Shown here: positions 1-64,000 of the stretch, in pieces
Position numbering within the stretch: the stretch's first letter is position 1
Layout of the letters: the number at the start of each line of letters is the position of its first letter
Origin: Nereocystis luetkeana
Lineage: Eukaryota; Sar; Phaeophyceae; Laminariales; Laminariaceae
Direction: 5' to 3'
DNA length: 64,000 bases
Assembly (NCBI GenBank): GCA_031213475.1
Contig: JARUPZ010000016.1
Coordinates: forward strand, 5,697,046 to 5,761,045
The notes under the pieces: model-generated
What the model saw: only the letters and a program-made list of their open reading frames with translations
Databases searched by the model: none
Told to the model about the DNA's origin: nothing
Made by a program: the position numbers and the translations under genes

Positions 1-609
1 GATGTCTAACAAGAGGGATAGGATTAGGTGGCGAGAAGGGAATCTGGTAGCATCGCTCCGATTGGCGAGGAGAGCTATCACTGATCAGACGTACAAAAAG
101 CGTGACCCCCTTGTACGACACCACAGCCGCAGTATCACGAGTAGTAATAGTTGAGACAGGGGGACCCACGGCTGTATATATCACGCGGTCCACTCCAAGC
201 TATGATATGTTGCCCACCCACAAGGAAAGTAGCATTCGCATACTCTCACCTTGGGATAGCTGCCATCAACGCTGTCGCTGGTCGTCTAGTCCATGGAGAG
301 AGCTGTCCTCTCCAGCTCCAGTCTCGTCCAATTCAAAAAAGGCTTCTGTTTTGGAGGGACGCTCGCGTACTGCTGTACCTGGTAGTTGTATTTCAAATTG
401 TCGGCCTAGGTGCCCCTCCACGCCCTCATCCACAGCGTTTCGACTCAATGATTTCACATGCTCAGAGCTACGAGTATATGCGACGGGAATGTGTATATCG
501 CCCGTAATTGCTTGCTGCCAGTGCTGCCATCGGCAAGAGCTGTGGCGTGCAGCGTGTGGCTTCAACGGACTGGCGTTTTTTGAGGGTTTCGAAATGCTTG
601 TGAAGCTTG

Positions 610-1049
610 TGAAACGGAAAGCTGGCAGCCTGGGCTGAGGTCTTAAGTCATTGTCACAAGGCAACACATGTAGGGTTCTGCAATAGTTGGTAGGAGTGGC
701 AGCTGGGGACCCCAGGTTACCACTCAGAGACGCATAACCCAAAAGGGGCACATAAAGACGAGACATGAATGACCGACCTCAGTGACAGAGCAGAGCTTAA
801 GTCCGACCGAGTCGAGAGGTGCGCTCCTAGGTCTCCAGGAGAGTAGGGCGAGCTTGTGGTTCTTCTGTGAAGAGGCTCCAACTGGAGATGGCTAGATGGT
901 AAGTGATTGCTTGTTCCGTGACCGTGGTTATGGTCGCGGGAACTGAGTGAGACGGAAGGGGGATGAACCCTTCCGTCCGGAACGGAGCTACAATATGAAA
1001 ACGCCTCTATGTCATCATAACTCCTGAGACGGTCAACCGAACCGTAACA
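610..1049 (-). repeat. 3' LTR (element orientation) of the LTR retrotransposon
   Basis: This 440-bp repeat begins TGAAACGG and ends CCGTAACA. It is the same length as, and nearly identical to, 9481-9920. The flanking CTTG at 606-609 is the target duplication. Together with the distal copy it defines the element ends. Confidence 0.92.
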
Positions 1050-1061
1050 TGCCCCCTAGCA
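1050..1061 (-). other. Candidate polypurine tract
   Basis: Read on the minus strand, the bases just before the 3' LTR are CTAGGGGGGCA. A short purine run in this position is where plus-strand priming occurs in LTR elements. Assignment is by position and composition only. Confidence 0.45.
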
Positions 1062-1442
1062 TAATGCGAATGACGGAATGAGCATTATGCTATCGCAATC
1101 TTGTGACTATAACCAAGTTTAAAGAGCCGCAAAGCCCTTTAACACAAATAACGGCCTCAGGGATAAACAACCAAACCGAAATCGCAAAGGCCATCAAAGG
1201 GAAATCCCCGAGAAAAACCCCTACCCTTGCTTTTTCACTGCGTGTTTGGTTGCCCGACCACTATTCCATGGCTAAAGTCCCCCCACGCTCATTCAGCGAT
1301 GAAATAAGCGCAGTGTCCCCTAACGCCTAAGCATATAAATCGCTTCTATTGCGTCCTCAACAATTCAACGAAAATCGAACACAACAGAGAAGGCAACTCC
1401 GCCTCCTCGGTTAAAACTGTAGGCTAGCCTACACGGCAAGAC

Positions 1443-2290
1443 TAAATCGAAAACCACGAGAACAAAACGGAAAAGAACCAACACGGCCTCTTCGGTTGAA
1501 ACACTGGATAAATAAAATCGAAAACCACGAGAACAAAACGGAAAAGAACCAACACGGCCTCTTCGGTTGAAACACTGGATAAATAAAATCGAAAACCACG
1601 AGAACAAAACGGAAAAGAACCAACACGGCCTCTTCGGTTGAAACACTGGATAAATAAAATCGAAAACCACGAGAACAAAACGGAAAAGAACCAACACGGC
1701 CTCTTCGGTTGAAACACTGGATAAATAAAATCGAAAACCACGAGAACAAAACGGAAAAGAACCAACACGGCCTCTTCGGTTGAAACACTGGATAAATAAA
1801 ATCGAAAACCACGAGAACAAAACGGAAAAGAACCAACACGGCCTCTTCGGTTGAAACACTGGATAAATAAAATCGAAAACCACGAGAACAAAACGGAAAA
1901 GAACCAACACGGCCTCTTCGGTTGAAACACTGGATAAATAAAATCGAAAACCACGAGAACAAAACGGAAAAGAACCAACACGGCCTCTTCGGTTGAAACA
2001 CTGGATAAATAAAATCGAAAACCACGAGAACACAACGGAAAAGAACCAACACGGCCTCTTCGGTTGAAACACTGGATAAATAAAATCGAAAACCACGAGA
2101 ACAAAACGGAAAAGAACCAACACGGCCTCTTCGGTTGAAACACTGGATAAATAAAATCGAAAACCACGAGAACTAAACGGAAAAGAACCAACACGGCCTC
2201 TTCGGTTGAAACACGAGATAAATAAAATCGAAAACCACGAGAACTTAAACGGAAAAGAACCAACACGGCCTCTTCGGTTGAAACACGACA
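1443..2290. repeat. 71-bp tandem array inside the LTR element
   Basis: About 12 head-to-tail units of 71 bp, each containing CACGGCCTCTTCGGTTG and AACCACGAGAACAAAACGG. The inner units are almost identical; single-base variants appear near 2030 and the outer units diverge at both ends. Since 71 is not a multiple of three, the long minus-strand open frames crossing it just cycle through the three frames of the repeat. The array lies between the pol remnant and the 3' LTR, where extra noncoding repeats are common in large LTR elements. I call it noncoding. Confidence 0.9.
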
Positions 2291-2437
2291 CACCAAAAGC
2301 AAGCAGAAACACTAGATGAATTAGAGAGATGTTTGCAGGGGAAGATCTTCGCAGGGGAAGGTCTTCGCAGGGGAGGATCCTCGCCGGAATTGCCGGATGA
2401 AGGAGCAGATCTTCGTCCATGCAGAGCGTGGATCGTT

Positions 2438-4800
2438 TCAGTCCTGCAGCCGTTCCATCTCGCGACGGGTCAGTTCTTCCCAGTTGTTATCGGTGTAGCG
2501 CACTCGCCAGTTGCGGTCTCTGTAATCGTACACTTGCCCCTGCAGTCGCAACCCACCGCCAAAGTCCTTCCAGATGGTAAACCCTATCGGAAACAGCGTC
2601 AAGGCTTCGCGACGACGAAGGGCGGGTGTACGAGGGGTGACTGAGACTGGGGTCGTGTCTTTAGTAGGGTCGGGGTTGTACAAGTGCCAGAGTGCGATGA
2701 AACCGTCCAACTGCAAGGGTGTAAAACTCTGTAACACGTCATTCCCAGTTCGCCATCCTGTCTCTACTCCCTCTCTCGATCTCCCCTTGTACTCCCATCT
2801 AGTGGTGCCGGAGGCAGTGGTCGATCTGCGGCAGGTCACGAGCGAGTCTAACACTGGCGAATTGACTCCTTCAACTGGCAGTTTGAAATCCGCGCCCCAC
2901 GCATACTGTGCAAACTCGTCTGCTATCGAGTGTCTTAGTGTCAGAGGTCAGAGGTGGTACGGCTTCACATCTGCGGTGGATACATTTCGGGTACGTTGTT
3001 TTCTGCCTCGCATCGTTACTTGTACGCTTAGGCCTGTCTGTAATACTTCCGTGACCCTCCAAGGGCCTGTGTAGTGGTCGTGCTGCAGCTTCTTCCCTCT
3101 GCTGTCGCGGTGTTTGCTGCCATCGGACTCGCGCACCAGCACGAGGCTACCCTTCTCAGCGATAACTCCGGCTGATGGTCTCGAGATGGCAGCGTTGGCT
3201 CGGGCCCGCGCCGTTACTCTTTGGCTGTCGCGCTTCTCGAGCGCCAGGCGGACTTCTCGGAGGTTCTGTCTGCGGCGCTCCACGAAGTTGTCCAGGCCGC
3301 CGCTCTGATCTGTCTCTTCTGACAGGGGTACCAAAGAGTCTAAAGACGTGCGAGGCTTGCGACCGAACAACAACTCGAAAGGTGTCATGTTAGAAGGCAG
3401 TGACACGTCTGGTAGAGTGCGTTTGATCCATATTGCCGGTGATACGTACTCGTCCCACCTCTCGGGCCACGATCTACATAGCTCTGCATAGCTCCTGCAA
3501 CCAACCTCCTAGTCTCTCTACAGAACCCTGTCCTCGCGGGTGGTCGGCTGGGCCGAACTTTATGTCCGCATTCATCCAACGGCATAAGTGTGTCACTACT
3601 TCTGCTCTGAACTCTCTGCCGCCGTCGCAACGTACTGTCTTGGGTACACCGAACGTTAGGCACAGCTTGGTAAGCGCTCGTGCTACGCCTATTGCTTGCT
3701 TAGTTTCTAGAGGGATACCGAAAGGGAACTTGGAGGCTCGATCTACTACCAGCAGAACGTACTTGTTACCTGAAAGGGAAGGCGTGTCTATTTTCGGGAT
3801 ATCCATCTGTAGTTCATCCCACGGTTCTAGTGCGCGTCCGGGAAACATTGCGACGCGTCTGCTGTTGGGTCGTTTACGTCTCCTGCACCCGCATGACAAC
3901 ACGTATTGTCGCGTGTCGCGAATGACTGAAGGCCAGTGAAAGTGCTCTTAAGACTAGCGCTAACGTGGCTCCTACTCCAGAGTGACCATGCAGAGTGTGT
4001 ACCAACGCGAGTACATCGGCAACCATGGATTCGGGTATGGCTGGCAGGTTCCTACCTTTTCCGTCGGCAAACCTGATTACATCGTTCTCGTCTAGACTAT
4101 ACCCAGTCTCATCTACTTCCGCGGCGTTCGCATTGCTATCCTCCCGCAGACGCTTGCTAACCTGACCCGGATGAGCGTCGTTCCGTTGCCTTCTCGCGAG
4201 GGATGCCGGATTGGTGAGTACCTCGACCGCCCGATGGATGACCGGCGTCCTCCTACCCGACGACAGCGGAACCTGCCCCCCGGCTGAAAGCACCTCTTTC
4301 AACAGCTCCATATAGCGGCTGGTCGACTCCTGACCCAGATGAGCGTCGTTCCGTTGCCTTCTCGCGAGGGATGCCGGATTGGTGAGTACCTCGACCGCCC
4401 GGTGGATGACCGGCGTCCTCCTACCCGACGACAGCGGAACCTGCCCCCCTGCTGAAAGCACCTCTTTCAACAGCTCCATATAGCGGCTGGTCGACTCCTT
4501 CAAGATCTGGTCGTTGGGCAGTACGATCAAGGCATCGGGGCGATAGAGCAGAGCACGGACACGGCTTCCGAGCGAGCAAACGACGGACGAGCAAGACGCC
4601 GGAGCGAGGAAATGCACGGCGTCGTAGCGGGGGAACGACACCGCGGGCGGCGGGCGAACAAGACACTGGAACGGGCTAACGCACGGCGTCGGAGCGAGGG
4701 AGCGGCGCAGCGAGCGGCGGACAGGCAAGGCACCGGAGCGAGGGAACGCACCGCGTCGGAGCAAGGGAGCGGTGCAGCAAGCTGTGGACGAGCAAGACAC
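2438..4800 (-). pseudogene. pol remnant with integrase region (Ty3/gypsy-type fossil)
   Basis: Minus-strand peptides in this stretch are retroviral-type integrase. From 5' to 3' in element orientation there is a His-rich zinc-binding-like piece near 3950-4020 (LHGHSGVG), a catalytic-core-like region at about 3400-3900 (LLVVDRASKFPFG, GVPKTVRCDGGREF), and a post-core stretch at 2948-3400. Last is a small Tudor/chromo-like tail near 2440-2560 (WRVRYTDNNWEELT), a module often found at the C-terminus of gypsy-type pol in algae and oomycetes. The coding sequence is broken in several places. I did not recognise gag or reverse transcriptase elsewhere in the element. Reported as a fossil only. Confidence 0.8.
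4163..4498. repeat. 168-bp direct duplication within the pol remnant
   Basis: Two adjacent copies of a 168-bp segment (starting near 4163 and 4331) differ at only a few positions. The length is a multiple of three. It is an internal tandem duplication of the fossil element, with no known function. Confidence 0.85.
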
Positions 4801-6840
4801 CGGGACATGGGAGATGTCATGCCGTCGCAGGCTTCCGACGAACGCGTCGCCCTCCCCCCGTCAACGAGAAAGGAAGCGAAAAACGAGGCGAAGGGGAGGA
4901 AGAGAACTGGAGAGCCTAACAGTCAAGCAAAGGCAAAAGACACATACATGTCAGTGCAAGATCCTCCTTGATGTGTCCTTTTCACGGCCAACATTTAAAG
5001 AGAAAACAACAAAGCGGTAAGGAACAAAGTAACTACGATGAACACGAACATACACAGCGAACACGGGACGCAGGTAAACTGCTGGACACATGCGACAGAG
5101 TACGGGTGTCAGTAAAGGTCATAGCCAGCGCAGTCGGGTGCACGGGCATGCGGGTTTGCAACAAACACACCAGCAAACAAACGACCGAACTATCCACTTT
5201 AGCGAACAGAATAAACAACAAGATCAAACATGACAGCCACAAAACGGACGAACGACAAAGGACTAAATAAAAACAGGCAGCAAGCCCCGTGGCAAGGCTC
5301 GGACCTAGAGGGGCCTGGTTGCTGTCTCCCTTCAGCATGGGCGACAGCAACAAAGGTCCCAATAGGTACAGACCCGACCATTCTGTTCATTCACCCCGTC
5401 TATATAAACAAACAACGAGCGGACAAACAAAAGAAGGCGGATAAAAAGAAACCAAAAGAAAAGAAAACAGGTATAAGCCTCGTGGCTAAGGCACAGGCCT
5501 AGAGGGGCCTGGTTGCCGTCTCCCTTCAGCATGGGAGGCAGCAACAACGGTCCCAATAGGCGCAGACCCAACCAATCTGGGCATCCACTCTCTATCCGAG
5601 AAATGAAGCGAACACAACGAACACAAAACATACAAAAAGATGTGCTGCGTTCCCAGCGACGCGGAGCAAAGCGTCCCAGGTTTGACGAGCGGCGTACGGC
5701 GAGGGCAGCCGATACGCAGACAGGCAAATGATAAGCGAATGTCAAGATAAGATATAGGACGAGTACAGCAGCAGTGGAACACGGGACGTCAGCAGAATAG
5801 CTGCCGGTAAGCACATATATACATGTACGCGGTATACGAGAGTGTGTTAATCTCCTGCTGCCCGCACAGCGTGTTGAAATCGGCGGTACAGATCAGCCGA
5901 ACATATTAGTATTCCAGAGAGACCTCGTTGTTATCTCTCTGCCGGATGGAGACGGCAACAATGGTCCTCTCAGGCTCAGACAAACCCATATATATGTTAT
6001 GCATGCGCCAACAAGGTGAGATAGGAAAATCGTAATGCATCCGGCCGTTTCTGTCTCCCGCTCGCCCTTCGTTGCAGGAACATGTTGCGATGACGGAGCA
6101 TAGAAAATAGTACAAATATCAACTCCAATAAAAGCGGGAAAATCAGTACAACCAGCAGCAGAGCAGCATAATGAGATAAGCGCAGATGTCAGCACCGATA
6201 CAAGCGTGAAAATCAGTATAACCAACTGAAGCAGAGTAAGATGTTGAGTGCGACTCACACCTGTAATGAATAAGCGGATCGACAACGAATTGTATTCCAG
6301 GTGGCAAGTGCATACACTGGATACGCTCAGCAGCTGTACGCCCACAAAATAAACGAAGTAAAATTGTAGTCAGCATACTAACAGACCGTGTAGGTAGGAC
6401 AGGCACAGACCTCGTGGAACTTCGTCTCTGTCTTCCACGACGGGTGAAGAGACAACACCGCTCCCACGAGGCACATATCTATCTCTTCTATACTATATTT
6501 GACAAATACAGGTAGGGGAGGCACAGACCCTATGGAGGCTCGGATCAGAGACCGTAACCACGTCCCCACAAGGCACAGACCCATCTCCAATAAAACAGAA
6601 CGCATGCTAGGTAGTAGGTAGGATAGGGGCAGACCTTGTGAAGGCTCGGTTCAAGACCATAACGGCACAGCAGTAACGTAATGCATCCGGGAAAGGCGCA
6701 GACTCCAAAGACGTGGTCGTCCTTCGACCGCAGACCATCCGGTTATTACGACAGTGGCGTAAAATCACGGCACAGTAGTACAGTAATGTAACCAGGACAG
6801 GCGCAGACTCAATAGACTTGGAGGTCGTTCAAGTGCAGAC
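4500..6840. other. Noncoding-looking interior of the LTR element, diverged repeats
   Basis: No recognisable protein. Bases 4560-4830 are GC-rich with short imperfect repeats of GGAGCGAGGGA type. From about 5290 to 6700 a diverged unit recurs: GAGGGGCCTGGTTGC followed by CCCTTCAGCATGG, near 5310 and 5503, with weaker relatives near 5930, 6400 and 6530. Repeat spacing is irregular, so I describe it as degenerate repeat sequence. Confidence 0.55.
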
Positions 6841-6869
6841 CCATTTATTACGATAAGAGTGAGGAAATT

Positions 6870-8260
6870 AGCATAGGATCAGCGAGAAATCTCCGCATAA
6901 CCGTACTACCGTGGCGTGAAATCACGGCACAGTAGTACAGTGGCGAAAAATCAAAAGTGAAAAAATAATAAAAGTGAACAAAAATAATAATGATCAGAGT
7001 AAAAAAATAACAACAGCGGCAAAACGTGCAGAAGACGAAAGAACATACCGTTAACAGACACACCGCAGTACAGCAGTACAGGAAATTAGCATAGGATCAG
7101 CGAGAAAACCACGCATAACCGTACTAAGCAGTGGCGCGAAATCACGGCACAGCAGTAGTCAGTCGGGCGGTAGCAAAATCGCAGTACAGCAGCAAAATCG
7201 CAGTACAGCAGCGCACACGGTGTTGTTAAGACATTAAAATGAATAGCAAAAGTGAACAAAAATAAATAATGATCAGAGTAAAAAAAAAATAACAACAGCG
7301 GCAAAACGTGCAGAAGACGAAAGAACATACCGTTAACAGACACACCGCAGTACAGCAGTACAGGAAATTAGCATAGGATCAGCGAGAAAACCACGCATAG
7401 CCGTACTATTTTAAATAAGGCAGTGGCGCGAAATCAAGGCACAGCAGTAGTCAGTCGGGCGGTAGCAAAATCGCAGTACAGCAGCAAAATCGCAGTACAG
7501 CAGCGCACACGGTTTTGTTAAGACATTAAAATGAATAGCAAAAGTGAACAAAAATAAATAATGATTAGAGTAAAAAAAAAAATAACAACAGCGGCAAAAC
7601 GTGCAGAAGACGAAAGAACATACCGTTAACAGACACACCGCAGTACCAGGTACAGCAGTACGGGAAATTAGCATAGGATCAGCGAGAAAACCACGCATAA
7701 CCGTACTAAGGCAGTGGCGCGAAATCACGGCACAGCAGTAGTCAGTCGGGCGGTAGCAAAATCGCAGTACAGCAGCAAAATCGCAGTACAGCAGCGCACA
7801 CGGTGTTGTTAAGACATTAAAATGAATTGCAAAAGTGAACAAAAATAATAATGATCAGAGTGAAAAAAAATAACAACAGCGGCAAAACGTGCAGAAGACG
7901 AAAGAACATAACGTTAACAGACACGCCGCAGTACAGCAGTACAGGAAATTAGCATAGGATCAGCGAGAAAACCACGCATGACCGTACTAGGGCAGTGGCG
8001 CGAAATCACGGCACAGCAGTAGTCAGTCGGGCGGTAGCAAAATCGCAGTACAGCAGCAAAATCGCAGTACAGCAGCAAAATCGCAGTACAGCAGCAAAAT
8101 CGCAGTACAGCAGCGCACTCGGTTTTGTTAAGACAATTACAATGAATAGCAAAAGTGAACAAAAATAAATAATGATCAGAGTAAAAAAAAAATAACAACG
8201 GCGGCAAACGAAAAAGCAAAATCGCAGTACAGCCGCAAAATCGCAGTACAGCAGCGGTTG
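6870..8260. repeat. Tandem array of about 290-bp units with nested short repeats
   Basis: The marker GCATAGGATCAGCGAGAAA recurs at 6871, 7089, 7371, 7671 and 7952, giving spacings of about 218, 282, 300 and 281 bp. Each later unit contains a run of CGCAGTACAGCAGCAAAAT repeats whose number varies, rising to four or more near 8040-8110. The first unit is shorter. It lies in the 5' half of the LTR element and shows no credible coding frame. Confidence 0.85.
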
Positions 8261-9462
8261 TGGTGGCCAAAACGCATTACAGCAGTAACATCGCCGTACA
8301 ACAGCGGTAGGCCGGTACCGTGAACCTACTGAAGAGAGATAGAGAGGTCGACATGCAATACCACAGTGTATACTCGTACGTACGTAATTTTGCCTACTGC
8401 TGTAGTCTATTAAAAATGATCTGACTCACAGTTATAACGTTATTACCAAGACACATAAAAATGAAAAACGTGGCTTGCAAGGTTTGCAGGGATGCTTATC
8501 GACCTCTAACTTGCCAGAACAATAACTAAGAAAGGGGGATGGAAAAGGACGTGCGTTAAATTAGTATGTTGCGTTAGCCGTGAGGCATTTTTATTTCACA
8601 GATAACAGCAGCAACGAAACGTGGCGAGGCGGCGACGGCAGCGGCAACATACACGCACGTGGTAAGGGCAGCACACACGCACGTGACGGCAAGCGACGGC
8701 AGTAACGACGTACGCGACAGCAGCTGGCTTGTGGAACACGAGCCTGAGAGTCTCAGCGAGCGCACTTGGACACTCGCGCTCTCAAACCCCGCATCATCGT
8801 CAGGCTTACGCTTATTTTTCATTCATTCTTTATTTTGGCTGCTGTGTGGAAAAGGTGATGGGGGTCTGACAAGTGCGCTGCCGGCTCCCACCTGCGCCAT
8901 TTGTTCAACACACGTCGAGCCAAGCACGCAAACTCAGGGTACCAGAGTGAGAATCAACGATGTGGACACGCGCCAGGGAGCAAGTCGCTTCCTGGTTGTG
9001 TCATGCATCATGAATTATACCAGGTACTCAGGCATTCCCCACCGAAATAAAATAATTAATTGAGTACAGACCCCCTAAATAATGAGCACCCGTTCAGAGT
9101 CATGGGTGTTAACGTACGCGCGGGACGCGCAGTACTGCTGCTGCTGTATCCGTGATACAGCCTACCCCGTAGTAGGTACCAGTGGGGTTGAGTTTCCACG
9201 TGGTCCATGGTTGCATGTGGTCAGCGGTGGGTCATAGTTGCTTGCAGGAAGAGCGCTATCAGCGCGTGTACCCCCCGTAGAGGCAAAGGAAAGGCGAGGT
9301 GCAACACACAAAAAAAAAAAACAATAAAACGCTGCCACCCGCAGCTACCAAAAAAGTTACTCAAGATAAAAAATGAAATCGAAAGGAACAGGTCGGAGGC
9401 GCGAAGGCCGCCGCTCGTTCCGGCACGGGAAATGCAAACCCGTGCAGTAAGCGCGCAGCATG
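8261..9462. other. LTR-element leader region, no gene seen
   Basis: Mixed-composition sequence between the repeat array and the candidate primer-binding site. Frames are short and match nothing I recognise. A TA-CCAGG-TA micro-motif lies at 9018-9026 (see findings). Confidence 0.5.
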
Positions 9463-9480
9463 TACAGGGACTGAACACCA
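9463..9480 (-). other. Candidate primer-binding site
   Basis: Directly next to the 5' LTR, the minus strand reads TGGTGTTCAGTCCCTGTA. The leading TGG matches the CCA end of a tRNA primer, and there is no gap to the LTR, as expected for a PBS. I cannot name the tRNA. Confidence 0.45.
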
Positions 9481-9920
9481 TGAAACGGAAAGCTGGCTAC
9501 CTGGGCTGAGGTCTTAAGTCATTGTCACAAGGCAACACATGTAGGGTTCTGCAATAGTTGGTAGGAGTGGCAGCTGGGGACCCCAGGTTACCACTCAGAG
9601 ACGCATAACCCAAAAGGGGCACATAAAGACGAGACATGAATGACCGACCTCAGTGACAGAGCAGAGCTTAAGTCCGACCGAGTCGAGAGGTGCGCTCCTA
9701 GGTCTCCAGGAGAGTAGGGCGAGCTTGTGGTTCTTCTGTGAAGAGGCTCCAACTGGAGATGGCTAGATGGTAAGTGATTGCTTGTTCCGTGACCGTGGTT
9801 ATGGTCGCGGGAACTGAGTGAGACGGAAGGGGGATGAACCCTTCCGTCCGGAACGGAGCTACAATATGAAAACGCCTCTATGTCATCATAACTCCTGAGA
9901 CGGTCAACCGAACCGTAACA
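9481..9920 (-). repeat. 5' LTR (element orientation) of the LTR retrotransposon
   Basis: 440 bp, matching 610-1049 apart from about two bases near its left end. It is followed by CTTG at 9921-9924, the second copy of the target duplication, after which E1 sequence resumes. Confidence 0.92.
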
Positions 9921-10597
9921 CTTGTTTTCATAGGGGTTGAAGCAACGTATTTTGAAGAAAAAAAAAACTGGCCGCTGGATACAGGCTGCCGCTGTGCAGC
10001 GGTATGTGTGTATGTGCGGTCTGGACCCGGAGCGTATAGTACGCGACATGTGTCGAGAATCAAGTAGTCAAGAATTCAGGCTGAAATATTTCGAGATATA
10101 AGGAATTGCAGCGAAGGGTTTCTGCTCAGGCAGAAACGCCATTCTATAGGCTGTCTATATGCTCGATGTTCGCATCACAATTCGCGAGCCTTGGCCAGAA
10201 AAGGATCGCGTTGTTACTGGTGTATACGCCACGGCCACCCCATGTCGTGTAATGCTCAATTCGCAAGCTCCGGAAGGTTCGTCAAGCAAGACGCTGGGAG
10301 GTAATTTGGATAATTTCCGTCCAAAGAAAGGCTCGAGCAAGCCACGAATCACTCAAGGGAGGGCAGGTACAGCCAGCCTTTGGAGGGGAACTGATCGAAT
10401 CGCTGCAGTCACAATGCCTCTGGGGGGCGACATGACCATTCCTCACAAGCGTGCGCAATCTCAATGCCTCTGGTGGGTAGCATGTTCCACCTTCAGCGGG
10501 TGCAATGTCAATGTGCCTCCAGAGGCTGCCCATTCTCATAGACCTCCACCGGAGCAACTATTTCCCACGGCGCTCCAGAGCGAACGGCACGCAAACA

Positions 10598-11235
10598 CTG
10601 TAGAGGCTAGCATTTAGTAGAGACCTCCAGCCGTCGCATCAGAAAAGCTCCCTCTACAGGGGCGAAACCTCATACCCTAAACAATCGCCAATGCGCTCTG
10701 GAGGGTGAAATGCCGACCCCCCTCCAGATTTTTCAATACAAAACCACTCTAGAGGGTTGAAACGGTCATTACCCTCCTCCGGAACAAACCTGCCGCACGG
10801 CCCTCCAGCGGTATATATACAGCCCACTCTAGAGGCTAGCATTTAGTAGAGACCTCCAGCCGTCGCATCAGAAAAGAGCTCCCTCTAGAGGGGCGAACCT
10901 TCATACCCTAGACAATCGCCAACGCGCTCTGGAGGGTGAAATGCCGACCCCCCTCCAGAGCTTTCAATACAAACCCCTCTAGAGGGTTGAAACGGCCATT
11001 GCCCTCCTCCGGAACAATCCTGCCGCACGGCCCTCCAGCGGTATATAGACAGCCCACTCTAGAGGCTAGCGCACATGGCAAGCCTGTACAGGGTACCAAA
11101 GGAAAAAAAAAACCTCTAGAGGGCGGAAGACCTGACCCTCCAAGCCTCAAACACCCTCTGGAGGGTGGCCTCGCCCTCTGGAGGGTCAAATTGTTCCCTG
11201 GAGGGTTTTTTGGGGTAGCCGATTGGCCACGTGTG
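10598..11235 (+). repeat. Right subterminal repeats of E1
   Basis: About 229-bp units marked by TAGAGGCTAGCATTTAGTAG at 10598 and 10827, with a terminal variant at 11057. Each holds several CCCTCTAGAGGG or CCCTCCAGAGGG palindromes and one GCGGTATATA box. They end in the inverted terminal sequence. By analogy with EnSpm/CACTA elements these are candidate transposase-binding sites. Confidence 0.8.
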
Positions 11236-12601
11236 CAGGTTGCCACAATGTGATGCCCCCTCTTGTGTTCGAATGATGATACCGTCTTCGTTTTTGTATT
11301 CTGGCCAGTTGATGCTGGGAATTTCAATATCCACATCTCTGTGTCTGGCTGCTGCCTATATTGTAATTGTTTGTCGGCGAAAGCTCAAGACAGAGGGGGT
11401 TTACTAATTTTTGTGAATTACGTATGATATTCGCTCAACCACGACATGTGGGGAGTTGTTATACTGTTGCCTCATTGTGGCGCATTGGTTTAGAACTCGT
11501 CAAAGAGAGGCACGGGCTTCCCCGAAGCATACGCACGTAGATGCATTGAGCAGGGAGGAGGCAGAAGAACACGCAAGGGGTAGGTTAGGCGGGTACCACG
11601 CCGCACGGTCGACATACTGTACACATTGTTGTACATTACATGCCCGCAACCGGTGTTTGTATGGCGTAGAATAGTCTCGAAAGGCGGGCTTCCCCGAAGC
11701 ATACGCACGTAGATGCATTGAGCAGGGAGGAGGCAGAAGGACACGCAAGGGGTAGGTTAGGCGGGTACCACGCCGCACGGTCGACATACTGTACACATTG
11801 TTGTACATTACATGCCCGCAACCGGTGTTTGTATGGCGTAGAATAGTCTCGAAAGGCGTGGCAGATATAGGGCATCGTGTGTAAACAACTGTCCACACAG
11901 GGCCAGTTGGATTGAGCAAACATGTAGTAGATTCATAATATAAAGCAAAATATTGGATGCAACAATGTGTACAATTTCCGCATATCTAAAAATACAGGGG
12001 GCGCGTATGACTGTCAGCGTCTTGTGGCGGTTCACCGTACAAACCCACTAGATGTCGGTGTGGTGGGTGCGTTTTCGACTGCACTGTAGGGTCGCCCTTT
12101 TTTGGGCACCCTCCAGCGGGTACGGTCGCATACCCTCCAGAGGGTTTTGGGGGGTGGCGTCAGCCTCCACAGCGTGCGCGCCGGAAAACTCTGTACGTCG
12201 ATGTGGTGGGTCTGAAAATTGCCGCGCGATAGTGTCACCCAATTTTGGGCGCCCTCCAGAGGAAAAGGCATTTTGCCCTCCAGAGGGTTTCTACTGTGAC
12301 GCCGGCCTCCAGAGCGTGCGCGGCCGACCACTCTGTACGTCGGTGTGGTGGGTCTAAAATTTACCGCACGATAGTATCGCCCTATTTTGGGCACCCTCCA
12401 GAGGGAAATATATTCTGCCCGCTAGAGGGTTTTTGTTGTGACGTCGGCCTCCAGAGCGTGCGCGGCCGACCACTCTGTACGTCGGTGTGGAGGGCCTAAA
12501 ATTTACCGCACGATAGTATAGCCCATTTTTGAGCACCCTCCAGAGGGTAAGATATTTTGCCCTCCAGAGGGTGTTTGATGGTAGCCGATTGGCCACGTGT
12601 G
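11236..12601 (-). mobile_element. Element E copy 2 (E2), reverse; left-terminal part only
   Basis: Reading on the minus strand from 12601, this is the left terminus of E (CACACGTGG...), its subterminal array and the first part of the interior. At 11236 it is cut by E1. The rest of E2 should lie upstream of the window, beyond the left end of E1. It carries the same 172-bp internal duplication as E5 and E8, marking it as the unit-1 counterpart of those copies. Confidence 0.82.
11514..11860. repeat. 172-bp tandem duplication within E2
   Basis: The segment from GGGCTTCCCCGAAGCAT to ATAGTCTCGAAAGGC occurs twice in a row (starts 11514 and 11686, spacing 172 bp). The same duplication is present in E5 (near 31630-31980) and E8 (near 50785-51135) but absent from E3, E4, E6 and E7. 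It is therefore diagnostic of the reverse-oriented copies. Confidence 0.9.
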
Positions 12602-13920
12602 TTTTTCCGATCTTTTTTTCCGATCGTTGAACGATCTTTTTCAACGATCCTTTTTTATGGTCGTTGAACGATCCTTTTTAACGATCCTTTTTTATGATCG
12701 CTGAACGATCCTTTTCAACGACCCTTTTTTATGATCGTTGAACGATCGTTTTCAACGATCCTTTTTTTTATGATTGTTGAACGATCCTTTCAAACGATAA
12801 TTTTTTCCGATCGTTGAACGATCCTTTTCAACGTTTTTTTTTTCATCGTTGAACGATCCTTCTGAATGATCCTTTTTTCGTGATCGTTGAACAATCCATT
12901 TCAACGATCCTTTTTTCCGATCGTTGAACGATCCTTTTCAACGATCCTTTTTTCCGATCGTTGAACCATCCTTTTCAACGATCCTTTTTTCCGATCGTTG
13001 AACCATCTTTTTTAACGATCTTTTTTATGATCGTTGAACGATCCTTTATAACGATCCTTTTTTATGATCGTTGAACGATCTTTTTTAACGATCCTTTTTT
13101 ATGATCGTTGAACACGATCTTTTTTACCGATCCTTTTTATGATCGTTGAACCATCCTTTTCAACGATCCTTTTTTCCGTTCGTTGAACCATCTTTTTTAA
13201 CGATCCTTTTTTATGATCGTTGAACGAGATCCTTTTCAACGATCCTTTTTTATGATCGTTGAACGATCCTTTTCAACGATCCTTTTTTCCTATCGTTGAA
13301 CGATCTTTTTGAACGATCTTTTTTTATGGTCGTTGAACGAGATCCTTTTCAACGATCCTTTTTTATGATCGTTGAACGATCTTTTTTAACGATCCTTTTT
13401 TATGATCGTTGATTGATCATTTTTAACGATCCTTTTTTATGATCGTTTAACGATCTTTTTCACGATCCTTTTTGACGATCGTTGAACGATCGTTTTAACG
13501 ATCCTTTTTTCCGATCGTTGAACGGCCCTTTTAAACGGCCTTTTTCCAATCGTTGAACGATCATTTTTTCCGATTTTTTTTTCCGATCGTTGAACGATCT
13601 TTTTCAACGATCCTTTTTTATGGTCGTTGAACGATCCTTTTTAACGATACTTTTTATGATCGTTGAACGATCCCTTTCAACGACCCTTTTTTTTAATCGT
13701 TGAACGATCGTTTTCATTGAACGATGGTTTTAACGATCTTTTTTTCCGATCGTTAAACGATCCTTTTCAACGAATCCTTTGTTATGATCGTTGAACGATC
13801 TTGTTGACCGATCCTTTTTATGATTGTTGAACGATCGTTTTTACGACTTTTTTTACCGATCGTTGAACGATCGTTTTAACGATCCTTTTTTCCGATCGTT
13901 GAACGGTCCTTTTAAACACC
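12602..13920. repeat. 37-bp satellite array M1
   Basis: Tandem monomers of about 37 bp with the core GATCGTTGAACGATC, a near-perfect 7-bp inverted repeat around one base, followed by TTTTCAACGATCC, which pairs back with the core to give a longer hairpin. Monomers vary by substitutions and 1-4 bp indels. Peptides rich in RSF/NDRF come from the repeat and are not genes. The array is bounded by E2 and E3. Confidence 0.93.
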
Positions 13921-14480
13921 CACACGTGGCCAATCGGCTACCACCAAACACCCTCTGGAGGGCAAGATATATTACCCTCTGGAGGGTGCCCAAAAATGGG
14001 CTATACTATCGTGCGGTAAATTTTAGGCCCACCACACCGACGTACAGAGTGGTCGGCCGCGCACGCTCTGGAGGCCGACGTCACAACAAAAACCCTCTGG
14101 CGGGCAGAATATCTTTCCCTCTGGAGGGTGCCCAAAATTGGGCGATACTATGGTGCGGTAAATTTTAGACCCACCACACCGACGTACAGAGTGGTCGGCC
14201 GCGCACGCTCTGGAGGCCGGCGTCACAGTAGAAACCCTCTGGAGGGCAGAATATCTTTTCCTCTGGAGGGTGCCCAAAATTGGGTGACACTATCGCGCGG
14301 CAATTTTCAGACCCACCACATCGACGTACAGAGTTTTCCGGCGCGCACGCTGTGGAGGCTGACGCCACCCCGCAAAACCCTCTGGAGGGTATGCGACCGT
14401 ACCCGCTGGAGGGTGCCCAAAAAAGGGCGACCCTATAATAGTGCAGTCGAAAACGCACCCACCACACCGACATCTAGTGG
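13921..14480 (+). repeat. Left subterminal repeats of E3
   Basis: Four units of about 142 bp, marked by CTGGAGGGTGCCCAAAA at roughly 13978, 14121, 14262 and 14405. Each contains CCCTCTGGAGGG palindromes and a CCACCACACCGACGTACAG-like segment. The first 37 bp form an imperfect inverted repeat with the right end. Equivalent arrays occupy 18354-18910, 33431-33985 and 36277-36830, and lie in reverse at 12055-12601, 32180-32727 and 51335-51882. Confidence 0.88.
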
Positions 14481-15618
14481 GTTTGTACGGTGAACCGCCA
14501 CAAGACGCTGACAGTCATACGCGCCCCCTATATTTATAGATATATATGCGGAAACAGTACACATTGTTGCATCCAATATTTTGCTTTATATTATGAATCT
14601 ACTACATGTTTGCTCAATCCAACTGGCCCTGTGTGGACAGTTGTTTACACACGATGTCCTATATCTGCCACGCCTTTCGAGACTATTCTACGCCATACAA
14701 ACACCGGTTGCGGGCATGTAATGTACAACAATGTGTACAGTATGTCGACCGTGCGGCGTGGTACCCGCCTAACCTACCCCTTGCGTGTCCGTCTGCCTCC
14801 TCCCTGCTCAATGCATCTACGTGCGTATGCTTCGGGGAAGCCCGTGCCTTTCTTTGACGAGTTCTAAACCAATGGGCCACGATGAGGCAACAGTACAACA
14901 ACTGCCCACATGTCGTGGTTGAGCGAGTATCATACGTAATTCACAAAAATCAGTAACCCCCCTGTCTTGAGCTTTCGCCGACAAACAATTACAATATACC
15001 CTGGTAGGCAGCAACCAGACACAGAGATGTGGATATTGAAATTCCCAGCATCAACTGGCCAGAATACAAAAACGAAGACGGTATCATCATTCGAACACAA
15101 GAGGGGGCATCACATTGTGGCAACATGTGTGAGCTAAACACGCGCTTTGAACAAAACACACCCTGCGGGCACTGCAACGGAACAGAGATGCCACTACACA
15201 TGGGTCAGGGACATCCCAACAAAATTACTCACACCATCGAGCACGGGAAAACAACGAATATGAACGCAATCCAATAGATAGAAAACAGACATGCCCTGAT
15301 GCTCTGATCCCCCCCTCCCCCCGACTAATCATAATCCTAGTAATCATCCACGACTGTTCAGGCGCCAGCCGCCTCACCCCCTTCCCCCCTCCTTGTCGTC
15401 TATGGCTGAAAGGCCGTAACCTACACAATAAGAGTCTTCGTCCATGGCAAGTTATCCCCGCGAGTGGAGGTTTCTTCGACCAGGCCCCGGTGATCGTCAT
15501 CGCAACAGCTGTCTTGGCTATAGCCCTCGCCATCGCTACTCCTCCCGCCTGTGTATTCCTCTGAATTTCCTCCGTGTCGTCGACGGGGCCACTCTGACTT
15601 CTATGAGCTCTTGTTTTC

Positions 15619-15852
15619 AACCTGCCGTCGCCGTCGGTTGATGGCTGTGGCTCATCGTCATCGGTTCTACCTGAAATATGGTACGTGGGCCGGGCCGAAT
15701 ATGTGCGAGTGCAATCAAGAGTACATAGTCGACGTTTGGGAGAATGCAACGGAATTGAGTTGGGTCGTCGCGACTTCAACAACTGGCACGGTATAATTCT
15801 CAAATGGGATGCGGAAAATCCTAACTATGGCGGCCGACCTCTAGCTACGTAG
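15619..15852 (+). CDS. Conserved 77-codon open segment in E, possible terminal exon
   Basis: Unrecognised. An open frame of 77 codons ends at TAG 15850-15852 and contains EIWYVGRAEYVRVQSR and NNWHGIILKWDAENPNYGG, aromatic-rich and protein-like. The same 234 bases occur without any indel in E4 (20046-20279), E6 (35122-35355) and E7 (37984-38217), with only a few substitutions. There is no ATG at the start and an in-frame stop shortly upstream, so it would have to be a terminal exon joined by splicing. It might be part of an element-encoded protein. Young copies cannot show selection, so confidence is low. Confidence 0.3.
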   Translation, partial: NLPSPSVDGCGSSSSVLPEIWYVGRAEYVRVQSRVHSRRLGECNGIELGRRDFNNWHGIILKWDAENPNYGGRPLAT

Positions 15853-15890
15853 CTTTATCTACGTGGTACATATTTCAAAAAGGGCTGTGA

Positions 15891-16704
15891 CCAAAATCAG
15901 GTACGTATACCTGGCGATTTTTGGGCCAAAATCAGTTACATACTAAAACCAAGTACAAAACGCGCGCCACAATCGGCGTTTAGTCCATGGAGATCTATAT
16001 AAAAACACTTGCGCCTCAACATATATAGCGTGTGGCCTCCCAAATCTGAATTATTTTGTTTTATTTAGGGTATAGGTCATAGAAAACAACAGATTACACA
16101 TCATAACAACTGAAGTACATCGTACACCGAAGATATCAGGAGTAAAACGTGCGCCGTCAAGGATGTAGGGCCGATGTTCCAAACTAAAACCTAACAGGTA
16201 CTGTACCACAGTAGTTTGGTGTCAGTCGAGACATGTCGAGGCAAAGTTGCTGTCCGCCAAGGGGTGAAAATGCGGTCTCCTGACATACTTGCCGTACACC
16301 CCAAAGAAGGAAAAATGGAATCACTGCTGTGCGACATGTATGCATAAATACGTACGTACTACTGGTACGTACAAGCACAGAGCGTACGAGTGTACGCATG
16401 AATGTGTACTTACGTACGAGTTTCTACACAAGAATTGTGCAACCGATGGACCACACACGCATACGCGGAGAAAAAACTGTGTACGTATGGCCCCTATCAT
16501 TCGTTCACAATAGGCCCAAATCAGTTGAACGTTCAAAGCTAGACAGAGTACTTGTAGATAAATCAGGTAAACCCTTGACCAATTCGAACCAAAATCAGTG
16601 ACGATGTCAGTCTGGCCAATAGCAGGGCTCCTGGCGTGTGTTTTGAACTTGTTTCTGGTATAATTGATTTTGGCCTAAAAATGACCAGGTATACCTGATT
16701 TTGG
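15891..16704. mobile_element. Embedded 0.8-kb inverted-repeat (MITE-like) element within E
   Basis: The two edges of this segment form a long imperfect inverted repeat of about 60 bp: CCAAAATCAGGTA at the left and TACCTGATTTTGG at the right, followed inward by GGCGATTTTTGGGCCAAAA and its counterpart. The interior holds a TATA-like box and a stretch rich in GTACGTAC. The same segment occupies 20318-21127 in E4, 35394-36205 in E6 and 38256-39080 in E7, so it entered E before E spread. No clear target duplication was found, and E6 is cut by E7 just downstream of it. Confidence 0.65.
15995..16005 (+). promoter_or_regulatory. TATA-box-like motif within E
   Basis: CTATATAAAAA lies about 140 bp downstream of the open segment ending at 15852 and is kept in all four full copies (near 20423, 35499 and 38361). 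It may start a transcript on the plus strand. Motif evidence only. Confidence 0.35.
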
Positions 16705-16777
16705 CTAAAACTCTTTCTAAAACAAGCTCCAACAGTGGTCAACTGCTTGTACAGCAGCGGTGGCGACATGCACTCAC

Positions 16778-17075
16778 CGAGGAGATAAGGGCAGAGACAG
16801 CGGCAGAAAGTTGCCACGGCGTCCGCCTCTTCGCCGATGTAGGTTGCACGTCTGTTTGGAAGGTTGAACGCAAGCCGGCCTTTCCTGAAAGCGAACAGAC
16901 GCAGCACCTGCCACACCAAAAAAAATACCTGGTACACAATACGGACAGCATTCAGCGTAAGAAGGATGCAAAACAGCCACAAGAATATGTTTACGTCGAT
17001 GAGGTGTTTGGCACTCTCGACGCCGACATGGCCATCGGGATAAGCCGCCTGCAGATAATCACTCCCCAACTGCAC
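16778..17075 (-). CDS. Hypothetical membrane protein segment encoded by E (minus strand)
   Basis: Unrecognised. From ATG at 17075 the minus strand encodes about 99 residues with a hydrophobic stretch (IFLWLFCILLTLNAVRI, then VYQVFFLVWQVL) that would form one or two membrane helices, followed by a basic segment. At 16776-16777 a strong splice donor (CG/GTGAGT) ends the protein-like part, although the frame continues unspliced to 16563. It is open in E3, E4 (to 20986), E7 (to 38939) and E6. The opposite strand is also partly open (16701-17102), so which strand is coding, if either, is unsettled. Confidence 0.27.
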
Positions 17076-17399
17076 GCTACAGGGGTAGCGCTATGCGGTT
17101 GAACTGCTGTAGTTGAAAAACCTTTAATGGGCGAGACAGAAAAGTAGAGTATCCGTGGCAGACGTCTACCAGACAACTCCAGCAGTACAACAGCACAGCA
17201 GTACCCGTAGGACTGAGACACAGAGAAATCCCACGAACGTCCAAGGCTCTTCAGTGCACGTAGCTTCAAAACGGCTGTATGTGTAGCAGATAGCATTGGA
17301 GTTGTTGTAGATCTGCATGGCCTATTATACACACATGACACCAAATGAGACCAGGATGCCAGGTGGGCGTTCGGCGGTTCCTGCGGAGGGTTGATCATA

Positions 17400-18040
17400 T
17401 TTCTGCGCCTCCAAGCGGGAGTAGGGTGTCAAATGGGATGGGTCAAACGACCAAATGGGAAAATACAAGGTGATGTAACATATACGTGCCAACCTACTGC
17501 TGTAAAAAAATGTTTTAACCCTTTTAGAACCGCAGTCCCGTTTTGGGGACAAACCACTCAAATTTCAAGTTTGAACGTACGTACATTTTCTCCGCTGGTG
17601 GCTGGAGAGAGTACCAGGATGTGCGTACGTGAAAAAAATCAAAGTTCAAAATTCAAAAATGCAGCCCGTTTGGGTTTTTTAATGTATGCCGTGGAGCATG
17701 AAAAAAACTCGTACAACATGTATTTCTGAACCTCCAAGTGGGAGCCGGGTGTCGAATGGGATGGGCCCACTGCGGGATCAAAGTACCAAACGGGAGTACA
17801 CCAGGTGATGCCTAACATACGTATCATACAAACAAACGTACTGTACAAAAAATCTCCGCTTGTGGATGTAGAGTACAGCAGTACCAGGATGGATGTACGT
17901 ATACACGTACCAGGTACGTAATACTCGTACGAAAAAAAGATGCTCGAAGTTCAAAATTCGAAATGCAGCCCGTTGGGTCTTTAAATTTATGCCGTGGGGT
18001 AAAAAAAAAACTTGTACAACAGGTACACCAGCAGGGCATC
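17400..18040. repeat. Diverged 325-bp tandem duplication within E
   Basis: Two related units. CCTCCAAGCGGGAGTAGGG at about 17407 pairs with CCTCCAAGTGGGAGCCGGG at about 17730, and AATGCAGCCCGTTTGGG at about 17658 pairs with AATGCAGCCCGTTGGG at about 17962. Runs of A and GTACGTAC motifs lie between them. It looks noncoding and is present in every complete copy. Confidence 0.7.
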
Positions 18041-19430
18041 ACAAAATGAAGAGCGCAGCAGTGATCTACTTGCTGCTGTGGGTCTAACAAGAGGGATAGA
18101 ATTAGGTGGCGAGAAGGAAATCTGGTAGCATCGCTCCGATTGGCTAGGAGAGCTATCACTGATCAGACGTACAAAAAGCGTGACCCCCTCGTACGACACC
18201 GCAGCCGCAGTACCACGAGTAGTAATATTGAGGGGGACCCACTGCTGTATATATCACGCGGTCCACTCCAAGCTATGATGTGTTGCCCACCTACAAGGAA
18301 AGTAGCATTCGAGTACTCTCACCTTGGGATAGCTGCCATCAACGCTGTCGCTGCACACGTGGCCAATCGGCTACCACCAAACACCCTCTGGAGGGCAAAA
18401 TATCTTACCCTCTGGAGGGTGCCCAAAAATGGGCTATACTATCGTGCGGTAAATTTTAGGCCCTCCACACCGACGTACAGAGTGGTCGGCCGCGCACGCT
18501 CTGGAGGCCGACGTCACAACAAAAACCCTCTAGCGGGCAGAATATATTTCCCTCTGGAGGGTGCCCAAAATAGGGCGATACTATCGTGCGGTAAATTTTA
18601 GACCCACCACACCGACGTACAGAGTGGTCGGCCGCGCACGCTCTGGAGGCCGGCGTCACAGTAGAAACCCTCTGGAGGGCAGAACATCTTTTCCTCTGGA
18701 GGGTGCCCAAAATTGGGCGACACTATCGCGCGGCAATTTTCAGACCCACCACATCGACGTACAGAGTTTTCCGGCGCGCACGCTGTGGAGGCTGACGCCA
18801 CCCCGCAAAACCCTCTGGAGGGTATATGAGACCGTACCCGCTGGAGGGTGCCCAAAAAAGGGCGACCCTACAGTGCAGTCGAAAACGCACCCACCACATC
18901 GACATCTAGTGGGTTTGTACGGTGAACCGCCACAAGACGCTGACAGTCATACGCGCCCCCTATATTTATAGATATGCGGAAACAGTACACATTGTTGCAT
19001 CAAATATTTTGCTTTATATTATGAATCTACTACATGCTTGCTCAATCCAACTGGCCCTGTGTGGACAGTTGTTTCCACACGATGTCCTATATCTGCCACG
19101 CCTTTCGAGACTATTCTACGCCATACAAACACCGGTTGCGGGCATGTAATGTACAACACTGTGTACAGTATGTCGACCGTGCGGCGTGGTATCCGCCTAA
19201 CCTACCCCTTGCGTGTCCTTCTGCTTCCTCCCTGCTCAATGCATCTACGTGCGTATGCTTCGGGGAAGCCCGTGCCTCTCTTTGACGAGTTCTAAACCAA
19301 TGCGCCACAATGACGCAACAGCAGTATAACAACTCCCCACATGTCGTGGTTGAGCGAGTATCATACGTAATTCACAAAAATTAGTAACCCCCCTGTCTTG
19401 AGCTTTCGCCGACAAACAATTACAATATAG

Positions 19431-19991
19431 GCAGCAGCCAGACACAGAGATGTGGATATTGAAATTCCCAGCACCAACTGGCCAGAATACAAAAACGAAG
19501 ACGGTATCATCATTCGAACACAAGAGGGGGCATCACATTGTGGCAACCTGTGCACGCGCTTTGAACAAAACACACCCTGCGGGCACTGCAACCGAACAGA
19601 GATGGCGCAGCCACAACACATAGGACAGGGGCATCCCAACAAAATTACTCACACCTGCCACCATCGAGCACGGGAAAACAACGAATATGAACGCAATCCA
19701 ATCGATAGAAAACAGACATGCCCTGATGCTCTGATCCCCCCCTCCCCCCGACTAATCATAATCCTAGTAATCATCCACGACTGTTCAGGCGCCAGCCGCC
19801 TCACCCCCTTCCCCCCTCCTTGTCGTCTATGGCTGAAAGGCCGTAACCTACACAAGAAGAGTCTTCGTCCATGGCAAGTTATCCCCGCGAGTGGAGGTTT
19901 CTTCGACCCGGCCCCGGTGATCGTCATCGCAACAGCTGTCTTGGCTATAGCCCTCGCCATCGCTACTCCTCCCGCCTGTGGACTCTTGTGA
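19431..19991 (+). CDS. Possible exon of an E-encoded protein with clustered Cys/His
   Basis: Unrecognised. After a splice-acceptor-like TACAATATAG ending at 19430, the frame is open to TGA at 19989-19991. It starts AARHRDVDIEIPSTNWPEYK and continues through clustered cysteines and histidines (HCGNLC, PCGHC, HTCHH), a Pro-rich segment, and a hydrophobic Val/Ala/Ile run near its end (VIVIATAVLAIALAIA). E5 and E8 keep the N-terminal half open on the minus strand. E3 and E6 lack 7 bp near 15235 and 34738, which shifts the frame, and E7 has an in-frame stop near 37400. It could be a zinc-binding domain of an element protein or chance. Confidence 0.3.
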   Translation, partial: AAARHRDVDIEIPSTNWPEYKNEDGIIIRTQEGASHCGNLCTRFEQNTPCGHCNRTEMAQPQHIGQGHPNKITHTCHHRARENNEYERNPIDRKQTCPDALIPPSPRLIIILVIIHDCSGASRLTPFPPPCRLWLKGRNLHKKSLRPWQVIPASGGFFDPAPVIVIATAVLAIALAIATPPACGLL

Positions 19992-22900
19992 ATTTCCTCC
20001 GTGTCGTCGACGGGGCCACTCTGACTTCTATGAGCTCTTGTTTTTAACCTGCCGTCGCCGTCGGTTGATGGCTGTGGCTCATCGTCATCGGTTCTACCTG
20101 AAATATGGTACGTGGGCCGGGCCGAATATGTGCGAGTGCAATCAAGAGTACATAGTCGACGTTTGGGAGAATGCAACGGAATTGAGTTGGGTCGTCGCGA
20201 CTTGAACAACTGGCACGGTATAGTTCTCAAATGGGATGCGGAAAATCCTAACTATGGCGGCCGACCTCTAGCTACGTAGCTCTATCTACGTGGTACATAT
20301 TTCAAAAAGGGCTGTGACCAAAATCAGGTACGTATACCTGGCGATTTTTGGGCCAAAATCAGTTAATACTAAAACCAAGTACAAAACGCGCGCCACAATC
20401 GGCGTTTAGTCCATGGAGATCTATATAAAAACACCTGCGCCTCAACATATATAGCGTGTGGCCTCCCAAATCTGAATTATTTTGTTTTATTTAGGGTATA
20501 GGTCATAGAAAACAACAGAGTACACATCATAACAACTGAAGTACATCGTACACCGAAGATATCAGGAGTACAACGTGCGCTGTCAAGGATGTAGGGCCGA
20601 TGTTCCAAACTAAAACCTAACAGGTACTGTACCACAGTAGTTTGGTGTCAGTCGAGGCATGTCGAGGCAAAGTTGCTGTCCGTCAAGGGGTGAAAATGCG
20701 GTCATCTGACATACTTGCCGTACACCCCAAAGAAGGAAAAATGGAATCACCTTGCGACATGTATGCATAAATACGTACGTACTACTGGTACGTACAAGCA
20801 CAGAGCGTACGAGTGTACGCATGAATGCGTACTTACGTACGAGTTTCTACACAAGAATTGTGCAACCGATGGACCACACACGCATACGCGGAGAAAAACC
20901 TGTGTACGTATGGCCCCTATCATTGGTTCAAAATAGGCCCAAATCAGTTAAAAGTTGAAAGCTAGACAGAGTACTTGTAGATAAATCAGGTAAACCCTTG
21001 ACCAATTCGAACCAAAATCAGTGACGATGTCAGTCTGGCCAATAGCAGGGCTCCTGGCGTGTGTTTTGAACTTGTTTCTGGTAAAATCGATTTTGGCCTA
21101 AAAATGACCAGGTATACCTGATTTTGGCTAAAACTCTTTCTAAAACAACCTCCAACAGTGGTCAACTGCTTGTACAGCAGCGGTGGCGACATGCACTCAC
21201 CGAGGAGATAAGGGCAGAGACAGCGGCAGAAAGTTGCCACGGCGTCCGCCTCTTCGCCGATGTAGGTTGCACGTCTGTTTTGAAGGTTGAACGCAAGCCG
21301 GCCTTTCCTGAAAGCGAACAGACGCAGCATCTGCCACACCAAAAAAAAGACCTGGTACACAATACGGATAGCATTTAGCGTAAGAAGGATGCAAAACAAC
21401 AACAAGAATATGTTTACGTCGATGAGGTGTTTGGCACTCTCGACGCCGACATGGCCATCGGGATAAGCCGCCTGCAGATAATCACTCCCCAACTGCACGC
21501 TACAGGGGTAGCGATATGCGGTTGAACTGCTGTAGTTGAAAAACCTTTAATGGGCGAGACAGAAAAGTAGAGTATCCGTGGCAGACGTCTACCAGACAAC
21601 TACAGCAGTACAACAGCACAGCAGTACCCGTAGGACTGAGACACAGAGAAATCCCACGAACGTCCAAGGCTCTTCAGTGCACGTAGCTTCAAAACGGCTG
21701 TATGTATAGCAGATAGCATTGGAGTTGTTGTAGATCTGCATGGCCTATTATATACACATGGCACCAAATGAGACCAGGATGCCAGGTGGGCGTTCGGCGG
21801 TTCCTGCGGAGGGTTGATCATATTTCTGCGCGTCCAAGCGGGAGTAGGGTGTCAAATGCGATAGGTCAAATGACCAAATGGGAAAATACAAGGTGATATA
21901 AAATATACGTGCCAACCTACTGCTGTAAAAAAAAAAGTTAACCCTTTTAGAACCGCAGTCCCGTTTTGGGGACAAACCACTCAAATTTCAAGTTTGCACG
22001 TACGTACATTTTCTCCGCTGGTGGCTGGAGAGTACCAGGATGTACGTACGTGGAAAAAATCAAAGTTCAAAATTCAAAAATGCAGCCCGTTCGGGTTTTT
22101 TAATGTATGCCGTGGAGCATAAAAAAACTCGTATAACATGTATGTATTTCTGAACCTCCAAGTGGGAGCCGGGTGTCGAATGGGATGGGCCCACTGCGGG
22201 ATCATAGTACCAAATGGGAAAACACCAGGTGATGCCTAACATACGTATCATACAAACAAACGTACTGTACAAAAAATCTCCGCTTGTGGCTGCTATAGAA
22301 TCGGCACGGACACTGGTTGTGCTGGATGTCGACGGGTAGAAAGAACGGTTTAATGTGAAGAACACACACATAGAGTACAGCAGTACCAGGATGGATGTAC
22401 GTATACACGTACCACAGTTAGTACGTAATACTCGTACGAAAAAAAGATGCTCGAAGTTCAAAATTCAAAATGCAGCCCGTTGGGTCTTTAAATTTATGCC
22501 GTGGGGTAAAAAAAAAACTTGTACAACAGGTACACCAGCAGGGCATCACAAAATGAAGAGCGCAGCAGTGATCTCCTTGCTGCTGTGGGTCTAACAAGAG
22601 GGATAGAATTAGGTGGCGAGAAGGAAATCTGGTAGCATCGCTCCGATTGGCTAGGAGAGCTATCACTGATCAGACGTACAAAAAGCGTGACCCCCTCGTA
22701 CGACACCACAGCCGCAGTACCACGAGTAGAAATAGTTGAGACAGGGGGACCCACTGCTGTATATATCACGCGGTCCACTCCAAGCTATGATGTGTTGCCC
22801 ACCCACAAGGAAAGTAGCATTCGCGTACTCTCACCTTGGGATAGCTGCCATCAACGCTGTCGCTGGTCGTCTAGTCCATGGAGAGAGCTGTCCTCTCCAG

Positions 22901-23879
22901 CTCTCCAGTCTCGTCCATTTCGAAAAAGGCTTCTGTTTTGGAGGGACGCTCGCGTACTGCTGTACCTGGTACCTGGTAGTTGTATTTCAAATTGTCGGCC
23001 TAGGTGCCCCTCCACGCCCTCACCCACAGCGTTTCGACTCAATGATTTCACATGCTCAGAGCTACGAGTATATGCGACGGGAATGTGTATATCGCCTGTA
23101 ATTGCTTGCTGCTAGTGCTGCCATCGGCAAGAGCTGTGGCGTGCAGCGTGTGGCTTCAACGGACTGGCGGTTTTTGAGGGTTTCGAAATGCTTGTGAAGC
23201 TTGTTTTCATAGGGGTTGAAGCAACGTATTTTGAAAAAAAAACAACTAGCCACTGGATACAGGCTGCCGCTGTGCAGCGGTATGTGTGTATGTGCGGTCT
23301 GGACCCGGAGCGTATAGTACGCGACATATGTCGAGAATCAAGTAGTCAAGAATTCAGGCTGAAATATTCCGAGATATTATAAGGAATTGCAGCGAAGCGT
23401 TTGTGCTCAGGCAGAAACGCCATTCTATAGGCTGTCTATGATCGATGTTCGCATCACAATTCGCGAGCCTTGGCCAGAAAAGGATCGCGTTGTTACTGGT
23501 GTATACGCCACGGCCACCCCATGTCCTGTAATGCTCAATTCGCAAGCGCCGGAGGGTTCGTCAAGCAAGACGCTGGGAGGTAATTTGGATAATTTCCGTC
23601 CAAACAAAGGCTCGAGCAAGCCACGAATCACTCAAGGGAGGGCAGGTACAGCCAGCCTTTGGAGGGGAACTGATCGAATCGCTGCAGTCACAATGCCTCT
23701 GGGGGGCGACATGACCATTCCTCACAAGCGTGCGCAATCTCAATGCCTCTGGTGGGTAGCATGTTGTTCCACCTTCAGCGGGTGCAATGTCAATGTGCCT
23801 CCAGAGGCTGCCCATTCTCATAGACCTCCACCTGGGCAACTATTTCCCACGGCGCTCCAGAGCGAACGGCACGCAAACA

Positions 23880-24744
23880 CTCTAGAGGCTAGCATTTAGT
23901 AGAGACCTCCAGCCGTCGCATCAGAAAAGCTCCCTCTAGAGGGGCGAAGCCTCATACCCTAAACAATCTCCAACGCGCTCTGGAGGGTGAAATGCCGACC
24001 CCCCTCCAGAGTTTTCAATATAAACCCCTCTAGAGGGTTGAAACGGTCATTACCCTCCTCCGGAACAAACCTGTCGCACGGCCCTCCAGCGGTATATAGA
24101 CAGCCCACTCTAGAGGCTAGCATTTAGTAGAGACCTCCAGCCGTCGCATCAGAAAAGAGCTCCCTCTAGAGGGGCGAAACCTCATACCCTAGACAATCGC
24201 CAACGCGCTCTGGAGGGTGAAATGCCGACCTCCCTCCAGAGTTTTCAATATAAACCCCTCTAGAGGGTTGAAACAACCATTGCCCTCCTCCGGAACAAAC
24301 CTGCCGCACGCCCTCCAGCGGTATATAGACAGCCCACTCTAGAGGCTAGCATTTAGTAGAGACCTCCAGCCGTCACATCAGAAAAGAGCTCCCTCTAGAG
24401 GGGCGAAACCTCATACCCTAGACAATCGCCAACGCGCTCTGGAGGGTGAAATGTCGACCTCCCTCCAGAGTTTTCAATACAAACCCCTCTAGAGGGTTGA
24501 AACGGTCATTTCCCTCCTCCGGAACAAACCTGCCGCACGGCCCTCCAGCGGTATATAGACAGCCCACTCTAGAGGCTAGCGCACATGACAAGCCTGTACA
24601 GGGTACCAAAAGAAAAAAATCCCTCTAGAGGGCGGAAGGCCTGGCCCTCCAAGCCTCAAACACCCTCTGGAGGGTGGCCTCGCCCTCTGGAGGGTCAAAT
24701 TGTTCCCTGGAGGGTCTTTGGGGGTAGCCGATTGGCCACGTGTG
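23880..24744 (+). repeat. Right subterminal repeats of E4
   Basis: Units marked by CTCTAGAGGCTAGCATTTAG at 23880, 24108 and 24337, with a terminal variant at 24567, giving spacings of 228-230 bp. Each has CCCTCTAGAGGG and CCCTCCAGAGTT motifs and GCGGTATATAG. The last 200 bp hold densely packed CCCTCTGGAGGG copies before the terminal inverted sequence. Confidence 0.88.
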
Positions 24745-25765
24745 TGGTCGTCTAGTCCATGGAGAGAGCTGTCCTCTCCAGCTCTCCAGTCTCGTCCATT
24801 TCGAAAAAGGCTTCTGTTTTGGAGGGACGCTCGCGTACTGCTGTACCTGGTACCTGGTAGTTGTATTTCAAATTGTTGGCCTAGGTGCCCCTCCACGCCC
24901 TCACCCACAGCGTTTCGACTCAAAGATTTCACATGCTCAGAGCTACGAGTATATGCGACGGGAATGTGTATATCGCCTGTAATTGCTTGCTGCCAGTGCT
25001 GCCATCGGCAAGAGTTGGCGTGCAGCGTGTGGCTTCAACGGACTGGCGGTTTTTGAGGGTTTCGAAATGCTTGTGAAGCTTGTTTTCATAGGGGTTGAAG
25101 CAACGTATTTTGAAAAAAAGAAAAATGGCCGCTGGATACAGGCTGCCGCTGTGCAGCGGTATGTGTGTATGTATATGCGGTCTGGACCCGGAGCGTATAG
25201 TACGCGACATGTGTCGAGAATCAAGTAGTCAAGAATTCAGGCTGAAATATTTCGAGATATAAGGAATTGCAGCGAAGCGTTTGTGCTCAGGCAGAAACGC
25301 CATTCTATAGGCTGTCTATCTATGCTCGATGTTCGCATCACAATTCGCGAGCCTTGGCCAGAAAAGGATCGCGTTGTTACTGGTGTATACGCTACGGCCA
25401 CCCCATGCCGTGTAATGCTCAATTCGCGAGCGCCGGAGGTTTCGTCAAGCAAGAAACTGGGAGGTAATTAGGATAATTTCCGTCCAAAGAAAGACTCGAG
25501 CAAGCCATGAATCACTCAAGGGAGGGCAGGTACAGCCAGCCTTTGGAGGGGAACTGATCGAATCGCTGCAGTCACAATGATGCCTCTGGGGGGCGACATG
25601 ACCATTCCTCACACGCGTGCGCAATCTCAATGCCTCTGGTGGGTAGCATGTTGTTCCACCTTCAGCGGGTGCAATGTCAATGTGCCTCCAGAGGCTGCCC
25701 ATCCTCATAGACCTCAACCGGAGCAACTATTTCCCACGGCGCTCAAAGCGAACGGCACGCAAACA

Positions 25766-26637
25766 CTCTAGAGGCTAGCATTTAGTAGAGACCTCCAGCC
25801 GTCGCATCAGAAAAGCTCCCTCTTCTCTAGAGGGGCGAAACCTCATACCCTAGACAATCGCCAACGCGCTCTGGAGGGTGAAATGCCGACCCCCCTCCAG
25901 AGTTTTCAATATAGACCCCTCTAGAGGGTTGAAACGGTCATTACCCTCCTCCGGAACAAACCTGCCGCACGGCCCTCCAGCGGTATATAGACAGCCCACT
26001 CTAGAGGCTAGCATTTAGTAGAGACCTCCAGCCGTCGCATCAGAAAAGAGCTCCCTCTAGAGGGGCGAAACCTCATACCCTAGACAATCGCCAACGCGCT
26101 CTGGAGGGTGAAATGCCGACCCCCCTCCAGAGTTTTCAATATAGACCCCTCTAGAGGGTTGAAACGACCATTGCCCTCCTCCAGAACAAACCTGCCGCAC
26201 GGCCCTCCAACGGTATATAGACAGCCCACTCTAGAGGCTAGCATTTAGTAGAGACCTCCAGCCGTCGCATCAGAAAAGAGCTCCCTCTAGAGGGGCGAAC
26301 CTTCACACCCTAGACAATCGCCAACGCGCTCTGGAGGGTGAAATGCCGACCCCCCTCCAGAGTTTTCAATACAAACCCCTCTAGAGGGTTGAAACGGCCA
26401 TTGCCCTCCTCCGGAACAAACCTGCCGCACGGCCCTCCAGCGGTATACAGACAGCCCACTCTAGAGGCTAGCGCACATGACAAGCCTGTACAGGGTACCA
26501 AAGGAAAAAAAATCCCTCTAGAGGGCGAAAGGCCTGACCCTCCAAGCCTCAAACACCCTCTGGAGGGTGGCCACGCCCTCTGGAGGGTCAAATTGTTCCC
26601 TGGAGGGTTTTTGGGGGTAGCCGATTGGCCACGTGTG
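25766..26637 (+). repeat. Right subterminal repeats of E3
   Basis: Three 229-bp units (about 25766, 25998 and 26228) and a terminal variant (about 26459), as in E4. They lie beyond E4, which shows that this end belongs to the outer copy. Confidence 0.87.
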
Positions 26638-28866
26638 CCCTTTTTTCCGATCGTTGAACGATTATTTTCAACGATCTTTTTTTTCCGATCGTTGAACGAT
26701 CTTTTTCAACGATCCTTTCTTACGGTCGTTGAACGATCCTTTTTAACGATCCTTTTTTATGATCGCTGAACGATCCTTTTCAACGACCCTTTTTTGTGAT
26801 CGTTGAACGATCCTTTTAAACGATAATTTTTTCCGATCGTTAAACGATCCTTTTCAACGTTTTTTTTCATCGTTGAACGATCCTTCTGAACGATCCTTTT
26901 TTCGTGATCGTTGAACGATCTTTTTCAACGATTTTTTTTTCCGATCGTTGAACGATCCTTTCGAACGATCCTTTTTTCCGATCATTGAACCATCCTTTTC
27001 AACGATCCTTTTTTCCGATCGTTGAACCATCTTTTTAAACGATCTTTTTTTATGATCGTTGAACGATCCTTTTTAACGATCCTTTTTTATGATCGTTGAA
27101 CGATCTTTTTTACCGATCCTTTTTTATGATCGTTGAACGATCTTTTTTAACAATCTTTTTTTATGATCGTTGAACCATCCTTTTCAACAATGCTTTTTTC
27201 CGATCGTTGAAACATCTTTTTTAACGATCTTTTTTGATGATCGTTGAACGAGATCCTTTTCAACGATCCTTTTTTATGGTCGTTGAACGATCTTTTTTAA
27301 CGATCTTTTTTGATGATCGTTGAACGAGATCCTTCTCAACGATCCTTTTTTATGATCGTTGAACGATCTTTTTTAACGATCCTTTTTGACGATCGTTGAA
27401 CGATCGTTTTAACGATCCTTTTTTCCGATCGTTGAACGATCGTTTTAACGATCCATTTTTTTGATCGTTGAACGGTCCTTTTAAACGGCCTTTTTTCCGA
27501 TCGTTAAACGATCATTTTTAACGATCTTTTTTTCCGATCGTTGAAGGTTCTTGTTCAACGATCCTTTTTTATGGTCGTTGAACGATCCTTTTTAACGATC
27601 CTTTTTCATGATCGCTGAACGATCTTTTTCAACGACCCTTTTTTATGATCGTTGAACGATCGTTTTCCACGATCCTTTTTTTTATGATTGTTGAACGATC
27701 CTTTTCAACGATAATTTTTTCCGATCGTTGAACGATCCTTTTCAACGTTTTTTTTTTCATCGTTGAACGATCCTTCTGAACGATCCTTTTTTCGTGATCG
27801 TTGAACGATCCTTTTGAACGATCATTTTTTCCGATCGTTGAACGATCCTTTTGAACGATCCTTTTTTCCGATCGTTGAACCATCCTTTTCAACGATCCTT
27901 TTTTCCGATCGTTGAACCATCTTTTTTAACGATCTTTTTTCATGATCGTTGAACGATCCTTTCGAACAATCCTTTTTTATGATCGTTGAACGATCTTTTT
28001 TTACGATCCTTTTTTATGATCGTTGAACGATCTTTTTGAACGATCCTTTTTGACGATCGTTGAACGATGGTTTGAACGTTTCTTTTTTATGATCGTTGAA
28101 CGATGGTTTTAACGATCCTTTTTTTCGATCGTTGAACGATCGTTTTAACAATCCTTTTTTCCGATCGTTGAACGGCCCTTTTAAACGGCCTTTTTTTCCG
28201 ATCGTTGAACGATCATTTTTTCCGATCTTTTTTTCCAATCGTTGAACGATCTTTTTCAACGATCCTTTTTTATTGTCGTTGAACGATCCTTTTTAACGAT
28301 ACTTTTTTTTGATCGTTGAACGATCCTTTTCAACGACCCTTTTTTTTTATTGTTGAACGATCGTTTTCATTGAACGATGGTTTTAACGATCCTCTTTTTC
28401 GATCGTTGAACGATCCTTTTCAACGAATCCTTTGTTATGATCGTTGAACGATCTTTTTTAACGATCCTTTTTATGATCGTTGAACGATCGTTTTAACGAT
28501 CCTTTTTTCCGATCGTTGAACGGTCCTCTTAAACGGCCTTTTTTCCGATCGTTGAACGATCATTTTTAACGATCTTTTTTTTTCGATCGTTGAACGATCT
28601 TTTTCAACGATCCTTTTTTATGGTCGTTGAACGATCCTTTGTAACGATATATTTTATGATCGCTGAACGATCCTTTTCAACGACCCTTTTTTATGATCGT
28701 TGAACGATCGTTTTCAACGATCCTTTTTTTATTATTGTTGAACGATCCTTTTAAACGATAATTTTTTCCGATCGTTGAACGATCCTTTTTCACGATCCTT
28801 TCTTCCGATCGTTGAACGATCCTTTTGAACGATCGTTTAACGATCCTTTTTTATGATCGTTGAACG
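26638..28866. repeat. 37-bp satellite array M2
   Basis: Same monomer family as 12602-13920. Variant monomers such as those carrying AAACGGCC recur at intervals of several hundred bases, indicating a higher-order pattern. Bases from about 27540 to the array end match 46732-48021 almost base for base, differing by one monomer of about 36 bp. Confidence 0.93.
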
Positions 28867-31133
28867 TGATCTCGATATCACCTTGCCACCGACGGTCCCG
28901 GCGGGCTGGTCTGTTTCGTACCGGAGTGTGTAGCGGTTGGCTCTCTCAGGGTGACACAACAATTGGAGCGCGCCGGGTTTTGCTTGTTGCTGCTCTTGGC
29001 TAGATAACTTCGAATTGGCAGGCAGGGCAACCTCTGGGATGGACACGGCGAACATAGTAGTAGAACAGACGCCCATACCAGGTGCGTTCGAGAGGTGGAA
29101 ACCAGCTTTAAAACAAAATACCAAGAGTCGAGGCTAATAGCCTATCAGTTATGTGGTGTATTAGTACAGCATTGTAGCTCTGTCTCTGCCGCAGACCCGA
29201 GAGGTGACACGTTGTGATATTTTCTCCTGCTCTTTCATGCATGCATCAGGCCTTTTTCCAACATGCAAATTTTGCAGAATGTAATCAAGTCAGAACGTAA
29301 AAAAACACGTTTCAATGCAATCTGTGCAACCTGCCTCGCAAGAGTCTTTATTTTGGTTGCCTTTCGTGGCGATTGAGAGAGAGGATGATCGTTGAGTGTC
29401 TGCTGTACCGAACCCCGTACCTCTAGACAGTATTTTCTGCCTTCGACATGACCTTAGGTACATCTCTGGCCTGCCTTCTGCCTGCCCCCTTCTCTAGCAC
29501 GTCAATCTCCAGCGATGCTGATTGTCTACGGCGTTCCTGCACAAGGATACACGGGTGGTCTCTCCCCCCCCCCCCTGCACAATATGGGCGCCTAAAATCC
29601 TTGTGGGGACATTGAGCGAGGTAGCAAACCACCCGAGGAGTCGGCAATATCTCAATTTCGTACGCCAAATGGTGTGCTACCTTGTTCAATGCTCCACAAA
29701 CTATTTTTTCCCGCCCACATTTTGCAAGGGGCGGGGTCCTGGCCACTCGTGTGGGCGAGTGCTCTAGCCGGGAGTCGACATCCTCACGCCAATCACGGCT
29801 TCCATTTGCTGCAAAAGTGCACCATATTCCACTAAACACGTCCTATAGTAGGAGATGCACTTGGTAGTGGTTACGCCTCGCCAAGGGATTGGCCTGTGCG
29901 GTAGACTAGAGCTGACCAAGGCATCCATAAAAAACGACCAGTAGGAAAGTTGGCGGGCAGCATCAAAATTTAAGCGGCAATGCGATCGCAAAAATCCACA
30001 GGTGGCTCTCCGAGTGCAACTGCAATAAACCAAAAGTTTGCACACATCATACAGTGGTTGTTGCAGCCCCCTCTTGCGCTGGCAATGGCCCTCCGGACCT
30101 TTGGGCATCGTTTGCGGGAATTACCATCGAGCAAGTGGTGTAATGCCTGACAAAAACGCGACGAGCCCTCAGCGCAAAATACCTAATAATCTCAAGACAT
30201 ACTCGCACGCCGGAGCTAAGGTAACACCTTTCCACTTGGTCAAGCTTCCTTCAGACGTCACCCAGACACTTCCGTGGGGGGCATCAGCTGCGACATTGGA
30301 ACACCTTCTAATGACAGGCCAATTTATCTTAGGAACTTCACACGACCCGCTTCTACTCTTTTCCGCGCATTTGACCCTTGTACAGCTGAACTCCCCGTTT
30401 TTGTGGCGACAAAATACTTGGAATCAGACTGGGATCATTTTTCGGAGTAGAAACAATTGATCAACACAGTTTCTCCCGTGATCGACGCGCTCCAGTGCCT
30501 GTTCCAACAACTCCGGGGTATGCCGGCCACTTCTTTCCCGCGGTGGCCCCCGCTCCCGTCCCTCCGGTACGTCCAGTGGTTTCAATATGATCGCGGCTGC
30601 TACTCGTAGCGCTACCTACCCTCCCCCAGCTCTTGCTCGCAGCTGGCTCGACGACCACCCCGCGCCGCGCTCCACTTCCTGCCGACTTCCCCCACCTGTC
30701 GACGGGACGATCCCGCGTTGCGTCCGGTCGCCCGCTCTGAACCCCCGTCATCGTAGCCCACGGCGATTTATCTTCAACCTCCTTTACACCCCACGCACGT
30801 TCTCCTCCTGAGGCGAGACGTTTGTACCGGATATAAAATATAATATATACCAGGTATGTATATATATATATTTAATGGACGTGGTTGGTTTACTGTTTTG
30901 TTGTTGGCGCGTAGTTTTGCCTTATAGGGGTAGCGCCATGTATTCTGGGCGTACACATAAGGAAAGCTTCGTCTTCATGTTAATGTGGAAAAGCTCCTTA
31001 TATTTCCGACCAAGATGGTACGTAGGGTTAGCCCGATGAGCAATCCCATGACCTGGTTAAAAAGGTGTGTACCCAGGTATACAATGGAAAATAACTGTGC
31101 AAAAACCGACACAAAAATAGGGATGCCCGGTAG
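28867..31133. repeat. Block U1, first copy of a 2.27-kb low-copy segment
   Basis: Non-satellite sequence present three times (also 48022-50288 and 58254-60511). It holds a C-run near 29561-29574 and an AT-rich stretch with TATA repeats near 30835-30875. Open frames of 138 codons (minus, 29423-29839) and 140 codons (plus, 30038-30460) overlap other open frames, and I recognise no domain, so I call no gene. Its right edge, GGATGCCCGGTAG, is the breakpoint of the tandem duplication: in U3 it continues into single-copy DNA, here into truncated E5. Confidence 0.85.
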
Positions 31134-32727
31134 ATTCTGATTAGTCGGGGGGAGGGGGGGATCAGAGCATCAGGGCATGTCTGTTTTCTATCTATTGGAT
31201 TGCGTTCATATTCGTTGTTTTCCCGTGCTCGATGGTGGCAGGTGTGAGTAATTTTGTTGGGATGTCCCTGACCCATGTGTAGTGGCTGCGCCATCTCTGT
31301 TCGGTTGCAGTGCCCGCAGGGTGTGTTTTGTTTAAAGCGCGTGTTTAGCTCACGCAGGTTGCCACAATGTGATGCCCCCTCTTGTGTTCGAATGATGATA
31401 CCGTCTTTGTTTTTGTATTCTGGCCAGTTGATGCTGGGAATTTCAATATCCACATATCTGTGTCTGGCTGCTGCCTATATTGTAATTGTTTGTCGGCGAA
31501 AGCTCAAGACAGAGGGGGTTTACTAATTTTTGTGAATTACGTATGATACTCGCTCAACCACGACATGTGGGGAGTTGTTATACTGTTGCCTCATTGTGGC
31601 GCATTGGTTTAGAACTCGTCAAAGAGAGGCACGGGCTTCCCCGAAGCATACGCACGTAGATGCATTGAGCAGGGAGGAGGCAGAAGGACACGCAAGGGGT
31701 AGGTTAGGCGGGTACCACGCCGCACGATCGACATACTGTACACATTGTTGTACATTACATGCCCGCAACCGGTGTTTGTATGGCGTAGAATAGTCTCGAA
31801 AGGCGGGCTTCCCCGAAGCATACGCACGTAGATGCATTGAGCAGGGAGGAGGCAGAAGGACACGCAAGGGGTAGGTTAGGCGGGTACCACGCCGCACGGT
31901 CGACATACTGTACACATTGTTGTACATTACATGCCCGCAACCGGTGTTTGTATGGCGTAGAATAGTCTCGAAAGGCGTGGCAGATATAGGACATCGTGTG
32001 TAAACAACTGTCCACACAGGGCCAGTTGGATTGAGCAAACATGTAGTAGATTCATAATATAAAGCAAAATATTGGATGCAACAATGTGTACAATTTCCGC
32101 ATAATATATATCTATAAATACAGGGGGCGCGTATGACTGTCAGCGTCTTGTGGCGGTTCACCGTACAAACCCACTAGATGTCGGTGTGGTGGGTGCGTTT
32201 TCGACTGCACTGTAGGGTCGCCCGTTTTTGGGCACCCTCCAGCGGGTACGGTCGCATACCCTCCAGAGGGTTTTGGGGGGTGGCGTCAGCCTCCACAGCG
32301 TGCGCGCCGGAAAACTCTGTACGTCGATGTGGTGGGTCTGAAAATTGCCGCGCGATAGTGTCACCCAATTTTGGGCGCCCTCCAGAGGAAAAGGCATTTT
32401 GCCCTCCAGAGGGTTTCTACTGTGACGCCGGCCTCCAGAGCGTGCGCGGCCGACCACTCTGTACGTCGGTGTGGTGGGTCTAAAATTTACCGCACGATAG
32501 TATCGCCCTATTTTGGGCACCCTCCAGAGGGAAAGATATTCTGCCCGCTAGAGGGTTTTTGTTGTGACGTCGGCCTCCAGAGCGTGCGCGGCCGACCACT
32601 CTGTACGTCGGTGTGGAGGGCCTAAATTTTACCGCACGATAGTATAGCCCATTTTTGAGCACCCTCCAGAGGGTAAGATATTTTGCCCTCCAGAGGGTGT
32701 TTGGTGGTAGCCGATTGGCCACGTGTG
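31134..32727 (-). mobile_element. Element E copy 5 (E5), reverse, truncated
   Basis: On the minus strand from 32727 this is the left terminus of E, its subterminal array and 1 kb of interior, with the 172-bp duplication typical of E2 and E8. It stops abruptly at 31134, inside the element interior (at GATTAGTCGGGGGG), where U1 begins. The missing right half was cut off by the duplication breakpoint, not by transposition. Confidence 0.88.
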
Positions 32728-33430
32728 TTTTTCCGATCTTTTTTTCCGATCGTTGAACGATCTTTTTCAACGATCCTTTTTTATGGTCGTTGAACGATCC
32801 TTTTTAACGATCCTTTTTTATGATCGCTGAACGATCCTTTTCAACGACCCTTTTTTATGATTGTTGAACGATCGTTTTCAACGATCCTTTTTTTTATGAT
32901 TGTTGAACGATCCTTTTAAACGATAATTTTTTCCGATCGTTGAACGATCCTTTTCAACGTTTTTTTTTTCATCGTTGAACGATCCTTCTGAATGATCCTT
33001 TTTTCGTGATCGTTGAACAATCCATTTCAACGATCCTTTTTTCCGATCGTTGAACGATCCTTTTCAACGATCCTTTTTTCCGATCGTTGAACCATCCTTT
33101 TCAACGATCCTTTTTTCCGATCGTTGAACCATCTTTTTTAACGATCTTTTTTTATGATCGTTGAACGATCCTTTATAACGATCCTTTTTGATGATCGTTG
33201 AACGTTTTTTTTTAACGATCCTTTTTTATGATCGTTGAACACGATCTTTTTTAACGATCCTTTTTATGATCGTTGAACCATCCTTTTCAACGATCCTTTT
33301 TTCCGTTCGTTGAACCATCTTTTTTAACGATCCTTTTTTATGATCGTTGAACGAGATCCTTTTCAACGATCCTTTTTTATGATCGTTGAATGATCCTTTT
33401 CAACGATCCTTTTTTCCGATCGTTGAACCA
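32728..33430. repeat. 37-bp satellite array M3
   Basis: Same monomer family. It is collinear with 51883-52585 and ends at the CA where E6 is inserted. Confidence 0.93.
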
Positions 33431-36400
33431 CACACGTGGCCAATCGGCTACCACCAAACACCCTTTGGAGGGCAAGATATATTACCCTCTGGAGGGTGCC
33501 CAAAAATGGGCTATACTATCGTGCGGTAAATTTTGGGCCCACCACACCGACGTACAGAGTGGTCGGCCGCGCACGCTCTGGAGGCCGACGTCACAACAAA
33601 AACCCTCTGGCGGGCAGAATATCTTTCCCTCTGGAGGGTGACCAAAATTGGGCGATACTATGGTGCGGTAAAATTTAGACCCACCACACCGACGTACAGA
33701 GTGGTCGGCCGCGCACGCTCTGGAGGCCGGCGTCACAGTAGAAACCCTCTGGAGGGCAGAATATCTTTTCCTCTGGAGGGTGCCCAAAATTGGGTGACAC
33801 TATCGCGCGGCAATTTTCAGACCCACCACATCGACGTACAGAGTTTTCCGGCGCGCACGCTGTGGAGGCTGACGCCACCCCCCAAAACCCTCTGGAGGGT
33901 ATGCGACCGTACCCGCTGGAGGGTGCCCAAAAAAGGGCGACCCTACAGTGCAGTCGAAAACGCACCCACCACACCGACATCTAGTGGGTTTGTACGGTGA
34001 ACCGCCACAAGACGCTGACAGTCATACGCGCCCCCTGTATTTATAGATATGCGGAAACAGTACACATTGTTGCATCCAATATTTTGCTTTATATTATGAA
34101 TCTACTACATGTTTGCTCAATCCAACTGGCCCTGTGTGGACAGTTGTTTACACACGATGTCCTATATCTGCCACGCCTTTCGAGACTATTATACGCCATA
34201 CAAACACCGGTTGCGGGCATGTAATGTACAACAATGTGTACAGTATGTCGACCGTGCGGCGTGGTACCCGCCTAACCTACCCCTTGCGTGTCCGTCTGCC
34301 TCCTCCCTGCTCAATGCATCTACGTGCGTATGCTTCGGGGAAGCCCGTGCCTTTCTTTGACGAGTTCTAAACCAATGGGCCACGATGAGGCAACAGTACA
34401 ACAACTGCCCACATGTCGTGGTTGAGCGAGTATCATACGTAATTCACAAAAATCAGTAACCCCCCTGTCTTGAGCTTTCGCCGACAAACAATTACAATAT
34501 ACCCTGGTAGGCAGCAACCAGACACAGAGATGTGGATATTGAAGTTCCCAGCATCAACTGGCCAGAATACAAAAACGAAGACGGTATCATCATTCGAACA
34601 CAAGAGGGGGCATCACATTGTGGCAACATGTGTGACCTAAACACGCGCTTTGAACAAAACACACCCTGCGGGCACTGCAACGGAACAGAGATGCCACTAC
34701 ACATGGGTCAGGGACATCCCAACAAAATTACTCACACCATCGAGCACGGGAAAACAACGAATATGAACGCAATCCAATAGATAGAAAACAGACATGCCCT
34801 GATGCTCTGATCCCCCCCTCCCCCCGACTAATCATAATCCTAGTAATCATCCACGACTGTTCAGGCGCCAGCCGCCTCACCCCCTTCCCCCCTCCTTGTC
34901 GTCTATGGCTGAAAGGCCGTAACCTACACAATAAGAGTCTTCGTCCATGGCAAGTTATCCCCGCGAGTGGAGGTTTCTTCGACCAGGCCCCGGTGATCGT
35001 CATCGCAACAGCTGTCTTGGCTATAGCCCTCGCCATCGCTACTCCTCCCGCCTGTGTATTCCTCTGAATTTCCTCCGTGTCGTCGACGGGGCCACTCTGA
35101 CTTCTATGAGCTCTTGTTTTCAACCTGCCGTCGCCGTCGGTTGATGGCTGTGGCTCATCGTCATCGGTTCTACCTGAAATATGGTACGTGGGCCGGGCCG
35201 AATATGTGCGAGTGCAATCAAGAGTACATAGTCGACGTTTGGGAGAATGCAACGGAATTGAGTTGGGTCGTCGCGACTTCAACAACTGGCACGGTATAGT
35301 TCTCAAATGGGATGCGGAAAATCCTAACTATGGCGGCCGACCTCTAGCTACGTAGCTTTATCTACGTGGTACATATTTCAAAAAGGGCTGTGACCAAAAT
35401 CAGGTACGTATACCTGGCGATTTTTGGGCCAAAATCAGTTACAAACTAAAACCAAGTACAAAACGCGAGCCACAATCGGCGTTTAGCCCATGGAGATCTA
35501 TATAAAAACACCTGCGCCTCAACATATATAGCGTGTGGCCTCCCAAATCTGAATTATTTCGTTTTATTTAGGTTATAGGTCATAGAAAACAACAGAGTAC
35601 GCATCATAACAACTGGAAGTACATCGTACACCGAAGATATCAGGAGTAAAACGTGCGCTGTCAAGGATGTAGGGCCGATGTTCCAAACTAAAACCTAACA
35701 GGTACTGTACCACAGTAGTTTGGTGTCAGTCGAGGCATGTCGAGGCAAAGTTGCTGTCCGTCAAGGGGTGAAAATGCATTCTCCTGACATACTTGCCGTA
35801 CACCCCAAAGAAGGAAAAATGGAATCACCGTGCGACATGTATGCATAAATACGTACGTACTACTGGTACGTACAAGCACAGAGCGTTCGAGTGTACGCAC
35901 GAATGTGTACTTAAGTACGAGTTTCTACACAAGAATTGTGCAACCGTTGGACCACACACGCATACGCGGAGAAAAAACTGTGTACGTATGGCCCCTATCA
36001 TTGGTTCAAAATAGGCCCAAATCAGTTGAACGTTGAAAGCTAGACAGAGTACTTGTAGATAAATCAGGTAAACCCTTGACCAATTCGAACCAAAATCAGT
36101 GACGATGTCAGTCTGGCCAATAGCAGGGCTCCTGGCGTGTGTTTTGAACTTGTTTCTGGTATAATTGATTTTGGCCTAAAAATGACCAGGTATACCTGAT
36201 TTTGGCTAAAACTCTTTCTAAAACAAGTTCCAACAGTGGTCAACTGCTTGTACAGCAGCGGTGGCGACATGCACTCCACACGTGGCCAATCGGCTACCAC
36301 CAAACACCCTCTGGAGGGCAAGATATATTACCCTCTGGAGGGTGCCCAAAAATGGGCTATACTATCGTGCGGTAAATTTTAGGCCCACCACACCGACGTA

Positions 36401-39400
36401 CAGAGTGGTCGGCCGCGCACGCTCTGGAGGCCGACGTCACAACAAAAACCCTCTGGCGGGCAGAATATTTTTCCCTCTGGAGGGTGCCCAAAATTGGGCG
36501 ATACTATGGTGCGGTAAATTTTAGACCCACCACACCGACGTACAGAGTGGTCGGCCGCGCACGCTCTGGAGGCCGGCGTCACAGTAGAAACCCTCTGGAG
36601 GGCAGAATATCTTTTCCTCTGGAGGGTGCCCAAAATTGGGTGACACTATCGCGCGGCAATTTTCAGACCCACCACATCGATGTACAGAGTTTTCCGGCGC
36701 GCACGCTGTGGAGGCTGACGCCACCCCCCAAAACCCTCTGGAGGGTATGCGACCGTACCCGCTGGAGGGTGCCCAAAAAAGGGCGACCCTATAGTGCAGT
36801 CGAAAACGCACCCACCACACCGACATCTAGTGGGTTTGTACGGTGAACCGCCACAAGACGCTGACAGTCATACGCGCCCCCTGTATTTATAGATATACAT
36901 GCGGAAACAGTACACATTGTTGCATCCAATATTTTGCTTTATATTATAGTTCTACATGTTGTTTGCTCATTCCAACTGGCCCTGTGTGGACAGTTGTTTA
37001 CACACGATGTCCTATATCTGCCACGCCTTTCGAGACTATTCTACGCCATACAAACACCGGTTGCGGGCATGTAATGTACAACAATGTGTACAGTATGTCG
37101 ACCGTGCGGCGTGGTACCCGCCTAACCTACCCCTTGCGTGTCCTTCTGCCTCCTCCCTGCTCAATGCATCTACGTGCGTATGCTTCGGGGAAGCCCGTGC
37201 CTCTCTTTGACGAGTTCTAAACCAATGCGCCACGATGAGGCAACAGTATAACAACTCCCCACATGTCGTGGTTGAGCGAGTATCATACGTAATTCACAAA
37301 AATTAGTAACCCCCCTGTCTTGAGCTTTCGCCGACAAACAATTACAATAAAGGCAGCAGCCAGACACAGAGATGTGGATATTGAAATTCCCAGCATCAAC
37401 TGATGGCCAGAATACAAAAACGAAGACGGTATCATCATTCGAACACAAGAGGGGACATCACATTGTGGCAACCTGTGTGAGCTAAACACGCGCTTTGAAC
37501 AAAACACACCCTGCGGGCACTGCAACGGAACAGAGATGGCGCAGCCACAACACATAGGTCAGGGGCATCCCAACAAAATTACTCACACCTGCCACCATCG
37601 AGCACGGGAAAACAACGAATACGAAGTATGAACGCAATCCAATCTATAGAAAACAGACATGCCCTGATGATCTGATCCCCCCCTCCCCCCGACTAATCAG
37701 AATCCTAGTAATCATCCACGACTGTTCAGGCGCCAGCCGCCTCACCCCCTTCCCCCCTCCTTGTCTATGGCTAAAAGGCCGTAACCTACACTATAAGAGT
37801 CTTCGTCCATGGCAAGTTATCCCCGCGAGTGGAGGTTTCTTCGACCAGGCCCCGGTGATCGTCATCGCAACAGCTGTCTTGGCTATAGCCCTCGCCATCG
37901 CTACTCCTCCCGCCTGTGGATTCCTCTGAATTTCCTCCGTGTCGTCGACGGGGCCACTCTGACTTCTATGAGCTCTTGTTTTTAACCTGCCGTCGCCGTC
38001 GGTTGATGGTTGTGGCTCATCGTCATCGGTTCTACCTGAAATATGGTACGTGGGCCGGGCCGAATATGTGCGAGTGCAATCAAGAGTACATAGTCGACGT
38101 TTGGGAGAATGCAACGGAATTGAGTCGGGTCGTCGCGACTTCAACAACTGGCACGGTATAGTTCTCAAATGGGATGCGGAAAATCCTAACTATGGCGGCC
38201 GACCTCTAGCTACGTAGCTTTATCTACGTGGTACATATTTCAAAAAGGGCTGTGACCAAAATCAGGTACGTATACCTGGCGATTTTTGGGCCAAAATCAG
38301 TTACATACTAAAACCAAGTACAAAACGCGCGCCACAATCGGCGTTTAGTCCATGGAGATCTATATAAAAACACCTGCGCCTCAACATATACGAAGTATAG
38401 CGTGTGGCCTCCCAAATCTGAATTATTTTGTTTTATTTAGGGTATACCAGGTAGGTCATAGAAAACAACAGATTACACATCATAACAACTGAAGTACACC
38501 GTACACCGAAGATATCAGGAGTAAAACGTGCGCTGTCAAGGATGTAGGGCCGATGTTCCAAACTAAAACCTAACAGGTACTGTACCACAGTAGTTTGGTG
38601 TCAGTCGAGACATGTCGAGGCAAAGTTGCTGTCCGTCAAGGGGTGAAAATGCGGTCTCCTGACATACTTGCCGTACACCCCAAAGAAGGAAAAATGGAAT
38701 CACTGTGCGACATGTATGCATAAATACGTACGTACTACTGGTACGTGCAAGCACAGAGCGTACGAGTGTACGCATGAATGTGTACTTACGTACGAGTTTC
38801 TACACAAGAATTGTGCAACCGATGGACCACACACGCATACGCGGAGAAAAAACTGTGTACGTACGGCCCCTATCATTGGTTCAAAATAGGCCCAAATCAG
38901 TTGAACGTTGAAAGCTAGACAGAGTACTTGTAGATAAATCAGGTAAACCCTTGACCAATTCGAACCAAAATCAGTGACGATGTCAGTTTGGCCAATAGCA
39001 GGGCTCCTGGCGTGTGTTTTGAACTTGTTTCTGGTATAATTGATTTTGGCCTAAAAATGACCAGGTATACCTGATTTTGGCTAAAACTCTTTATAAAACA
39101 AGATCCAACAGTGGTCAACTGCTTGTACAGCAGCGGTGGCGACATGCACTCACCGAGGAGATAAGGGCAGAGACAGCGGCAGAAAGTTGCCACGGCGTCC
39201 GCCTCTTCGCCGATGTAGGTTGCACGTCTGTTTGGAAGGTTGAACGCAAGCCGGCCTTTCCTGAAAGCGAACAGACGCAGCATCTGCGACACCAAAAAAA
39301 ATACCTGGTACACAATACGGACAGCATTCAGCGTAAGAAGGATGCAAAACAACCACAAGAATATGTTTACGTCGATGAGGTGTTTGGCACTCTCGACGCC

Positions 39401-40964
39401 GACATGGCCATCGGGATAAGCCGCCTGCAGATAATCACTCCCCAACTGCACGCTACAGCGGTAGCGCTATGCGGTTGAACTGCTGTAGTTGAAAAACCTT
39501 TAATGGGCGAGACAGAAAAGTAGAGTATCCGTGGCAGACGTCTACCAGACAACTCCAGCAGTACAACAGCACAGCAGTACCCGTAGGACTGAGACACAGA
39601 GAAATCCCACGAACGTCCAAGGCTCTTCAGTGCACGTAGCTTCAAAACGGCTGTATGTGTAGCAGATAGCATTGGAGTTGTTGTAGATCTGCATGGCCTA
39701 TTATACACACATGGCACCAAATGAGACCAGGATGCCAGGTGGGCGTTCGGCGGTTCCTGCGGAGGGTTGATCATATTTCTGCGCCTCCAAGCGAGAGTAG
39801 GGTGTCAAATGGGATGGGTCAAACGGCCAAATGGGAAAATGCAAGGTGATGTAACATATACGTGCCAAGCTACTGCTGTAAAAAAAAAGTTAACCCTTTT
39901 AGAACCGCAGTCCCGTTTTGGGGACACACCACTCAAATTTCAAGTTTGAACGTACGTACATTTTCTCCGCTGGTGGCTGGAGAGAGTACCAGGATGTGCG
40001 TACGTGAAAAAAATCAAAGTTCAAAATTCAAAAAATGCAGCCCGTTTGGGTTTTTTAATGTATGCCGTGGAGCATAAAAAAACTCGTACAACACGTATTT
40101 CTGAACCTCCAAGTGGGAGCCGGGTGTCGAATGGGATGGGCCCACTGCGGGGTCAAAGTACCAAATGGGAAAACACCAGGTGAAGCCTAACATACGTATC
40201 ATACAAACAAACATACTGCAAAAACTCTCCGCCTGTGGATGTAGAGTACAGCAGTACCAGGATGGATGTACGTATACACGTACCAGGTACGTAATACTCG
40301 TACGAAAAAAAGATACTCGAAGTAAATTCAAAATGCAGCCCGTTGGGTCTTTAAATTTATGCCGTGGGGTAAAAAAAAAGTTGTACAACAGGTACACCAG
40401 CAGGGCATCACAAAATGAAGAGCGCAGCAGTGATCTACTTGCTGCTGTGGGTCTAACAAGAGGGCTATAATTAGGTGGCGAGAAGGAAATCTGGTAGCAT
40501 CGCTCCGATTGGCTAGGAGAGCTATCACTGATCAGACGTACAAAAAGCGTGACCCCCTCGTACGACACCGCAGCCGCAGTACCACGAGTAGTAATAGTCA
40601 GGGGGACCCACTGCTGTATATATCACGCGGTCCACTCCAAGCTATGATGTGTTGCCCACCCACAAGGAAAGTAGCATTCGAGTACTCTCACCTTGGGATA
40701 GCTGCCATCAACGCTGTCGCTGGTCGTCTAGTCCATGGAGAGAGCTGTCCTCTCCAGCTCTCCAGTCTCGTCCATTTCGAAAAAGGCTTCTGTTTTGGAG
40801 GGACGCTCGCGTACTGCTGTACCTGGGACCTGGTAGTTGTTGTTGTATTTCAAATTGTCGGCCTAGGTGCCCCTCCACGCCCTCACCCACAGCGTTTCGA
40901 CTCAATGATTTCACATGCTCAGAGCTACGAGTATATGCGACGGGAATGTGTATATCGCCTGTAA

Positions 40965-41687
40965 TTGCTTGCTGCCAGTGCTGCCATCGGCAAGAGTTGG
41001 CGTGCAGCGTGTGGCTTCAACGGACTGGCGGTTTTTGAGGGTTTCGAAATGCTTGTGAAGCTTGTTTTCATAGGGGTTGAAGCAACGTATTTTGAAAAAA
41101 AAAAAACTGGCCGCTGGATACAGGCTGCCGCTGTGCAGCGGCATGTGTGTATGTGCGGTCTGGACCCGGAGCGTATAGTACGCGACATGTGTCGAGAATC
41201 AAGTAGTCAAGAATTCAGGCTGAAATATTTCGAGATATATAAGGAATTGCAGCGAAGCGTTTGTGCTCAGGCAGAAACGCCATTCTATAGGCGGCTGTCT
41301 ATGCTCGATGTTCGCATCACAATTCGCGAGCCTTGGCCAGAAAAGGATCGCGTTGTTACTGGTGTATACGCCACGGCCACCCCATGTCGTGTAATGCTCA
41401 ATTCGCGAGCGCCGGAGGTTTCGCCAAGCAAGAAACTGGGAGGTAATATGGATAACCTCCGTCCAAAGAAAGACTCGAGCAAGCCACGAATCACTCAAGG
41501 GAGGGCAGGTACAGCCAGCCTTTGGAGGGGAACTGATCGAATCGCTGCAGTCACAATGCCTCTGGGGGGCGACATGACCATTTCCTCACACGCGTGCGCA
41601 ATCTCAATGCCTCTGGTGGGTAGCATGTTGTTCCACCTTCAGCGGGTGCAATGTCAATGTGCCTCCAGAGGCTGCCCATCCTCATAG
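40965..41687 (+). CDS. Hypothetical 240-codon frame of E7, right half of the element
   Basis: Unrecognised. It encodes a mixed basic/hydrophobic protein with a helical-looking middle (LDPERIVRDMCRESSSQEFR, then LKYFEIYKELQ) and a segment LDVRITIREPWPEKDRVVTG. In other copies the frame is divided by small indels around the ATTTCGAGATAT position (for example near 25258 and 44717), and the second half is open separately (10159-10617, 23387-23899). The C-terminal part overlaps the start of the subterminal repeats, so the real end may be earlier. It could be an element protein or chance. Confidence 0.25.
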   Translation: MLAASAAIGKSWRAACGFNGLAVFEGFEMLVKLVFIGVEATYFEKKKTGRWIQAAAVQRHVCMCGLDPERIVRDMCRESSSQEFRLKYFEIYKELQRSVCAQAETPFYRRLSMLDVRITIREPWPEKDRVVTGVYATATPCRVMLNSRAPEVSPSKKLGGNMDNLRPKKDSSKPRITQGRAGTASLWRGTDRIAAVTMPLGGDMTISSHACAISMPLVGSMLFHLQRVQCQCASRGCPSS

Positions 41688-41747
41688 ATAGACCTCCACC
41701 GGAGCAACTATTTCCCACGGCGCTCCAGAGCGAACGGCACGCAAACA

Positions 41748-42614
41748 CTCTAGAGGCTAGCATTTAGTAGAGACCTCCAGCCGTCGCATCAGAAAAGCTC
41801 CCTCTACAGGGGCGAAACCTCATACCCTAGACAATAGCCAACGCGCTCTGGAGGGTGAAATGCCGACCCCCCTCCAGAGTTTTCAATACAAACCCCTCTA
41901 GAGGGTTGAAACGGCCATTGCCCTCCTCCGGAACAAACCTGCCGCACGGCCCTCCAGCGGTATATAGACAGCCCACTCTAGAGGCTAGCATTTAGTAGGG
42001 ACCTCCAGCCGTCGCATCAGAAAAGATCTCCCTCTAGAGGGGCGAACCTTCATACCCTAGACAATCGCCAACGCGCTCTGGAGGGTGAAATGCCGACCCC
42101 CCTCCAGAGTTTTCAATATAAACCCCTCTAGAGGGTTGAAACGACCATTGCCCTCCTCCGGAACAAACCTGCCGCACGGCCCTCCAGCGGTATACAGACA
42201 GCCCACTCTAGAGGCTAGCATTTAGTAGAGACCTCCAGCCGTCGCATCAGAAAAGATCTCCCTCTAGAGGGGCGAACCTTCATACCCTAGACAATCGCCA
42301 ACGCGCTCTGGAGGGTGAAATGCCGACCCCCCTCCAGAGTTTTCAATACAAACCCCTCTAGAGGGTTGAAACGGCCATTGCCCTCCTCCGGAACAAACCT
42401 GCCGCACGGCCCTCCAGCGGTATACAGACAGCCCACTCTAGAGGCTAGCGCGCATGACAAGCCTGTACAGGGTACCAAAGGAAAAAAAATCCCTCTAGAG
42501 GGCGAAAGGCCTGACCCTCCAAGCCTCAAACACCCTCTGGAGGGTGGCCACGCCCTCTGGAGGGTCAAATTGTTCCCTGGAGGGTTTTTGGGGGTAGCCG
42601 ATTGGCCACGTGTG
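41748..42614 (+). repeat. Right subterminal repeats of E7
   Basis: Three units of about 229 bp starting near 41748, 41977 and 42207, and a terminal variant near 42437, with the same palindromes as in E3 and E4. E6 has the equivalent array at 45153-46021. Confidence 0.87.
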
Positions 42615-45600
42615 TCACCGAGGAGATAAGGGCAGAGACAGCGGCAGAAAGTTGCCACGGCGTCCGCCTCTTCGTCGATGTAGGTTGCACGTCTGTTTGG
42701 AAGGTTGAACGCAAGCCGGCCTTTCCTGAAAGCGAACAGACGCAGCATCTGCGACACCAAAAAAAATACCTGGTACACAGTACGGATAGCATTCAGCGTA
42801 AGAAGGATGCAAAACAACCACAAGAACATGTTTACGTCGATGAGGTGTTTGGCACTCTCGACGCCGACATGGCCATCGGGATAAACCGCCTGCAGATAAT
42901 CACTCCCCAACTGCACGCTACAGGGGTAGCGCTATGCGGTTGAACTGCTGTAGTTGAAAAACCTTTAATGGGCGAGACAGAAAAGTAGAGTATCCGTGGC
43001 AGACGTCTACCAGACAAATCCAGCAGTACAACAGCACAGCAGTACCCGTAGGACTGAGACACAGAGAAATCCCACGAACGTCCAAGGCTCTTCAGTGCAC
43101 GTAGCTTCAAAACGGCTGTATGTGTAGCAGATAGCATTGGAGTTGTTGTAGATCTGCATGGCCTATTATACACACATGGCACCAAATGAGACCAGGATGC
43201 CAGGTGGGCGTTCGGCGGTTCCTGCGGAGGGTTGATCATATTTCTGCGCCTCCAAGCGGGAGTAGGGTGTCAAATGGGATGGGTCAAATGACCAAATGGG
43301 AAAATACAAGGTGATGTAACATATACGTGCCAAGCTACTGCTGTAAAAAAAAAAGTTAACCCTTTTAGAACCGCAGTCCCGTTTTGGGGACAAACCACTC
43401 AAATTTCAAGTTTGCACGTACGTACATTTTCTCCGCTGGTGGCTGGAGAGTACCAGGATGTACGTACGTGAAAAAAATCAAAGTTCAAAATTCAAAAATG
43501 CAGCCCGTTTGGGTTTTTTAATGTATGCCGTGGAGCATAAAAAACTCGTACAACATGTATTTCTGAACCTCCAAGTGGGAGCCGGGTGTCGAATGGGGTG
43601 GGCCCACTGCGGGGTCAAAGTACCAAATAAATGGGCAAACACCAGGTGATGCCTAACATACGTATCATACAAACAAACGTACTGTACAAAAAATCTCCGC
43701 TTGTGGATGTAGAGTACAGCAGTACCAGGATGGATGTACACATACACGTACCAGGTACGTAATACTCGTACGAAAAAAAGATGCTCGAAGTTCAAAATTC
43801 GAAATGCAGCCCGTTGGGTCTTTAAATTTATGCCGTGGGGTAAAAAAAAAACTTGTACAACAGGTACACCAGCAGGGCATCACAAAATGAAGAGCGCAGC
43901 AGTGATCTACTTGCTGCTGTGGGTCTAACAAGAGGGATAGAATTAGGTGGCGAGAAGGAAATCTGGTAGCATCGCTCCGATTGGCTAGGAGAGCTATCAC
44001 TGATCAGACGTACAAAAAGCGTGACCCCCTTGTACGATACCACAGCCGCAGTATCACGAGTAGTAATAGTTGAGACAGGGGGACCCACTGCTGTATATAT
44101 CACGCGGTCCACTCCAAGCTATGATGTGTTGCCCACCCACAAGGAAAGTAGCATTCGAGTACTCTCACCTTGGGATAGCTGCCATCAACGCTGTCGCTGG
44201 TCGTCTAGTCCATGGAGAGAGCTGTCCTCTCCAGCTCTCCAGTCTCGTCCATTTCGAAAAAGGCTTCTGTTTTGGAGGGACGCTCGCGTACTGCTGTACC
44301 TGGGACCTGGTAGTTGTTGTTGTATTTCAAATTGTCGGCCTAGGTGCCCCTCCACGCCCTCACCCACAGCGTTTCGACTCAATGATTTCACATGCTCAGA
44401 GCTACGAGTATATTCGATGGGAATGTGTATATCGCCTGTAATCGCTTGCTGCGAGTGCTGCCATCGGCAAGAGCTGTGGCGTGCAGCGTGTGGCTTCAAC
44501 GGACTGGCGGTTTTAGAGGGTTTCGAAATGCTTGTGAAGCTTGTTTTCATAGGGGTTGAAGCAACGTATTTTGAAGAAAAAAAAACTGGCCGCTGGATAC
44601 AGGCTGCCGCTGTGCAGCGGTATGTGTGTATGTGCGGTCTGGACCCGGAGCGTATAGTACGCGACATGTGTCGAGAATCAAGTAGTCAAGAATTCAGGCT
44701 GAAATATTTCGAGATATAAGGAATTGCAGCGAAGGGTTTCTGCTCAGGCAGAAACGCCATTCTATAGGCTGTCTATGCTCGATGTTCGCATCACAATTCC
44801 CGAGCCTTGGCCAGAAAAGGATCGCGTTGTTACTGGTGTATACGCCACGGCCACCCCATGTCCTGTAATGCTCAATTCGCAAGCGCCGGAGGGTTCGTCA
44901 AGCAAGACACTGGGAAGTAATTTGGATAATTTCCGTCCAAAGAAAGGCTCGAGCAAGCCATGAATCACTCAAGGGAGGGCAGGTGCAGCCAGCCTCACAC
45001 GCGAGCGCAATCTCAATGCCTCTGGTGGGTAGCATGTTGTTCCACCTTCAGCGGGTGCAATGTCAATGTGCCTCCAGAGGCTGCCCATTCTCATAGACCT
45101 CCACCGGAGCAACTATTTCCCACGGCGCTCCAGAGCGAACGGCACGCAAACACTCTAGAGGCTAGCATTTAGTAGAGACCTCCAGCCGTCGCATCAGAAA
45201 CGAGCTCCCTCTACAGGGGCGAAACCTCATACCCTAAACAATCGCCAACGCGCTCTGGAGGGTGAAATGCCGACCCCCCTCCAGAGTTTTCAATATAAAC
45301 CCCTCTACAGGGTTGAAACGGTCATTACCCTCCTCCGGAACAAACCTGCCGCACGGCCCTCCAGCGGTATATACACAGCCCACTCTAGAGGCTAGCATTT
45401 AGTAGAGACCTCCAGCCGTCGCATCAGAAAAGAGCTCCCTCTAGAGGGGCGAAACCTCATACCCTAGACAATGGCCAACGCGCTCTGGAGGGTGAAATGC
45501 CGACCCCCCTCCAGAGTTTTCAATATAAACCCCTCTAGAGGGTTGAAATGGCCATTACCCTCCTCCGGAACAAACCTGCCGCACGGCCCTCCAGCGGTAT

Positions 45601-46021
45601 ATACACAGCCCACTCTAGAGGCTAGCATTTAGTAGAGACCTCGAGCCGTCGCATCAGAAAAGAGCTCCCTCTAGAGGGGCGAAAATTCAAACCCTAGACA
45701 ATGGCCAACGCGCTCTGGAGGGTGAAATGCCGACCCCCCTCCAGAGTTTTCAATACAAACCCCTCTAGAGGGTTGAAATGGCCATTGCCCTCCTCCGGAA
45801 CAAACCTGCCGCACGGCCCTCCAGCGGTATATAGACAGCCCACTCTAGAGGCTAGCGCACATGACAAGCCTGTACAGGGTACCAATGGAAACAAAATCCC
45901 TCTAGAGGGCGAAAGGCCTGACCCTCCAAGCCTCAAACACCCTCTGGAGGGTGGCCACGCCCTCTGGAGGGTCAAATTGTTCCCTGGAGGGTTTTTGGGG
46001 GTAGCCGATTGGCCACGTGTG

Positions 46022-48021
46022 CATCTTTTTGAACGATCTTTTTTTAGGGTCGTTGAACGAGATCCTTTTCAACGATCCTTTTTTATGATCGTTGAACGAT
46101 TTTTTTTAACGATCCTTTTTTATGATCGTTGATTGATCATTTTTAACGATCCTTTTTTATGATCGTTTAACGATCTTTTTTAACGATCCTTTTTGACGAT
46201 CGTTGAACGATCGTTTTAACGATCCTTTTTTCCGATCGTTGAACGATCGTTTTAACGATCCTTTTTTCCGATCGTTGAACGGTCCTTTTAAACGGCCTTT
46301 TTTCCGATCGTTGAACGCGATCATTTTTTCCGATCTTTTTTTCCGATCGTTGAACGATCCTTTTCAACGGTCCTTTTCGTGGTCGTTGAACGATCCTTTT
46401 TAACGATACTTTTTTATGATCGTTGAACGATCCTTTTCAACGACCCTTTTTTTTAATAGTTGAACGATCGTTTTCATTGAACGATAGTTTTAACGATCCT
46501 TTTTTCCGATCGTTGAACGATCCTTTTCAACGAATCCTTTGTTATGATCGTTGAACGATCTTTTTTAACGGTTATTTTCTTGATCGTTAAACGATGGTTT
46601 TAACGATCCTTTTTTCCGATCGTTGAACGATCGTTTTAACGATCCTTTTTTCCGATCGTTGAACGGTCCTTTTACACAATCTTTTTTCCAATCGTTAAAC
46701 GATCATTTTTAACGAACTTTTTTTCCGATCGTTGAAGGTTCTTGTTCAACGATCCTTTTTTATGGTCGTTGAACGATCCTTTTTATCGATCCTTTTTTAT
46801 GATCGCTGAACGATCTTTCTCAACGACCCTTTTTTATGATCGTTGAACGATCGTTTTCCACGATCCTTTTTTTTATGATTGTTGAACGATCCTTTTCAAC
46901 GATAATTTTTTCCGATCGTTGAACGATCCTTTTCAACGCTTTTTTTTTCATCGTTGAACGATCCTTCTGAACGATCCTTTTTTCGTGATCGTTGAACGAT
47001 CCTTTTGAACGATCATTTTTTCCGATCGTTGAACGATCCTTTTGAACGATCCTTTTTTCCGATCGTTGAACCATCCTTTTCAACGATCCTTTTTTCCGAT
47101 CGTTGAACCATCTTTTTTAACGATCTTTTTTTATGATCGTTGAACGATCCTTTCGAACGATCCTTTTTTATGATCGTTGAACGATCTTTTTTTACGATCC
47201 TTTTTTATGATCGTTGAACGATCTTTTTTACCGATCCTTTTTGACGATCGTTGAACGATGGTTTGAACGTTTCTTTTTTATGATCGTTGAACGATGGTTT
47301 TAACGATCCTTTTTTTCGATCGTTGAACGATCGTTTTAACAATCCTTTTTTCCGATCGTTGAACGGCCCTTTTAAACGGCCTTTTTTTCCGATCGTTGAA
47401 CGATCATTTTTTCCGATCTTTTTTTCCGATCGTTGAACGATCTTTTTCAACGATCCTTTTTTATTGTCGTTGAACGATCCTTTTTAACGATACTTTTTTT
47501 TGATCGTTGAACGATCCTTTTCAACGACCCTTTTTTTTTATTGTTGAACGATCGTTTTCATTGAACGATGGTTTTAACGATCCTTTTTTCCGATCGTTGA
47601 ACGATCCTTTTCAACGAATCCTTTGTTATGATCGTTGAACGATCTTTTTTAACGATCCTTTTTATGATCGTTGAACGATCGTTTTAACGATCCTTTTCTC
47701 CGATCGTTGAACGGTCCTCTTAAACGGCCTTTTTTCCGATCGTTGAACGATCAGTTTTAACGATCTTTTTTTTCCGATCGTTGAACGATCTTTTTCAACG
47801 ATCCTTTTTTATGATCGCTGAACGATCCTTTTCAACGACCCTTTTTTATGATCGTTGAACGATCGTTTTCAACGATCCTTTTTTTATTATTGTTGAACGA
47901 TCCTTTTAAACGATAATTTTTTCCGATCGTTGAACGATCCTTTTTCACGATCCTTTCTTCCGATCGTTGAACGATCCTTTTGAACGATCGTTTAACGATC
48001 CTTTTTTATGATCGTTGAACG
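46022..48021. repeat. 37-bp satellite array M4
   Basis: Same family. Its first monomers continue the series interrupted at 33430 by E6, and its last 1.3 kb match M2. Confidence 0.93.
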
Positions 48022-50288
48022 TGATCTCGATATCACCTTGCCACCGACGGTCCCGGCGGGCTGGTCTGTTTCGTACCGGAGTGTGTAGCGGTTGGCTCTC
48101 TCAGGGTGACACAACAATTGGAGCGCGCCGGGTTTTGCTTGTTGCTGCTCTTGGCTAGATAACTTCGAATTGGCAGGCAGGGCAACCTCTGGGATGGACA
48201 CGGCGAACATAGTAGTAGAACAGACGCCCATACCAGGTGCGTTCGAGAGGTGGAAACCAGCTTTAAAACAAAATACCAAGAGTCGAGGCTAATAGCCTAT
48301 CAGTTATGTGGTGTATTAGTACAGCATTGTAGCTCTGTCTCTGCCGCAGACCCGAGAGGTGACACGTTGTGATATTTTCTCCTGCTCTTTCATGCATGCA
48401 TCAGGCCTTTTTCCAACATGCAAATTTTGCAGAATGTAATCAAGTCAGAACGTAAAAAAACACGTTTCAATGCAATCTGTGCAACCTGCCTCGCAAGAGT
48501 CTTTATTTTGGTTGCCTTTCGTGGCGATTGAGAGAGAGGATGATCGTTGAGTGTCTGCTGTACCGAACCCCGTACCTCTAGACAGTATTTTCTGCCTTCG
48601 ACATGACCTTAGGTACATCTCTGGCCTGCCTTCTGCCTGCCCCCTTCTCTAGCACGTCAATCTCCAGCGATGCTGATTGTCTACGGCGTTCCTGCACAAG
48701 GATACACGGGTGGTCTCTCCCCCCCCCCCCTGCACAATATGGGCGCCTAAAATCCTTGTGGGGACATTGAGCGAGGTAGCAAACCACCCGAGGAGTCGGC
48801 AATATCTCAATTTCGTACGCCAAATGGTGTGCTACCTTGTTCAATGCTCCACAAACTATTTTTTCCCGCCCACATTTTGCAAGGGGCGGGGTCCTGGCCA
48901 CTCGTGTGGGCGAGTGCTCTAGCCGGGAGTCGACATCCTCACGCCAATCACGGCTTCCATTTGCTGCAAAAGTGCACCATATTCCACTAAACACGTCCTA
49001 TAGTAGGAGATGCACTTGGTAGTGGTTACGCCTCGCCAAGGGATTGGCCTGTGCGGTAGACTAGAGCTGACCAAGGCATCCATAAAAAACGACCAGTAGG
49101 AAAGTTGGCGGGCAGCATCAAAATTTAAGCGGCAATGCGATCGCAAAAATCCACAGGTGGCTCTCCGAGTGCAACTGCAATAAACCAAAAGTTTGCACAC
49201 ATCATACAGTGGTTGTTGCAGCCCCCTCTTGCGCTGGCAATGGCCCTCCGGACCTTTGGGCATCGTTTGCGGGAATTACCATCGAGCAAGTGGTGTAATG
49301 CCTGACAAAAACGCGACGAGCCCTCAGCGCAAAATACCTAATAATCTCAAGACATACTCGCACGCCGGAGCTAAGGTAACACCTTTCCACTTGGTCAAGC
49401 TTCCTTCAGACGTCACCCAGACACTTCCGTGGGGGGCATCAGCTGCGACATTGGAACACCTTCTAATGACAGGCCAATTTATCTTAGGAACTTCACACGA
49501 CCCGCTTCTACTCTTTTCCGCGCATTTGACCCTTGTACAGCTGAACTCCCCGTTTTTGTGGCGACAAAATACTTGGAATCAGACTGGGATCATTTTTCGG
49601 AGTAGAAACAATTGATCAACACAGTTTCTCCCGTGATCGACGCGCTCCAGTGCCTGTTCCAACAACTCCGGGGTATGCCGGCCACTTCTTTCCCGCGGTG
49701 GCCCCCGCTCCCGTCCCTCCGGTACGTCCAGTGGTTTCAATATGATCGCGGCTGCTACTCGTAGCGCTACCTACCCTCCCCCAGCTCTTGCTCGCAGCTG
49801 GCTCGACGACCACCCCGCGCCGCGCTCCACTTCCTGCCGACTTCCCCCACCTGTCGACGGGACGATCCCGCGTTGCGTCCGGTCGCCCGCTCTGAACCCC
49901 CGTCATCGTAGCCCACGGCGATTTATCTTCAACCTCCTTTACACCCCACGCACGTTCTCCTCCTGAGGCGAGACGTTTGTACCGGATATAAAATATAATA
50001 TATACCAGGTATGTATATATATATATTTAATGGACGTGGTTGGTTTACTGTTTTGTTGTTGGCGCGTAGTTTTGCCTTATAGGGGTAGCGCCATGTATTC
50101 TGGGCGTACACATAAGGAAAGCTTCGTCTTCATGTTAATGTGGAAAAGCTCCTTATATTTCCGACCAAGATGGTACGTAGGGTTAGCCCGATGAGCAATC
50201 CCATGACCTGGTTAAAAAGGTGTGTACCCAGGTATACAATGGAAAATAACTGTGCAAAAACCGACACAAAAATAGGGATGCCCGGTAG
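48022..50288. repeat. Block U2, second copy of the low-copy segment
   Basis: Matches U1 at offset 19,155 with almost no differences, including the micro-insertion TA-CCAGG-TA (here near 50003). The open frames of U1 are repeated at the same offset. It joins truncated E8 at 50289. Confidence 0.88.
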
Positions 50289-51882
50289 ATTCTGATTAGT
50301 CGGGGGGAGGGGGGGATCAGAGCATCAGGGCATGTCTGTTTTCTATCTATTGGATTGCGTTCATATTCGTTGTTTTCCCGTGCTCGATGGTGGCAGGTGT
50401 GAGTAATTTTGTTGGGATGTCCCTGACCCATGTGTAGTGGCTGCGCCATCTCTGTTCGGTTGCAGTGCCCGCAGGGTGTGTTTTGTTTAAAGCGCGTGTT
50501 TAGCTCACACAGGTTGCCACAATGTGATGCCCCCTCTTGTGTTCGAATGATGATACCGTCTTTGTTTTTGTATTCTGGCCAGTTGATGCTGGGAATTTCA
50601 ATATCCACATATCTGTGTCTGGCTGCTGCCTATATTGTAATTGTTTGTCGGCGAAAGCTCAAGACAGAGGGGGTTTACTAATTTTTGTGAATTACGTATG
50701 ATACTCGCTCAACCACGACATGTGGGGAGTTGTTATACTGTTGCCTCATTGTGGCGCATTGGTTTAGAACTCGTCAAAGAGAGGCACGGGCTTCCCCGAA
50801 GCATACGCACGTAGATGCATTGAGCAGGGAGGAGGCAGAAGGACACGCAAGGGGTAGGTTAGGCGGGTACCACGCCGCACGATCGACATACTGTACACAT
50901 TGTTGTACATTACATGCCCGCAACCGGTGTTTGTATGGCGTAGAATAGTCTCGAAAGGCGGGCTTCCCCGAAGCATACGCACGTAGATGCATTGAGCAGG
51001 GAGGAGGCAGAAGGACACGCAAGGGGTAGGTTAGGCGGGTACCACGCCGCACGGTCGACATACTGTACACATTGCTGTACATTACATGCCCGCAACCGGT
51101 GTTTGTATGGCGTAGAATAGTCTCGAAAGGCGTGGCAGATATAGGACATCGTGTGTAAACAACTGTCCACACAGGGCCAGTTGGATTGAGCAAACATGTA
51201 GTAGATTCATAATATAAAGCAAAATATTGGATGCAACAATGTGTACAATTTCCGCATAATATATATCTATAAATACAGGGGGCGCGTATGACTGTCAGCG
51301 TCTTGTGGCGGTTCACCGTACAAACCCACTAGATGTCGGTGTGGTGGGTGCGTTTTCGACTGCACTGTAGGGTCGCCCTTTTTTGGGCACCCTCCAGCGG
51401 GTACGGTCGCATACCCTCCAGAGGGTTTTGGGGGGTGGCGTCAGCCTCCACAGCGTGCGCGCCGGAAAACTCTGTACGTCGATGTGGTGGGTCTGAAAAT
51501 TGCCGCGCGATAGTGTCACCCAATTTTGGGCGCCCTCCAGAGGAAAAGGCATTTTGCCCTCCAGAGGGTTTCTACTGTGACGCCGGCCTCCAGAGCGTGC
51601 GCGGCCGACCACTCTGTACGTCGGTGTGGTGGGTCTAAAATTTACCGCACGATAGTATCGCCCTATTTTGGGCACCCTCCAGAGGGAAAGATATTCTGCC
51701 CGCTAGAGGGTTTTTGTTGTGACGTCGGCCTCCAGAGCGTGCGCGGCCGACCACTCTGTACGTCGGTGTGGAGGGCCTAAATTTTACCGCACGATAGTAT
51801 AGCCCATTTTTGAGCACCCTCCAGAGGGTAAGATATTTTGCCCTCCAGAGGGTGTTTGGTGGTAGCCGATTGGCCACGTGTG
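50289..51882 (-). mobile_element. Element E copy 8 (E8), reverse, truncated
   Basis: Same breakpoint, orientation and 172-bp internal duplication as E5, with only a handful of substitutions. It reads CACAGGTTGCC near 50508, the uninterrupted form of the site that E1 entered in E2. Confidence 0.88.
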
Positions 51883-54800
51883 TTTTTCCGATCTTTTTTT
51901 CCGATCGTTGAACGATCTTTTTCAACGATCCTTTTTTATGGTCGTTGAACGATCCTTTTTAACGATCCTTTTTTATGATCGCTGAACGATCCTTTTCAAC
52001 GACCCTTTTTTATGATTGTTGAACGATCGTTTTCAACGATCCTTTTTTTTATGATTGTTGAACGATCCTTTTAAACGATAATTTTTTCCGATCGTTGAAC
52101 GATCCTTTTCAACGTTTTTTTTTTCATCGTTGAACGATCCTTCTGAATGATCCTTTTTTCGTGATCGTTGAACAATCCATTTCAACGATCCTTTTTTCCG
52201 ATCGTTGAACGATCCTTTTCAACGATCCTTTTTTCCGATCGTTGAACCATCCTTTTCAACGATCCTTTTTTCCGATCGTTGAACCATCTTTTTTAACGAT
52301 CTTTTTTTATGATCGTTGAACGATCCTTTATAACGATCCTTTTTGATGATCGTTGAACGTTTTTTTTTAACGATCCTTTTTTATGATCGTTGAACACGAT
52401 CTTTTTTAACGATCCTTTTTATGATCGTTGAACCATCCTTTTCAACGATCCTTTTTTCCGTTCGTTGAACCATCTTTTTAAACGATCCTTTTTTATGATC
52501 GTTGAACGAGATCCTTTTGAACGATCCTTTTTTATGATCGTTGAACGATCCTTTTCAACGATCCTTTTTTCCGATCGTTGAACCATCTTTTTGAACGATC
52601 TTTTTTTAGGGTCGTTGAACGAGATCCTTTTCAACGATCCTTTTTTAGGATCGTTGAACGATCTTTTTTAACGATCCTTTTTTATGATCGTTGATTGATC
52701 ATTTTTAACGATCCTTTTTTATGATCGTTTAACGATCTTTTTTAACGATCCTTTTTGACGATCGTTGGACGATCGTTTTAACGATCCTTTTTTCCGATCG
52801 TTGAACGGCCCTTTTAAACGGCCTTTTTTTCCAATCGTTGAACGATCATTTTTTCCGATTTTTTTTTCCGATCGTTGAACGATCTTTTTCAACGATCCTT
52901 TTTATTTGGTCGTTGAACGATCCTTTTTAACAATACTTTTTTATGATCGTTGAACGATCCTTTTCAACGACCCTTTTTTCTAATCGTTGAACGATCGTTT
53001 TCATTGAACGATGGTTTTAACGATCCTTTTTTCCGATCGTTAAACGATCCTTTTCAACGAATCCTTTGTTATGATCGTTGAACGACCTTCTTTAACGATC
53101 TTTTTTATGATCGTTGAACGATCGTTTTTACGACTTTTTAAAACGATCGTTGAACGATCGTTTTAACGATCCTTTTTTCCGATCGTTGAACGGTCCTTTT
53201 AAACGGCCTTTTTTCCGATCGTTGAACGATCATTTTTTAACGATCTTTTTTTTCCGATCGTTGAACGATCTTTTTCAACGATCCTTTTTTATGGTCGTTG
53301 AACGATCCTTTCAAACGACCTTTTTTTTAAATCGTTGAACGATCTTTTTCATTGAACGATGGTTTTAACGATCCTTTTTTCCGATCGTTGAACGATCCTT
53401 TTCAACGAATCCTTTGTTATGATCGTTGAACGATCCTTTTGAACGATCCTTTTTTCCGATCGTTGAACCATCCTTTTCAACGATCCTTTTTTCCGATCGT
53501 TGAACCAACTTTTTTAACGATCTTTTTTTATGATCGTTGAACGATCCTTTTCAACGATCCTTTTTTATGATCGTTGAACGATCTTTTTTAACGATCCTTT
53601 TTTATGATCGTTGAACGATCTTTTTGAACGATCCTTTTCTCATCGTTTAACGATCCTGCTGACCGATCCTTTTTTATGATCGTTGAACGATGGTTTAACG
53701 ATCCTTTTTTCCGATTGTTGAACGATCGTTTTGACGATCCTTTTTTCCGATCGTTGAACGGCCCTTTTAAACGGCCTTTTTTCCGATCGTTGAACGATCA
53801 TTTTTTCCGATCTTTTTTTCCGATCGTTGAACGATCTTTTTCAACGATCCTTTTTTATGGTCGTTGAACAATCCTTTTTCACGATCCTTTTTTATGATTG
53901 CTGAACGATCCTTTTCAACGACCCTTTTTTATGATTGTTGAACGATCGTTTTCAACGATCCTTTTTTTTTAATGGTTGAACGATCCTTTCAAACGATATT
54001 TTTTTCCGATCGTTGAACGATCCTTTTCAACGTTTTTTTTTTCATCGTTGAACGATCCTTCTGAACGATCCCTTTTTCGTGATCGTTGCACGATCCTTTT
54101 CAACGATCCTTTCTTCCGATCGTTGAACAATCTTTTCAACGATCCTTTTTCCGATCGTTGAACCATCCTTTTCAACGATCCTTTTTTCCGATCGTTGAAC
54201 CATCTTTTTTAACGATCTTTTTTTATGATCGTTGAACGATCTTTTTTAACAAACCTTTTTTATGATCGTTGAACGATCTTTTTCAGCGATCCTTTTTTAT
54301 GATCGTTGAACCATCCTTTTCAACAATCGTTTTTTCCGATCGTTGAACCATCTTTTTTAACGATCTTTTTTTATGATCGTTGAACGAGATCCTTTTCAAC
54401 GATCCTTTTTTATGATCGTCGAACGATCTTTTTAAACGATCCTTTTTTATGATCGTTGAACGATCTTTTTTAACGATCCTTTTTTTTGATCGTTGAACGA
54501 TCTTTTTTAATGATCCTTTTTGACGATCGTTGAACGATGGTTTGAACAATCCTTTTTTATGATCGTTGAACGATGGTTTTAACGATCCTTTTTTCCGATC
54601 GTTGAACGATCGTTTAAACGATCCTTTTTTCCGATCGTTGAACGGCCCTTTTAAACGGCCTTGTTTTCCTATCGTTGAACGATCATTTTTTCCGATCTTT
54701 TTTTCCGATCGTTGAACGATCTTTTTCAACGATACTTTTTTATGGTCGTTGAACGATCCTTTTTAACGATCCTTTTTTATGATCGTTGAACGATCCTTTT

Positions 54801-57800
54801 CAACGACCCCTTTTTTGAATCGTTGAACGATCGTTTTCATTGAACGATGGTTTTAACGATCTTTTTTTCCGATCGTTAACCGATCCTTTTCAACGAATCC
54901 TTTGTTATGATCGTTGAACGATCTTTTTTGACGATCCTTTTTATGATCGTTGAACGATCGTTTTAACGATTCTTTTTTCCGATCGTTGAACAAACGTTTG
55001 AACGATCCTTTTTTCCGATCGTTGAACGGTCCTTTTCAACGGCCTTTTTTCCGATCGTTGAACGATCATTTTTAACGATCTTTTTTTTCCGATCGTTGAA
55101 CGATCCTTTTCAACGACCTCTTTTTATGGTCGTTGAACGATCCTTTTTAACGATCCTTTTTTATGATCGCTGAACGATCCTTTTCAACGACCCTTTTTTA
55201 TGATCGTTGAACAATCGTTTTCAACGATCCTTTTTCAATGATTGTTGACCGATCCTTTTAAACGATACTTTTTTCCGATCGTTGAACGATCCTTTTCAAC
55301 GTTTTTTTTTTCATCGTTGAACGATCCTTCTGAACGATCCTTTTTTCGAGATCGTTGAACCATTGACGATCCTTTTTTCCGATCGTTGGACGATCCTTTT
55401 CAACGATCCTTTTTTCCGATCGTTGAACCATCCTTTTCAACGATCCTTATTTCCAATCGTTGAACCATCTTTTTAACCAAATCTTTTTTTATGATCGTGG
55501 AACGATCCTTTTTAACGATCCTTTTTGACGATCGTTGAACGATGGTTTTACCGATCCTTTTTTCCGATCGTTGAACGATCGTTTTAACGATCCTTTTTTC
55601 CGATCGTTGAACGGCCCTTTTAAACGGCCTTTTTTTCCGATCAGTGAACGATCATTTTTTCCGATCTTTTTTTCCGATCGTTGAACGATCTTTTTCAACG
55701 ATCCTTTTTTATGGTCATTGAACGATTATTTTTAACGATACTGTTTTTTGATCGTTGAACAAACCTTTTCAACGACCCTTTTTTATAATCGTTGAACGAT
55801 CGTTTTCATTGAACGATGGTTTTAACGATATTTTTTTCCGATCGTTGAACGATCCTTTTCAACAATAATACTTTTTTCGATCGTTGAACCATCCTTTTCA
55901 ACGATCCTTTTTTCCAATCGTTGAACCATCTTTTTAACCCAATCTTTTTTTATGATCGTCGAACGATCCTTTTGAACGATCCTTTTTTATGATCGTTGAA
56001 CGCTCTTTTTTAACGATCCTTTTTTATGATCGTTGAACGATCTTTTTTACCGATCCTTTTTGACGATCGTTGAACGATGGTTTTAACGATCCTTTTTTCC
56101 GATCGTTGAACGATCGTTTTAACGATCCTTTTTTCCGATCGTTGAACGGCCCTTTTAAACGGCCTTTTTTTCCGATCGTTGAACGATCATTTTTTCCGAT
56201 CTTTTTTTCCGATCGTTGAACGATCTTTTTCAACGATCCTTTTTTATGGTCATTGAACGATCCTTTTTAACGATACTGTTTTTTGATCGTTGAACGATCC
56301 TTTTCAACGACCCTTTTTCATAATCGTTGAACGATCGTTTTCATAGAACGATGGTTTTAACGATCACTTTTTTCCGATCGTTGAACGATCCTTTTTAACG
56401 ATCCTTTTTTCCGATCGTTGAACCATCCTTTTCAACGATCCTTTTTTCCAATCGTTGAACCATCTTTTTAACCCAATCTTTTTTTATGATCGTCGAACGA
56501 TCCTTTTGAACGATCCTTTTTTATGATCGTTGAACGCTCTTTTTTAACGATCCTTTTTGACGATCGTTGAACGATCTTTTTTACCGATCCTTTTTGACGA
56601 TCGTTGAACGATCGTTTTAACGATCCTTTTTTCCGATCGTTGAACGATCGTTTTAACAATCCTTTTTTCCGATCGTTGAACGGCCCTTTTAAACGGCCTT
56701 TTTTTCCGATCGTTGAACGATCATTTTTTCCGATCTTTTTTTTCCGATCGTTGAACGATCTTTTTCAACGATCCTTTTTTATTGTCGTTGAACGATCCTT
56801 TTTAACGATCCTTTTTTATGATCGCTGAACGATCCTTTTTAACGACCCTTCTTTATGATCGTTGAACGATCGTTTTCAACGATCCTTTTTTTATGATTGT
56901 TGAACGATCCTTATCAACAATAATTTTTTCCCATCGTTGAACGATCCTTTTCAACGTTTTTTTTTTCATCGTTGAACGTTCCTTCTGAACGATCATTTTT
57001 TCGTGATCGTTGAACGATCCTTTTGAACGATTCTTTTTTCCGATCGTTGAACGATCGTTTTCAACGATCCTTTTTTCCGATCGTTGAACCATCTTTTTTC
57101 ACGATCTTTTTTTATGATCGTTGAACGATCTTTTTTAACGATCCTTTTTTATGATCGTTGAACCATCCTTTTCAACAATCCTTTTTTCCGATCGTTGAAC
57201 CATCTTTTTTAACGATATTTTTTTATGATCGTTGAATGAGATCATTTTCAACGATCCTTTTTTCCGATCGTTGAACGATCATTTTTAACGATCTTTTTTT
57301 CCGATCGTTGAACGATCTTTTTCAACGATCCTTTTTTATGGTCGTTGAACGATCCTTTATAGCGATCTTTTTTTATGATCGCTGAACGATTCTTTTCAAC
57401 GACCCTTTTTTATGATCGTTGAACGATCGTTTTCAACGATCCTTTTTTTATGATTGTTGAACGATCCTTTTAAACGATAATTCTTTCCGATCGTTGAACG
57501 ATCCTTTTCAACGTTTTTTTTTTCATCGTTGAACGATCCTGCTGAACGATCCTTTTTTCGTGATCGTTGAACGATCTTTTTCAACGATCCTTTTTTCCGA
57601 TCGTTGAACGATCCTTTTGAACGATCCTTTTTTCCGATCGTTGAACCATCCTTTTCAACGATCCTTTTTTCCGATCGTTGAACGATCTTTTTGAACGATC
57701 TTTTTTTATGATCGTTGAACCATCCTTTTTAACGATCCTTTTTTATGATCGTTGAACGATCTTTTTTAACGATCCTTTTTTATGATCGTTGAACGATCTT

Positions 57801-58253
57801 TTTTAATGATCCTTTTTTATGATCGTTGAACCATCCTTTTCAACAATCCTTTTTTCCGATCGTTGAACCATCCTTTTTAACGATCTTTTTAATGATCGTT
57901 GAACGAGATCCTTTTCAACGATCCTTTTTTATGATCGTTGAACGATCTTTTTTAACGATCTTTTTTTATGATCGTTGAACGATCTTTTTTAACGATCCTT
58001 TTTGATGATCGTTGAACGATCCTTTTTAACGATCCTTTTTTATGATCGCTGAACGATCCTTTTCAAAGACCCTTTTTCTATGATCGTTGAACGATTGTTT
58101 TCAACGATCCTTTTTTTATGATTGTTGAACGATCCTTTTAAACGATAATTTTTTCCGATCGTTGAACGATCCTTTTTCACGATCCTTTCTTCCGATCGTT
58201 GAACGATCCTTTTGAACGATCGTTGAACGATCCTTTTTTATGATCGTTGAACG
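51883..58253. repeat. 37-bp satellite array M5, uninterrupted
   Basis: About 170 monomers. The signature AACGGCCCTTTTAAACGGCC recurs near 52805, 53758, 54643, 55613, 56150 and 56685, that is every 0.5-1 kb, showing higher-order repeat blocks of variant monomers. Every monomer carries GATCGTTGAACGATC-type dyads and several GATC sites. Confidence 0.93.
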
Positions 58254-60511
58254 TGATCTCGATATCACCTTGCCACCGACGGTCCCGGCGGGCTGGTCTG
58301 TTTCGTACCGTAGTGTGTAGCGGTTGGCTCTCTCAGGGTGACACAACAATTGGAGCGCGCCGGGTTTTGTTTGTTGCTGCTCTTGGCTAGATAACTTCGA
58401 ATTGGCAGGCAGGGCAACCTCTGGGATGGACACGGCGAACATAGTAGTAGAACAGACGCCCATACCAGGTGCGTTCGAGAGGTGGAAACCAGCTTTAAAA
58501 CAAAATACCAAGAGTCGAGGCTCATAGCCTATCAGTTATGTGGTGTATTAGTACAGCATTGTAGCTCTGTCTCTGCCGCAGACCCGAGAGGTGACACGTT
58601 GTGATATTTTCTCCTGCTCTTTCATGCATGCATCAGGCCTTTTTCCAACATGCAAATTTTGCAGAATGTAATCAAGTCAGAACGTAAAAAAACACGTTTC
58701 AATGCAATCTGTGCAACCTGCCTCGCAAGAGTCTTTATTTTGGTTGCCTTTCGTGGCGATTGAGAGAGAGGATGATCGTTGAGTGTCTGCTGTACCGAAC
58801 CCCGTACCTCTAGACAGTATTTTCTGCCTTCGACATGACCTTAGGTACATCTCTGGCCTGCCTTCTGCCTGCCCCCTTCTCTAGCACGTCAATCTCCAGC
58901 GATGCTGATTGTCTACGGCGTTCCTGCACAAGGATACACGGGTGGTCTCTCCCCCCCCCCCCCGCACAATATGGGCGCCTAAAATCCTTGTGGGGACATT
59001 GAGCGAGGCAGCAAACCACCCGAGGAGTCGGCAATATCTCAATTTCGTACGCCAAATGGTGTGCTACCTTGTTCAATGCTCCACAAACTATTTTTTCCCG
59101 CCCACATTTTGCAAGGGGCGGGGTCCTGGCCACTCGTGTGGGCGAGTGCTGTAGCCGGGAGTCGACATCCTCACGCCAATCACGGCTTCCATTTGCTGCA
59201 AAAGTGCACCATATTCCACTAAACACGTCCTATAGTAGGAGATGCACTTGGTAGTGGTTACGCCTCGCCAAGGGATTGGCCTGTGCGGTAGACTAGAGCT
59301 GACCAAGGCATCCATAAAAAACGACCAGTAGGAAAGTTGGCGGGCAGCATCAAAATTTAAGCGGCAATGCGATCGCAAAAATCCACAGGTGGCTCTCCGA
59401 GTGCAACTGCAATAAACCAAAAGTTTGCACACATCATGCAGTGGTTGTTGCAGCCCCCTCTTGCGCTGGCAATGGCCCTCCGGACCTTTGAGCATCGTTT
59501 GCGGGAATTACCATCGAGCAAGTGGTGTAATGCCTGACAAAAACGCGACGAGCCCTCAGCGCAAAATACCTAATAATCTCAAGACATACTCGCACGCCGG
59601 AGCTAAGGTAACACCTTTCCACTTGGTCAAGCTTCCTTCAGACGTCACCCAGACACTTCCGTGGGGGGCATCAGCTGCGACATTGGAACACCTTCTAATG
59701 ACAGGCCAATTTATCTTAGGAACTCCACACGACCCGCTTCTACTCTTTTCCGCGCATTTGACCCTTGTACAGCTGAACTCCCCGTTTTTGTGGCGACAAA
59801 ATACTTGGAATCAGACTGGGATCATTTTTCGGAGTAGAAACAATTGATCAACACTGTTTCTCCCGTGATCGACGCGCTCCAGTACCTGTTCCAACAACTC
59901 CGGGGTATGCCGGCCACTTCTTTCCCGCGGTGGCCCCCGCTCCCGTCCCTCCGGTACGTCCAGTGGTTTCAATATGATCGCGACTGCTACTCGTAGCGCT
60001 ACCTACCCTCCCCCAGCTCTTGCTCGCAGCTGGCTCGACGACCACCCCGCGCCGCGCTCCACTTCCTGCCGACTTCCCCCACCTGTCGACGGGACGATCC
60101 CGCGTTGCGTCCGGTCGCCCGCTCTGAACCCCCGTCATCGTAGCCCACGGCGATTTATCTTCAACCTCTTTTACACCCCACGCACGTTCTCCTCCTGAGG
60201 CGAGACGTTTGTACCGGATATAATATATAATATATATGTATATATATATTTAATGGACGTGGTTGGTTTACTGTTTTGTTGTTGGCGCGTAGTTTTGCCT
60301 TATAGGGGTAGCGCCATGTATTCTGGGCGTACACATAAGGAAAGCTTCGTCTTCATGTTAATGTGGAAAAGCTCCTTATATTTCCGACCAAGATGGTACG
60401 TAGGGTTAGCCCGATGAGCAATCCCATGACCTGGTTAAAAAGGTGTGTACCCAGGTATACAATGGAAAAGAACTGTGCAAAAACCGACACAAAAATCGGG
60501 ATGCCCGGTAG
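58254..60511. repeat. Block U3, third copy of the low-copy segment, at the original border
   Basis: Slightly more diverged from U1 and U2 than they are from each other. It lacks the CCAGGTA heptamer near 60230 and differs at scattered bases. Beyond 60511 the sequence (TTCAATCAGTTTTGAGGG) is not found elsewhere in the window. Confidence 0.87.
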
Positions 60512-60533
60512 TTCAATCAGTTTTGAGGGAAGG

Positions 60534-60555
60534 ACCGTCCGTCCGTCCGTCCGTC
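60534..60555. repeat. (CCGT)n microsatellite
   Basis: About five CCGT units, with no interruptions. Confidence 0.9.
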
Positions 60556-60717
60556 AGAAATAATTTCGCCCAAAAAACAAAAAGAGCGTGCTTCGTACGA
60601 TACTCACTCAGCGTGTGTCTCTATCGCAGCAGGCGTCTGGAAACGAAAGTAGAGCAGCGCAAACAAACAAACAAAAAAAAGCGTAACTACGCATAGCAAC
60701 CTTGACATCTTTGTGGT

Positions 60718-60731
60718 GGGGGGGGGGGGGG
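60718..60731. repeat. Run of 14 G
   Basis: Uninterrupted poly-G; length is prone to sequencing error. Confidence 0.9.
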
Positions 60732-62679
60732 AGCATGTTTAGATTGAACGACGACTACAGCATTGATTAATTGACCTCACGAAGCAAACGCGGCTCGAGC
60801 GAGATGCCAATGCAGGGCGTGTATTGCCCGCCGAACGGCCATGGTTGATGATTGTACCGCTGCACGTTCTTCCTATACTATCACTTTCTTTGGACCGAAA
60901 TATAGCTTATGTTTCTATTGAATATTCAAAAACAAACGGACTCTGTTTTTCGGGGACAGAGTTGTAGTCGTTTGATACTATCGCACCCGTCCTTTTTTGG
61001 TCGTCAGAGTACTATAACTGCCGCCCAGGAGCCCAATAATATATTACGACTAGGTATATAATATTCATATATACGTAAGCCATGGAAAAATAGAACCGAG
61101 AAAACTCAGCACATATTCATACATACAACAAAGAACAGCTATAAATAGATGTGGGCGGGTTGCCAATCACTGGCAGGCCTTTTTGGCACGACGGGGTACC
61201 AGGTATTCGTCGAATAACGTTGCGCTCGCCGTTGGCTTGGTCGTTATACATGGGGTCCCAAAACGGTCAACAGTGGTAAAAAAATGGTCGACCAAGCGAC
61301 GAAAAGCATGTTACCGACAGTCGCATGGTTTCGAGTAGCCGGTAACTCCACTTTTAGTAGTATGGTGGCCTGGATGGGTGGGAAGGTGAGTAATGTACCC
61401 GGAGCAAATAAATGGCTGCTGATGTTGCAACTCAGAACAGCTTTATGAATGCACCGGGGACGATGTTGACATATCAATACAGAACGTTTCCCATACAAAA
61501 GTCCAACTATGAATCGACGATCAAAAGAATGGTGTGTCAAAACCGGACGTGTTGAGGGATTCGTAGCTACCAGGTACATATGACAAATGTATTCGCATGC
61601 TTGGGTTTCAGCATCGCGATGCAGCCCGCGAGGGACTGCCAACACTCCGAGCGGCGTTGCAATAGGCGCAATAGCGATAACCCCCCCCTCCCCCCAGCAC
61701 ATAAGACCTCGAAAGCAAAGGGCAGGTTCAGAACGGTTGCCTACCACGCCTGTCAACGCACAAGCTAGACGTCTCGAATACTACTCCCCACAATCGCAAA
61801 GCTAGCTCGATCACAACGGTAATGTCGATGCACCGAGATTTCAAACAGCCGTACGCCGCCACCACAGGCAGCAATTGCAAGCGCAGTGTCACGGGGCTGC
61901 ATGCGCGTACCGTGGTCAAAACACGCTCCACAACGAGGGCTCGCCCAAGGAGCCGGCGTGGAAAGGGCTGAATCCAAGACGCCAGTCCAGACAAGTCAGA
62001 ACAAATTGGAGATATCGTGAGCATCAACGCATGCAACTCAGACATGCCAACAAATGAGGGGCACAGCATCAGCACCACGAAGGACGGAGAGGTCCGAGAC
62101 TCTCAGTCACCCACGGTTTTATCGGGTCTAGCTTCTTCGTGACGTTGGCCTCGAGGGAGAGGTCGTCGCCTCCGCGCGCGAACCGTGTTGTGAACACCGT
62201 TGGACGCCCCGATCCGCTCTCTCCCTCTCCCTCTCTCCCTCTCTTTATATATCTGGCCCTCGCCACGGTCTTGAGGGGGACAAAAACAGTGTGTCGCGTG
62301 CTACAGCAGAGGTAGCACCTTTTGGGCGAACTTATTCAGGCGGACGGGCTGGACTATTCAGCTGAAGAGGTACTCAAGGTCGTTGAAATACCATCGGTGT
62401 TGTCTATCTGGTAATATCCTCAGAATGTTTTTCGTGGAACACCTAGGCCGTACGTAGGGGATTGCCAATCGGCGTTCATTTTTTTCTCTCTCTCTTAAAT
62501 CGTTTACTTGGTGGGTTATGTTGAGGTCCTCGACCGAAGAAAGAGCCTGAGAAAGCAACGCCCACGGACACTGCGCACACTCAAATCAGCCCCTGGACCT
62601 CTTGCGGGTTAGTATTCCGTTGAGGGCCTTCCGTGCGCGTCGGCGATTCGTTTGATGTGTCACGAGGTCTTCGGCTCAC

Positions 62680-63665
62680 CTTGGTATGGCGCCTGCTGAC
62701 CAGAGTGGTGTCGAAGTACCTCGTCGAAGAATCTGTCGAACGGTTCCAAGTTTTTCGGTTTTGTCGCGCACTTGTTTCGATGTCCGGGGTTTATGCACAA
62801 CCAAACAAAAACGAAAAAATTGTGAGCACCGTGAAAAGTCGACCGGTCGCGCGTGACCCAGCGGAATTTGTCCATGGAAACAGGCGCGCCACAAATTACG
62901 TCCTTGGTGTTTGGTTTTGTCGGATTGCCGCTCGCGCTCCATGATTTTTCTCGCGTCCCAACATGAAATCAAACAGGCACCTGGTGGAGGCAAAGAGGTA
63001 CTACTTTGCACCCGTCGAAATCATGTTGCATCGCAACCGCACTCCACTGCAGAAGAGAGTAGATGACTAACAGCGCGGCCATGAGACGAGCGAGTGGAGG
63101 CATGAGTAGCGGTGCGCACTCACCCTGCGCTGTTCCAAGTACGTTGGAATATATACTGCAGGAGACCGTCGCCTGTGTTATATGCTAATCGATGTCAGCC
63201 GAAATAAACGGCGGGATTGTCAGTAGCCGTGACAGCTGAGGGTCTTACAGGAAATATCTGAGATGTTTTGCCACAGGTCGGACAGTACGAAACCCGCCCC
63301 CCCTCCCCCCCTCTCTCACCACGGAGACGTGGCCCGCGCCAAGCTCTGACGCTAGCGTGCTCCCGGCGCTCCGCATGCTCTCCCCGACATCCTCCTTGTT
63401 CCCTACAACCAAGACGGGAACTCTGCCGTCGGTGGTCGCTTTCGAACCGCCCTCCAGGTCTGTTATGATGTGCGTGTCGTCCGCATGCCGCCCACCGGGA
63501 AGCACGATGTCGCGTCCACTTTCACCGTGCGTGCTGGCGCCCTGACCGCCTCCACCGTTGCCACTACCCCTCCCGAAAAAGCCGGTACCGCCTTTTTCTC
63601 CACCGGTAACGGAAACGCCGGCAGAGTCGAGCTCAGTAACCCACGCGCGCAGCTGTGCCGCAGAC
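62680..63665 (-). CDS. RABL3: RABL3-like small GTPase, two internal exons (partial gene)
   Basis: Exon A runs 63665 down to 63320, between acceptor CCCAG (AG at 63666-63667) and donor GTGAGAG (GT at 63318-63319). It encodes SAAQLRAWVTELDSAG, a Gly/Ser-rich insert, then VPVLVVGNKEDV, the G4 (NKxD) motif. Exon B runs 62770 down to 62680, between a T-rich tract ending AACAAG and donor AAG/GTGAGC. It encodes CATKPKNLEPFDRFFDEVLR. The exons join in phase 0. Order and wording match RABL3 and plant LIP1: a helix, a long insert, the G4 motif, CTNP-like residues, then a terminal FF-D-V helix. The N-terminal P-loop exons lie beyond 64000, and the 3' end is not identified. RABL3-type proteins are atypical Rab-like GTPases without a lipidation motif. 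The link to the family is by pattern only. Confidence 0.72.
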
Positions 63666-64000
63666 CTGGGCACACATGGGAGGGCACAGGAGATTAACAG
63701 AAGAACGAAAAAAAATGCACATCCCCTCGGTGTTCGATGAAAAAAAAGACTATCTGAGTTTGGCGGGGGAGTAATGGGGGACATCCATTCGAAGGGTAAG
63801 CATGCTGGCGTAATCGAGCGAGAGCGAGAGATGGAAGGAGATGGAAGGGGTGATAGAGAAGGATGGTGGGGGGGGAGGAGGGGAGGGGAAGGCAGGGCAG
63901 GGGGCGGCAAGGCAGGGAAGGGAGCCGAAGGCAGGGGCAAGGCAGGGACGGGAGGGGGAGGCAGAGCAGGGGATGGTAAGGCAGGGAAGTGGAGAGGTAG
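63666..64000 (-). other. Intron of the RABL3-like gene (partial), pyrimidine-rich
   Basis: On the gene strand this is C/T-rich with CCCTGCCTTGCC-type repeats from 63830 to the window end, followed nearer the exon by mixed sequence and a good 3' splice site. A start codon at 63940 in an open frame across the intron is not a credible start. The plus strand here is G-rich and could form quadruplexes. Confidence 0.6.

Follow-up and report, generated by a model that had tools for sequence, protein, structure and literature searches.

The window analyzed here, a stretch of 64,000 nucleotides of the Nereocystis luetkeana genome, carries a family of DNA transposons whose ends read CAC and whose target duplications are 2 bp long. 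Four copies of the element are complete, all of them on the plus strand, and they form two nested pairs, as was established by reading the termini with their flanks and by mapping one copy, G, onto the window. Copy B (13921-26637; 6,324 bp without the nested element) is inserted in a 37-bp satellite and contains copy C (18354-24744; 6,391 bp), and copy F (33431-46021; 6,251 bp without the nested element), whose target is also the 37-bp satellite, contains copy G (36277-42614; 6,338 bp). The complete copies are 97.2-98.2% identical to each other in all six pairwise comparisons. The window has 12 exact occurrences of the CACACGTGGCCAATCGG terminus, where 100 shuffles gave 0.24 on average and 2 at most, and this sequence begins every one of the 12 element termini.

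The other members of the family are incomplete. Copy A (4-11235, plus strand) is a right part only, which starts at about element position 4175 (in the numbering of G) and is cut by the start of the window; a LTR retrotransposon at 610-9920 splits it into two pieces (4-609 and 9925-11235). Its left end falls outside the window, so that its target duplication is unreadable. Three left-end fragments lie on the minus strand: D1 (11236-12601; element positions 1 to about 1199), D2 (31133-32727; element positions 1-1428), which is fused to a 2.3-kb spacer, and D3 (50288-51882), which is built as D2. Copy A sits inserted in D1 and cuts it, and D2 is uninterrupted at the corresponding place. The three fragments have their outer flank in common, and D2 and D3 also have in common the inner breakpoint against the 2.3-kb spacer. 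With the spacer included, D2 and D3 are 99.9% identical over 3,889 bp; D1 and D2 are 98.7% identical over 1,374 bp, and a further copy of the spacer, which carries no element fragment, was located at 58226-60514. The fragments D1-D3 are best read as one insertion that would have been copied along with a tandem unit made up of the spacer, the fragment and the 37-bp satellite, D2 and D3 representing the second and third copies of this amplified unit; counting them as separate transpositions was rejected in view of the common flank and the near-identical unit. Because D1-D3 would then count as one amplified insertion, the window appears to record six insertion events, not eight. The initial annotation had placed eight copies of a 6.3-kb element at 13921-46021. 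Eight sequences are indeed present, but they are four complete copies, one right-end part and three left-end fragments, i.e., six insertions, and B, C, D2, F and G lie inside that interval, whereas A, D1 and D3 lie outside it. Insertion was seen both into the satellite and into copies of the family itself. A preference for its own copies as targets was considered and rejected, since the family already fills about 31,785 of the 64,000 bases of the window.

The four complete copies are bounded by a perfect 22-bp terminal inverted repeat of the form 5′-CAC...GTG-3′. In copy G, the left repeat (36277-36311, plus strand) pairs with the right repeat (42580-42614, minus strand) perfectly over 22 bp and at 94% over 35 bp. 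The element ends start with CACAC, and not with CACTA or CACTG. The flanking direct repeats matched at 2 bp in all four copies, namely CC for B (13919-13920 and 26638-26639), TG for C (18352-18353 and 24745-24746), CA for F (33429-33430 and 46022-46023) and TC for G (36275-36276 and 42615-42616), which is what had been annotated initially. None of the four matched at 3, 4, 5, 6, 8 or 9 bp, and a 1-bp match was seen in B only, whose CC duplication accounts for it. For dinucleotide pairs drawn at random from the window, the p of a match is 0.067, which corresponds to ~2e-5 for all four copies. The duplications were also analyzed at empty sites, by aligning the joined flanks, with a single copy of the duplication, to an uninterrupted counterpart in the window. 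With C, F and G the alignment was gapless over 200 of 200 bp, with 1, 4 and 2 mismatches, respectively. With B, which is inserted in variable satellite, the best counterpart was 94.5% identical and had one gap; the junction was in register with two adjacent mismatches, and this is the weakest of the four empty sites. The earlier claim that each complete copy has an uninterrupted counterpart is hence borne out without gaps for three copies and at this lower quality for the fourth, and the 2-bp duplication can be taken as solid in C, F and G and as good in B.

The subterminal regions of the element are occupied by repeat arrays. In G, the 5′ array (36301-36824, plus strand) has a 142-bp tandem unit with palindrome-type sites of the sequence CTCTGGAG, and the 3′ array (41746-42449, plus strand) has a ~230-bp tandem unit with CTCTAGAG and CTCTGGAG sites. 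When up to 2 mismatches were allowed, the 12-bp palindrome CCCTCTGGAGGG had 25 sites in G, 10 of them within the first 600 bp and 15 after position 5200, with none in between, so that they occupy the outer ~600 and ~1,140 bp. The exact 8-mers CTCTGGAG, CTCCAGAG and CTCTAGAG were likewise confined to positions up to 460 and from 5387 onwards; with the loose pattern of CTCTGGAG (up to 2 mismatches), 23 places were also detected in the middle of G. Inside the element there is, in addition, an older inverted-repeat unit (38256-39080 in G, no strand assigned) with arms of 34 and 40 bp, and its end motif, CCAAAATCAG, was found at corresponding positions in B, C, F and G.

Plant CACTA/EnSpm elements have a CAC terminus and a 3-bp target duplication, the canonical ones starting with CACTA or CACTG, and for CACTA/EnSpm within the CMC group the duplication ranges from 2 to 4 bp. 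Three traits of CACTA/EnSpm membership within CMC were found in the window family: terminal inverted repeats of the 5′-CAC...GTG-3′ form, a short duplication in the range of 2 to 4 bp (2 bp in all four copies), and subterminal arrays of direct and inverted repeats. The traits of plant CACTA in the narrow sense (a CACTA/CACTG start and a 3-bp duplication) were not found, with 0 of 4 flanks matching at 3 bp. The family thus differs from the plant CACTA/EnSpm elements in that it has CACAC and not CACTA, a 2-bp and not a 3-bp duplication, and no Tnp2-type transposase that we could find, and it is not a canonical CACTA in the narrow sense, which is excluded by the CACAC start and the 2-bp duplication.

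Several described elements have some of these traits in common with the window family. CMC-NA_1 and CMC-NA_2, which are described alongside ENS1_Cis, are reported as non-autonomous CMC elements with 5′-CAC/GTG-3′ ends and a 2-bp duplication, and an autonomous partner was not found in the viral and host genomes searched in that work (PMC6004678). Their likeness to the window family lies in the 5′-CAC/GTG-3′ form of the ends and in the 2-bp duplication, a comparison of form and not of the terminal letters themselves; the CMC-NA elements are miniature, however, whereas the window family is 6.3 kb long and has long subterminal arrays. SmTRC1, a CACTA-related element of Schistosoma mansoni, is described with 2-bp direct repeats at 7 of 14 copies, three in repetitive elements, so that it resembles the window family in the 2-bp repeats and in the insertion into repetitive DNA, but its ends start with CCC and a Transposase_21 domain is present in it (PMC1636069). 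The same paper gives the CACTA core of the plant CACTA/EnSpm termini (PMC1636069). The subterminal repeats of CACTA elements are described as closely spaced, direct and inverted, and spanning several hundred bases (PMC8978399); the family resembles the plant elements (Spm/En and relatives) both in these direct/inverted subterminal repeats and in the CAC terminus. For the wider clade, mostly 5′-CA..TG-3′ ends and duplications of 2 to 5 bp are described (PMC12730594).

A transposase was sought in the copies by six-frame Pfam scans with E values up to 10, which covered G and C whole, F in two pieces and positions 13921-18353 of B (70% of B). No transposase profile of any group was matched in these sequences. 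This applies to the Transposase_21/Tnp2-type DDE enzyme with C(2)C and H(3-4)H, as well as to the PHIS-type DDE transposase, for neither of which a Pfam match was obtained in the scanned copies; since the gene is not expected in a non-autonomous copy, this negative result speaks neither for nor against membership in either group. The lone Pfam match in the element copies was to a zinc-binding viral domain (E 1.5) and was taken as chance. In the neighbouring LTR element, a comparable Pfam scan detected an integrase core (7.3e-8), which indicates that the method works on this window. When the six frames of G were searched against PDB sequences, no match was observed in four frames, and the matches in the other two (E 0.67 and 0.27) were taken as chance; a NCBIfam search with the three plus frames of G gave no match, Rfam detected 0 families and ARAGORN 0 tRNAs. 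The exact 22-bp terminus had 0 matches in viral_contigs, and no relatives of four open frames were confirmed there (4 of 4 scans), with single-sequence queries that reach close relatives only, in what is a poor place to seek relatives of a eukaryote-like element. A literature search with the first 11 letters of the terminus and the word transposon found nothing. The initial annotation had noted that a Tnp2-type transposase is not visible and had proposed a profile search; this search, run here on six-frame translations of the genomic copies, gave no transposase match, in agreement with it. Because no transposase was found, the superfamily is assigned from structure, and on this basis the EnSpm/CACTA assignment made earlier is plausible: the ends, the 2-bp duplication and the palindrome arrays agree with published CMC elements.

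The interior of the element has longer open frames than shuffled sequence. None of 300 shuffles of the consensus reached the sum of its six longest open frames, and for each of the four complete copies the corresponding sum was likewise reached by none of 200 global and none of 200 block shuffles; as the copies are related, these tests are not independent of each other. For comparison, the LTR interior too had a sum that no shuffle attained (200 global, 200 block), and the fractions were 0.010 (global) and 0.125 (block) for the 2.3-kb spacer and 0.045 (global) and 0.185 (block) for the tail at 60515-64000. This excess of long frames may be what is left of a gene, or of sequence that the element captured. 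The copies might then be decayed versions of an autonomous CMC element, in which the interior transposase gene is split by introns and frameshifted, so that the family would once have been self-mobile. Such a history is consistent with the open-frame excess in all four copies and with a 432-bp plus-strand frame (39044-39475), which is free of stops in G, B and F but interrupted by one stop in C, and whose base composition has a coding-like bias at the first and second codon positions. It is also consistent with a modest 3-base periodicity, with values of 2.5 (G) and 3.9 (C) at element position 2808 and of 2.7 (G) and 2.4 (C) at position 2925, and with the alignment of the copies, where a 3-bp indel at column 2446 is followed by the next indel only at column 3633, the columns between them being free of indels. 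Against it, the frame at 40965-41684 is open in G only, long open frames occur on both strands, and the substitutions showed no bias to synonymous sites. A significant synonymous excess was absent in all 11 open frames tested (P 0.46-1.0), with 5 to 18 changes each and a low power because the copies are only 2-3% apart, and three further plus-strand frames, analyzed without a random control, had no synonymous bias either (3 of 17, 6 of 37 and 3 of 10 changes were synonymous); non-autonomous or dead copies would give the same result. In view also of the lack of a Pfam match in the six-frame scans, of a best PDB E value of 0.27 and of the lack of a NCBIfam match in the plus frames of G, we consider a decayed autonomous element unlikely. 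We regard it as very improbable that the interior frames are exons of a transposase so divergent that curated profiles miss it. The family would in that case be an autonomous lineage, placed either at the margin of the CMC clade or beyond it, and the long palindrome arrays and the 2-bp staggered cutting would go with a new enzyme.

We therefore favor, as the probable reading, that the family is a non-autonomous cut-and-paste DNA transposon related to CACTA/EnSpm (CMC group) that is moved in trans. The transposase would be supplied from elsewhere in the genome and would recognize the CAC...GTG termini together with the subterminal palindromes, whose arrays may act as its binding sites. The element would then be excised and joined into a new site, by cut-and-paste rather than by another route, and a 2-bp staggered cut of the target, followed by repair, would leave the 2-bp duplication. 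Membership in the Harbinger/ISL2EU (PHIS) group could also account for the duplication, since duplications of 0, 2 or 3 bp are described as possible for Harbinger-related elements (PMC12730594), but the CAC...GTG ends and the long subterminal palindrome arrays point to CMC and the transposase profiles of all groups were unmatched in the scanned copies, so that we hold this group to be very unlikely. That the transposase belongs to an undescribed superfamily, to which the unmatched known profiles and the unexplained excess of open frames might be ascribed, is most improbable, as CMC elements are already known to have these structural traits, no positive evidence speaks in its favor, and the single-sequence structure models of two minus-strand open frames (mean pLDDT 36.1 and 48.2) were unreliable and were not used for fold searches.

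The value of the family is mainly in annotation, as it is well delimited, has clean empty sites and can be added to repeat libraries. In addition, the nesting of the copies and the amplified satellite unit allow events in one repetitive region to be ordered relative to each other. Should an autonomous partner come to light whose transposase is divergent, the CMC group would be extended.

The 37-bp satellite, which occupies five blocks between 12602 and 58221 (about 12.5 kb in total), belongs to a tandem unit that is made up of the 2.3-kb spacer, the transposon fragment (a left-end piece of the 6.3-kb CACTA-like element) and the satellite itself, and this unit recurs at a spacing of roughly 19-20 kb, counting insertions. 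An additional copy of the spacer, with 98.9% identity, was observed at 58226-60514, and here the transposon fragment was absent. From 60515 on, the adjoining sequence had no other BLAST match within the window, and the junction at this position is perhaps the edge of the tandem array.

Two further structures were found inside copies of the element. Copy A, which represents the right part of the element, is split by an LTR retrotransposon (610-9920). This retrotransposon has direct repeats (610-1049 vs 9481-9920, each of 440 bp, 99.5% identity) and a flanking 4-bp repeat, CTTG, and Pfam places an integrase core at about 3537-3812 of its minus strand. No reverse transcriptase was found for it among the Pfam matches in the six frames of 1-9920. 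Tandem repeats are abundant in this retrotransposon (71 bp x 11.9 and 292 bp x 3.9). The complete copy G carries an inverted-repeat unit at 38256-39080, for which the repeat search gave arm lengths of 34 and 40 bp; its end motif was present at the corresponding positions in all four complete copies, and inspection by eye revealed no clear flanking duplication.

At the end of the window, an open frame of 251 codons (63245-64000, minus strand) continues past the last position. Its 3-base periodicity (5.9) was the highest among the stretches profiled, and when five of the six frames of the tail (58222-64000) were scanned with Pfam, the best match in its frame had an E value of 0.093. This open frame is perhaps part of a host gene.
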